DNA of 64,000 nt from Buxus sempervirens (taxonomy: Eukaryota > Streptophyta > Magnoliopsida > Buxales > Buxaceae), in assembly GCA_947561395.2 (NCBI GenBank), contig OX387190.1, forward strand, positions 14,192,858 through 14,256,857, read 5' to 3'. A program made the translations under genes and the position numbers. The stretch's first letter is position 1. The number at the start of each line of letters is the position of its first letter. Under the pieces are notes generated by a model. That model saw only the letters and a program-made list of their open reading frames with translations, had not been told where the DNA came from and did no database searches. Below are positions 1 through 64,000 of the stretch, in pieces.

Positions 1-1351
1 TTCTTTCGCACCTCTTTTTTTTTTGCATTTCTTTTTTTTGCTATTTTTTCTTCTTTTTTGCTTTTACAATATACTAAAAAATCCCTCCTCCTTTACAGCT
101 TTGGCTACTTGATCAGCTGAGTCAGATTGAGGAAATCAATAGGCATTTCTTCCCAAGCTTGAAAGTTCCTATCTTGATGAGCAACCGGGGGTGTCCCGAC
201 ATTCCAGGGTTGGTTTACTTTCTTGGGTTCACTCCAGGATGATCAGGTGAGGTAGCCTGGTACCTATCAGCCCAATGCAGAGACCGTGATCAGCTTCCGA
301 GACCGTAATTTTCTGATTCTGGCTGGCCTGAGACATGCGGTGCTTTACCTTCCTTTACGGGTCCTTCGTCAGTTCAGAGCGACCCAGGGGATTATAATCC
401 CAAGTGGGTATGAAGATCATCTTGGGCCACTTTCTCCAGCTACCATGAAGCTGAATGCCTGGTTGATGAAGGAGTGGTCTTATGTTCGCTTTATGCGGGG
501 CCTCGTCTTCTCAGAGTCCCATGTGAAGGACTATCTCTTTTGGATTAGGGAGCAGATACAGAGTCAGGCTTTAGTACCTGAAGATCCTCCTGCAGTCTTG
601 GCTCCTACTTATGAGGACATTCTGGAGTCTGAGAGAGCTTCTCACAAGCGACTTCAGCAAATATGGGTACGAGAGGCCCAGGAGCTTAGGATACGAGGCC
701 TTGACATGGAGAGGCAACTTGCAAAGCAGGTGTCCCGCCGTCTTGCTATGGAAAAGCAACTTGAGGAGCATAGGCAGGCTCGCTGTCTTGAAGTCCGAGT
801 GTAAGCACCTCATTTTTGCGCTCCCGAAAAAGCCGGAAATGCAAACCCTGGACAAAAAGTCAAACCCTGATGGGTCAAAAATTGACTTTTTGATCAAGTA
901 AAAATTGGCCACCTTGCTTTATCTCATTGGATAGAGAATCCCGACACCAGTCCAACGCAACTGAGTTTGCTAGAATCGGAGTCCGGATGAAGGTTCTGTG
1001 GGCCGGTCAAGCTTGAAGGAGAGCCGAAAGTTGACTTTTCCTCGAACCCCATGCCAAGTGCTTAGCCCTATGTCATTGAGTAGCGGGCTCCGATACGAGT
1101 CTAACGCAATTGAGTTTGCTTAAATCGGAGTTCGGATGAAGGAGATATGAGCTGTCGAAGTTTCCGAGTAGCAAAACCGGAAACTGCACACGTGGTGCAG
1201 GAACTGCCCACGTGGCAGCCAACGCAGCAAAATATCTCAGGGACCAAATCTTAAATATCCAAAATTCACAGGGACCAATCCGTAGATATCCAAAAGTGTC
1301 AAATCGGTTGAATCGGTCAAGTCGAGGGGCAAATCCGTAATTTTTTTATTT

Positions 1352-1598
1352 GTATCCGGTCAAATATACCGGATACACATAGGTTTGTGTATAACCGGCA
1401 TCAAATACCGGATACAAAAAGATTTTCGCGCGAGATTCGCGCCGATTGCCCGACAAATTCGCGGCGGCATTTAATTTTCGGATGATTATGTTTTGTATCC
1501 GGCATTCAATGCCGGATAGAAAGGAACCTCTGTGTAACCGGCCATGGAGGCCGGATATGAAAAGAGCTTAGTGTATCCGGCTTGAGTTGCCGGATACA
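1352..1598. promoter_or_regulatory. Cluster of five CCG-N11-CGG dyads (GTAT type) in LTR-A U3
   Basis: Dyads at 1352-1376, 1391-1415, 1495-1518, 1534-1558 and 1574-1598. Each has CCG, exactly 11 bases, then CGG, with flanks like GTAT and ATAC or close variants. The last dyad ends 13 bp before the TATA box at 1611, so the cluster sits where promoter-proximal binding sites would be. The function is inferred. Confidence 0.75.
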
Positions 1599-1610
1599 TT
1601 AAGTTTGTCT

Positions 1611-1619
1611 ATAAAAGGC
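1611..1619 (+). promoter_or_regulatory. TATA box of solo LTR-A
   Basis: TATAAAAGG directly downstream of the dyad cluster. It sets the orientation of the LTR and would place transcription start at about 1640. Confidence 0.7.
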
Positions 1620-2677
1620 AAACAGCAGCTCATTTCCGGGGTTGGCGATTTTTTTTGCTCTTCAGCTCTCTTCTGTCACCCATTCTCACTCGAATCCCTC
1701 ACTCCTCACCTCCCTTTGCCCACACCTCCACTCCACACCACCCCCAAGGGAAGCCCAACTACCTCTCCCCTTCTTCCTCTCCCTTTTGTGGCCACCTGGA
1801 GGAGGTGTACCTGCTGTAGCTGCCGGAGAAGGAGCTTCTGGTTGCTGTCCAGCTCTAAGGAAGAGCCTCCACATTGCCTAGAAGATCAAGGACCATCAGG
1901 TGAGGTTCCTAGTAGCCTTGTGCTGCACATATATTAAAATAAGAATTTTCTAAAATAAATTTTCAAGCTTGGTTTCATCCCTTGCATGAGTTTTTCTCTA
2001 AGGTGACATGAGCATGTATTATTGTCTCTTTCATGGCATGGAGATCACCACAGGTAAGGGGTCCACGTAAGTTTTTTTTAGGGAGCATGGGAGCTCATCC
2101 TTTGCATATTTTGGTACCTTTTAGTTGCTGACTCATGGGCATATCCTAGGCCTTGTTTTAGGAGGAGCATGTTCCTCCCCTCTCCATCCAGTGTACCCCA
2201 CGTAAGCCCCCCTTCTCTTCCCCCTTCTCTGATTTTCGTGAGATTCAAGCACGAGTTTTGGGTTTAGATACTGGTATGAGGTGTAGGGAATACATGCTAG
2301 GCCACGGGGTTACCTTACTGTCTCTTAGCATGCCTGCTTGCCTATTGATTTTATCTTTTTTACACAAGCATGACTCTACGGTTCCGATAGCCACGCCCTT
2401 AGTATTTTGTTAAACCATGCATGCTATAGATTAGGCTTGCTAACGGGGGTTTTATCATGTACTGTTTCCCGTGCATACATATGAAAGCATGATTCCCTTT
2501 CCCCTTTTTTTATTTCCTTTGTCCCCGCTGGAAGCCATGAAGGAGGCCAAATGAAGCTTCTCTCAAACCTGAACCAGTGTGAGCACATCTAGGGGCCCAT
2601 ACAGCTCATAGAAGACCTTTAGGAACCCCTGGAGGTCACCCCGAATGGCAAAACTCCAAAAAAGACCATTTTAGGGT

Positions 2678-2740
2678 GATCCGGCAACTTAGGCCGGATC
2701 ACCTAGGGACTGTGTGTATCCGGCAACTCAGGCCGGATAC
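2678..2740. promoter_or_regulatory. Two further CCG-N11-CGG dyads in the transcribed part of LTR-A
   Basis: Dyads at 2678-2700 (flank GAT/ATC) and 2716-2740 (flank GTAT/ATAC), both with an 11-base spacer and nearly identical spacer sequence. The two look like a local duplication. Confidence 0.65.
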
Positions 2741-3969
2741 ACAACAAAAATGCCATTTTCATGCTTTTTTGCTCCTTGCCAAATTTTCCTATTGTTTTAG
2801 CAAAACCAATTGAACCAACAGGGTTTCCGGGTCACCCGGAAACCCAACCGGGGACCTGGACCATGGTCCAACTTGGGAACACCAGTGGGCCCTCCAACGG
2901 GGCCCACCAAGCCCAATAAATCTCAAAAGCATGCAAAATAAACAAGCTAAGCAAAGTGAATTAATTGAACTGGGTGGGCCAAGCCCAATGCGGCCCACTC
3001 GAACCCTGGTGTATGGAATTGTTGTGTTTAAATGCATGGTTTGGCCGAGACCCCGGGCTAGGGCCCACCCAAGCCCATTAACCGAACCAAGGAAGGGTGC
3101 AAACCCTAAACCTCAAGGAACTAGGCTTTCAAGCCTAAAGTCGGACTACGGGCCCCAAGCCCAACGTCCAAATCATACTGGCAAAATTAAATAAGATAAA
3201 CTAAAAACATCCTGGCAACCATCAAGGGCCCACCTAGGGGCCCATGAACCAATGCAGACCAACTTTTTTTATATGAAAAATACTTAAACTCCAAATTGAG
3301 CAAATAAGTAAACACAACTCACTAGCCTAAGCCCAAAGGGCCTCCTAGGACTAGATAGAGGCCCACCAAGGGTACATGGGCTTAACCAAGCCCGCCAAGG
3401 ACACCGTGGGCCTTCCAACGGGGCCCACCCAATCCGACTCAGATCGCCTAAATTAAGCAAGATAAAATCAAGTAAAAGGGACCCACACCACTCAGGTGGT
3501 CCCGACAGACTTAACCTAATGGCATGTCGGATTAGGAATCGGGTGAGAAACCAAAATAAAGCTGACTCAAACCAGGGAACCCACGGGACCCGTCGACCGA
3601 CGGGGTGTATTGGGGTGTCTACGGACTTCCCCAGACCACAACCGAGACCCGACTAAGAATCTCAAGCCGTAGACTAGACTAATAGACAAGACTAGGCAAC
3701 CAGGTGTTCGCCTACACCCCATCAAGCTGTGGCGACTCCGAATTTCCCCGTGCCGCGTTTCCCACGCGCGCACACCGAGCATTGAGGCAGAACTGCAGAA
3801 GCACCAGAATGCTTTAGCCAGCCTTAGGAGCATGAGGATCAGACAAACTCTTTCAGATGATGTCATTTCCTTCTTGAGTGATCCCGCTGCAGAGGGGGCT
3901 TCTGGAGTTATTGCAGCTCAGGCAGCTCGGATTCAGGAACTTGAGGAGTGGCTAGGAGACAGAGACTAG

Positions 3970-4922
3970 CCTTATTTCCTGCACATTTTTTTTCATACCT
4001 TTGTATGAAATTGAACTCCAATAGTGGAAAGACAAAGGATTTAATTCAAAATAAATTTTTTATATTATTGGCCTCAGAATGCTCAGATGCTTGTAAAAAC
4101 AAAGGTTTTATGAAAAGTATTTGATTTATCATCACTGGCCAAAGTATAGTTTTTCTTTTTTTATTTTTTATTTTTTTGAAATTTGGTCCATGCACTTAAT
4201 CACCCATAATTAAATGAATGAAAACCAGGTTTAATAATGAAGAGGGTATTCTAAGTAATAACAAGGGATCAAAACCATCCATCTTAGGACCTTTAGAGTC
4301 ATCCCCAAATGCCTTTTCTTCCAGAATTGACCGCATTACCCAATCTGCTTGGTCTCAGTACTCGTGCTGATTTCTCTTCAAACTTGGATCCCATGATCAA
4401 CTCAACCTTTGATTTTTTTTTTATTCTTTTTTTTCTTTCTTGCCAATATTGCCCCTAGCGCCAGTTACGGTTTTCACTAGGGCCGGCTTTTGTATTCCGT
4501 CATCACCAATCTTACTCTGACATTTGAATGAACAAACTAAGATCACCGAGGGCTTAAAAATAGGACGAAACAAAGGCTAGGCTTGGTGTATGAAAGAGAG
4601 GGTATTAAAGGCCCAAAAATTTTCAAATGTGGAAATAGGTCAACCGGACTTACAGTCATGATGAATTTAACCCTTTTTCCCCCAAATTGCATTCTTTGCA
4701 TCTTTTTTCACACTTGGCTTTCATTTGCCATTTTTCATTGCTTTTCTCTCTTTTTTGTTTTTTCCTTAATTTTGCCCCAATTTGTTTTGCCCTAGTATAA
4801 GACTGTAAATCCGGTTTGGGTTTATCAAAGAAACGAACCTGCTCAACTTGGCTAGACTAAGGATTTAAAATTTGAGGGAATTAAAGAAAAATGGCCTCGG
4901 ATCATTTCCTAGTAATGTTCAC
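3970..4922. other. Spacer between convergent gene B and integrase, element 1
   Basis: AT-rich noncoding stretch where plus-strand gene B (ending 3969) and minus-strand pol (ending 4923) converge. It aligns with 25882-26951 of element 2, sharing for example a CACTAGGGCCGGC block near 4474. It lacks the four dyads present in the element 2 spacer. The short open frame at 4583-4795 is low-complexity and not supported. Confidence 0.6.
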
Positions 4923-6022
4923 TCAAGGAAAATACCTCTTTACTACATCAGAGTTAATTGGCTCAGGAAAATCTGTCCCATCCATTTCTGTCAAGATGAG
5001 TGCACCCCCTGATAGGACCTTCTTGACAACATAAGGCCCTTCCCAATTGGGCTTGAACTTACCACGAGGGTATTCCAAAAATGGTAGAATTTTCTTTAGA
5101 ACTAGGTTTCCTTCTTGGAAAGTTCTAGGCCTCACTTTCTTATTGTAGGCCCGGGCCATTCTTCGTTGATACAATTGGCCATGACATAGCGCTTTCAAAC
5201 GCTTCTCTTCTATCAGGTTGAGTTGATCACTTCTTGACTGGATCCATTCAGCTTCTTCCAATTCAGCTTCCATGAGCACTCTAAGTGATGGGATTTCTAC
5301 TTCCACCGGCAAGACTGCTTCCATCCCATAGACCAGGGAATACGGGGTTGCCCCAGTTGAAGTCCGGATTGAGGTTCTGTAGGCATGTAGAGCAAGCGGT
5401 AGCATTTCATGCCAATCCTTGTAACTCACTACCATTTTCTGAATGATTTTCTTTATATTCTTATTTGTTGCTTCCACTGCCCCATTCATCTTTGGCCTGT
5501 ACGGAGCTAACTTGTGGTGGGTGATCTGAAACTGCTCACACATCTTCTTCATGTCTTTATTCTTAATATTTGAAGCGTTGTCTGATACTATGACACTTGG
5601 CAGTCCATAGCGACAAATAATGTTGTGCTTCAAAAATTTAATAACATGGTTGCTTGTGATATTCGCATATGAGGTTGCTTCTACCCACTTAGTGAAATAA
5701 TCAATCGCTACTAGGATGAATCTGTGCCTGTTCGATGCCCTAGGGGAAATCATGCCAATGACGTCTATGCCCCGCATAGAGAAGGGCCATGGGGACGTCA
5801 TGCTGTGCAACTCGCTTGGGGGTGCATGCTTGTTATCTGCATATATCTGACATTGGTGACACCTCCTGACATGTATACAACAATCATGCTCCATGGTCGA
5901 CCAGTAGTATCCCAACCGCAGGATCTTCTTTGCAAGTATGTGTCCGTTCATATGGGGTCCACAGACTCCTCCATGTACAGTCTCGATTAACCTTTCTGAC
6001 TCAGCCTTAGCATGAGCAGAAT
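4923..6022 (-). pseudogene. Integrase of element 1
   Basis: An open frame 5951-4923 covers most of integrase. It has the zinc-binding C-x2-C end (RRCHQCQ), the catalytic core with GIDVIG (first Asp), VSDNASN (second Asp) and NGAVEATNKN (Glu), and the C-terminal GKFKPNWEGPYVVKKV block ending in KRYFP. DDE integrases of this type join retrotransposon cDNA to the chromosome. Relative to element 2 there is a small deletion near 6010-6020, which shifts the frame upstream of MNGHILAK, so integrase is cut off from RNase H. All three catalytic acidic residues remain. Confidence 0.88.
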
Positions 6023-7150
6023 GTCATTGTGTGATCTCTTGTACAAGTGTCCACCACTTAGCAGGAACTGACCAGCCAATCTCTGTATTGTCCTCTTCTC
6101 AGTAGAAGTGGTGTTTTCTGGCAAACTCCGATTGTTCAAGAAATTTTTGATATCTTGAAACCATGGCGCTTCTTCTTCGGGTGCTCCCTCTAGGATGAGA
6201 CAATAAGCCGGTTCATCCTTGACCTCAATTTCCAATGGTTTGATGTCTACCCTTTCTGGCATGTTGACCATTGAAGCCAATGTTGCTAGTGCATCTGCAA
6301 ACTGATTCTTGGCCCTTGGCATATAGTTAAAGGAAATTCGAGTAAAGTTTGTGCTTATTTCTTCCAAATACTGGTGATAGGGGATCAATTTGTGATCCTT
6401 GGTTTTCCATTCACCAGTTGTTTGGAAGATGATAAGACTCGAATCTCCGTATACGTCAAGTTCCTCTACTTCATGATCTATGGCAGCTTGCAACCCAATT
6501 ATACATGCTTCATATTCCGCAATATTATTGGTGCACTGGAATCTTAGCTTCACTGCGATTGGGATGTGGGACCCATCTGGCTTGACCAAAACTGCCCCTA
6601 TTCCATTTTCGTTCATGTTGGCGGCCCCATCGAAGAACATCTGCCAAGAACTCTCACTTTCCTCCTCTTCAGTAAACAAAATTGCCTCATCGGGAAAATT
6701 GGTTTTCAACGGTTGGTATTTAGGCAAAGGATGTGCAGCCAAGTGATCAGCTATGGCTTGACCCTTGATCGCCTTCTGAGTAATGTACGTGAGGTCAAAC
6801 TCGGACAGTAGTAGTTGCCACTTCGCCGTTTTGCCAGTCAGTGCCGGTTTCTCAAATAAATATTTCAGCGGGTCCATCCAGGATATCAATAATGTGGAGT
6901 GACTAAGGAAGTAATGCCTTAGCCTCTGAGTTGCCCACACTAGAGCACAACAAGTCTTTTCCAATGGTGAGTACTTGGCTTCATATTTTGTGAACTTTTT
7001 ACTCATATAGTAAATTGCCCTTTCCTTTCTTCCAGTCTCATCATGCTGCCCCAAGACACATCCCATCGATGTTTCCAACACTGACAAGTACAGGATCAGC
7101 GGTCTTCCTGGAGTTGGTGGCACTAGCACAGGTGGATGGCTTCTTGGCAA
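5987..7150 (-). pseudogene. RNase H plus second (archaeal-type) RNase H of element 1
   Basis: The open frame begins near PPVLVPPTPG. It contains the RT connection, a first RNase H (YYMSKKFTKYEAKYSPLEK) and then a second RNase H domain with FFDGAAN (Asp), AEYEACIIGL (Glu), YGDSSLI (Asp) and NQFADALATLAS (Asp). A second, plant-like RNase H between RT and integrase is a recognised hallmark of Tat elements. The frame starts after a deletion of about 28 nt near 7127-7140 relative to element 2 and ends at a frameshift near 6015. The protein would degrade the RNA strand during reverse transcription. Confidence 0.88.
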
Positions 7151-8350
7151 TCTTCATTCCAGACCGTCGGGTTATCTTTCCTTAGAAGTTTGAAAATTGG
7201 TTCACAGATAGCAGTGAGTTGTGCTATGAACCGGCTTATGTACTGAATTCTTCCAAGAAAGCCCCTGACCTCCTTCTCTGCTCTGGGTGATGGCATCTCA
7301 ATTATGGCCTTGGCTTTAGCCGAGTCAATTTCAATTCCTCTTCTGCTCACTATAAATCCCAGCAACTTCCCTGATGTAGCCCCAAAGACGCATTTAGCCG
7401 GGTTAAGCCGTAGACTGTACTTTCTAAGTCAATCAAACATTTTCTTCAGATTGATCAAGTGGTCCTCTTCTTTGCATGATTTGGCAATCATATCATCCAC
7501 GCAGACCTCCATCTCCTTATGGATCATGTCATGGAATAGTGCTGTCATGGCCCGCTGGTATGTTGCCCCAGCGTTTTTAAGCCCAAATGGCATGACTGTA
7601 TAGTGGAATGTGCCCTAAGGTGTGATGAACGGTGTTTTCTCTTGATCTTCTTTAGCCATCTTGATCTGATTATACCCTGAGAAACCATCCATGAAAGAGA
7701 ATAGGCTATGTACTGCAGTATTATCGACCAGAATGTCGATGTGTGGAAGCGGAAAATCATCCTTTGGGCTTGCCTTATTCAGATCTCTGTAGTCCACGCA
7801 CATCCTGACTTTCCCGTCCTTCTTTGGTACCGGCACTATGTTTGCAAGCCACTCGGGGTATGTGGAGACTGCCAGAAATCCTGCCTGGAATTGTTTGACC
7901 ACTTTGTCCTTGACCTTCAAGGTCCATTCAGGTTTCAATCTTCTCAGCTTCTGCTTAATTGGCTTAACCCCTGGCAAAATTGGCAACTTGTGTACCACCA
8001 TGTCAGTGTCCAACCCCGGCATGTCCCGATATGACCAAGCGAATACATCCTTATAGTCGGCCAAGAACTGTGTCATTTCAACACGCTGCACATTAGATAG
8101 ACATGCCCCAATTTTCACTATTTTTGGGTCATCTTCGATCCCAAGATTAATTGAAATGGTCTCCTCAATATTAGGTTGGACCCCCTTTTCATGACGTTCC
8201 AATTGATATTCAATTTCTTTTGGAACGTCTTCTTCTTCGACCTCGGTCTCTTCTTCGATCCCCATGAGATCAAAGTCAAGCTCGAAGTTGAAGTCATATT
8301 CAACCTGGTCCAATTCGGTCTGATTATATGGTTCATAAGTGGTTTGGACC
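7123..8350 (-). pseudogene. Reverse transcriptase of element 1
   Basis: The frame 8313-7615 carries the N-terminal RT motifs KKDGKVRMCVDYRDLNKA and FSFMDGFSGYNQI. The conserved Trp codon after FITP is TAG (7612-7614). The palm continues with PFGLKNAGATYQRAM, the catalytic box and LGFIVSRRGIEID down to 7123. The catalytic box reads CVDD (7492-7503) instead of YVDD, a Tyr-to-Cys change. A CGA-to-TGA stop follows near 7426. The RT would copy element RNA into cDNA primed by tRNA; this copy is non-functional. Confidence 0.88.
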
Positions 8351-8473
8351 TTTTTGAAAAACTTAAATTTTCTAGAAAAAATAGAAAATCTTTTTGGGTT
8401 TTTTGTGAGCCTTCTAAATATAATTCCCCTGAAGACAAAGGCTCATTAGGACCTTCAGGGAAATGGCATTCCA

Positions 8474-9778
8474 CTATTGGAGTTTTTTTTTGGAAGCCGC
8501 ATCAGTTTGCCAAACAAACGCTGCTTCAAAGGTAAGGGGAGTTTCCTCCCAATTATTCAATACAAGATTTTCAGGAGCGGGGGAAATAGGGAAATCCTGC
8601 TCCTCAAGCCCAGAATCCAATGCCATCATCACCGGGTGGGTACTGCCCTTTTCTGCTACAGGGCCCAGTCCAGAAATGACCTCCTCCGGAATCTTTACTA
8701 CGGCCCAGTCAATGAACGGCAACTCCTTGTCACCAACTGTATTTTCGCCCTTAGTCATGGCGAAGAATGCCCCAACATCTTCAGAGAAATCTCCATGTTG
8801 CTTGGGGTGTGGCCCAGGCCCATCTGCTGCTCCCAGTATTGGAGATGGGTTATATGGTTGCAAGGCCGAAACAAAAGGCTTTTGAAATGGGTTGATGTTT
8901 CGGTAAAGAGGCTTGGATTGGTCCATAGGAGGAGATATTTGGATTGTATAGGAGGGTTTAGGGAAATTTTCCCTTAAGTGAGGGACTTTTCCTTTGCTTC
9001 TTTTCTCTCCTTCTTTATGTTTCTGCCTTCTCCATCTTCTGGGCTTGAAGCTCAACCCTACTTTAGGGATCAATTTCTTGGCCGTGATTGGTTCCACCAT
9101 TCCCTGCAAATTGATTCCTAAGCCTTTCCCCGGGTGAAAGTGGTATTTCTCCATCACTTTCTTTATCATTTTCTCTGCAGTTGTTCCTTTATTTTCTTTT
9201 TTCTCACACCTCCCAGGTATGAAATTAACAGTTTCAAATTGAAACGAGTGAAACGCAATCTTGTCAATAGTTAAGTCCACATTTATCAAGGGTACATCAG
9301 GTGACACAATGGGAGGCACCAAATTCTCAGCTAGGACTGTTATCACCCTTTGCCCTCTTATGTATTTTACCCTTTGGTGGAGCGTGGATGGTATTGCCCT
9401 AGCCGAGTGTATCCACGGCCTTCCTAGGAGCAGATTGAAGGCTGCGGGTATATCCATCACCTCAAATGTGATGTTGAAGATATTCGGCCTAATTGTGACC
9501 GGCAGTTCAATCTCCCCTAGGGAGTGGGTCTTGGAGCTATCAAAAGCCCTCACTATCCTCCCATTTTGCTTGATCTTTGACTGATCCAAACCAAGCTTGA
9601 CAAAAGTGACTAGCGGGCAGACGTTTAACGCCGACCCGTTGTCGATTAAAACCCGTGCGATCATGCTGCCCTTACAAAGCACAGTGATATGCAAAGGGTC
9701 AACATGATAACACCCACCTGGGCTTATCTCTACTTCAGAGAAACTTATCACATTATGTGACAAGATTTGACCAACCAT
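8474..9778 (-). pseudogene. Protease and G-patch region of element 1
   Basis: A 434-codon frame. An aspartic protease domain has ARVLIDNGSALNV (active site D-N-G-S, codons at 9632-9643) and the flap/LLGRPWIHSARAIPS segment. It is followed by a G-patch-like motif HPGKGLGINLQGMVEPI, a basic RRWRRQKHKEG stretch and an acidic/proline linker. The frame ends in TAG just after a run of nine A (minus strand, 8483-8491). Retroelement proteases act as homodimers and process Gag-Pol; G-patches bind nucleic acid or helicases. The protease centre is intact here, unlike in element 2. Confidence 0.85.
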
Positions 9779-11770
9779 TTTGCCAAGTTGGTCCGGATCA
9801 ATGGTCTGGGATACGTGTGCACTCTATAGCACCCTTAACAATGCATCCCTGTGCTTTTCAGAATTTAGCAAAAGGCCCAGTATTGAAATCTGGGTCGGGA
9901 CCTTGTTCAGCTGATCCACAAGATTGAATTCACTTTTTTTTATAATTTTTATGAGGTATGATGCCTCATTTTCTGCACCCTGGGGGTGTCTTCTCCTACT
10001 TTGTTTTTTCCTTTTTGTTTTCTTTTTTCTTCTGTTTCTTTTTTCTCTTTCTCCGTCTCTGTCTCTTTTTCTTTCTCTTCACTCCCTGCACATCTCCCCG
10101 ACCTCGTCATGAGGTTCACCTCCTCCTGGTTCTGGTTTTTAACCACAGGAACCGTAGCCGTGACTCCCTCGTTGTAATTCCATGGTACAGTGGCCTCAGA
10201 ATAGGCTAGTTTAGGGACATTAACCACCAATGGTTGGAGTTTGGACCGGGATGTATGGGCCGGTTTAGGGATATTGCAGGATGGCTAAATATTTACAACC
10301 AAGGGTTGGAGTTTGGATTTTGTGGGGACAGAAGAGGTGATGGAAGCAGTGGTGGGGTAAAGGTTGATGACCAGTGGAGCCTTTGATGGCTTGGATGGTG
10401 AACAAGTGGGTGGACTGCAATTAAAAACCAATGGAGGCCTTGCAGTGTTTATTTGGACCATGAGGGAAGAGACCCGGTTCAAAGAGGAGCTAATGTCCTC
10501 AGCAGCATGGTTGTTTTTCTGGGAGACCATATTGATCTCCTCTTCTTCTTTTTCTTGGAAAAAATGGACCTTGACCGTGGTCCCTACGGGAGCTATGAGC
10601 TGAGATGGGTCAAAGGTCCTCCTCGTGGTGGATATGGCAGTGATAGAGTTGGATGGCCCTGCCCCATTGTGGTACGGCAGAGAGTTCTGCCCAATATCAT
10701 TTCCGGACTGTGCGGGTGCAACAGTGTTAAAGACTAAGGCCTTCTGATCCAACAGATCCTGGACCGCATGCTTCAGAACCCAGCAAGCATCTATAGAGTG
10801 CCCTGGTGCACCGATGTGGAAGTCACAGGTGACTGCCGGATCGAAGTTCCTGCCCTTGGTGGCATTTGGGCTGGGCTCCTTCAAAGTCACATATTCCCCT
10901 TTCAGCAGGGTTGGCAGCAGTTGGGAAAGAGATACTGGGAGAGGCGTAAACACTCTGTTCCTTCTTGCAGCTAACCAGGCCTCCCTCTCTTCCTTGGTAA
11001 AAGTCCTCCTCTGGTTTGCAGGTATGGAGGGGGAGAAGTTGACATTGAGTGGGGTCTGATAGGAATGCTGGGCGTGTTGGGCTTGCTGGGGTGCAGAGAT
11101 GTTCACATGGAGCAGTTTCTTAGCCGGAGGAGCCTGGACCAGGTTTACCTCTCCTTCTTTTCTGGCTCCGTTCTTTTTGAACCCAGTTCCCTTCTTCTTT
11201 GCCAGGGAAGCAGCGGAATCAAACTACCCGGTCAAAGTAGAATAGTCGATGAGCCTTCCTGACTTGACCCCCTCCTCGATCCGGTCTGCCACCTGAACCA
11301 GGGCTGCAAAATTGGCGGTAATCTGCACCACCAAATGGTTGTAGAAGGGCTGCCCCAGTGTGCCCATAAATGTTGAGATCATTTCAAGCTCCATCATAAG
11401 CGGCCTGACCTGGGAGGCGGCCTCTCTCCACCTCTTGGCATACTGCCTTACAGATTCATCTTTCCCCTTACTCATCCTCATCATGTCGTACCGGTCTGGC
11501 ACGATCTTAGAGTTAAACTTATATTGGTCCAAGAAGGCGTTGGCCAAGTCCTTCCACCTCCTGATCCTTCCATGGTCCACTGTGGCGAACCACCTAAGAG
11601 CTGACCCTGTCAAACTCCTCTGAAAGAGTTGGATCAGTATGCCATCATCCCGGCCAAACTGGCACAAAGCCCTACAGTACAATTTCAAATGGCTCTATGG
11701 GCAGCCCGTGCCATCAAATTTGTCGAAGTCCGGGCACCTGAACTTAGCCGGTAGACATACATCCGGGTAC
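9779..11770 (-). pseudogene. Gag core, zinc-finger-like region and linker of element 1
   Basis: Gag runs from the LTR-B insertion at 11770 down to the protease. The Retrotrans_gag core includes LKLYCRALCQFGRDDGI, WFATVDHGRIRRWKDLA and RQYAKRWREAASQVRP (frame 11688-11224). Below it, 11106-10285 contains a C-x2-H-x5-H-x4-C type knuckle (CDFHIGAPGHSIDAC) followed by VLKHAVQDLLDQ, as in Tat gag proteins, then a Ser/Pro-rich linker. A TAG replaces the Met of the element 2 CPMSHL motif at 11695-11697, and further stops lie between 11223 and 11107 and between 10284 and 9779. Gag would form the particle that packages element RNA. Confidence 0.85.
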
Positions 11771-11860
11771 TGTAGACACCCCAAATTGCACAAACAATCA
11801 TCAAAAATCATTATATCCTTAAAAGCCAGCACAGAAATTGAAGAAAATGAATTTTTACCT

Positions 11861-12002
11861 GTATCCGGTAACTCAGGTCGGATACAAGCAGGCCTTTTCG
11901 TATCTGGTAACAAGTACCGGATACAAACAATGCTTAGTGTATCCGGTATCATATACCGGATACCTTAAGGCCCTTGTGTATTCGGTCTGATATACCGGAT
12001 AC
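11861..12002. promoter_or_regulatory. Four CCG-N11-CGG dyads (GTAT type) in LTR-B U3
   Basis: Dyads at 11861-11885, 11900-11924, 11939-11963 and 11978-12002. All have an 11-base spacer; the second and fourth have one changed base in the left triplet (CTG, TCG). They repeat at a near-constant 39-bp period and lie about 155-300 bp upstream of the TATA box. Confidence 0.75.
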
Positions 12003-12157
12003 ATTAGTTTTGCTCAAAATTAGGGTTTTCCGAGAGAAATCACTTGTTACCATCATGTCCCTCATTTAATGAGGGGAAATCTCGGAAACAACCCTAGGGT
12101 TAAGGTTGGGGGGTTCTAGACATTAAGTTGTGTCTACCAATGACCTTAGCCTTTGCC

Positions 12158-12167
12158 TATAAATAGG
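12158..12167 (+). promoter_or_regulatory. TATA box of solo LTR-B
   Basis: TATAAATAGG, 387 bp from the LTR start, in the same relative position as TATA motifs in the two full-element LTRs. Confidence 0.7.
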
Positions 12168-14052
12168 AGGCTCCTCTTCAAGCAAAAGGCCAAGTTTTTG
12201 GAGATCGAAGAACTCCGAGTGAAGAAGGGAACCGCTGCCGGATTGCTTCCAGAACCCCAGGTAAGCCTCAACCTCCTTTATTTTCTGTATTTAATTTATT
12301 AGATCTAGATCTCTTCTTCTACCTTTCTGTAGAATAAAGCCTCTTTTTGTGTGTGGAAATCCTTCCCCGGCTCAAAATATCTCAAGACTCCCCCTAGCCG
12401 TAAAACGTGAAGGTGGGATCTAGGAGAAACGAGACTGGGGATTGACCCTAGTGCTAGAACCCATGTAGCATAAGGCTTTTGAATGATTGAAAACCGTTCT
12501 ATAATCAAAGTACCCTTGATTATCTCGAAGAACCGTGTTTAACGGGGAGAGAGAACAGAGGGAAACGATAATGGAACGGAACCCTATGCTATTTTAGAAC
12601 CTCATTTTGATGGAGATATATGCATGCTATGTTGTTCTATTGATCTTATATGGTTTCTCACATTTGCACATACATAGCACCGTTTTGACGGGATAGGCTC
12701 ATATTTGGGGTTTATTACATTCATTGTGATAAATCTCAAATAAATGGCCTCAATCAAATTCTGGAATGTTTTAAATGTTTTTCAAAAGTTTTGGATTCAT
12801 CTCACACGAATCTCACACACTTGATCACAGTTTTGAGTCGGTTTTACTCAAAGGTGGCCTAACTGGACATCACCTGTACCCTTACTTCGGACGCTCATAA
12901 CTTCATCATCCGGATGAATTTTGGAGTGATTCTAGAACCATGGGAAAGTTGAGGCTGTCTAGTTTATGTCCACCAAATTTCATAAATTTCCATCGAACGG
13001 ATTTTTGACACCTCTCTGTCGAAGTTCAGTGGACAGTTCAGGTTCAAATACAGAACTTGTCACTTCGACGGAGCGCCATGTGTTCGTTTTAAGTCCGATT
13101 CGAGTGATTTTTATCTCTGAGTACTCCGTTATGAGTCTATTTTCAAATCCAGTTGGTTTCATAATTTTTGGATTCCATTTGAATTATTGGTAGCCGATTT
13201 ACTCAGAACTGTTCATTTGTACTTTTCTGGGTAAATCTGTGATCTTCGGGGCCTGTTCGGGAGACCACCCAAGGCACATCCGAAGGGATTTTTGTATGAG
13301 GCTAGTTTATTTTGAAAGATGGCCATACAGACTTCAATCACACCAAATTTCGTGGATTTTTATGGAGTGGATTTTTCTATGCAATTTCCCAAAGTTGCCC
13401 GCTTATCACTTTTAAAAATCCCCAGCAGCAACTTCAAAGGAGCATAACTCCTAGGATTTTCATCGGAATGAAGTGAAATTTTGCATGAGACTCTTATTTA
13501 CCCTAATCTTTCAAATGAATTTGGTTTGGTTCAATTTAGAATTGGATTTGAATGATTTCAAGGCAAATGGCATACTTTTTACCGAATTTTCCGGATTTGA
13601 GTTAACTTGGTTTTAAGCAACTTGAGCTTTGGATTTCCATCTTTTGAGATATTCCAGAAATGATATTGATATAAGAGAGGATCTAGAATCCATCTAGATC
13701 TTCATATGAAAATATCATACATTGGTCCTTTTTCAAGGTTTTCTATGATTTTAGCAAGCTTTCTTATTTTTGCATGAACATACACTTGGCAACCACTTTG
13801 TGTGGATGAATGGGGGTGCCTAACACCTTCCCCCGTTCATAATCTAATCCCCTTACCCATCTCTGGATTTGATTTTCAAGTAGGGTTATTTTTACCTTAG
13901 AATTGGCATTTTTGCACTTTTTAATGATTTTGAACATTTTGGTGTCCATTCTCACCCCAAAATCATGAATGGTGGCGACTCTCCCACTTTTATTTAGAGC
14001 CCCGTGTGTTGACGGAGGGATGATCATTCGGGTGATTTTCCCATGTCTCACA

Positions 14053-14467
14053 GGTACATGCAGAGATCATCGAAGGTGGTACCTCCGTAGCTGTTTCCCC
14101 CTTTCACTTCCTTAAGCTCCTCCTGGATTCTCTCGATCTTGTGCAGGAGTTTCCTTTCCATCTCTTCCTTGGCTTTTTCATTTTCAATTTCTTTCTCAGA
14201 TTCTCCAGTGTTTTCCCTGATCAGGATGGGCTCAGGGACCGGTTCAGAAATGGGCTCAGGCATGGGTTGAGCTAAAGGCGGAATGTAGGCCTGAGGTGGT
14301 GGTGGTGCCTAATGGGAAGTTGATGCTTGGTTTTGGGCTTGGGCCTGTTGGGCCTGAGCCGCCAGTAAGTCCCCCAGCATTTTGGCAAGACCAGCCACTT
14401 GCTCTTGTAGCTGAACAAAGTCTTGAGCGGGTACAGTGGCCTGAGCTTGGTTCTCTTCAGTATTCAT
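14053..14467 (-). pseudogene. N-terminal part of gag, element 1
   Basis: The probable gag start is the Met at 14467 (MNTEENQAQ), matching MNPIEEQ in element 2. It is followed by a heptad-like Gln/Ala/Leu-rich segment (VQLQEQVAGLAKMLGDLLAA), a Pro/Glu region and a coiled-coil-like stretch (EEMERKLLHKIERIQEELKE). A stop lies near 14309-14311. The frame reaches DDLCMY and is then cut by solo LTR-B at 14052. Confidence 0.75.
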
Positions 14468-14630
14468 GGCTAGGGCTTTGGATCTGGTCACGGGAGCAAT
14501 GATTGCAAGTAAGTGTACCATGGGAAAGAAAAGCAAAGAAACATGTCAGCTTCCATTTAATCCTGAGTCACACCCCTATAGATGTAGACAAGTAGGTCAG
14601 GTGAACACCAGTCCAGATTTTTTTGTTTGC

Positions 14631-14637
<7 letters not shown>

Positions 14638-14672
<35 letters not shown>
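14638..14672. repeat. (TA)n microsatellite
   Basis: About 17 uninterrupted TA units in the leader of element 1, directly upstream (minus sense) of gag. Confidence 0.95.
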
Positions 14673-14677
<5 letters not shown>

Positions 14678-14689
14678 TGTTGGAATAGT

Positions 14690-15215
14690 TTAGGGCTTCC
14701 AAAGGTCCCACAAATTTTTTGATTTGATTGGTACGAAAAGACCAACCAAGGATTTTATGGAATATTTTAGGGCTTCCAAAGGTCCCACAAAATTTTGATT
14801 TGATTGATAAAAATAACCAACCAAAGGTTTCTTGGAATATTCTAGGGCTTCCAAGTGTCCCACAAATGTTTTGATTTGATTGATAAAAATAATCAACCAA
14901 AGGTTTCTTGGAATATTCTAGGGCTTCCAAGTGTCCCACAAATGTTTTGATTTGATTGATAAAAATAACCAACCAAAGGTTTCTTGGAATATTCTAGGGC
15001 TTCCAAGTGTCCCACAAATGTTTTGATTTGATTGATAAAATAACCAAGCAAAGGTTTCTTGGAAGATTCTAGTGCTTCCAAGTGTCCCACAAATGTTTTG
15101 ATTTGATTGATAAAAATAACCAACCAAAGGTTTCTTGGAATATTCTAGGGCTTCCAAGTGTCCCACAAATGTTTTGATTTGATTGATAAAAATAACCAAC
15201 CAAAGGTTTCTTTCT
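14690..15215 (-). repeat. 76-bp tandem repeat, seven units, leader of element 1
   Basis: The landmark (t/g)GCTTCCAA recurs at 14693, 14770, 14845, 14921, 14997, 15072 and 15148, giving periods of 75-77 bp. Inner units are nearly identical and the leftmost two are more diverged. The array produces spurious open frames on the minus strand. Confidence 0.92.
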
Positions 15216-15483
15216 TTTCTTTCTTTGAAATTTGCTGAGTTTTCTTGGTTTTCAAGTTTAAGAACTTGATTGAAACATGTTTGAATTGATATCAAAAAAT
15301 ATGACACCTTAGCTTGTTCTTTGAGTTTCAACAATTAGGTTAAATCCTAAAAGAATATTATTTTTTTTATTTTTTTGCAACATTTTTATATTCTCTTTGG
15401 GGTGCCTAAGGATTATCCACAGTGTTTTAGGCATTTTATTCTGAAAATTTGGGCTGAAAAACCAATTTGTACATTTTTTGAAT

Positions 15484-15625
15484 GTATCCGGCATAATATA
15501 CCGGATAAGGCTATGGCTTACTGTATCCGGCTAATTATGCCGGATACACGCATAGGTCTTTGTAACCGATAATGTATACCGGATATGAATAAACTTCTTC
15601 TTAACCGACCTGAGTTGCCGGTTAA
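15484..15625. promoter_or_regulatory. Four CCG-N11-CGG dyads (GTAT type) in the leader of element 1
   Basis: Dyads at 15484-15508, 15523-15547, 15562-15586 and 15601-15625, all with exactly 11 bases between CCG and CGG and all at a 39-bp period. The last has TTAA...TTAA flanks. The cluster sits in the leader between gag and the PBS and mirrors the cluster in the LTR U3. Confidence 0.75.
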
Positions 15626-16110
15626 TGTCAAAATGGCCCTTTTTGACTCATTTTTTCACCAGATTGTGTTATTTTCATTCCCACTTGATGTTCACCTTGA
15701 CTTGGCCTTTAAAACTTGCCCCAAATTGAGCTTTGACATCATTCCTGCTAGAATTCACAAATTCATGAGGGTACTTGTACCCTCCAAAGTTATGCACCAA
15801 TTGTTGGACTTTGTACACTTGGTTGCCTCTTGCTTGGACTTTGGGTAAGATGACCATTAAATTGAGTTGGAAACTCATCCTATGGGTTACACCAACCTTA
15901 GGTTATAAACATTTTTGGGAAAAATTTCATCCCAAGCATATGGACACCATGGCTTTAAATTCACATAAGGATAAAAGAATATATGGCTTTTACCTCGCCA
16001 CCTTGTGTTACCTTCAATATGGTATTATACCTTGGCTTGTAAGCATGCAAACGGCCGTCCCACATTTACACCCAATTCCCCAAACGCAATTGTGTACTTT
16101 TAGCTGAAAA

Positions 16111-16350
16111 CGTGTTTCTCCACCTTCAAGCGTATGGTTTTTGGGTTTTGGCTTAATTGGCAACTTAGAACTCAAGTCTAGTGATGCCCGGAATCAATCA
16201 CAGATCCCATTGTCATCACATCATTGACTCAAATTCTAAGGTAAATGTTTTCACTTTTGCTTTCCGAAGTCACGACCTCGGTGCGCCAAGCTACCCACAT
16301 TCATGGTTCAACTTCCTATAGGTAATGGGTAGGCTGTGCAAAGTTTTTAA
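16111..16350 (-). other. Conserved noncoding leader block of element 1
   Basis: About 240 bp that match 36859-37085 in element 2 much better than the surrounding leader does. Shared runs include TTCTCCACCTTCAAGCG, GGCAACTTAGA and GTTCAACTTCCTATAGGT. No shared reading frame was seen. The position just inside the 5' leader fits an RNA-level signal such as packaging or dimerisation, which is an inference. Confidence 0.6.
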
Positions 16351-16559
16351 AGTGCTCAAGTGCATTTAAAATGGAGGTACATTCACAACGTCCCAGCCCC
16401 TTGCCACTCTTTTCTGTAGCCATGCATACAATTTCAAGTCAAGGCATATACAATCATATTGAAAGCAACATACAAGCCAATCAAGATGGTAAACACCCAA
16501 ACATGCTCATGACCAAAAATAACACCCAAAACATGTTATTGTACAAACCAATTAAAACA

Positions 16560-17070
16560 TGGAAGGCATGCTTGAAACCCCCAAAAGTATTACCCCAAAT
16601 TTCCAGATTTTCATGCTTTTTCTCATGCTCAAAGTGCATCATTTCTATCCAAATTGAGGCCTAAAAATTCAGCACTACTTGACATGATATAAGGGAGGTT
16701 TTGATGGTTGAAACATGCTTGAAAACTCCAAAATATACACTGAATTTCCAGATTTCATGTTCTTCATTTGGATGCTCAAATTACATTGTTTTATGCCCAA
16801 ATGGAAGCCTAAAACCCAGCAACTAACAATATGATACAAAAAGCTTTTAGCTCGGGAAACATATGCTTGAAAATCCCCAAAATTCCCACCAAGCATTTCA
16901 GATTTTTTTCATTGTTTTCATGGCCAAATCATGTCATCCCATAAATTCAAATCAAAAGCATGGCATAAAACAAACATTAAGCACGAAAAAGCATTATTCA
17001 TGGGAAGCATGCTTGAATACCCCAAAATAAACACAAAATTTCCAGATTTCAAATATTATATTTTTTTTTA
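16560..17070. repeat. Degenerate ~147-bp tandem repeat, four units
   Basis: The landmark ATGCTTGAA recurs at 16568, 16715, 16863 and 17009 (intervals 147, 148, 146). Each is followed by an ATTTCCAGATTT-like block 30-40 bp later. The units are clearly diverged. Confidence 0.7.
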
Positions 17071-17315
17071 GCTCATGGCATTCAAACCCCAAAATAACAC
17101 ATGCTATCACATAATATAGCCTAGTCATATCACAATATGGGTTTTCCTTTAAAAAAAAATCAAGCAACATGCCCATGCCTTTATCCATCTAAATTTTCTA
17201 ATCATCCAAATCAGTTTTGAGATTCAATATACACAAGCAAAGTAAGCAAAATAGCAAGCATTCAAAAGTAAAGAAAAGCATGAACAAAACACCAAAATTA
17301 GCTTAAATCCACAAT

Positions 17316-17333
17316 TCCCCAGCAGAGTCGCCA
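17316..17333 (-). other. Primer-binding site of element 1
   Basis: On the minus strand TGGCGACTCTGCTGGGGA begins two bases after the LTR end. It differs at about two positions from the complement of a plant tRNA-Arg 3' end as I recall it (GGAGTCG-CCA). Ogre elements are known to use tRNA-Arg. Element 2 has the identical site. Confidence 0.8.
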
Positions 17334-17335
17334 GT

Positions 17336-19684
17336 TGTGAGACACGGGAAAAATCACCGGGATGATTCCCCCTCCGTCAGCACACGGGGCTCAACGTAAA
17401 AATGGGAGAGTCGCCACCATTCAGATTTTTGGGGTGTGAATGGACACCAAAAGATTCAAAAATATGCAAAAAGGGCTAAAAGGCAAATTCTAGAGTAAAA
17501 ATAACTCTACTTGAAAATCAAATCCAGAGATGGGTAAGGGGATTAGATTATGAATGGGGGAAGGTGTTAGGCACCCCTGTTCACCCACACAAGGTGGTTG
17601 CCAAGTGTTTGTTCATGCAAAAAAAGTAAGAAAGCTTGCTAAAATCATTGAAACATTGAAAAAGAATTAAACAAATGTGTGATATCTTCACATGAGAAAT
17701 TCAAATGGATTTCAGATCCCCTTTTATGTCAATATTACTTCTGGAATATCAACGAGAAATGAAAATCAAAGCAAAGATTGCACAAAACCAAGTTGAATCA
17801 AATCCGGAAAATTCGGTAAAAGATAATGCCATTTGTCTTAAAATCATTCAAATCCAATTTTAAATTGAATCAAACCAAATCCATTTGAAATATTATGGTA
17901 AATAAGAATCTCATGCAAAATTTCAAGTAAATCCGGTTGAAATCCTAGGAGTTATGCCTTCTTTAAAGTTGCTGCTGGAGATAATTAAAAGTGGTAAGTG
18001 GGCAAGTTTGGAAAATCACCTAGAAACCTCCACTCCATACAAATCCACGAAATTTGGTGTGATTGAAGTCTGTATGGCCATATTTCGAATAAAACTAGCC
18101 TCATACAAAAATTCATTCGGATGTGCCTTGGGTGGTCTCCTGAACACGCCCCGAAGATCACAGATTTACCCAGAAAAGTACTAATGAGCAGTTCTGAGTA
18201 AATCTGTTACCCATAATACAAATGGAGTCCAAAAATTATGAAACTAACTGGATTTGAAAATAGACTCATAAAGGAGTGCCCAGAAACAAAAATCACTCAG
18301 ATCGGATTTAAAACGAACACATGGCGCTCCGTCGAAGTGACAAGTTCTGTATTTAAACCTAAACTGTCCAATCAACTTCGAAAGAGAGGTGTCAACAATC
18401 TGCTAGATAGCAATTACTGAAATTTGATAGGCATAAACTAAACAGCCTCACCTTTCCCATGGTTCTAGAATCACTCCAAAATTCATCCGGACGATGAAGT
18501 TATGAGTGTCCAAAGTAGGGGTACAGTTGCTGTCAAGTTAAGCCTTTTTTGAACAAAACCAACTCAAAACTGTGATAAAGTGTGTGTGATTCGTGCAAGA
18601 TGAATCCAAATATTTTAAAAACCTTTTAAAAATATTCCAGAATTGATTGAGGCCATTTATTTCAGATTTATCACAATAAATGTAATAAACCCAAAATATG
18701 AGCATATCCCGCCAAAACGGGTGCAATGTATGTGTAAGTGAAAATCATTCAAGAACAATATAACAACATAGCATGCATTCATATTCATCAAAATAGGGTT
18801 CTAAAAAACAACCTAGGGTTCCATTCCATTATCGTTTCCCTTAGTTCTCTCTCCCCGTTAAATACGGTTCTTCAAGATAATCCTAGGGTACTTTGAATAT
18901 GAAATGGGCTTCAAAGATTCAAAAGGCTTTATTCTAAATAGGTTCTAGTACTAGGGTCAATCCCCAGTCTCATTTCTCCTAGATCCCGCCTTCACGTTTT
19001 ACGGCTAGGGGGAGTCTTGAGATATTTTGAGCCGGGGAAGGATTTTCATACACACAAAAAGGCCTTATTCTACAGAAAGGTAGAAGAAGAGATCTAGATC
19101 TAGAAATGTAAAATAGAAAATAAAAGATAAGTTTGGGGCTTACCTGAGTTCTGGAAGCAATTCCGCAGCGGTTTCCCTCTTCACTCGGAGCTCTTCTTGG
19201 TAGAGATTCTTGGCAAGAATTATTGGCAAGAGAATTAATGGCCATTTGCTTAAGGAGGAGACTCCTCTTTATAGGCAAAGGCTAAGGTTAGGGTTGGTGA
19301 GAATGGTAGACACAACCTAATGTCTATAGCCCACCAATCTTAACCCTAAGGCTTTTTCCGAGATTTTCCCTCATTTAATGAGGGACATGATGGTAAAAGA
19401 TGAAAACTCTCGGAAAACCCTAATTTTGAGCAAAACTAGTGTATCCGGTATGTCAGGCCGGATATACAAGTACCTTAATGTATCCGGCCTATGATGCCGG
19501 ATACACTGAGGTCTGCTTGTATTCGGCATGTTCCATCGGATACGAAGAAAAACACTTATATCCGGCCTGAGTTGCCGGATACAAGGAAAAAACTCATTTT
19601 CTCAAATTATGTGCTGGCCTTCAAGGAGATAATGATTTTTTATGATTATTGATCATTTTGACAGTGCAATTTGGGGTGTCTACA
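17336..19684 (-). mobile_element. 5' LTR of element 1
   Basis: 2349 bp, read on the minus strand as TGTAGACACCCC...GTCTCACA, with the PBS immediately downstream. The TATA motif is TATAAAG (19267-19273), 411 bp into the LTR. U3 carries four dyads. The flank 19685-19689 is gaccg, the expected target duplication if the missing 3' end is flanked by the same 5-mer. A TGGCGACTC copy lies at 17408-17416 in U5. The LTR is an inverted repeat of solo LTR-B. Confidence 0.9.
19441..19582. promoter_or_regulatory. Four CCG-N11-CGG dyads (GTAT type) in the element 1 LTR
   Basis: Dyads at 19441-19465, 19480-19504, 19519-19543 and 19558-19582. All have an 11-base spacer and a strict 39-bp period; the third has TCG for CCG. 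They lie between TATA and the LTR terminus, in U3. Confidence 0.75.
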
Positions 19685-21011
19685 GACCGCGACTGGCTTC
19701 ACTTTGATCACGAAAACCCTCGAACACCTTGAGCTCCTCACTCCTCCCCGCGACCGTAGTTTTCCTCCGGTCTTTGATCTCTTCTTCTCCGGCGCCGACA
19801 CCTGCTCTCCGGCGACTTTTGTTTTTCCGGTGATCTTTGTTTTTCTTCCCGTTGTCACTAGCTTCGTGGCAGGAGCTTTTGGCAAGTGATTTGTCATTGC
19901 CCTTTCTTTCATTTCTTCACTGCCGCTGGGAATCCATCTCAATTCATTGCCGTTAGAGTTCTAGTGAGGTCGCAAACTCAACTCTCTTGCACAATCTTGA
20001 TTTTGGTCAATACAGGTAAGTGGCCGAACCTTGTGGCTTTCTCGTACTCAGTAAATTCGGAAATCGGTATCTTGCTTTCCCTACTAAATGAGCTTGGTTT
20101 ATGCATGAATTTTGCCTCTTGTTCTTCATTAAACTTGCTCATTATCTGATTGCACTTCTCTTGCACTCTGGATGAGAAAAAAAAAACACTTGAACCAATT
20201 GCGAATGAACCCTTGATTTCATCTGTTGTTGCGGCCTGATTTGCATTGATTTTGATGACATTGTCCTCTTGCTCATGTTGGAATCATCCCTTGATGCACA
20301 TCTAAATGTATTTGCCCTTACATTTCTGATTACTTGAGCATTCAGTATATCAAATCACAACATGCTTCAACACTGATTTTTGTAAAGGTTGGCTGTTTTC
20401 CGAGCATGTTCTGTGTTACTGCCAAGATTTCATTTGTCCTGTTTTGTCAACCTTTGATTTGATCTGAACACTTGGATGTCTGGTATGGATTGCTCTTGGA
20501 CCCGATTAATGTTGACACCTTGTTAAAATGAACATGATTGAACCTAGTTTGACACTTCCAGTTAGCTTGCATTTCACTTTGACTGTCTCTTTTACTACCT
20601 GCCCTTTGTGAACCTGAAAAGTGGAACATATTAACAGTTTAGGGCTTTAGGCAATTTGTAAATTTATCAGAATTCTAATATTGAAAATGAATTGAAAACT
20701 CTGAATAGCTTGCTTTCAAAATTTTTCTTTCTTTCCCCTTTTTTGTTTATAAGAAGGATGTATAGGAAATTTTTGTTTCCTATATATAATTCTTATATAT
20801 AATAATAAAGAAATTGATAAAGACTAAAAGGAGTTAAATCCTGGTTCGGTCGGGCACTTTCTGAAGTGTTTCTTCTGATTTCCATTTCTTCTGCAAACAA
20901 AACAAATTTGGTTAAACTAAAGAATAGCAATTTTAAAGAGGAACATGAAAGAAATTTATGACTTTAAAAGTAGAAACATAATGAATTTCTCCCTGCAATT
21001 TGATCCTGTAG
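19685..21011 (+). promoter_or_regulatory. Presumed promoter, 5' UTR and UTR intron of antisense gene A
   Basis: The stretch before the gene A ATG has a C/T-rich segment (19720-19860), then a near-perfect plant donor CAG|GTAAGTGG with the exon ending at 20015. The ATG at 21012 sits directly after a TGTAG acceptor (21007-21011), so a 996-bp UTR intron is likely. The true promoter may have been separated by the element 1 insertion at 19684/19685. No open frame here is convincing. Confidence 0.5.
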
Positions 21012-23766
21012 ATGGCCCGTACACGTCGCGCCTCTCGGGGTCCTGCAAATGAGCCTTCATCTTCGAGGGTTCGGAGGGATCCGGCCGATGTGGCTTCTTC
21101 TTCTAGGGCCGAGCAGGACCCTGATCCTTCTTCTCCCAGCAGTCTGGAGGTTTCAGATTCAGATTCTGGAGCGTCTGGGGGTTCGCAGGAGTCGATCCCA
21201 GAGGTATTCTCTTTTCTTTTCAAAAACCAGGTCTCTCTTTTACCACATTCAATCTGAACCCCTCCTATTTGCATTTCTAGCCTGCTGCCGAGGTTCGAGG
21301 TCGCAGGGGAGCTCACCGTAGAGATAGGGCAGGGGCCCGGGCGACTCGCGTTGCCGTTCCTGCGGGGATAGCGGATCAGATCCGAGACACCCCTCTCCTT
21401 CATGATTTGAGGACGCACCCTTCAGCGGGCGTCAGGGCAGACATTCCTCTTGTTTACCGGTCTTCTCATTTTCGCGGGAGCTGGGCTCTTTTCGCCGAGA
21501 TAGTGGCTGCATGTTCGACTCCTTTGCGTCGAGAGATGGGCCGTTTTGGATTTGGCCCCTTCATCACCATTACCGGCGTTCGTCAGGATCGTCCTCTGAT
21601 AGCGGCTATGATGGAGCGATTTTTTCCAGAGACCCTGAGCTTCCACTTGCCTGATGTAGAGATTGGGATCTGTCCCTCTAACTTCGTTCTCATTACCGGG
21701 ATCAGGATGACTGGAGATGTCATCACTGAGATGGATAGGCCGGCCGATTTGGAGATTGCCGAGCTTTTGGGATATGAGGAGATGCCAGTGGAGGCATGGG
21801 ACAGGAGCCGGATCACACGCATTTCTCGGACCTGGTTGAGGACGACCTTCTTGGAGAGGGGATACAGTACCCTGGCCGCGGAGCATCCTAGTTTTCCAGT
21901 GGCCTTTCGATTTCTTTTCCTCTTGATGATGGGGTCGTGTTTCTACCTGGCGGACACTACCTCAGTCAGCCCACATTTCCTGAGCCTTCTCCGGGACTTG
22001 CCTCGAGCGAGGGACTATGCCTGGGGCCAGCTTGTCTATGGCACCCTATTGGCGGGCCTGCGGCGAGTGGTTTCCGGCCTGTCCTCTCCCAGAGGGGCTG
22101 GAGTTGGTTGCAGGTTTTTCTGGCCTTTTCTGCAGGTATGAATTCATTTCTTCTCTTTTTTTCTTTTTCTCTCTTTTTCTTTTTCTCTTTTATTCTTCTC
22201 TATCTTTTTTTCTTTTCATGCTTATCTCTTTTTCTTCTTTTTCAGTTCTTTGCTCAGGTCTACGTGGCCCACTTTCGCCCAACTTCTACATTGCCCGAGG
22301 GGACATTCCCTGTGGCCCGTAGATGGAGTCAGATTAGGCGCGACTCAGAGAAGAGTCGCCCTAGGTCGGCCAGGGCTCACCTGGACAGGACTTTTAGGAG
22401 AGAGGTAGACACTTTCCCCTTTTCTTATTTTTTTTCCTTTTTCTCTTATTGCAAGAACCTGACATTCAGCCTTGTTTATTCTCAGTTATCTGTCCCCCGT
22501 CTAGATGGCCTGCACGATGAGTTGGCTTTTCAGCCATTTGTGGATGAGGCGTTGGGTAGCATATGGTACCTCAGTGAGCGCTTCTTCTTCCAGCATACTG
22601 GCGAGCTCCAGATCCCTGTGGCTCCTCCAGATACAGCGCCTTTCACCCCTCCTGGTCCCTTTGACCCTGCTCATTTCGGCGATTGGAAGGCTGGAGATGC
22701 CCTTTTAGCCGAGGGTGACTATGATACCTAGTGCGGGCAGGTCTCAGTGGGTTGTCTTATGCAGCCCATGCCCGTTCGAGGTGGAGTTACCAAGATCAGA
22801 GGGGTGGTGATCCGCCTGTATGACACCACGGTATAAATCTCTTCCTAACCTGCTCCTTTTATTCTCTTTTGAAGTTACTGATATCCTTCCTTCTTATTTT
22901 ATTTCAGGAGGCACAGTTAGGGGAGGTCCGAGCTAGGTATGCGGATTTGGAGCGTCAGCTGGCTGAGAGGGATGTTGCCATAGCTGAGAGCGACGTCATC
23001 ATCACTGGGCAGGCCGCTCTTATAGCTGACTTGCGGGCTCAGTTGGCCCGAGCTCAGGGACAGGCAGGGCCTTCAGGAGTTCAGGTCATTCTTCTATCCT
23101 TTACAATTTCTGTATTTTATCCTTTATATTCTCTGCTTCTGATCAATCTTTCCCTGCTTTCAGGAGGACGTGGCCGCTTCACCATCTAGTTCCCGCACCT
23201 TGTCCTTTTCCTTAGGGGCTGCAGAGATCCTAGAGAGAGATACCGAGGTGGCGGCCGAGGCCACCTCTGCTGCTGCCGTTCATGAGCCAGCTGAGATGCC
23301 AGAGGTTGCGTCCTTGCCTGATACTGCTCCTAAGCCTGAGGCTGCTCCAGAGGAGGACCCTATGATTGTCACGGAGCCAATGGAGGGTGACTTAGAGGTT
23401 CCCGCGATTCCTGAGGCAGCTGAGCCCGCGAGGGAGGAGGATGTGCCTGGTGTAGCTGAGCCTGAGGTGGCAGAGGTGAGTGAGGCCACGGACCCCATCG
23501 ACTCATCTCCTCCTGCCGAGGATTCTCGGATCCTGGATCTGGTTCCCCTGGCGACGGATACTTCAGTTTCTTGCTTTATGGACCTCTCCCGTGATGACCC
23601 AGGTGATCCAATTCCTGCCCCTTCAGTTGAGGCTACGCCCTCTGTAGATCCAGTGCCTCCTGGTAGGCCATCTACTCCTGATGAGCCGTCTTCTCCTGCT
23701 AGCCCACGCTTCTCAGATCATTTCTTCATCCGACGGTGACAGCGAGGCGGAGGCGATTGACCTGTA
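21012..23766 (+). pseudogene. Antisense gene A: PMD-like protein, six exons
   Basis: A spliced frame antisense to gag-pol. Predicted exons are 21012-21203, 21281-22135, 22246-22404, 22486-22830, 22908-23084 and 23164-23766. Every junction is GT-AG and every intron is in phase 0 (all internal exon lengths divide by 3), about 767 codons in total. The N-terminus is Arg/Ser/Asp-rich. Exon 2 holds a plant mobile domain: RFFPETLSFHLPDVEIGI, then LLMMGSCFYLAD and the typical YAWGQLVYGTLLAGLRR. Exon 5 is a coiled coil (YADLERQLAERDVAIAESD). Exon 6 is Pro/Glu/Ala-rich and acidic. An in-frame TAG lies at 22729-22731. Near 23700 a frameshift hides an acidic SSSDGDSEAEAIDL end whose stop is at 23764. Arabidopsis PMD proteins MAIN/MAIL1 act in silencing; the function here is unknown. 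Confidence 0.75.
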
Positions 23767-24235
23767 GGAGATAGGCTTAGATTAGGATTTATCTGATACT
23801 TGTATATAAAACATGATGTATTCATTTGCATTTGTATGAAAGGAGACGGTTATTCCTTTTTGCTTCTTTTCTCTTGTTTTTTGTTTTTTTATTTATGTTT
23901 ATCATGTTGTGATTGTTATACAGGTAACAGATACCTTTGGGAAACATGACTTATTAAAAGAAAGAAGAAAAACTGTTTTTGTGCAAAAACCGCACATACA
24001 GGGCGGTTGTGCACGAACCGCACTTGTCCGACGGTTTTTAAACTCCGCGGAAATGCAACCGCACATTGAGTGCGGTTCAAGCACAACCGTTCTGAGTATG
24101 CGGTTTTTGTCCTTCTGTAATTTTAAAGCCGCGAATCGCGGGCAGAACGTCACTTTGACGTCTTGCTTAGGTCAGAAACCCCCTTTTCGGTGATTTTCTC
24201 TCTCCTAGCTGCCTTTAATCCACTTTTGACCACTA
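23767..24235. other. Spacer between antisense genes A and B
   Basis: Contains the presumed gene A 3' end (T-rich, 23790-23890) and the presumed promoter of gene B. Four dyads at 23988-24105 lie 130-250 bp before the gene B ATG. The 23909-24193 open frame is an accident of the repeats. Confidence 0.55.
23988..24105. promoter_or_regulatory. Four CCG-N11-CGG dyads (AA...TT type) upstream of gene B
   Basis: Dyads at 23988-24008, 24016-24036, 24057-24077 and 24085-24105, each AACCG-N11-CGGTT. They are placed like upstream binding sites of the antisense gene B. Confidence 0.75.
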
Positions 24236-25881
24236 ATGGCCTCAGATTCAGCTTCTGCACCTTCTTCATCCTCTGTACCTGAAACATCAGCATCTAGACC
24301 AAATATTAGATCCAAAGCCCCAAATTTGACTAGGTATGCCATTGTAGACACTTGCTATGAGAGATGGGTTGACTCAATGACCCCACAAGATGAAATAGAT
24401 TGGGACTCCACCAATCTAGGCCATGTCCTCTCACTCCCAAAGGTTCCCTTAAAATGGGAAATCATAGAGGCACTGATTGGGCACTGAGAACCCCAATTGT
24501 ACCTTTTTAGATTTGGGGAGAAGGAGATGACCCCTACAGTCGAGGAGGTTGAAACCATCCTCAACCTTAGGTTCTCCAAGAAAGTAGTCAACCCACCTCT
24601 AAAACCAAGCTTCAAAAAGGAAGCCTCCACCTTTTTAGGAATTGGCAAGAAAGAGCTAGGGGAAACTGACGCCTTATTGACCCTATCAAAGTCATTTTTG
24701 ACTGAGAAGCTATTGAATAGCTCGAACCGGTCGGCTTGGTTCAACACTTTGACCTTGATAGTGGTCAATCAACTTTTATTTCCCCGAGATGATAGCGAGG
24801 TTGATTTATCCCTCATTTCAGTCATCTGCCAAGTTAGGGAGCGCGAAAGGCTTGCCCCTATGATCCTGGATGAAATATACCAGGCCTTGACTGACTGCTA
24901 TCATCGGAAGAAGAAAAGTTTCCTCGCCTGCGCCCCTATCCTTCAGGTAAAATCTGAACTTCTCTCTTGAATTACAGTTTTTATTGAGATTTTTCCATAT
25001 TGAAAATGCTTCCTTTTTCTTTGCAGCTCTAGCTGCTTGACCACCTGAGTCAAGTTGAAGAGATAACTCGCCGCTTCTTTCCACGATTGAACGTTCCTGT
25101 CTTGATGAGCAACAGGGGGTGTCCTAACATTCAAGGCGGCAAGCAGGGATGGTTCACTTTCTTGGGGACGCTTCAGGATGACCAGGTGAGATGGCCTGGT
25201 GCTTATCAGCCTTCCGCCGAGACGGTGATCAGCTTCCTTGATCGGAATTTTGCTGTGCTTATAGGCTTGAGGTCCGCCTTGCTCTATTTGCCCTTGAGAG
25301 TCATCCGGCAATTCAGAGATGAGGCTCAGGGGATTCTGGTACCTCAGGGGTACGAGGAGTTCATTGGTCCTCTCACACCGGCCACCATGGGGCTATGCTT
25401 TCGCCTAGTGAAGGACTGGTCGCAGGCTTGCTTCTTGAGAGGTCTTGTCTTCTTTAAGTTGCATGAAAAGGACTACCTCTTTTGGATTAGGGAGCAGGTG
25501 CAGAGCTACGCTTCTATACTGGTGGATCCTCCTGCTATCCCATGTCCTACCTACGAGGATCTCCTGGAGACTGAGAGGGCGCCTCATAGGCGGCTCCAGC
25601 ATATATGGGTGGAGGAGGCCCGAGCCATGAGACTGGAGAAGGAAGACCTGGAGAGACGGCTCGCAGAGTAGATACGGGCCCGTCGCTTCGAGGTTAGAGC
25701 CGCATGGCGTAGGCATGATGAGACCATGGCCAGGCTCAGAGATATGAGGACTAGACAGACCCTTTTTGACGATGTCATTTCTTTCCTCAGCGACCCAGAT
25801 GCAGAGGGGGCTAAAAGGCTTGTTGTGGTTCAAGTGGCTCGGATCAGAGAGCTTGAGGAGAGGCTAGGGGATAGAGATTAG
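24236..25881 (+). pseudogene. Antisense gene B of element 2: PMD/DUF7745-like, two exons
   Basis: Exon 1 is 24236-24946 (237 codons) and exon 2 is 25027-25881, with donor CTTCAG|GTAAAA, acceptor TTTGCAG and a phase 0 junction; about 521 residues. The N-terminus is Ser/Pro-rich. The PMD-like core reads LYLFRFGEKEMTPTVEEV, then LTLIVVNQLLFPRDDSEVDL and ILDEIYQALTDC. Exon 2 has ETVISFLDRNF, LYLPLRVIRQF and LFWIREQVQ, with a charged coiled-coil-like tail (IRELEERLGDRD) to TAG at 25879. Three internal stops are seen: TGA 24485, TAG 25030 (TGG in element 1) and TAG 25669. The copy is dead, but similarity to element 1 over hundreds of codons suggests past selection. The 3' end converges on integrase. 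Confidence 0.75.
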
Positions 25882-26951
25882 CCCCTTTATTGTATTTTTT
25901 TTTCTTTTTTACACTTTTGTACAAAGAGAAACTCCATTAGTGGAAAGATAAAGAATACAAAATAGGTTTTTATAGTATTGGCCTCAGAACTCTCATATGC
26001 TTGTAAAAACAGACAGTTTAATGAAAAGTCACTGATTTCTCATCATCGGCCAAAATATAATTTTCATTTTTTTTTGTTTTTGTTTTAAATCAGTCCATGA
26101 TGCTTTACTCCCATATAGTTTGATGAATTGAAGTAAGTTGGGCAAAAAGGGTAGTTTAACTAATGAGGAAGAAGCCATTCTGTCAACCTTGGAACCTTTA
26201 GACTCATCCCCAAGTTTCATTCCCACCTCCAGGGGTCATACCAATGCTTACTGGTTCAATCCTGTGTTGAAAATTTGCTCAACTCAATTTTGCTGCTCAA
26301 AACCGTACATTCAGACCGGTTTGGCGAAAACCGTCTTTGATGTGCGGTTGCCTGACCTTTCTGCCAAAACTGTATTCACAGGGCGGTTTGGCCCAGTCTG
26401 TACCCATAGTGCGGTTGCAACCCCTTTTTTCTGTTTCTTCTTTTTTTTTTTCTTTTTGTTCTTTTTTCTCTTGCCTTTTTCTGGCCAATATTGCCCCTAG
26501 TGCTTGTTATGGTTTTCACTAGGGCCGGCTCATTTGTTCCATCATTGTCAATCCAACATGCGAGTTGAAGGAGGACACCAAGATCACCGAGGACTTGATC
26601 AATAGGACGAAATGAAGGCTGGGTTAAGTTTATGAAAGAAAGTTATTATTGGCTCAAAATTTTGACATTTTGAAATAGGACAACTGGGCTTTCAGTCATG
26701 ATGGATGTGACCCCAATTCCCAACATTGGCCCTTTTTTCTCTTCTTTTGTACTTGGCTTTCCTTCGCCACCTTATTACCTTTTTTCTTTTTCTTTATTAT
26801 TTCCTCTATTGGCTTTGCCCCAGTTGCAACTGTAAGCCCCAATTTGGGTTCTTTAAAACACGAACAGGCTCAACTTGGTTTAGACTAGGGGTGTTAAAAT
26901 TTTGAGAGATAAAGAAAAAATGGCCTCGGATCATTTCTGTGTGATATTCCT
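25882..26951. other. Spacer between gene B and integrase, element 2
   Basis: Noncoding, T-rich convergent region, homologous to 3970-4922 but with a segment (about 26280-26480) carrying four dyads that element 1 lacks. The flanking CACTAGGGCCGGC block (26517-26529) is shared. No gene is seen. Confidence 0.6.
26301..26416. promoter_or_regulatory. Four dyads (AA...TT type) between gene B and integrase
   Basis: Dyads at 26301-26321, 26329-26349, 26368-26388 and 26396-26416, all with an 11-base spacer; the last two have CTG for the left CCG. They are absent from the matching spacer of element 1. Confidence 0.7.
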
Positions 26952-28175
26952 TCAAGGAAAGTATTGCTTGACTGCGTCAGAGTTGATTGGCTCAGGAAAG
27001 TCTTTCCCATCCATTTCTGATAAGATGAGAGCGCCTCCTGATAGGACCTTTTTCACCATATAAGGTCCTTCCCAATTTGGCTTAAACTTTCCACGAGGGT
27101 CTTCCAAAAATGGCAATATTTTCTTTAAAACCAAATTACCCACTTGGAAAGCTTTGGGCTTCACCTTCTTATTGTAGGCTCTGGCCATTCTCTTCTGATA
27201 CAGTCGGCCGTGACAAAGCGCATTCAAACGCTTTTCCTCTATCAAGTTGAGTTGCTTATATCTAGACTGAACCCATTCAACTTCTTCAAGTTCTGTTTCC
27301 ATAAGCACTCTTAGTAAGGGGATTTCTACTTCAACAGGTAAGACTGCCTCCGTTCCATAAACCAAGGAATACGGCGTTGCCCCAGTAGAAGTTCGGATTG
27401 AGGTTCTGTAAGCATGGAGAGCAAATGGTAGCATTTCGTGCCAATCTCTATAACTCACCATCATTTTCTGAATTATTTTCTTTATGTTTTTGTTAGCCGC
27501 CTCTACTGCTCCATTCATCTTAGGCCTATACGGAGCTGACTTGTGATGAGTTATCTGAATCTGCTCACACATCTTCTTCATATCCTTGTTCTTAATATTT
27601 GAAGCATTATCTGAAACTATGGCTTTTGGCAATCCATAGCAACAAATTATGTTGTGCTTTAGAAACTTAAGCACATGGTTCCCTGTAATATTTGCATATG
27701 AAGCAGCTTCAACCCACTTCGTGAAATAATCGATCGCCACGAGGATGAACCGGTGTCCATTAGACGCTTTTGGAGAAATCATCCCAATGACATCAATACC
27801 CCACATAGAGAAAGGCCATGGCGAGGTCATGCTATGCAGCTCACTTGGCGGTGCATGCTTATTATCAGCGTATATTTGGCACAAATGGCACCTCTTAACA
27901 TGTATGCAACAATCGTGCTCCATTGTAGACCAATAATATCCCAATCGCAGTATTTTCCTTGCGAGCATGTGTCCATTCATATGCGGCCCACAAACTCCTC
28001 CATGCACTATTTCTATCAACCTTTCTGCTTCGACCTTGGTGACACACCTGAGTAGAACATTGTTGTAAGATCTTTTGTACAACTGCCCACCACTTAAAAG
28101 GAACTGCCCCGCTAACCTCTGTATCGTTCTTTTTTCAGTAGAATTAGCACCTTTCGGAAAACCTCGATTATTCAA
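26952..28175 (-). pseudogene. Integrase of element 2
   Basis: A 407-codon frame: zinc-binding HMNGHMLARKILRLGYYW and CCIHVKRCHLCQ, core WGIDVIGM (Asp), AIVSDNASNIKN (Asp) and MNGAVEAANKN (Glu), and a C-terminal block ending KQYFP. The frame begins inside the RNase H-integrase linker and is the most intact coding part of element 2. A stop near 28212-28214 separates it from RNase H. Confidence 0.9.
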
Positions 28176-28214
28176 GAAATTCTTGATATCTTGAAACCAT
28201 GGTATTTCTGCTTC

Positions 28215-29057
28215 TTACGCTCCTTCTAAAACAAAACAGTAAGCTGGCTCGTTTCTAACTTCAATTTCGAGTGGTTGTATGTCTACCCCTTCTGGAATAC
28301 TAACCATCGAAGCCAATGTTGCCAAGGCATCCGCAAACTGATTCTTAGACCTTGGCATATAGCTAAAAGAAATTCGAGTAAATTTGGTACTTATTTCTTC
28401 CAAATACTGGTGATATGGGATCAACTTGTGATCTTTGGTTTTCCATTCACCAGTTGTTTGGAAGATGATAAGACTCAAATCCCCATATACGTCAAGTTCT
28501 TGAACATCATGATTTAGAGCAGCTTGTAATCCAATTATACATGCTTCATACTCGACGATGTTGTTTGTGCACTGAAACTTCAACTTCATTGCGATTGGGA
28601 TATGTGAACCATCCAGCTTCACTAATACTGCGCCAATTCCATTTCCATTCATATTTGCAGCCCCATCAAAGAACATCTGCCAGGAATCTTCACTTTCTTC
28701 TTCTTCAGCAAATAAGATAGGCTCGTCAGGGAAATTTGTCTTAAGAGGCTGATAATCTGGTAACGGATGCTCAGCTAGATGATCAGCGATTGCCTGACCT
28801 TTGATTGCTTTCTGAGTGACGTATGTCAGGTCGAATTCTGAAAGCAAAAGCTGCCATTTTGCCGTTCTACCAGTTAAAGCCGGCTTTTCAAACAAATACT
28901 TTAATGGATCCATCCTTGAAATCAGCAAAGTTGAATAGCTAAGGAAATAATGCCTAAGCCTCTGAGTTGCCCAGACCAAAGCGCAACAAGTCTTTTCCAA
29001 AGGTGAATATCTCGTCTCATAATCTGTGAACTTCTTGCTCAAATAGTAGATAGCCTT
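28215..29057 (-). pseudogene. RNase H domains of element 2
   Basis: The frame from 29042 has the first RNase H (YSPLEKTCCALVWATQRLRH) and the second, Tat-type RNase H with FFDGAANMNGNG, VEYEACIIGL, YGDLSLI and NQFADALATL. It is bounded by a TAA near 29055 and by a stop at 28212. In the second RNase H the residue after the third Asp is Leu where element 1 has Ser. Confidence 0.88.
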
Positions 29058-30404
29058 TTATTTTCTGCCTGTTTCATCATGCTGCCCCAATACACATCCC
29101 ATTGATGTTTCTAAAACCAATAGATACAGAATCAATGGTTTTCCTGGAGTTGGCGGTACTAGAACAGGTGGATTTAACAGATAATCCTTTATTTTATCGA
29201 ATGCTTGTTGGTAATCCTCATTCCATGTAGTTGGGTTGTTCTTCCTTAGAAGCTTAAAGATCGGCTCACAGATAGCAATGAGCTGTGCTATGAACCGGCT
29301 AATGTATTGAATTCTTCCCAAAAAACCCCTAACTTCTTTTTCTGTTTTAGGAGGTGGCATCTCAATGATTGCCTTTGCCTTGGACGGGTCTATCTCAATC
29401 CCTCTTTTGCTTACAATGAATCCCAATAATTTCCCTGACGTGGCTCCAAAAACACACTTTGCTGGATTAAGTCTTAGGCTGTATTTCCTTAAACGGTCAA
29501 ATACCCTCTCTAGATTAATCAAGTGGTCATCCTCTTCACAGGAATTGGCGATCATGTCGTCTACATAGACCTCCATCTCTTTGTGGATCATGTCATGAAA
29601 AAGGGCCGTCATGGCTCGCTGATACGTTGCCCCGGTATTCTTCAGTCCAAAGGGCATGACTGTGTAGTGAAAGGTTCCCCAAGGAGTGATAAAAGCGGTT
29701 TTCTCTTAATCTTCCTTTGCCATCTTGATTTGGTTATACCCAGAAAAGCCGTCCATAAAGGAGAACAAGCTGTGTACTGTCGTGTTATCAACCAGGGTGT
29801 CGATGTGTGGCAAGGGAAAATCATCCTTCGAGCTTGCCTTATTCAAGTCTCTGTAATCTACACACATCCTGACTTTTCCATCCTTCTTTGGAACAGGGAC
29901 TATATTAGCTAGCCAATCAAGGTATGTGGAAATCACCAAAAATTCGGCCTAAAACTGCTTTACCACTTCATCCTTGACTTTTAAAGTCCACTCGGGCTTC
30001 AACCTTCTCAATTTCTGCTTAATGGGCTTCACTCCTGGCAGGATTGGCAGCCTGTGTACAACCATATCTGTATCCAACCCTGGCATATCCTGATAAGATC
30101 ATGCGAACACACCCTTGTAATCGGCCAAGAATTGGGACATTTTCTTCTGCTGCATATCAGACAGGCATGCATCAATCTTTACAATTTTTGGGTCCTCTTC
30201 GGTTCCCAGGTTTATGGAAATGGTTTCTTCAATATTAGGTTGAATACCCTTTTTGTGACGTTCCAATTGATATGATATTTCCCTTGGAAGGTCATCATCT
30301 TCGGCCTCGGTCTCCTCTTTGATCCTCATTAGGTCGAAGTCGAAGTCGTATTCAACTTGCTCTAATTCATTCTGCAGATATGGTTCATAAACAGTCTGGA
30401 CCAT
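29058..30404 (-). pseudogene. Reverse transcriptase of element 2
   Basis: The frames 30404-30099, 29939-29706 and 29657-29058 together cover RT: DYRDLNKASSKDDFPLPH, FSFMDGFSGYNQIKMA, PFGLKNTGATYQRAM, the catalytic YVDD (29556-29567, intact) and LGFIVSKRGIEIDPSK. At least three nonsense codons break it: a Trp position read as TGA near 30100, TAG near 29950 and TAA near 29709, plus the TAA at 29055-29057. The upstream acidic segment (VEYDFDFDLMRIKEETEAE) is the linker after protease. Confidence 0.88.
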
Positions 30405-30560
30405 TTTGAAAGCTTTAGGTTTTCTAAAAAGGTTGAAAAATCTTTTTTGGTTTTTTGAGAACTTCTAAAGAGGCTTTTCCTGAAGATGAAGGTTCATTAA
30501 AATCTTCAGGAAAAGGGCAATCCACTAATGGAGTTTTTTTTTGGAGGTCGCAATTGATTG
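30405..30560 (-). other. Protease-RT junction with conserved A9 run
   Basis: The region between protease and RT has stops in the protease frame in both elements. A run of nine A (minus strand, 30534-30542; in element 1 at 8483-8491) is conserved. In the -1 frame after it both copies stay open for about 30-40 codons with matching residues (CxFPExxNEPxSSG). Ogre elements are known to have an intron near here; a TCTTCAG acceptor-like string follows in both copies, but I see no good donor. Confidence 0.45.
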
Positions 30561-33500
30561 TCAACCATATGCGGCCTCAAATGTCAATGGGATTTCTTTC
30601 CAATTTTTTAGGACAAAGCCCTCTGGAGCAGGTGGTATAGTGCAAACCTGCTCCTCCTCAAGTTCTGTATCCGATACCATCATTACCGGATTTGAAAAAC
30701 TGCCCTTTTCTGCTTCGAGGCTGAGTTCAGATGTGACCCCATCTGGGATCTTGATCGAGGCCCAGTCAATAAAAGGAACCTCCTTTTCTGCTTTCTCTTT
30801 TCCTTCATCCTCTGTCATTGCAAAGAATGCCCCAGCTTCTTCTGTGAAGTCCTGCTGCTCTCGTGACAGTGGCTCAGGCTCATCCACGGCTTTAGGCGCC
30901 GAAGTGGGTGAAAGGGGGATGAAAGGTTGAAAGGTTGAGGAAAAAGGTTTTTTGAAGGGATTATCATTGATGTATGGAGGTTTGGAGGAATCCGCGGGAG
31001 GAGACAATTGAATAGTATGAGAAAGCTTCGGAAAAGTTTCCCTTAAATGAGGAAATTTTTCTTGACTCTTTTCCTTTTCATTGTCATTCTCTTTCTGCTG
31101 TCTCTTTTTCCATCTCCTTATCTTCATTCCTAGTCCTGCTCATGGGACCAGCTTCTGTGCCTTTATAGGCTCCACCCTCCCTTGCAGATTAATTCCCAAC
31201 CCTTTTCCTGGGTGGAAATCCCATTCTTTCAAAACCTTCTCCACCATTTTTTCGGTGCATGTCAACTTCTCCTTCTTTTTTAAACACCCCCCAGGTATGA
31301 AGTTGACTGTTTCAAACTGAAAAGAATGAAACGCAATTTTGTCGGCCGTTAATTCTACATTAATGAATGGTACGTCAGGTGGTATGACGGGAGGGACTAA
31401 ACTCTCGGCTAGGACTGTTACCACCCTCTGACCCCTTATATATTTCACTCTTTGATGAAAGGTAGATGGTATCGCCCTAGCTGAGTGGATCCATGGCCTT
31501 CCTAGGAGAAGATTGAAGGCAGCAGGAATATCTATCACTTCGAATGTGATATTGAAGATATTCGGTCCGATAGTAATCGGCAATTCAATCTCCCCTAGGG
31601 AGTGTGTTTTGGAGCTATCAAAAGCTCTCACTATCCTTCCGTTTTGTTTGATTCTGGATTGATCCAGACCAAGTCTAACAAACGTTACCAAGGGACAGAC
31701 GTTTAAGGCTGACACGTTGTCTATTAGGACTCGGGCTATCATGTTACCCTTACAAAGCACTGTGATGTGCAGAGGGTCCACATGATAACATCCGCCAGGG
31801 CTTATCTCGCTTTCAGAAAAGCTTATTACATTATGAGATAAGATCTGGCTGATCATCATTCCGAGCTGGTCTGGCTCAATCGTTCTTGGCACATGAGCAC
31901 TCTGAAGTACCTTCATTAATGAGTCCCTATGCTTTTCTGAATTAAGCAATAATCCCAATATTGATATCTGGGCAGGGATTTTAATTAATTGGTCGACAAT
32001 ATTGAATTCGCTCTTCTTCAATATTTTTAAGAGGTATGCTGCCTCATCATTGGCGACCTGGGGGGTGTCTTCACCTATCTTGGCCTTACCCTTCTGATTT
32101 TGTTCTGCCTCTTTCTTTTCCTTCTCTGACTCTTGCTCTTTTCTTTCCATACACTTTCCTGATCTTGTCATGAGATTTACTTCCTCATGACTCCGATCCC
32201 TGGCCACTGGGATAGTGGTTGTAAAACCCTCGCTGTAGTTCCAAGGTACAACAGTTTCTGAGTAGGAGGGTTTAGGAACATTGAATACTAGAGGCTGGAG
32301 ATGAGATCTCGGTGCAGGAGTTGATGTGGGAGTAAAGTTAGATGGAGGCACTCCAATGACCAGAGGCGAGGATTGCCTGGGTTCCTTTGGTTGAGAGGAT
32401 CTTAAGGTTTGAGAAGAGACAGAAGTGATTGATGCTGTGGTGAGGTCATAATTAATGACCAAAGGTGGTTTGGATGATGGAGTGGGTGGAGGAGCAACAG
32501 CTTGGTTGCAATTAATGATGAGAGGGGGTTTGGATACATTAAGCTGGGCCATGAGAGAAGCGGCCCGGTTCAAAGAGGCATTAATGTCCTCTACAGTCTT
32601 GCCACTTCCTTTATTTCCTGAAATGACGTTGATTTGTTCCTCTATCTCTTCTTGGTCAAAATAGACCTTAACGGACGTCCCTATAGGCGCAATTAATTGC
32701 AAGGGATCAAATGTCCTAGGTCTAGAAGAGACGGCCCCTACAAAATTGGAAGGACCTGCCCCATTATGCTGGGGCAGAGGATTCTGACCACTGTCAGTCC
32801 TGGCGAGAAAGGGCACAGCCGTGTTAAACAACAAGGTTTTCTGATCGATCAAATCCTGAATGGCATGCTTTAATGGCCAGCACCTGTCTGTAGGGTGTCC
32901 TGGTGCACCCATATGGTATTCACAGGTGGTGGAAGGATCAAAATTCTTTCCCTTTGAAGCATTCGGATTTGGTTCTTTCAGAGTAACATACCCTGCGTTT
33001 AACAGGGTTGGCAAAAGCTGGGATAGAGTCACGGGAAGAGGGGAAAAGACCCTATTCCTTCTGGACGCCATCCAAGCGTCCCTCTCCTCTTTCGAGAATA
33101 CCCTTTTTTGGTTGGGCATTGCTACTTGAGGAACATTAATGTTGAGAGGGTTTTGATAGATCGATTGTGGTTGCACTGGCATGGATGGAGGTGCTGAAAT
33201 GTTAACTTGGAGAGGTTTCTTGGAGGGTTGGGGTTGTACCATATTTACTTCCCCTTCTTTCTTCCCTCCATTCTTTCTTGCCCCATTTCTTTGCTTTTGG
33301 GCAGAAGAATCAAATGTGGGCTCCTGCTGATGAGCCATGGCAGAGTGGTCGTAGATTCTCCCGGATCTGATTCCATCTTCAATCCGGTCCACGACTTGCA
33401 CTAAGGTAGCAAAACTGGTGGTAATCTGACCCACCAAGTGATTGTAAAATGGTTGCCCTAGTGTGCCAATGAAGGTGGTTACCATCTCGGGCTCCATCAT

Positions 33501-34316
33501 GGGCAGCCTGACTTGGGAGGCGGCCTCTCTCCACCTTTTGGCATACTGCCTTACTGTCTCATCTCTTCCCTTGCTCATCTTCATCATATTGTACCTGTCT
33601 GGCACGATGTCAGCATTGAATCTGTATTGAGCTAGAAAAGCATCAGCTAGATCTTTCCACCTTCTAATTCTGCCATGGTCCACTATTGCGAACCACCTTA
33701 AAGCTGCCCCAATCAGGCTCCTCTGGAATAGCTGGATCAGGATGCCGTCATCCCGGCCAAATTGGCACAATGCCCCACAGTAGAGCTTCAGATGGCTCAT
33801 TGGGCAGCCTGTGCCGCCGTACTTCTCGAAGTCCAGGCACTTAAATTTGGCCAGTAGGCATGCGTCGGGGTACATACATAGATCCTTGAAATTGGTACCG
33901 CCCAACATGTTGATCCCTCTTACTTCTTTCAGCTCTTCTTGGATCGATTCCAGCTTGTCCAAGAATTTCTTCTCCATTTCTACCCTCAGTCTTTCCTTCT
34001 CCTTCTCCTTCTCCCTTTCATATTCGGATTCCTCCTCCCGTATCACAATAGGTTCGGGGGTTGGTTGGTAGAGTTCAGGTTGAAGTGGGATAGGTTGGAC
34101 TGGTGGTGGAAGGTCAGCCTGGGGTTGAGCTGGTGGTGCATTGTGAGATGATGAAGCCTGGTGAACTTGAGCCTGCGCCTGTTGCGCCTACATCTGGGCC
34201 TGAGCCGCTTGGTTGGCCAGCAGATTTTCCAGTAGTTTTGTCATCCCTGCCACTTGCTCTTGCAGTTGAGCAAAGGCTTCAGCAGAAACAGTGGACTGTT
34301 CTTCAATAGGGTTCAT
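30561..34316 (-). pseudogene. Gag-protease polyprotein of element 2
   Basis: The gag start is probably Met at 34316 (MNPIEEQ). A TAG at 34188-34190 follows, then a 968-codon open frame 34046-31140. In order: a coiled coil (EKKFLDKLESIQEELKEV), the Retrotrans_gag core (LKLYCGALCQFGRDDGI to QVVDRIEDGIRSGR), the knuckle CEYHMGAPGHPTDRC with PLKHAIQDLIDQ, a long Ser/Pro linker, protease and the G-patch HPGKGLGINLQG. A TGA at 31140 interrupts before the basic tail (30561-31127). The protease centre reads D-N-V-S (31711-31722) where element 1 has D-N-G-S. Gly at that position is essential in aspartic proteases, so this copy is probably catalytically dead. Confidence 0.88.
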
Positions 34317-34599
34317 GGTTGCCAATCTGAGTCTTTGAAAACGTCGGGGAGCAATGGTTGCAGTAGGGACCGAAGACCTTGGTTAAAGAAAAAGAAAACA
34401 AAGAAAACTATTAGTATCCCATTAAATCATGTTTACACACCCCTGAATGCATGCATGCAGGCTTGGTGAACACGAGTTTGGAACTTTCCTTGTGTTCATA
34501 TTTTTTTCCTTTTGGATTTATGGTTAAAATAAACTTATTAAAATGAGGCGATTGATACGAAAAAGTTCAATCGACGGAATTTGTTAGAGTATTCTAGGG

Positions 34600-34970
34600 C
34601 CTCCAACATATCCCACAAAAACGTGATGTGGCTATAGTAAAAGCCTATATTCAAATCAAGAATTGGAATCACACAAGCTTCCAAGGGCTTATGCTTTGGT
34701 TGGTGCGAAAAAGACCTACCAATGTTGGACTATTATAGGGCTTCCAACGTCCCACAAAAATGAGATGCCCAAGGTAAAAGCCTTTAGACAAAACACAACT
34801 TGGAATTACGCAAGCTTCCAAGGGCTTATGCTTTGGTTGGTGCGAAAAAGACCTACCAATGTTGGACTTTTATAGGGCTTCCAACGTTCCACAAAAATGA
34901 GATGCCTGAGGTAAAAGCCCTTAGACAAAACACAACTTGGAATTACGCAAGCTTCCAAGGGCTTATGCTT
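34600..34970. repeat. ~137-bp tandem repeat, leader of element 2
   Basis: The block GCTTCCAAGGGCTTATGC ... GGGCTTCCAACGT recurs with a 137-bp period (landmarks 34738 and 34875), about 2.5 units. It occupies the same place upstream of gag as the 76-bp array of element 1 and shares its GGGCTTCCAA core. Confidence 0.8.
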
Positions 34971-35029
34971 TGGAATTAAGGCTTCCACAGCCTCTTGAAA
35001 TTACGCAGGCTTTCAAGAGCCTATGAATT

Positions 35030-35280
35030 TTTAAATTAAGGCTTTAGAAGGCCTATAAAGATAAAAATCTGGAATTTCAGGCTTCCAGGGTCCTATGAGT
35101 TTCTAAATTAAGGCTTTAGAAGGCCTATGAAGATTTGAGAAAAATCTGGAATTTCAGGCTTCCAGGGTCCTATGAGTTTCTAAATTAAGCCTTTAGAAGG
35201 CCTATGAAGTTTTTGAGAAAAATCTGGAATTTCAGGCTTCCAGGGTCCTATAAGTTGATTTTCTGAAATTCCAAGGCTTT
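35030..35280. repeat. ~77-bp tandem repeat, leader of element 2
   Basis: GGCTTCCAGGGTCCTAT recurs at 35080, 35157 and 35235 (periods 77 and 78), with GGCTTTAGAAGGCCTATGAAG between. About three units. Confidence 0.85.
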
Positions 35281-35987
35281 CAGATGCCTAAAATATTTTT
35301 GATTTCCCCTTAGGTGTTTTTGAGTTAAAAAGAGGCTCAAATTGCTTTCAAGGAGATGATTTATTTAAAATTTTCCTTTCACTTGATTTTTAAATGATTA
35401 TTTGCTTGGAATTCAAAGGTTTCCAAGTGACCCAATTGCTCTTTGGGGAGCAATCTTAAAAGTTTGAATACTTTATGATTAAAGACTTCTTATTTAAAGA
35501 TTGATTGGATTTTGCTCCATTTTAGGAATGAATTGGGCTTCCTCTGCATTGGATTGAATTTTAAGCTTGAAATATGTTTTTTAAAGTTTATGGTCATTTC
35601 CAAATTCAATTCTTAGGGTTGAAGTAAGATTGGGTTGGTTATTTGGACCAATTTTCTTTTGATCATTTACTTCACTTAAAATGGGTTAAGCGGTCAAATT
35701 GGATGAAAAGAGCCCAATATGGACTTAACCCCCGAATTGAGGTGCTTGACCTGTTTTTTGGTTTGAACCAACTTTTATTTTGTCATTTTCACCTTTGAGT
35801 TGAGTTAATTTATTCAATTTTGGTGAATATGTTCAAAATGATCGTAATCTTTTGATTTGGGTGCATTTGGAATGGTTTAAATGACATTTATCTTATTTGG
35901 AACCTCTGCCCATTTGCTTGTATGACTTAGGGATGAAAGGACCCAGAAATGTTTGATAAGCAAGGCTGGAACAGAATTTCGGCTTAA

Positions 35988-36074
35988 AACTGTGTATTCA
36001 AGATGGTTCGGCTAAAACCGTATCCAAACTGCGGTTGCAGCAAAAATGCAGGCAACCGCATACTCAGGACGGTT
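35988..36074. promoter_or_regulatory. Three dyads (AA...TT type) in the leader of element 2
   Basis: Dyads at 35988-36008 (degenerate CTG...TGG), 36016-36036 and 36054-36074, all with an 11-base spacer. The position corresponds to the GTAT-type cluster at 15484-15625 in the leader of element 1. Confidence 0.7.
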
Positions 36075-36858
36075 TTAAGCCAGAAATCAGATTTTCGAAT
36101 TGTTTCTTTTTCCAATTGGTTTTATTAGCTTGATTACTTGCCCAAACTCACTGTTCACCATTGGGTGGCTTCCAGACTGCCCCAAATTGGGCATTTGACA
36201 CATCAAATGGTACTAAAAACCCACATATACCATGAACTATATGAGATTGCATAAGGGCATTACAAACATACATGAAAAGATCCCTTACAATAAAGGAAAT
36301 GAATTATAATACAAAATTTGCCTTCAAGGGCATGAACCAAAAATAAAAGTACAATTTAGCCTTCTTGGGTTTGAGAATGAGGAAGAAATAAATCCTAAAA
36401 TAAAATTAGAGGATGCCCTCTGCATCAGCAGCTCCTGGGTGTCATTCCCATACAACTTTCCTGTAAAAAAGAGGATTAGTAATATTTAAACAAGGAGGGC
36501 CTAGGCTCCCACCAAAATGGACACCCAATGCATGGATCTTGGACTTTGGGTTGCCTCCTATAGGCATTTGGGTAGAATGACACCTAAAAAGAGTAAAAAC
36601 TTTCCCTATGGGCTACACCAATCCTAGGATACAGCAGCTTTTTGGGAAAGAACAAAATCTCATCAAATGGACACCATGAGCTTGATTCTTACAAAGCATG
36701 GAGGTCACCACAAGAAATAAACTGAAAATACCTTGTTACCTCATGTTTACCTTCAAAATGGTGTCCATATCATACCTTGGGTCACCTGAGCCATGCAAAA
36801 CGGCTTTCCCTCAATTACAAACCCTTTTCCCATCGCATTTGGTTCACTTTGGCCAAAA

Positions 36859-37085
36859 TCGTGTTTCTCCACCTTCAAGCGTGGGGGTTTTGGGTTTTGG
36901 CTTATTGGCAACTTAGAGCTCAAGCCTAGTGTATGACCAGAATTCTAGATCCACCATGTCATCACATCATTGGCTCAAAGCTTCTAAGGTGAATGTTTTC
37001 ACTTTCGCTTTCTGAAGTAACGACCTCGGTGCTCCAAGCTACACACATTCTTTGTTCAACTTCCTATAGGTTATAGGTAGGCTGT
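36859..37085 (-). other. Conserved noncoding leader block of element 2
   Basis: Matches 16111-16350 of element 1 closely while flanking leader sequence is much more diverged. No reading frame is shared. Confidence 0.6.
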
Positions 37086-37673
37086 GTAAAAAAAGAAAAA
37101 GGTGCACAAGTGCATTTGAAAAAGTGGGTCACATTCATCACAACGTCCCACCCTTGCCACTCTTTTTTCCGTAGCCATGCAAGCATAACCAAAATCACCA
37201 AGGCATGATTTAGAGATCATTTTTGAAGCAAACAAACATGAGTAAAACAAGGCGATTTAAAAACGCCTAGCATGCTCATACTAAACATGTATTCACACAA
37301 GCATCATGCAAATATGAAAGCATGTTATCATGTTGTACAAAAAAACAAATAAATCATGGTGAACATGCTTGATACAAAGTAAACATCTCTCAAAATTCTG
37401 ATCTCATGCTGATGATATCAAAGTTCTAATCAAAGCATGCTTATCATGAAAATATGGCAACCTAGCATGGTAAGACTATCTAGGTCCCCTAACATGGTTT
37501 TGAGCATAACCAAAGCATCACACATCACATGCCCTATGTTCATGGGTCTTACATTCTCTAAAATAGAAGCACACAAATCAAACATGCTTATCACAAATTG
37601 ACAAAACAGCAAACAATTCATAAAAGTCAATCAAACATGCACAAGCAATCAAAACATGGCTCAATTCCTATAG

Positions 37674-37691
37674 TCCCCAGCAGAGTCGCCA
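37674..37691 (-). other. Primer-binding site of element 2
   Basis: TGGCGACTCTGCTGGGGA on the minus strand, two bases inside the LTR end, identical to that of element 1. It resembles the complement of a plant tRNA-Arg 3' end. Confidence 0.8.
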
Positions 37692-37693
37692 GT

Positions 37694-40112
37694 TGTGAGA
37701 CATGGAAATGTGTCATCTAGGATGACTTCCGATATCGTCACGCGGGGATCAATAAATGTTATGAGTCACCACCATCCATCTTAAGGTGTGAATGGACACC
37801 AAAGGGTTCATAGAAGCCAAATAGAGCCAAAGTAGCTCTAAGACAAGGAAAAATCCAGAGATTAGGTAAGGGGAATTATTTATGAGTGGGGGAAGGTGTT
37901 AGGCACCCCCACTCATCCGTCTAAGACGGTTGCCACATGCTTGCTCATGCTAAGGATTGTTTGCTAATCAAAATAGACAAAGGATGCTTAAAAGTAAGCA
38001 AAATGTAAGTGATTATTCCACATGAGTAGTCCAATGAGTTTAGACTCTCCTCATGGATATATCACTTTAGAACTTCATGAGTGAAGGAAAATCCAAGTAA
38101 AATTTGAAGCAAAACCAATTCAAAGCAAATCTGGAAAAATCATATTATGAGAACTTGAAAGCTTCGATTAACCATAACTCACTCAATTTAAATCCAAATC
38201 CAATGAAACCAAAGCCATTTGAAAACTGGTATATAGTAGAGTATACAGTAAAAATTTCAGCTCAATTTGATTTAAAATGAGAGAGAAATCCACATCTGAA
38301 ATCTGCTGTTATAACTCAGAAAAAGTGGTGAGTAGGCATTTTCAAAGTCTTATTCGTGGAGTTTGGCTCAATAAAAATCCATGAAAATTTGCATGGAAGA
38401 AGTATGTGGTGCCATCTTTCCAAAGAAATAAATCTCACACCAAACTCTATCCGGATGTGGCTTGTGTGCTCTCTCGAACAGGCCTAGAAGACCACAGATT
38501 AGCTCTGGACTATGCCAGCAAGCAGCTCTAAGTCCATCAAGCACACAGGACTCAAATCAAATCAAAATCTGCTGAAACCAGTTGGAAATGAAAATAGACT
38601 TCTCAAGGAAAACTCAGCAACTGAAATCACTCGAAACAGATTAAAACTGAGCACATGGTGCACCATCAAAGCGGCAAGTTCAGCAATCTGGGCTGAACTG
38701 ACTTACAAGCTTTGAACAGATGGTGTCAAAAATTGGTTCCATAAAAGTAAACGAAATTTTCCAGATATAAACTAGACATGCTCATCTATCACATGTCTTT
38801 GGAATCACTTAAAATTTCATCCGGAGGATGAAGTTATGAGCATTCTAAGATAGGCCATGGATGCTGCCCTGTTTTGAAGTTTTTCGAAGAGAAAACCAAA
38901 ACTAGTGTATGTGTGCAAGTGAATTCGACCAAAACACTTGAAAATCAACAAAAAAAATCTCATGAAGTTCTAGAATTCATTCTGAAGCCAATAATTTCAG
39001 ATTTCCCGTATTAAACATGGAAATCCAAGATCTAGCTTATTTGATGAAAATGGTGAAAAGTGTGTGAATAGGTGGAAATCCATTCTCTAGGAGAAGGCTG
39101 GAATCCATTGCCATTGAGAGCAAGGATTCACACAATTTCTCCAGAAGCAAATGCATAAACATCAGAAAAATCATCCATACGCTTAAAATAACCAAATAGC
39201 ATGCCCTTCATCACTTGTAGGTTCTAAGCCTAGAGGATCCATTTCTACTTTTTTTTCCTAAGGCTCTCTCTTCACGTTTTACGGCTAGAGAGGATTCCCA
39301 GGTACTTTGGAAGAGGTTTGGGACTTTAAAAATGCACAAAAGGCCTTACACTACAGAAAGGTAGAAGATGAGAGTGTAAATGTAAAGGAGAAGCAAGAAA
39401 TGTAAAAAGAGCTTTACCTTGGTAGCTTGAGCACTTGAGTGGACAATCCAGTAGAGTTCCTCTTCTTCTTGCAGAGCTTCTATGCTTCAAATTGCCAACC
39501 CTTTGCAAGAGGAGGACCCCTCTATTTATAGGTCAAGCCAAGGGTAGAAAGGTCCCAAGGGTAGGCCTAAAAACTCTTCTAGATTATTCCAATTCTCCTT
39601 GAAGGCTTGAATTGGAGTAATTTAGCAAGTTTCGGAGGGTGAAATAGGGATTTCAAGTCACTAAGAGAGAGGTAATATTCATAAATAAGGCTCAGAGATC
39701 GAGCCATTTCGCAAATCCCCGAAACAGCCAAAACCGTATACACAGTGCGATTTCCACAGAACCATCACTATATGTGCGGTTTCTATGTAAATTCACCTCA
39801 ACCGCACATACAGGGCGGTTCCAATTCAGTTACGCTCGCCATGATTGCTGTCGATGTGTCCCAATGGCCGAAGCTTCCGGAAGCCACGTGGCAGCTCACG
39901 CGATAAGCATGAACATCAACCGTGCTATGTATGTGGTTGCAACCGTACATACAGGGCGATTGAGACCAAATTCTCAAAAACCGCACATTCAGTACGGTTT
40001 GCACCATTTTGGAGTGTTTTTTAGTGTTTGACACATGTCAAGGCTCAAATAAAACATTTAAAGTTTTTTTTTAGGGTTCTCTTATATTGAGGTGCAATTT
40101 GGGGTGTCTACA
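37694..40112 (-). mobile_element. 5' LTR of element 2
   Basis: 2419 bp, minus-strand TGTAGACACCCC...GTCTCACA, followed by the PBS. TATA motif TATAAATAG at 39522-39530. U3 holds six dyads. The shared TTCACGTTTTACGGCTAG block is at 39271-39288. The outer flank is catcc (40113-40117). It is clearly related to, but well diverged from, the element 1 LTR. Confidence 0.9.
39732..39999. promoter_or_regulatory. Six dyads (AA...TT type) in U3 of the element 2 LTR
   Basis: Dyads at 39732-39752, about 39760-39781, 39800-39820, 39918-39938, 39941-39961 and 39979-39999. Five keep the 11-base spacer. The second has a 12-base spacer together with a changed triplet (CCA) and is the only exception in the window. 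All lie between the TATA motif and the LTR terminus. Confidence 0.72.
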
Positions 40113-41680
40113 CATCCAACTTTGAGGAATTTAATGTGGATTTTTCCTTACCTTTGTGAGTTAAATGACTTATTTGAGTTAGGTGTGTTGATGACATCTA
40201 GAATTTGGGACAGTTGTTGAGAGAATAGTTAATCAAAGCACATGCATAACAAAAATTTGGTAGGTTTCAATAAGAAAATGATACCTAGTTTTCTTCTTTG
40301 TTTGCCTCCTTAAGATATATTCTTACTGGAACTGGCTCACATAATGGTAGGAAAGCCCAAATTATTACCTTCTTTAGGCATCTCTATGTCAAGCATTTCA
40401 CCAAATTGAGAGCATGATCTCTCGGTAACCCATGAGACACCAAGGTCCTACCTTTCAGTGTCTCGTGTGGTTGTTTTGGCTTTTTCTATTTGGCCGTCAA
40501 CATCATTTGTTTGTTGCATTTTTGGAATTGTCTTTACTGATAGGGATGAAGTCCTCGAAGCCATGTTATAAACATGGGACAGATATTTTTTTTTTGTTTT
40601 AGGCTGCATCAGACTTGGGTCATGGGCATTGCGTGGCACAAACATGGCTATATCTATCTACTTACCTACTAGATCTACTAGGTTTTCTCAGAGTGGATAT
40701 AAAGAGACTCAATATCATATGCAGTAAAAATTTTTAAGAAAAAAAAAAACATGTGAAGCAAGCTTTTGATTGGCTCATGAGCATTAAAATATTTTACAAG
40801 CATGTCATCATCATCATCAACCAGTTCCCATAAAAGTGGGGTCGGCGAAACGAATTTTTTCTCTGTATTCCGCTCTATCAAAAATCATATTTTCAGTTAA
40901 TTTACATTTTTTATGATAGACGTGGATTCCACTAATCATTGAATTTTCTAGCTCCTACTTAGTAGGTCGCATAAGTCCCATTTGTGGTTGAGCCAATCTA
41001 CTTATAATGTTTATGTCCAATATGAGTCTACATAATGTTTGTAGATAAGGATGGGATGAGATGTCACCCAATTAATCTCCTTATTTCATTAATCATGACA
41101 GGTTGTTAGGTGCAACTAGAAGAAGAAAAGTGAAGCGGTCTCCAAGGAGTCTTGTGAGTTTTCAGGAACAATAATCACAATGGAGATCAGTGTTTCATAA
41201 GCGTAATTGAATTGAAGGTGAATCAGTAAACAACTTTCTTTTGACTAGTGAGAGTGATTTTTGATCTGATATCTTGGGAAGAAATTTGCTCGTGTGGGTA
41301 TTGTTAAGATATCGTATTTAGGCCCTTTCATATACATAGTTACATCTTCACCTATCATCTTAAACTTTTAGGTGTAATGGTTTTTTAACAAGTATAAAGA
41401 GACTCCAATCTTCAGTTGATTAGATTCTGAGTGAGTAGATCTTACAGTTTCCAAATACTATCTTTAACCAATCTTAGAAATGGATAGAAGCTAGATACAC
41501 CATGTTATATTAAAACAAATTAAACAAACACATTAACACAACATAACATTTCTTAATCATTCATATATATAATATGTGATTGCCAGCTTAATGCATCTCT
41601 GCTAATGCATTCAGTGCTATTACAAAATAGATTAAGTTCTTATTGTATTGATATAAGGAGGCAATAACAATCAAGAAACC
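40113..41680. other. Gene-free stretch between element 2 and the reductase gene
   Basis: AT-rich DNA without a supported gene. A SINE-like 3' end is at 40800-40850; the rest shows nothing recognisable. Confidence 0.5.
40800..40870 (-). mobile_element. Probable 3' end of a tRNA-derived SINE
   Basis: On the minus strand GCCGACCCCACTTTTATGGG is followed by a short GAT-repeat tail (ATCATCATCATC on the plus strand). This resembles the 3' end of common plant SINEs (GCCGACCCCACTTAGTGGGA). The 5' part with box A/B was not found, so the copy may be truncated. Confidence 0.45.
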
Positions 41681-44628
41681 CTAAGCAAATGCTGCAAGCT
41701 TGGGCTTAGGAGGATCAACCAAGCAATTATCAAGGTGTTTATCAACAGAAGTATACTTATAATCAGGATATAACTTGGAAGCCTCTAGATCATCCTCTCT
41801 CAATTGGAAGCTTGTCTGATCCCCTTTGATGAATATGCTGTGAAGGACCGAGACAGGTATGTTATCTGGGTGTGGTAAGGCTGCAACAATATACACAAAT
41901 GATGCGATTGTTACTAAGAATTGAAGAAAAAAAAAAAAAAAGGACCCCACTTGTTCACATGTTCTTTCAATTATTTAATCTTACCATATGCACTAATTTT
42001 TAATGCACAAAAAATTATTTTCTATTAAAAACAAATATGTTTGCTATATAGGAAAAATGCATCTTGTCAATATATTTGCTTTGTTGCACATAATTTTAAA
42101 AAGGTTATACAAATATCATATATTGCACTTGACAAAATCTAGAGAACTAACAATAGATGAAACTAAACGGTCTAAAAAAAATTAAAAGAAGAAAAAAAAA
42201 TTGTTAGCCCTCAGAAATAGTGTGCCTTCTGCCTCCTGTAATCATGTGAGTATAGTGAAGGAACACTTTCCTTTCCTTTTCATTGTTTTCCTTTCATATT
42301 AATACAAAAACTTTGATGAACTTTTAATTAGGGATGGCAACCCCACCCCTAATGCTTAGGATTTGGTATGGGATAAATCGGGTTCGGATCGAGTTGGAGT
42401 TTAAATCAACCCGCCCGACCTTGAGATTAATTCATTACAATAGTATTGTAATCATATGAATAGATGTGCATAAATATATTAATTAATTAATTTGTATGTT
42501 ATTTTTTAAAAACATTAATATCCTTTTAAAGTAAGTTGGGTCAACCCCAACCCACCCTGTTACCAACTCAATAAGGTGGGTTAGGGTTTGGTATGGGCTA
42601 AATCCTTATAGGAGCGGCTTTGGGTTTGCTAGAACCCGCTCCGTTGCCATCCCTACTTTCAATGGAAAAATAATTATCTTTTAAATTTTCCTTTGATTTC
42701 TTGTAGATTCTATCTAAGCTATTTTAGATATAATATCCTGCTTACCAAGAAATTAATGAAAATAAACAATAGTGAGAATCATGGTAGCTTATAAGTGAGT
42801 TGCAATTCTTACTCTCACAAAGCTTGACAAATTCTTCTTCTGGAATGTGGGCCCTCTTTAGAATTCGTCCAGTCTTGTTTTCCCACATGGAAATCATGTC
42901 CAGCTGAGATACAATGTTTTCCGGCGGTCTACAGATGATGAGACGGTTGCGAGTCCTCGGATCATTCACGGCTTTGACTGTGTATGCGGCGACGTCTTCC
43001 TCGAAGTTCAGTACGGCTGGGCATGACATCAAAAGCAAAATAAATAGAAAGGAGATCAAAAGAAAAGTGTTTTTTTTTAAACAATTGAGCCCCCAGGGGT
43101 TTGCTATAATATCATTTGTGGATTAACAACTGGCAGTGATTTTTAATAAATTTATTTATTAAAATAACCAAAATCCTTAAATGAAACATATGAAGTGATG
43201 AAAACAAAAAGGAATTTTTAAATCGTTACTTTATGCAAATTTGAGTGGATAGGAGCCCTATAATGGAAGGACACAAATTGAATATGTTGTTTTATTGGGG
43301 ATTTGTAGTTATCATCATCATAATCCAATTCGCACTAAAGCAGCGTCGACGACAAAAATCTTGTGTCTCCATTCTGTTATGTCATAATTCATATCTTTAG
43401 TTAAAAATATACTACTAGGGTGCACATGCAATATTGTCTAACAATGGAGAAGCTGGGAGAGAACAGTTTGCAAGTGTCTAAAATGCATATGGAAAGAGAA
43501 GGGATGTAAACGGATGGAAAGAGAAGGGATGCAAACGGATGGTAAAGGAGGAGATGGGAGAGAACAGTTCGCAAATGTCTAACAATGGAGCCTTAAAAAT
43601 GGAAGGTAATGGTTTTTTAGGAAGTCAAGTATAATAGGCACGCTTCCCAAGGGGGCGCCTTGCTATAGTATAGATATAAAAATATAAATTATGGTTACAA
43701 AAAATCAACCCAAAGGTAAACGAAATCAAATTAGTGCTAGTGTACCATACATACATCAAACTTAGGGGAGCCCTTGCAGAGAGAGAGAGAGAGAGAGTGA
43801 AAGTAATTATGCAAAATTAGAGGGCAGAAGTAGAAATATGTCAAACTTGGGGGACCCTTGCAATGATCCAAAAGTTCTGCAACAGCTATCTGAGAGATAT
43901 ACCTTTGGGTTCACCACTTCCATAGACTGTAACTTCTTCCTTTTGTTCATTAGGATGGAGCAAGAAATCCACGAAGTACGCCGTAAAGGAGTTCGCCGAC
44001 ACAAAGGTATGCGGGATTCCGGCAGCTTCGGTAGCCCTTCTGATCTTCTTTTTGTTATCAAGCAAAGCTTGGAAGGGAGGGAGTCCAGTCACTCTATCCA
44101 CTTCGTTACCATATTCTGATGGCACAAATCTCTGGTAAAGGAACAACAAGACCAAAATTCTTGGACAATTAATAAATCCCGGTTGAGAATAACCAAATCC
44201 CAGATAGAATTAGGTACTGTGAGCCCATACCTTTATGTTGCCAGCTTCTTCCATCGCCTTTATGAGCTTGAGTTGCTCAAGATGTTGAGGAACTGCAAGT
44301 GTAGATATGACAATATCTAATTGTTTGAGGACTGATACAAGCTTCTCATGCTCATCCAAATCTCCCTGTTCAGATCAGATATCAACCAGGATGGGGTTGA
44401 AGGTGGTGAGGAAGCAAATTAAAGTATATGTATACACATATATACCTCAATGATGGTTACACCAAGTGACTCAAATTCTTTGTGTTGCTGTAGCTTGGAG
44501 GGGCTCGAAGTGGGCGATATCGGCCGGACGTAGACAGAGGTTGGATGACCCATGGAGACACTCGCCTTCACCATGTACTTACCCAGATATCCAGTGGCTC
44601 CAACGATGAGTATCTTGCTAAGAGCCAT
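41681..44628 (-). CDS. Eugenol/isoeugenol synthase-like NADPH-dependent reductase, five exons
   Basis: Exons (minus strand): 44628-44446, 44365-44231, 44131-43903, 43016-42813 and 41880-41681. All introns are GT-AG (80, 99, 886 and 932 bp); the first two are phase 0 and the last two phase 1. Together they give 316 residues with no internal stop, the normal family length. The NmrA/PIP-family (PCBER, isoflavone reductase, eugenol synthase) features are the NADPH loop GATGYLG near residue 10, RFVPSEYGNEVDR, the NKKKIRRATEAAGIP segment holding the family catalytic Lys, and FIKGDQTSF near the C-terminus. GLPPFQALL, the YFVDFLLHP stretch and a DPPKPK...AF end point to eugenol/isoeugenol synthases rather than PCBER. 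Those enzymes reduce coniferyl esters to phenylpropenes in the cytosol; substrate specificity cannot be read from sequence. Confidence 0.9.
42329..42655. mobile_element. hAT-like non-autonomous element in intron 4
   Basis: A 327-bp element with terminal inverted repeats TAGGGATGGCAAC / GTTGCCATCCCTA, flanked by an 8-bp near-perfect duplication (cttttaat 42321-42328, ctttcaat 42656-42663). TIRs of this kind and 8-bp duplications are typical of hAT elements. No transposase. It lies within intron 4 of the reductase gene. Confidence 0.85.
43415..43674 (-). mobile_element. Short Helitron-like element in intron 3
   Basis: On the minus strand it begins A|TCTATACTATA (43674) and ends with a small TGCA-TG-TGCA hairpin and CTAG followed by T (43415). 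These are the 5'-TC, hairpin, CTRR and A/T insertion features of Helitrons. 260 bp, non-autonomous, containing a repeated GGGATG(c/t)AAACGGATGG unit. Confidence 0.65.
43781..43798. repeat. (AG)n microsatellite in intron 3
   Basis: GAGAGAGAGAGAGAGAG run within intron 3 of the reductase gene. Confidence 0.9.
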
Positions 44629-44696
44629 GGAGCTAGCTTCTGCTTCAGGGTTAATTTCTTTCTTTGCTATGGGTATAGGACTTTGAGGTTTGTAAC

Positions 44697-44705
44697 TTAT
44701 ATAAG
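44697..44705 (-). promoter_or_regulatory. TATA box of the reductase gene
   Basis: TTATATAAG on the minus strand about 70 bp upstream of the ATG at 44628, a normal position for a plant core promoter. The SINE boundary lies about 83 bp further upstream. Confidence 0.6.
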
Positions 44706-44787
44706 GAAAGCCTTTCCCAACTACTACTGGACTTTGTACAACAAAACAAGGATTACACAAGGAAAGGGAGAAATTAAGAAGTAATTT

Positions 44788-45096
44788 CTTTTTTTTTTTG
44801 GGCAGGGGAAAAGGGAGAAAGGGGGCTACCAGCATGCCCAACCCCCTAGGCGTTACCATAGCGGCTTCCTTCCCGTTATGGAATGGTTGGATTGAGTCAT
44901 AGCTACCAACCAATTCCGCCTTAGTCGGAGGAATTGGACCGTCACCACAGCACATGAGAGCGCAATGAATCTTGTAGGCTGGGGGTCCAGTCCTTGGGAC
45001 TAACCCCTGCCTGCAAGGGGATTTGATCCCAGGACCTCCACCCCACCAAGCTTTTACCGCAAACCTACAAGACCACTGGGCCACCACTCCCGTGGT
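44788..45096 (-). mobile_element. tRNA-derived SINE upstream of the reductase gene
   Basis: A 309-bp insertion flanked by a 16-bp duplication with one mismatch (aattaagaagtaattt 44772-44787, aattgagaagtaattt 45097-45112). On the minus strand it starts with a box A-like GTGGCCCAGTGGT and a box B-like GGGATCAAATCCC and ends in a poly-A run. These pol III boxes, the A tail and the long duplication define a SINE. It sits just upstream of the reductase core promoter in the same orientation as the gene. Confidence 0.88.
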
Positions 45097-45604
45097 AATT
45101 GAGAAGTAATTTAACTGATGGCTTTGTTATATTAATAGAGAAGGGTTGTTGAGTCTTTGACTTTTTGTCTCCTACTCTTTTAATTACGTTCTTGAATATT
45201 CGTCGACGTAAGCAAACCATGACCTTTGGGTTGATAGGCTTTGTGGGCCATATATTGCAAGTCTGTCAATTTTAACTACCCCCAAGTCAACAACTAAAAA
45301 GTTGACATGTGATATGTTAATTTAGAAATGGGCTTTTTTGCATTCACGTCCTTGTATTATGCTGCATCTATATCTTCTTATTTTTAATATTTAAATTTAT
45401 ACTATTTCATTTTGTATAATATTTGAAGCTCGTACCTTCAATGTTAAAGTCTGTTAACTTTTGTTGTTTCTTTTTCTTAATTAAATAGCTACATTAAACT
45501 TCTATAAAATAAAAATATTTTGCATTTATACTTTTATATTATCTTAAATTTTTTGCTATTTAATTTTCTTTCATCTTATAGAAAATTACTTTATCTAATA
45601 TAGG

Positions 45605-46051
45605 GAAAATTAACTTTTAGTGATACTTGTTTAAAATAATTAAGATTCAATCAACAAAGCTATAAGTTTTAACTTTTAGTAAACCTTTATCAACATAATT
45701 AATTTTTAATGACATTTCACTATTACAAACGAAGTCTTCCAAGAATGCCCTTATACTACTCACTCTTAGGACTTGTACAAGCCATTTCAGACTTGTACAA
45801 GCAATAAAATGACTTGTACAAGTCAATAAATTGGTTTGTACAAGTTAATAAAATGACTTGTACCTTGAGTGAGTGACTTGTACAAGTCATTTGTGCGAGT
45901 GATGAAAGGGTATTCTTGGAATTGTTGATTTGTAATAGTAAAATGTTACTAAAATTTAATTATTTTGATAAAAGTACATTAAAATTAAAACTCAAAATTT
46001 TGCTGACTGAATCTTAATTATTTTAAAAAGTATCACTAAAAATTAATTTTC
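45605..46051. mobile_element. Long-TIR MITE with an ACTTGTACAAGT array
   Basis: A 447-bp inverted-repeat element. The outer ~80 bp of each arm match (GAAAATTAACTTTTAGTGAT versus GAAAATTAATTTTTAGTGAT, then TTAAAATAATTAAGATTCA in both). The centre (45773-45905) holds six spaced copies of the palindromic word ACTTGTACAAG or variants. The target duplication is unclear, so the superfamily is not assigned. Confidence 0.8.
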
Positions 46052-46939
46052 TTTTTTATAAAAATAAATAACAAAGTTAATGAAATTTAACTATAGTATG
46101 GTGGCAACAATTATGCTAAAACGGACGACAATAAATATAAATATTGAAAACAAGAGGGATATAGATATAAATATATCATAATATAAGGGTTTGAATACAA
46201 AAACCCTTTATAAAATCCCAAAGAAAACGAGCAGACATAAAAATGTCTTAAAATCAAGTGTAATTTTGTCAAAATATGAGTGAATCCACTTATTTTCCAT
46301 TTCAAATCATTCACAATGTAATTACCTAGTTTGTGTGGGATGTGGGAACTATACAAGGCCTTGGGGATTAGTCAGTGCAAGCATGCTGATTTGGATACCC
46401 CGAGTTCCAAAAATAAATAATTCGCAATGTAATCCAACATGTGAGACATGCATAACTGGTGACACATCTTTTTTGAATAATCAGCTAAAGGGGTCTCAAG
46501 AATTAAGTTAGAACCTTGGGTCTTTAGGGAATGAAATCTTCTACTATGTTTATATGAATTCCCCTACTTTAGTCGTGAGATGCTCTCATGGTGACGGTTT
46601 TTTTCATGAGGGCTTCAGTTGAAACGCCGACAACAATGAAAAGACAGTGAATGTGATATGTTCTGTGAGATGCTCCATATCAAGTGACACCATCTCTTCT
46701 CACTTAGGCACGTGAATAATGCTTGGTTACGCCAAAATGATGGAAAAATATATTAAAACAGCACTTTCCTTTTGGATTGTTTGCATGTAACATCCCCGTT
46801 AAATTTTTTTATATTAACCTAAACCAACTTTTGACTGTTCGTGGTGAAACCACCTTAGAGTTAGAGGAGGCAATTGGCCCTCTTAAAATTTTATTTTTTA
46901 ATTTAAAATATATTTTTTTCTTATATAAATTTATGTTTT

Positions 46940-46941
<2 letters not shown>

Positions 46942-46975
<34 letters not shown>
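46942..46975. repeat. (C)34 homopolymer
   Basis: Thirty-four consecutive C on the plus strand (G on the minus strand), inside transposon-like AT-rich sequence. Assembly length may be unreliable. Confidence 0.9.
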
Positions 46976-47193
46976 TTCAAAATAAAATTTCTTGTTTACC
47001 CATAGCTCATTAAAATTTCTATATTTCATGAAAAGTGTTAATTGAAAATTTTTTAGCCCCCTCAAATTTAGAGTCCTGGTTTTGCTACTGTGGTCAAAGG
47101 TCATTATCGTTGAAGCTTTTAAATGGTGCTAGTGTATGGCTCTCCCAAATTGCGCAAACATACCTTAGAATTTATTTTGCGTTGAAAGAGAAA

Positions 47194-47519
47194 CTCTTTG
47201 GCCTAGAAATGTACCATCAAACTTTTTAGGCTTTTGCTTCTTTTCCACTTTTTCCTCGAAGCCCACACGAAACCCTAGGTATGCAGTTTTGCCCTTTTCA
47301 CAAGTTCTTTCTATTTCCTTCAATATTATATTATTTATTTATTTTTTACAATCTTGCTCTTTGGCTAAGAAATGTCCCATCAAACTTTTTAGGCTTTTGC
47401 TTCTTTTTCACTTTTTCCTCAAAGACCATACGAAACCCTAGGTATGCAGTTCTGCCCTTTTGACAAGTTCTTCCTATTTCCTTCAATATTATATTATTTA
47501 TTTATTTTTTTCAACCTTG
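47194..47519. repeat. 163-bp direct tandem duplication
   Basis: Units 47194-47356 and 47357-47519, about 90 percent alike by eye. Both contain CGAAACCCTAGGTATGCAGT and a closing ATATTATATTATTTATTTAT run. Confidence 0.85.
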
Positions 47520-50500
47520 CTTATAGAAAGAATAAGAAAGGAAAAGAACGAGAAATCAGAGAAACCCTAAAAGAATTTCGATGCTGATTAAGGTAAGGGT
47601 TTTATTTTACTTTATATGATTAATAATGTAAGATCTTCAAAAAAAATAAATTATTAGGAATTTGAAATAATTTTGTGCATTAGTTCATCGTTATAGGGTT
47701 TAATCTTTTGTTTTTTTTGTTTTTTTGTTTTTTTGTTTTTTTTTTTTGTGATTTTTTTATTAGTAAATCATTGAAATCTAGTCGATTTTGCATTTTTTTG
47801 GTGTTTTATAATGGTTTTAATTCATGAGTTATATTTTTGTACCAGTTGTCTAAAACCATACGGGTGTTTTAAGTAGGATTGCCACATGATTCTTTCCTAT
47901 TGTCATATTGTACCATGGTCATCTATGGCCATGGTTTAGTTGTTCTCTGTGTCGTCACATGGCTTCAATAGGGGCCATGGACCTGGTGATCTCTTGTAAA
48001 AGCGTCACATGGACTGTTATCTTAGGATGTTACGTGGCCATCATTATTGCTGTAGTACTTTTTGCCATCACATCACATGGTCTTTATCTTTAAACGACGC
48101 ATGACCAATGAGGTGTAGAATTTTTCTATTATTTTCATTTAAAATGCATTAAATTCCATTTCAACATGCCATGGTCATCCTACTCATAGCATGTTATGGC
48201 TTTACAGCTATGGCTTAGGTTCAACAATATTTGACTTACTTGGGTTCTCTTTGTTGTTATCACATAAATTGTATTTTAACATCATGTGGTCCTTAAAAAT
48301 GTGGAGTGAGAGTCATAATTATTTTTATCAAGTTCACACAGTAATAATTTTAAATGAACTGATTCTACCTCTTTTATGATTTTTTATTAGAGGTATTAAA
48401 ATACTAAAATATGATTGTAGAGAAAAATATCTATTATGAGAAAGTACTAAAATTCTCTTAGGTTTATATATAAGAGAATAAATGTAGACATTAAACATGT
48501 TTAAATGCCTTATTGTATATGAAGCTTTGAGTAAATTATAGTGGATCATGAGAATTGTAACAAATTCTAATCATGATGCTATATGGTCAATTGTATATAA
48601 ATAATTGATGTATTGGTAAATACTGTATATTTTTATTCTAGTGATTGCTTATAAGGGATGACCATCTCCCTAATAAGTTGGTGTTCCTGGGGTTTGAGTC
48701 CTTAAATTTTGAGGAAAATAAGGTTGGGTGCTTGTGTCTCATGGGTTGAAAGCCCCTAAAACCATGATGTACACGTGGAATTATGAGATTTTAATCCCTG
48801 CTGTATTAAAATGGGATCCAAGGATGGTTGATCTTAGCCAAAATTTGGATTGCTCTAGTCGGTGGGCTTGACCGTAATTCCGGTTAGATTTGACATGTGA
48901 ATCATTAGAAGAATGATTTTTATAATTTGTATTTCATGATATAATACATAATTGATTATTACATATGCTTGTACACTTGAATGAATTATTTTGATGGATC
49001 TATTAATTTCATATAATGTAGAATATCATGAATTATTTCTTAAATCTCACTATATAACTTGTGTGTACAGTATGAAATTAACATACTTAAGTTTTATTGG
49101 CTAAAAATTTCACATTATTACTTCATATAAATTAAAGTAACACTTTTTAGTGGGTTGTGAGCTCACCACCCCTTCATATAAACAATTTCAGGTGAGTTGC
49201 ATGACTAGAATCTGAAGAAGCCTAAGTGAAAGTTTCTTAAAGTTTCGTGGCCAATAGTTTAAGTTTTTTACTAGCAACATTGGACTTGGATGTCATATCA
49301 TTAAGAATTTTGTTTTATTTCAGTTGGGATTGTTAAATTGAAATTTTTTAAATTTCATGCTAGGTTTTTTAGAGAAACTTATTTGGATTTATTAAGTATT
49401 ATTAATTTCATCTTGAAAATTGTGTTATTCCTTGAAAATAGTGTAATTGGTATCTTTAAGTCATGTTCGGGTGCTTTGTGATCATACTTCTTTATGTGAC
49501 ACAAGATTTTATTGTTTTTCCTCCAAAAAAAATAAAAAATTAAAAACAAGAACTTTTTTCCTTTAATTAAGAAGCATAAGAAAAAAAGAAAAAAACTTGC
49601 AAATGACTTTCCAAACATTACTTTTATTTATTTATTTTTTTTGGTTGCATTCAAAAGAAGAAAAGTACTTTTAGGAAATAATACCAAATGAAACCAAATT
49701 GTAAGGTCTGTTTCCTTTTATTTTCTTGTAGATTCTAGTTGATTCATATCGTTTGCTATCTTAGCCTGCAAATTTCTCTCATATCACTAGTCACGTGGTG
49801 CAACATATACATGTATCTAAAATATGCTATTGTTTACTTGTAGGTTTGTCAATGGGTCGGATAAAAATCCGAATCCAACCGGATAAGCCAAATAGGGTTC
49901 CCCAATTATATCCGATTATCCAAATATGGATCCGAATGCTCGGATTCGATTATATTCAGATTCGAATATGGATTCACCTATATTTGACTCGATAAAGATT
50001 TGTCCGATTATTTTGTTTTATAAAAAAAAAATTTATAATTTTCTTTGTTCTTCTGATTATTCAAAATTAAATACCAAGATTGCCCTTTAGTGGGTTGATT
50101 CAATGTTTACAACATCGGCTCATATTAGAAAAAACAAACTCGATTCACATATGTTTTGAGGGCATATTTGGTACCCAAGATATAAGTAATGCCTATTACT
50201 TTTAAATGTAAATAATACAAAGGCAAATTTGTCAATTAATATTTTTTCAATTTTAATTTTAATAATGAAACCTCTAAAAGGTAGAGATTCTTACATACGG
50301 AAAATCACAAGTTAGTAAACTGATATTTTAGAAACCTCAAGGGAGAATAAGGATTATTAGAAACCTCAAGGGGTAAAATGTAAATATCCCCCTTTTTTTT
50401 TCCCGGGATAAAAGAAAAACTTATATAAAATTAGAAGGAATATATTCCAAAAATATTTCTAAGTGCTGGAAGGCCTTGACCTACAATGACAGAAAACATA

Positions 50501-52861
50501 TCAGCTTAATGATTTCTCTCTCTTAAATTATTTCATTTTAATATTTTTTTATTTCTATGTTCACTCTGTTTGCCATTAAACAGGTCAATATAAAAGGAAA
50601 GCAATAGTTGGTAAGAGTGCATCCAATCAAGTAAATTAGTAGGGGACTGAATGACGACTGATGGGTTGTTGCCTTTGTCATGTTATTGCAATTTTTATAC
50701 ATTCAACAAAGAAAAGAAACAGTAGGATTCGAAGTTGAAAAAGGAAGTTTGAATTGGAAAGACATGTTCCCATTCACTTTCTTTCTTCTTTTCCCCTTAA
50801 GTTCCGTGAGGCTCAACTAATTATAGAGACATGAGGAAGATTCAACACCAGCTCCATTAAAAATTAGAAAGAAAAATTAAAATTTTGTTTGTTGGTTAGT
50901 CAATGGCTTCCTAATGACAACCACAAAAAGGGAGAAAACGCTCCACCTACTTGAAAAATAAATATTTTTTTTTCTGTTAGTGTGATGTTTTTATTTTATT
51001 TAACTTTTTGGTTGTTGGTTTTTGGTGAAGAAATGTTTTGTATGACCAAGCCAAAGTACAGCTTTTTATTTTATTTTTTCTTGTCCATATTTTTTCTTCC
51101 TTGTAGATCCATTATGGTATTGGTCGCTCAGTAAAAAGCCAATTGACACATATACCCATCACACTTACCTCTTTCATGATCATTGAAACGGGTTTCAAAC
51201 CTAGGTCTTGGAGATTAACCTCCGTTACCATTTGATTATTCACTTTATTTACCGAAAAGAGTCTTGCTGTTTACATAAAACCATTACATGAGGGAAATTA
51301 TCTTCCTTTTGTTATGATCCTTAAAATATCGTTTTAAGTTTAAAAATTCAAGAAATTTTTTTCTAGATAGTCCTAACTTAACAAAGCCAAGTTATTCACT
51401 TTACACGCTTAAAATTTTTTTTTTCATGGACATACAGGTCAAAGAAAATGAGAACCTTAGATGCTTAAAGGCTCAAAACCAAGCAAAATGGTACTTCACC
51501 TTAAAGGAACAGATTTTGAGACCTCCCCTCTATGAAATCCACATTACCATTCTATTTCTATGGCCCCTTAAGTCATGTCTGCAATTTAAGGGTGTAATTT
51601 GGTGGGTTTGGTTTGGTTTCTTGGTTAAATCTGCACCAACTGAATTACAATAAATCAAGCCAAAACATAAACGAACCAAACTAGAAACAAACCCTAAACG
51701 CTGATAATTGCCTTGTTTTCACAATTTTTAAAAATTGCTTGCATATTCCTAAAATAAAATAAAATGAAAAATAACTAAATTATAGTTTATGATGATCATC
51801 ATATAGATTAGGATGCGTCTCGTTGATTGGTCACAACCAGAACCCTCCAACAAGGCTATTATCAAAGTAAAATTATTAAAAAAAAATTTCAAATGCTCGA
51901 GTCTAGGTTAATGCAATTGATTCTATGAACTTTAAACTGCTAATGAGCAGTACAGATTCAATAAGGCATAACTCACTTAAGATAAATCCAAATCAAATGA
52001 AATCAATGGCATTGAAAAGCATATTCAATAAGGAAGATCTGTTATAGAGATAATTTAAAATGTAATTAAAAGGAGCAAGAAATGAACAAATAAAGTTGCT
52101 AGTTCAGCAACTAATTGCATGCTGACTAGATCAACTTTGTACACCTATAAGTAGGGATTGAATCTATATAAATTCTTCGAACTTGACTTAGATTAACTAG
52201 GGATACTCAATTTTCAAATAGATCATGTCTCACTTGGAGATTCATCCATTTGAGGCTTTTGTACATCCTCCAAGTCATGAAATAGATCATGATTGATCCT
52301 GTGTTCTACAACTGAGTAGTACAAGATCAATCAAACATATAAAATTCAAATTAAATTAAAATCAATTCAAATTAATTTTGTTTAAAACTAGACTTATAAA
52401 GGAAGACTAAAAAAATCACTTGAAATTGATTTGAATTAAAATAGGTATGCCATGTTGAACTGACAGATTTTGCAATTGGATTCTATAGAATTCTCAAGCC
52501 TCAAGTGAGCATGGAGTGAAATTCGATCCATGAAAATTGTTTAAATTAATTCATAAGGAGTATGAATATAGATCTTTTAGATGAGATAACTTTTCATTCA
52601 GAAATTCATCCATATGATGAACTTATAAGTTTCTGAAAGTTCATACTCAAACACATATTTTATTTCCAAAAAAACCTTTAAAGCTTACAGAAAAGACATG
52701 GATTTAAGCTTTTGATCCATTTTAAATCAAGGCCGATGTGATGCCTATAACCTTGAAATGAACCAAAATATATTGGATTATGATTTATTTGTAGTTCTCT
52801 ATGAAGTGAGCTCATATCTAAAAATAGCCCTAGAAATGAAAACATTCATGCATGTACATTT

Positions 52862-53936
52862 TGTTGTAAGTTATGAAGGGGAAATCCAACCAAGGAAACC
52901 AAAGAGCAGATAAATCTAACAATATAATCATGAATATGCAGTACAAATACCAAACGAAGAACCTTGAATTTCCAGAATTTAATGTAATTAGTAAATTGAA
53001 TAATAAAACTGTAGATTTGAAAAGACTTATCGTGACCAAGGCGACATTTTCTATTCTTTATACTTGAAACCTTTAGATGCCTCCTACTGGATGATATCCT
53101 TAGTGCGAAGGGCTCCAAGCGTCCGGTTTCCCAGCATTCAAATGTCGAAGACCTAACTATTAGATTGCACAAAAATATTGACGTTGACGAACCCCTTGAG
53201 TGTACTCAGATCAAACCTTTGAGTAATAGAGGAAGAAGAATATGATGAAAACCAAGGGTGTCTCACAGCTGTTTTTCTCACAAAATATGGTTAGAGATCA
53301 TCTCTACAAGATTTGAGAATAAACCCTTTAAATAGGTAGCGAATGGACGCACCGGATCGCTCAAATAGATTAAAAAACTGACACAAAAACCCATCTGACC
53401 GCTTAAGTGCGGGTCGAGTGCAGGAGTAGTGACTTGATCGCTCGAGCGATTAGTCTCACACTATTGCACACCACTCTCAGGTTTACAGAAACAATATTAA
53501 AAAAACACAAACAGAGCCTAGTGTTAGAGACCGCTATTGGTCGCTCAAACGTCCATCTCACGGTGATCAAATGTGAGATTTGGGAATCCAAGCAATATCT
53601 AAACCAAATAAAATAAAATAAAATAAGATAAAATAAATAAATAATAACATGTTAAATATACATGCGCGTGCACATACAACACTACACACCACAACCAACC
53701 AACCGGATGGCGCTGGTGGTGCGCATGTGATTTAAATGCACCCCAAACACATCCACAATAGTCCATAGGACCATGCCCTTGAGGGGACTTCACCCCTTGG
53801 ACTCAGACAATCATATATAAAAAACAAAATCTTTCACTAGATTTCCAATGTGAGATTGGGGTCAAACACAATGAAAGGACGGAAAACAACAACAAGACTC
53901 AATTTTGAGTCTTTCTCATGAACATGAAATACAACG
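52862..53936 (-). mobile_element. Solo LTR-C nested in the decayed LTR
   Basis: A 1075-bp block starting TGTTGTAAG and ending ATACAACG, flanked by cattt on both sides (52857-52861 and 53937-53941). The duplicated copy at 54372-54450 shows the uninterrupted target. TGTTG...CAACA-like ends suggest a Ty1/copia-type LTR. A CTATTTAAAG TATA-like motif on the minus strand (53325-53334) suggests orientation. Confidence 0.7.
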
Positions 53937-54555
53937 CATTTATGTGTATGTGTAAATTTAAAATGCATGCTAAATATCAATGATGTAAATCAATATAGGG
54001 AAGATTTTGATTATAAGATCATTAATTGATCCATAACATCCATTGCCTTCCCAAATTTCAAGAAAAGCCAAAAAAAAAAAAACATAAAACATACACATAC
54101 ACACACACACACGCATCAAAGCAAGTAGATGTCTATATCAAATTGAAGCAAACCTATCTACTTAGGATATAGATCTAGGTGCCTTACCCAAATCTTTTTC
54201 CTGGCTTGCATCTTCACGTTTTACAGCTAGAGAGAAGCTTGAAGTACTTAGATCTAGATAGGTTTATAAACACAAAGAGGCTCTAAGCTAGGAGAACTGC
54301 ACTAAATTAAATAAGATATACTTGTGAGAGGGCTTTCCTTCTTCAGATATGGCCATATGAGCATTGTAAATCTGAAAATAGCCCTAGAAATGAAAACATT
54401 CGTGCTTGTGCATTTATGTGCATGTGTAAATTTAAAATGCATGCAAAATATCAATGTAAATCTATATAGGGAAGATTTTGATTATAAGATCATTAATTGA
54501 TCCATAACATCCATTGCCTTCCCAAAGTTGAAGAAAAGCCAAAAACACACACACA
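53937..54555. repeat. Internal duplication within the decayed LTR
   Basis: The segments 52818-52861 plus 53937-54072, and 54372-54555, are near-identical, for example sharing GGGAAGATTTTGATTATAAG and CCATAACATCCATTGCCTTC. The duplication spans roughly 600 bp once solo LTR-C is removed. Confidence 0.8.
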
Positions 54556-54673
54556 CAAATTGAAAAGATTCGAAGGTCAAAATAAGGAGATCAATTCATT
54601 TAGAGACAGGTTCAAATGTAATAATCAAGTAAATCTTGAGATTTTTCCCATTTGACGAGTTTAATTTGAGAAC

Positions 54674-54698
54674 GGTGCAACTATAAATTAGTTGCACC
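54674..54698. repeat. Perfect 25-bp dyad in U3 of the decayed LTR
   Basis: GGTGCAACT-N7-AGTTGCACC. It lies at a position comparable to the dyad clusters of the younger LTRs and has the same 25-bp overall length, but different bases. Weaker relatives follow up to about 54810. Confidence 0.55.
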
Positions 54699-56147
54699 AC
54701 TAAATATCCACAGTCCAACACAAAAATCAGTGTTGCAAAATTTATCTTGCACCGTGATTAAAACACAGTGTAATACAACTTGCACAGCAGTGTAGAAATA
54801 ACAGTTTGGTACAGCTTTACACAATTTCAGCCCTTATTTTCATCAATAGTAATTATTTACATGAATATTATTTAAGTCAATGTCCTTGTTATTTTTATTC
54901 TCCATTTCCTTAAGATATTACACATAAATAACCAAATATTCCCTCAAAAAAAAATTGAATCCATTAAAAAGTATTTCCATAACAAATTCTAAAGGAATAA
55001 AATGTCAAATTCCCAGTTCATGAATAAAATTTGATTTTCAAGGCCTGGCAAAAAATTGCGTCATTCTAATGCTATAATATTTGTCCAACTTTGAAAGCTC
55101 AAAAATTAAATTATACCAAAACATTACAAAAACATAGATTTGCGGTAAAAAAAATTATCTTGAAAATTTGTCTTCATAAAAATTTCATTTGTTTGGTAAA
55201 AAAATCAGCAAAAATTTTGCAAAAAAATTGACTTTGCACAAAGGTTGATGCCAGGTCCTTCCATTTATGTTTTAGGATTCAAATGGACCATGGATTTTAA
55301 GCCCAATGTTTAAGAGATAAAAATTTTTAATAAAATATTTCTTTTTTAAAATCATGCAATTTTGGGGTATCTACAACAAAAGGAGGGGGAGGGAAGGCGG
55401 ACAAGTCCAACAAAAAATAAAATACGTTTTTGTACTAGTGGCTTAAAAAATTCTAGTGTTTACAACAATAGAATTTTGTAAAAGGTTTCTTTTCTTTTTC
55501 TTTATATTTATACTTTTATTGAATATTTTCATTATTAAAAAGGATAACATCCACAAGGCACAGAATAGAAAATTTACAATTTAGTCTAATCCTATTGAGT
55601 CCAAGAATTATATTGACTAAGCATAAAAGGATTTTATTAAATTCCCACAATTGAAAGATGTTACATGCTCTAAAGAGTTTTTACTTTTATTCGAGAATTT
55701 CAAAAGGGAATTTTTCTTTGAGAATTTATGCTTTCTTGGAAACAATGACAATGGGCCAGCTTCGGCCAGTTTTGAACAAGCCAGAACTTGCTCCTATACC
55801 AAACTTGCTCCTAAACCTATTAGGTTGGCAATGGCCTAAACCTATTAGGTTGGTAATGGGGCGGGGCCGATTGACCCAGCTGACAATAAAACACTAAAAT
55901 ATATATATAAGTAAATTAATTTTATACTTACTTATATATAAGTAAATTATATATAAATATATGTTATATGTGAAGAAATACATATTTTAACATATCAAAG
56001 TCAGGTAAACCTCTACTTGACCCTAATTAGATTTAGGGCTTACCAAACCCTAACCATTAGGGTCAGATCTGAAAGGTTTAACTGATTAACCCACCCTATT
56101 GCAATTCCTATTTCTTAGGCTCTCTTTGGTGAGAATGTCTTAGAGAC

Positions 56148-56244
56148 TGTTTGGTATAACTTTTCAAAGTAAAATTTTTTAAATTTTCTACTTTGTTTCT
56201 ACATTAAAAAGTTGAAAAGTAACTTTGAAAAGTTATACCAAACA
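56148..56244. mobile_element. 97-bp fold-back MITE with perfect 23-bp arms
   Basis: The arms at 56148-56170 and 56222-56244 are perfect reverse complements beginning TGTTTGGTATAACTTTTC. The loop is AT-rich. No target duplication was resolved. Confidence 0.75.
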
Positions 56245-57379
56245 AACTTTTAGAATATTAGCGTGAGATTCTGGGTTTCGTTTTGAGTGCTGTCACTTGG
56301 CATAAAAATGTCAAAGGCCGGGTTAATTGGGAACCCCTTGAAATTGGAACCTTGGTTCGACAAAATCTAATCCGGTTTATGGTCCTTATTATTTTTGTCC
56401 CCCTCTTATGAATTTAGCTTTTTTGTTCTTTAGTCCAACTTCACATGATAACTATGCGTTAATGCCTTGAGTACACCCTCTGTTAATGCCACAATGAGAA
56501 CTCCAACATACACTAAAGGAAGATTTTCATAGCCATCCTTTCTATACTAAAATCAGCTTGAGAGGAGAATTTCTTCCATTAGGTGCAACCGGTATACCGA
56601 GCTATCATATAGTCAATGTTCAAATGTGGGATATTAACACCTGCAATTTGAGCTGCACGTACAAATAGTGAGACCCTGTGGGTGGTATTTTTAAAAGGAC
56701 TGGCCATAATTTCAAAAGTCTCCTATGATATAGAGCGTTTTTTAAAGCGCACACGCATACTTTATATGTAATGTAAAATAAAGCTCATAAAAATGATAAT
56801 AGAAACAAACATCAACTAGTTCTCATCTTCGTTATTTAAACTTAAATGAGGAAGAAAATAAGTAATAAAGAGAAAAAAAAAATGATTGCAATAAAACTTA
56901 AATAAGTAAGAAAAGAAGAGTCGTACTCCTCTTAAAATCTCTGGATTACTAAAAAAAATAAGGGTTGGAAAGAATGGATAAATAATGACCTGGGAGAAGC
57001 CTTTATTTTCTCCTATAACCTTTCTCGAGACAGTCTTAATTCTTCTTTAATTGATTTCCATTAATCATTAAATACCTATAATCTCCTTAGAGTTAAAATA
57101 GGGACATTTAAGTCGAATCATGCTTTAGATAAGCCAAATCGTGATTTAAATTTGAGGCATACCTACAATTTGTAGTCCACGAATTTAGAATGGATTTGGA
57201 TAAAAAGCATAAATTCGCATTTTGAGAGGAGGAACGTGATATGCTTTACATGGATAAATAGTTACTTAAAAAACATAGGGGTACGTGAGTAGGTTTTTAG
57301 AGGACATAGGAGCCAGAAAAAATTTAAAGATTGTTTTTGAGTAACTAAAAATGCCAGCCAGAATCTTGAAATTTTTCCG

Positions 57380-57406
57380 ATAGAATTCGCTTTATTATAG
57401 TATAGA
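57380..57406 (-). mobile_element. Helitron-like 5' terminus
   Basis: On the minus strand A|TCTATACTATAATAAAGCG, a typical Helitron start. The element would extend leftwards; I could not find a matching hairpin-CTRR end, so it may be truncated. Confidence 0.4.
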
Positions 57407-58744
57407 TAATTAGATATCATGCCATTGCGTGCGCCTTTGTGATGCATGTAAATAGTGGAGCCTAGAATTACCTTGGTCATAATTAAGTCATGACAAAGAT
57501 CGGTTTGTGACCATTTTAGAACTCAGAACCGGACGGTGCCGGTTTGGGACCCTCCATTTGAGAGGAGGATGCCAGCTATTTGGGCTGCCTGAGAATTTCT
57601 CAGACAACATATAACTCAAATTTTTGTAGTCCCAGTAGAACTAGAGACCATATCAGTTGGTCCCTCATGCTGAAACATCTGCTGATTCAACGGTGGAGGG
57701 TGTGTACACATAGGCTTCATGCACCTATGTGGACATGTATTTTACTGTTGGACCAATAGATCTTCTAGCCAAGTGCTCCAACAGATTTCTAATGCATGGA
57801 AATTCTTCAACTTTTGTATATCGAGTCAACATTGCCTATGAGAAGTCAACTCAGATGTACCAACTCAATCTATACTATCTATATATATATATATATATAT
57901 ATATAAAGATAATAAGCCCCTTGGGAAGCATGGCAACAACTATGCACGACTTCTCCCAAAAAGCATTTACCTTTTATTGTTAAGGCATCATTAATATGAG
58001 GTTAAAATAGTCAAAACTCTATTTATTCGTTTAAAATCTGGACAATTACAAAGTTGTTCCCTCGCTCTACATGCAGTAATGCTCTACCCATGCACGCTAC
58101 TAGTATCGCCAAAGAGAAATCACAACCTTCAGGTAAGGGTGCTTATTGGGTCGGCCCAGCACGGCACAAACACATTTACCCTGTGCCTGCCGAGCCACGG
58201 GCCGTGCTGTGCTTGACTCATTTATCAATATACCTGGCATGGTATGGCAAAAGGTGGGCCGTGGCCTGCAGGCCACACATAAAAATTTAAAAATATATAT
58301 ATATTAAAGAAGGTCTTTGATAAAAAAAGAAAAGAAAAAAAAAACCATTTATGTAGCATATATGTTCTGCAAAACCTTCTTTACTTTTCTTTTGTAGTCT
58401 TCACACACGTAAACAATTCTTGAAAATGTAACAATACTTACATATTGGTGAAGTATGCCAAAACGAGGAATTGCAAATGTGTTATTTACGTCAATTATTG
58501 CTTGGTTGTCTAAGCAATAATTGATGCAAGTAACACTTTTGCAAATCCTGTTTAATCGTAAAGAGGCAAAAATGAAGAAAGCAAAATGATAACTTTGTAA
58601 GAGCCTTGTTCAAAGATTTGCAAACAGCTAGGCTCAAGGACGCACCCATGTGAGTACTGTGTCTCAGCCGACCATTAGAAAAATCATTGAACATGACTCT
58701 CAGAAGAAAATGAAGAAAGCAAAAAAAAAAAAAAAAAATTGATA

Positions 58745-58863
58745 ACTTTCTTAGAGTCTGGTTAAGAAATTTGCCAATGGTCGGCCTAGGGAAGCCCCCA
58801 TGTGAGCACTCTGCGAAGTCTACCGACCATTGGTCAAATCTCTTAAAAAGACTCTAAGAAAGT
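58745..58863. repeat. Imperfect ~40-bp-arm hairpin inside the hAT-like element
   Basis: The left arm 58745-58784 begins AACTTTCTTAGAGTCTGG. The right arm 58823-58863 is its reverse complement with about four differences. The loop is about 38 bases. Dimensions resemble a small-RNA precursor, which is an inference. Confidence 0.75.
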
Positions 58864-59153
58864 AAGAAGAGGAGAAGAGGTGTGGTTTAGAGTGGGAAAG
58901 GTTAGGCCTATTTATAGAAAACAAAAAGTAGCTTTTTATCACCTCTACCCTCAAATATGACTGTTATTTGGCTATTGAAAGGGTAAAATTTTCAACAAAA
59001 AAAAAAAGGGAGAAAAAAAATCACTTTTTGGAGGGGGGAACGACAAGCCAATTTTTGGCCATGCATGCCGGCACGACGAACCGTTTAGGCCAGCACGCAG
59101 GCACAGCCCAAGTGGGCCCGTCAAGCCGTCATTCCTAGCGGACCATTTGCGCA

Positions 59154-59155
<2 letters not shown>

Positions 59156-59185
<30 letters not shown>
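59156..59185. repeat. (C)30 homopolymer
   Basis: Thirty consecutive C on the plus strand inside the hAT-like element; the poly-Gly open frames on the minus strand are artefacts of it. Confidence 0.9.
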
Positions 59186-59187
<2 letters not shown>

Positions 59188-59271
59188 CATGGCACAGCGT
59201 AGCCCGTTTGGGGATCCAAGCGTGTTCGGCCGTGTCGTGCCCTTGCAGGCCCGACCCGATAAGCAACCCTA

Positions 59272-62200
59272 CCTTCAAGTTGAGTATGCTTCGAGTATGC
59301 TTGGACATTAATCATAATTCTTATATATGGCCCCTCACTTTGCCCAAGTCCACCAGGTAGCTAACCCTCATTAAAAAAAGGGTTAAAATAAAGTCTAAAA
59401 TTAATTTTTTATTTAGGGTTTTAAAGTAGTATTGGTGAATTTTTTTCAAAACGTTATTAAAAAAAATGCTTTCAAGATAGCAGTAGTTTATCCAAAATTC
59501 AGTCCAAATTGATAGTTGGTGAGTGGGAAAATCATGAAAATTACGAGCGAAAAAAATCACTAAACCGACAACGGAATGAAAAGTATAATTAAAACTAAGG
59601 ATATCTTGCATTAAATACATAGTGAAAAATCTATATATAGTATATAGTAATAAATAGGTTTTTTTCTGAGAGAGCTCCAAACCTCCATTCCTCAACCCTT
59701 GTAGCTCCACATCATAATCTGAGTTGGCATCTTGCTTTCCTCTCAATAAGAACGGACCGTTCTTCTCTTACGTCTCCTGGCGTTCCTCTCTTATGTCTGT
59801 CTTCTGGATGCTTCCGATGGCTCAGTTTCTCACACTCAATAACGTAAGCCAATAAGTGGCACTAACACAACTCAAGAGAAGAGCTGTCAGAAGTGAAAAT
59901 TGGAATAAACTTCCGTTTTTTGTTGGCTGCCTTAGATCACTTTAGGTTAGTTTTTAACCTTATTAATACAGGATGTGTTGGTATCTTTCAGATGATTTTG
60001 CTAATGTCTCTCTTGTGAACTAACTCATACAAAGACTTGGCAGTGAAACTTTCAATTGGATTAGCAGAGAAGCTATTGGATAAAGTATTAGAGAATACAT
60101 GCAAGAACCCTTAATTCCACTTTAAGCTTTCAGGATCAAAAGAGCACAGAGTGGAGGAGCAAGACCAAACTCTCGGCTTTAGAATCGCAATGATATTGTT
60201 AAATGAATTGTATTTTTAGCAATAATAGGCTAACCCAGATAAGTTCTTTCACAAAATGGTTGTTTGACTATGAAACTGCAGACTGTTCAGAACTAATCTA
60301 CCTTTTAGCTTATTACCTACTATATGATCTTTGCTCCCACTTCCCTGTTAATTGCTTCTCTTCTATTCTGATTTCCGCTATTGCTTGTCTGGCTGTGCCA
60401 TGTTCAATTGTTATTTACAATAGTATCCGCACTCATAATTTTTTATCCACACTTACCCAGATGATTTTCCTTCTTTTCGTGTTCTTATGTTTACTTCAAT
60501 CTCAAAAGAAATTTCATTTTGTAGCAAGGGAAACCTTTCTCCGTGCCAGGATACCTTGCTGCGTGTATAGGCATAAAATCAGTTGATGTCTAGAGCCAAG
60601 AACCATCAAGTCCTAAAAGCAGGCCTTTTTGCATAGTACTGTTCCATCAAGGTGGTTCTCAAACATCTCGGAAACATAAATTGCATGAAATATGTCAATA
60701 AAAAGTAATTACTTGAAAGATGAACTGCTAGAAGAAAAAGGTAATCAAATTGTAGAATGTGGAAGATATTAAAGTTATATAGTGAAGTTTCCACAAAGGT
60801 TTTAATGTCTCTTTCAGATTTCAAGTGGAAACAGAAATAAATAATATATGTAGAGCATTCATTCACACCTACACACACCCACACAGAGGTGTAGGTTTAA
60901 TAGGCTACGTGCAGGGATTATATCATTTCCATTGTCAAGATGTCTAACTGGAACCCAGTCTGCAGGAGTCTACCAAGGATATCTGGATATACATAATTTT
61001 TTTACAAAAGATTCTTTTCTGAATTGACTGCAATAGCTTGGAACAATCATTGATAGTTGAACTCTTAAGATTTCAGTGTGTTCTATGCCATTTTATTCCT
61101 TCCCTGTTTCAGAAAGCCTAACCAGACACCTCAGAAGACCAACTCATCACATTTTGTATCTTAATATTTTTCTTGGTGGTTACCTTAGAAGTTGACGTCC
61201 AACAAAATTATAATCTATCTTCTACTCATCCACTAGAAATTTTGATCCCAACAGTGGAGGGATCTCATAGACTGGGATTTTGAAAAGCTATATCTAGCAT
61301 ATTTCCTTTTTCTTTTTTTTATCGATAATGAGAAATTGCATTAAAAAGAAGAATCAGGGAATGGAAAGCATACACAAGTCCATGAGACAATGGACTATGA
61401 AGTAAAAACCTAACATACTCTCCTTACTATGAACCCTTACACCACTACTCACACTTCTCCTAGTTAAAAGCAAGGGGCCTCCAATGAAGCGAGATTTCAG
61501 CTATATCTAGCATATTTTCATCAAATAATGAGGTCCAACTCCAAGTAGGTTGTGGGCACGGGATACTCTACAGACCTTTAGTTCATATTTCTCTGTTCTT
61601 CTTTGTATTTACTTTAGGTTCCTCATACAAGGCTTACGTGCACAGGATAATCTACATATTTTTGGTCCAATCTATATAGACTACACATAGATTTATCATT
61701 TACCTGATCCAGGGGAAAAGGGGGCACTTCTGCCAACCAATAATCTTTGAAAGTGTTTGAAAAAGAAAATGTTTGACTTTTGATTGAAGCGTATAATGAA
61801 ATAAAATTCATCAAACTCAATTAATAGATAAGATATTTAAATAGAAAACACTATGACTCTTGTCTTGTCTAATTGGATTCAACAACTCAAAATCTATTTA
61901 AACCATTGTTTGGGATTCCAGTAAACTGCTGGGTTTAGAGCGAGCACTTCAATTTTGTGGGTTATAATATTTTAAATCATTAAATTTACTTATAAAGTAG
62001 TTCTAAAATTTAATTATACTGTTTCTATAATGGAAACTACAAATTAATGTTGGAAACCAGATGTTAACTTATTAAATGAATGATAATCATCGTGAGAATA
62101 ATATTGAATTGGGTTGAAAGTTGAAACTATAATGATAATGATTTTATTAAGATCAATTTATACAATGAGTAATTTATAAAAGAAATTATAAAAAGTTACT

Positions 62201-63506
62201 TCAACAAGTTTTTCTTCAGTTTGACTATATTTTTCAGGTTTGCCTGCATAGGATAGTTTTCCCACTTTAGTCTGATGATTTTACAACTGAACGCAAAAAA
62301 ACTCGGCAATCTACAATCCTGAAAATTAGTAGCACAATTTTACCTCTTTAGATTCACAAACCAACCTTCTTTCACTCTTCACTATAAACCTTTTCTATTC
62401 TAATATGGGTTCTAATCATTCATACATTTATATTCCTTGGATCCAACTATATTATTGACTTCTTAATTATTTCAAAGTTTCATGTGCTAATATAGCTTTT
62501 TTAATGAATTTTATTTGTCATATGTGACAGCTGATTCGTTATAAAGAAACAATTCTTATACCTTGATGTAACTTCTATTTGATGTATGCATGTATGCACT
62601 AAATGTATGCTTCTATGCCATCCCCCATTTTTGTAGCTTCACTTGTTGATTCTGTGTTTATTTGTTTTTTCATCTCTGCTTTTCAAAATTTCTTAAATGA
62701 ACCATGATTAATCTTGGTAACTATGGCATGTTTTAAATGTTAAACATGTAATGTCTATGATTAAACATGCAACAATCAAATCATATATAACTTTAACCAA
62801 ACCCGAAAAAACTCCAAATTATTAAGAAAATGAATGCACTCTTTAATTTGAATTAATCATGTAATTTCCACTCCACTTATTAAGCATAAATTATTTTAGT
62901 AACAATTCATTACTTAAAATAAACTGGGATCTTCAGCTTTTTTTTAGTAATTCATTTGAACCAAAAAAATTCTAATGAAACATGTAGTGTCTTAATTTAT
63001 TTTTAGTACTGGGTTCTTCATGTAATGTCTAAATTATTTTGACATTTTTATTTGTCTTTTTTTTTTGTTTTGCTCTGTTTGTTTTTACAAATCAACACCA
63101 AAGCTGTTCTTTGAAATTGGCAAAACATTTTTACTAGGACTCCAAGTTGAGTTTAGACGCATGTAGTAAATTCATTAAAGAATATGAGTTTAAATATTGA
63201 AATAATGATGTTGTTGTTGTTTTTCTTTTTCCTTTTTTCTTTCTTTTAACAATTAACACCAGCTTTGCTACGCTCCATTAATTTAAATTTTCAGCTGAAT
63301 TGATTTTTTGAGTTTTACAGCACATGCTTTGAATTAACTTTAAATTTTTAGAATAAGAAAAAAAGAAAAGAAAAAAAAAGGACCATTAAAAACATAATAA
63401 TGAAAATGATTTGGTTTAAGAAAAAGAATAAAATCATTAAAATAATTTCAATATACCATATATCTGTTTCATTACCATTATTTATACAATGATATTTATT
63501 ACTTTT
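59272..63506. other. Intergenic stretch without supported genes
   Basis: AT-rich. The 60203-60586 frame is Leu/Phe-rich with no domain I recognise and no splice context. A TTTTATCGATAATGAGAAAT string at about 61319 resembles antisense 3' ends of plant LINEs, but this is weak. Confidence 0.45.
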
Positions 63507-63510
63507 TATC

Positions 63511-63542
63511 CATCCCTATGCATCACACGGGGTGTTTGCTAG
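63511..63542 (+). mobile_element. Helitron-like 3' terminus
   Basis: CATCCCTATGCATCACACGG followed by GGTGTTTGCTAG and a T. This matches the typical Helitron end of a CCCGTGCATCGCACGGG-like hairpin a few bases before CTAG|T. A candidate start is TCTATATATAGTATATAG at about 59629, which would give a 3.9-kb element; that pairing is tentative. Confidence 0.55.
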
Positions 63543-63651
63543 TTTACAAGGAAACAGATTTGGGAATCAGCTTCCAATGGAAGCAAGCACCAATGGACTC
63601 AGATTTTTTTTGTCAGAGATCTGAAATTCTGAGAGCCCACACCACTTGAGG

Positions 63652-63760
63652 GGGCGTTTGATGGGGATTCTGGATTTTGGAATCTAGACTATAGTCTGGA
63701 TTTTGAAAATCCAGAATCCCATTGTTGATTTTTAGAATCCAGAATCCTGTTTGGATGCCC
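63652..63760. mobile_element. Fold-back MITE fragment
   Basis: GGGCGTTTGATGGGGATTCT opens a stretch in which GGATTCTGGATTTT and AAAATCCAGAATCC pair as a hairpin. A third related segment (AGAATCCAGAATCC, 63736-63749) follows. The right end is not resolved before the window edge. Confidence 0.5.
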
Positions 63761-64000
63761 TATATTTTAGAATTTAATTATGCGATTAGAATCTAGAAGC
63801 TCATATGGCTTATCTAGATTATTCAAATTGAGCTTGTCATTTTTATATTCATAATTGCATAAAAAAGGTATATTATATAACATATAATATTTTTGTTTAT
63901 TTATTATTCTTAAAATATAATATTTTATCATAATATTATAAGTTTTTATTTCGTATGGTACTAATGTGCTACCTAGGGAATGAAATCGTCTGCCGCCGCT

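What the first reader, a model, noticed from the sequence alone, without database searches (positions are those of the whole stretch)
1352..39999. Thirty-six CCG-N11-CGG dyads with almost invariant spacing
Short inverted repeats cluster in the LTR U3 regions, the leaders and the spacers around gene B. I counted bases for each: 35 of 36 have exactly 11 bases between CCG and CGG (a minority have one changed base in a triplet) and one has 12. Spacer sequences vary freely while the geometry does not. In element 1 and LTR-B the dyads also repeat every 39 bp. Constraint on spacing but not on spacer sequence is the mark of a symmetric dimeric DNA-binding protein, not of random decay. I know of no description of this motif in Tat/Ogre elements.
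Basis: seen in the sequence. Interest (0 to 1): 0.92.

Follow-up and report, generated by a model that had tools for sequence, protein, structure and literature searches.

The report
Self-targeting operator arrays in plant retrotransposons
Large plant retrotransposons of one lineage carry arrays of a paired DNA word with a fixed 11-base gap in front of their own promoters, and each element family has its own version of the word, as if each family made a protein that recognises only its own switches.

Summary
The dyads are real and far beyond chance: 30 exact CCG-N11-CGG sites in the window, 1.5 expected. With TATCCG/CGGATA flanks, 41,458 of 43,308 dyads with gaps of 2-30 have gap 11.

The window holds two nested Tat-clade LTR retrotransposons. 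Dyad arrays lie in LTR U3, leader, and beside two antisense plant-mobile-domain genes (A, B). Flank type is nearly uniform within an element and differs between elements: element 1, 30 of 34 half-sites TAT; element 2, 44 of 44 AA. A third type goes with a third gene B clade. Arms are conserved; spacers drift like background.

Best reading: operators for a dimer of the element's own PMD/DUF7745 protein, a VANC-like self-recognition circuit in an LTR retrotransposon. Binding is inferred, not shown; one genome was seen. The paper searches showed no earlier description, but long lists were seen only in part.

The parts
19445..19578 (.). Element 1, 5' LTR U3 array: dyads at 19445, 19484, 19523 (one changed base), 19562; step 39
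17336..19684 (-). Element 1, 5' LTR (its 3' LTR lies left of the window, L103:1804-4098)
   Evidence: LTR pair, K2P 0.040, target duplication GACCG
15488..15621 (.). Element 1, leader array: dyads at 15488, 15527, 15566, 15605; step 39; holds the three AA-type half-sites of element 1
4413..11770 (-). Element 1, pol and most of gag, broken; gag is interrupted by a solo LTR and its first part lies near 14058-14545
91..679 (+). Element 1, gene B second-exon remnant (continues at 3832-4174), antisense to pol; first exon and promoter array lie left of the window (L082)
800..3774 (+). Solo LTR (LTR-A) inserted in element 1 gene B; dyads at 1356, 1395, 1499, 1538, 1577 and 2681, 2720; TATA at 1610, 16 bp after the last dyad of the first array
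   Evidence: duplication CCGAG
11771..14052 (+). Solo LTR inserted in element 1 gag; dyads at 11865, 11904 (one change), 11943, 11982 (one change); TATA at 12158
   Evidence: duplication GGTAC
21012..23739 (+). Element 2, gene A region: plant mobile domain (PF10536), antisense to pol; limits approximate, frame broken or spliced
   Evidence: PF10536 E 4e-13, 6.6e-13
23990..24103 (.). Element 2, gene B promoter array: dyads at 23990, 24018, 24059, 24087
   Evidence: same place in relatives
24236..25900 (+). Element 2, gene B: DUF7745, two exons inferred, antisense to pol, frame broken here; end approximate
   Evidence: PF24924 E 4e-15
26303..26386 (.). Element 2, array between gene B and pol: dyads at 26303, 26331, 26370 (one change)
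26448..34187 (-). Element 2, gag-pol (frames broken)
36018..36072 (.). Element 2, leader dyads at 36018 and 36056
39734..39997 (.). Element 2, 5' LTR U3 array: 39734 (one change), 39763 (two changes), 39802, 39920 and 39943 (one change each), 39981
38785..40112 (-). Element 2, U3 side of the 5' LTR (inner limit not determined); matched by L103:1-1327, its 3' LTR
   Evidence: 96.6% identical, K2P 0.034

Best explanation
The dyads are operator sites recognised on double-stranded DNA by a dimer, most likely of a plant-mobile-domain protein that the element itself encodes antisense to gag-pol (gene B, or gene A, or an A:B pair). Each half of the dimer reads CCG plus two or three flanking bases; the 11-base gap fixes the distance between the two reading heads. 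Arrays with steps of 28 or 38-39 bp sit in the LTR U3, the leader and next to genes A and B, so the protein would act on the element's own transcription. Element families have changed the half-site flank, so each family's protein would act on its own copies. Shown: the sites, the gap, the placement, the conservation, and flank types that are nearly uniform within an element and differ between elements. Inferred: that a protein binds, that it is the element's own, and that its effect is positive (activation or protection from silencing).
For: Gap 11 peak genome-wide: 163,369 against 43,280 and 40,613; TATCCG type 41,458 of 43,308 at gap 11; AACCG type 19,195 of 34,718; CCCGTA type 49 of 50 distinct listed places, of 12,803. 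Flank type by element: element 1, 30 of 34 half-sites TAT over five arrays; element 2, 44 of 44 AA over six arrays, although element 1 is nested in element 2. Upstream of gene B, 20 of 20 chosen loci have at least one exact dyad; their up- and downstream windows hold 102 at gap 11 and 44 at the other 27 gaps from 3 to 30 together. Gene B clade and flank type go together: CCCGTA loci form one clade (98/96), element 1 is next to it, AACCG loci lie outside. Arms against spacers: pairwise differences 0.00-0.05 against 0.12-0.14, background 0.08-0.13. Arrays end 16 bp before a TATA box at element 1 gene B and in LTR-A. Precedents: PMD proteins MAIN/MAIL1 are tied to a promoter motif (passages of PMC7156037 and PMC9899485); VANC proteins bind motif arrays in their own transposons (passages of PMC5735166).
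Against: No binding data and no structure (no PDB sequence match; prediction switched off). No zinc finger, helix-turn-helix or other known DNA-binding domain was found in genes A or B. Site and gene are physically linked, so shared ancestry alone gives clade-type agreement. The conservation test defines sites by exact dyads in one row of each alignment, which favours the core slightly. Element 1's leader mixes in three AA half-sites. One gene B locus (L061/L102) has a single exact dyad with yet another flank. A distant gene B clade (26 loci) has the protein but no paired dyads within 1.5 kb, so the protein family does not always go with this motif. The Arabidopsis DOWN motif, CATGCAGTTT, looks different. 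Only one genome was seen.
Confidence: 0.6

Rival explanations
1. The dyads are sites for a host transcription factor, or a fixed pair of host factors, that the elements exploit, as ONSEN uses heat-shock factors (recalled).
For: Promoter placement. AACCG and GGATA resemble MYB-type sites (recalled, not tested).
Against: Three flank types coexist in one genome and go with the element, not the host; a single host factor does not explain uniform change over five or six separate arrays. I recall no plant factor with this long, rigid geometry; motif databases were not available.
Confidence: 0.2
2. The dyads act as RNA hairpins (stem of 5-9 bp, loop of 7-11) in element RNA, for packaging or RNA stability.
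For: Single dyads fold at -7.2, -14.8 and -10.4 kcal/mol. The sites in U3, leader and near genes A and B all lie within the span of genomic RNA. In a tally of one-change dyads, C>T on the 5' arm (keeps a U-G pair on the gene B strand) occurs 11 times, G>A on the 3' arm 3 times.
Against: Both orientations of the asymmetric centre occur in one array; arrays sit just before TATA boxes; the gap is fixed although loops usually tolerate length change. The tally mixes inherited copies and chance hits and concerns the antisense strand of genomic RNA.
Confidence: 0.08
3. No function: tandem duplication of one unit, spread by a very abundant element family.
For: Linkers of 39-bp units are more alike than shuffled (0.41 against 0.26), and copy number is high because the elements are abundant.
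Against: Arms are kept while spacers change at background rate, although CCG/CGG are methylation contexts that mutate easily (general knowledge); three flank types share the gap; steps differ (28, 38, 39, 41).
Confidence: 0.04

Closest known systems
VANC anti-silencing proteins and their motif arrays in VANDAL (Mutator-like) transposons of Arabidopsis (PMC5735166, passages)
   Same: Element-encoded protein, short motif in tandem arrays in the element's non-coding parts, motif differing between related families
   Different: VANDALs are DNA transposons; the VANC21 motif YAGTATTAY is not a dyad and lies in one orientation; no DUF1985 match was reported for gene B; here an LTR retrotransposon, PMD/DUF7745 proteins, and a dyad with a fixed gap
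PMD proteins MAIN/MAIL1 and the DOWN promoter motif (PMC7156037, PMC9899485, passages); Pelissier et al. 2025, Nat Plants 11:2286, title seen in a reference list only
   Same: Plant mobile domain proteins tied to a promoter motif; MAIN and MAIL1 act as partners, as genes A and B might
   Different: Host genes; DOWN motif CATGCAGTTT; direct binding was left open in the passages read
Antisense TRP28 genes of Retand elements (PMC11963269, passages)
   Same: Antisense gene between pol and 3' LTR of a Tat-clade element, predicted to bind DNA, regulatory role suggested
   Different: Different domain (PF04195); no target motif in the passages read
Gal4-type fungal Zn2Cys6 sites, CGG-N11-CCG (recalled)
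   Same: Triplet half-sites at a rigid 11-base gap read by a coiled-coil dimer
   Different: Opposite polarity: CGG-N11-CCG occurs 7 times in the window; no zinc cluster found in genes A or B

Membership tests
Tat clade LTR retrotransposon (Ogre/Retand) | Second RNase H domain between RNase H and integrase (PMC6317226, passages) | tested here: met
   RT_RNaseH then RVT_3 in 5987-7150, integrase in the next frame 4923-5951; same order in element 2
Ogre rather than Retand | Plant mobile domain gene (in 57% of Ogre; Transposase_28 in 23% of Retand, PMC6317226); primer site and gene position | tested here: inconclusive
   PMD present; genes lie antisense between pol and 3' LTR; primer site and RT tree not tested
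VANC-type self-recognition | Motif arrays in the element's own non-coding regions | tested here: met
VANC-type self-recognition | Motif differs between related families together with the protein | tested here: met
   linkage and shared ancestry not separated
VANC-type self-recognition | Protein binds the motif and removes DNA methylation | not testable with these tools
   no binding or methylation data
VANC protein family | Sequence relation to VANC | tested here: not met
   Pfam at E up to 10 gives DUF7745 and PMD as the only strong families; VANC sequences themselves were not compared
PMD protein-DNA motif module of MAIN/MAIL1 | PMD-type protein | tested here: met
   PF10536 and PF24924
PMD protein-DNA motif module of MAIN/MAIL1 | DOWN motif CATGCAGTTT | not tested
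   not searched for; the dyads look different
Zn2Cys6 site | CGG-N11-CCG polarity and zinc-cluster protein | tested here: not met

The most novel reading that the evidence does not exclude
A plant LTR-retrotransposon lineage runs its own orthogonal gene switches: antisense-encoded PMD dimers read CCG-N11-CGG operators in their own LTRs and promoters, the half-site code has diverged into at least three versions within one genome, and the lineage has spread about 120,000 such sites through 676 Mb. This would give the Ogre-type PMD gene a function and define a new kind of sequence-specific dimeric DNA reader.
Probability: 0.5. Interest if true: 0.92.

Novelty: new variant of a known kind. Interest (0 to 1): 0.83.

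Why it matters
Antisense extra genes of plant LTR retrotransposons, and the PMD of gypsy elements, are described as of unknown function in the passages read (PMC7264820, PMC9289625). A candidate target with exact geometry makes the function testable by one EMSA or DAP-seq run. If the circuit is real, self-recognition of the VANC kind also arose in LTR retrotransposons, which make up large parts of plant genomes, and with a protein family that plants also use in their own gene control.

Tried and rejected
Chance: rejected by shuffles and genome counts. The AACCG range search as proof by itself: many of its first places are AACCGAACC-type repeats unrelated to the dyads, so the exact-gap count was used. 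Dyads near gene B of the other clade: none with at least 3 of 5 paired flank bases in 26 loci, flanks of 1.5 kb only; palindrome scans of a few of them showed no array. Protein relatives outside the genome: none scored for one query, perhaps because plants are missing from that database. PDB by sequence: none for one query. Structure prediction: not available. A LOB-domain search listed nothing useful among its first 20 of 484 papers. The motif-string search found 134 papers; the 25 listed match only on the letters CGGATAC; the other 109 were not seen. Divergence of the two LTR pairs (0.040 and 0.034, the second over 1,327 bp) does not by itself order the insertions; the target duplication does.

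Rows dropped before counts: 4 of 30 exact window dyads were left out of the class comparison (1164, 19754, 22928, 37729), and the two-change site 39763; the half-site table uses 39 array sites that I chose by position and flank pairing. The 20 gene B loci were picked by me from 118 scored hits (5,751 candidates). The conservation test used 11 of these 20 for AACCG, plus the window, L012, L020 and L027, and 7 of 20 for CCCGTA; 2 of 20 were left out. The AACCG step counts come from 26 listed places picked by hand.
Full report
What is there. It holds two Ty3/gypsy elements of the Tat clade, both on the minus strand, with 74% identical gag-pol. Element 1 runs from left of the window (L103:1804) to 19684, has paired LTRs (K2P 0.040), and sits inside element 2 with a 5-bp target duplication, GACCG. 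Element 2 runs from its 3' LTR left of the window to 40112. Two solo LTRs interrupt element 1, with duplications GGTAC (11771-14052) and CCGAG (800-3774). Both elements carry genes antisense to pol: gene A with a plant mobile domain, and gene B with DUF7745; intronless relatives match both profiles over the same stretch. Relatives of gene B with open frames have two of them, and alignment to an intronless relative implies a small intron. The C-terminal stretch looks like a coiled coil (my reading of the sequence).

The observation. Exact CCG-N11-CGG occurs 30 times, the neighbouring gaps 3 and 6 times. Shuffles give 1.5. With paired flanks the contrast is 14 against 1 in the 27 other gaps from 3 to 30. 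Twenty-six of the 30 fall into arrays; seven more array sites have one changed core base and one has two.

Genome-wide test. Counts are 43,280 for N10, 163,369 for N11 and 40,613 for N12, an excess of about 121,000 sites. The reversed-pattern control (126,325) is a poorer baseline, since it holds no CpG; for N10 and N12 it is 143,005 and 105,655. TATCCG...CGGATA has 43,308 places over gaps 2-30, of which 41,458 at 11; the 28 other gaps average 66. AACCG...CGGTT has 34,718, of which 19,195 at 11; the others average 554. CCCGTA...TACGGG has 12,803; 49 of the 50 distinct places listed have the gap-11 geometry.

Anatomy. In the listing for C1, 3.40-4.26 Mb, one order recurs in four places: an array of four TATCCG dyads, 3.4-3.7 kb, a second array, 11.4-11.8 kb, a third array, 4.0-4.4 kb, a single site, 0.65-1.2 kb, then the first array again. 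By comparison with element 1 I read these as 5' LTR U3, leader, gene B promoter, gene A side and 3' LTR; the DNA between them was not fetched. The array before element 1 gene B ends 16 bp before a TATA box; the first array of LTR-A does the same; the other solo LTR has its TATA 159 bp after the last dyad; in element 2's 5' LTR a TATA lies about 200 bp from the nearest dyad. No TATA match was found between array and start in element 2 gene B or L040.

Flank type belongs to the element. In element 1, 30 of 34 half-sites are TAT, three AA and one TGT, over five arrays; in element 2, 44 of 44 are AA, over six arrays. In 20 gene B loci picked from 118 scored hits, the windows up- and downstream hold 102 gap-11 sites with 55 distinct spacers, and each of the 20 has at least one upstream. 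Seven have the CCCGTA type, eleven the AACCG type at the usual places, one has AA flanks in another arrangement, and one has a single exact site of another type. In a tree of the first exon the seven CCCGTA loci and L031 form one clade (98/96), element 1 is next to it (94/86), and the AACCG loci lie outside. A distant gene B clade, 26 loci, has 11 gap-11 matches and none with paired flanks; four loci of the dyad clade have 24, of which 14 paired.

Conservation. Among aligned gene B flanks, mean pairwise differences for core, adjacent arm, spacer and background are: AACCG upstream 0.037, 0.000, 0.118, 0.084 (15 rows); AACCG downstream 0.030, 0.022, 0.125, 0.101 (15 rows); CCCGTA upstream 0.036, 0.048, 0.139, 0.131 (7 rows). 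Core plus arm is below spacer (p 0.0007, 0.004, 0.02) and below background (p 0.003, 0.003, 0.005); spacer is not different from background (p 0.21, 0.51, 0.95). Sites were defined by exact dyads in one row, which favours the core slightly, and columns are not independent. Between sites, spacers share a preference (identity 0.51 against 0.25 shuffled), so they are not free.

Interpretation. A fixed gap, conserved arms, placement before promoters, and both orientations of the asymmetric centre within one array indicate recognition of DNA by a dimer. Flanks that are nearly uniform within an element over separate arrays, but differ between elements in one nucleus, indicate a reader that evolves with the element. 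Genes A and B are the obvious candidates: their domain family is tied to a promoter motif in Arabidopsis (passages of PMC7156037 and PMC9899485), and a 2025 title speaks of PMD protein-DNA motif modules (reference list only). The nearest working model is VANC in VANDAL transposons (passages of PMC5735166). Positive action is my inference from placement and precedent; self-repression is also possible.

Limits. No binding data, no structure, one genome, and linked inheritance of sites and gene. The one-change tally leans toward changes that keep a wobble pair on the gene B strand (11 against 3), which would favour RNA hairpins; it mixes inherited copies and chance hits, and I give it little weight.

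Literature. Searches for PMD with retrotransposon (11 papers), MAIL1 and DOWN motif (20 of 21 listed), Ogre with palindromes (10), PMD with DNA binding (25 of 1,167 listed), the motif strings (25 of 134 listed) and element-encoded activators (15 of 50 listed) showed no description of this motif. Apart from passages of ten papers, papers were seen as listings only. The library holds only open-licence papers.

Noticed in passing
14680-15212; 34637-35256: Tandem repeats of 76 bp (7 copies) and of 137 and 77 bp in the leaders of elements 1 and 2, outside the dyad arrays.
   Followed up: no
L103:1804 to window 19684: Element 1 is nested in element 2 (target duplication GACCG); LTR pair divergences are similar, 0.040 and 0.034.
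   Followed up: yes
L061, L102: A gene B locus with a single exact dyad and three degenerate ones 28 bp apart with TGA/TCA-like flanks, perhaps a fourth flank type.
   Followed up: partly
L009-L011, L013-L019, L021-L026, L028-L030, L032-L038: A second, intronless gene B clade is abundant in the same genome and lacks these dyads near the gene; its own target motif, if any, is unknown.
   Followed up: partly
44419-45087: A minus-strand frame with an NmrA-like match, possibly a host gene fragment.
   Followed up: no
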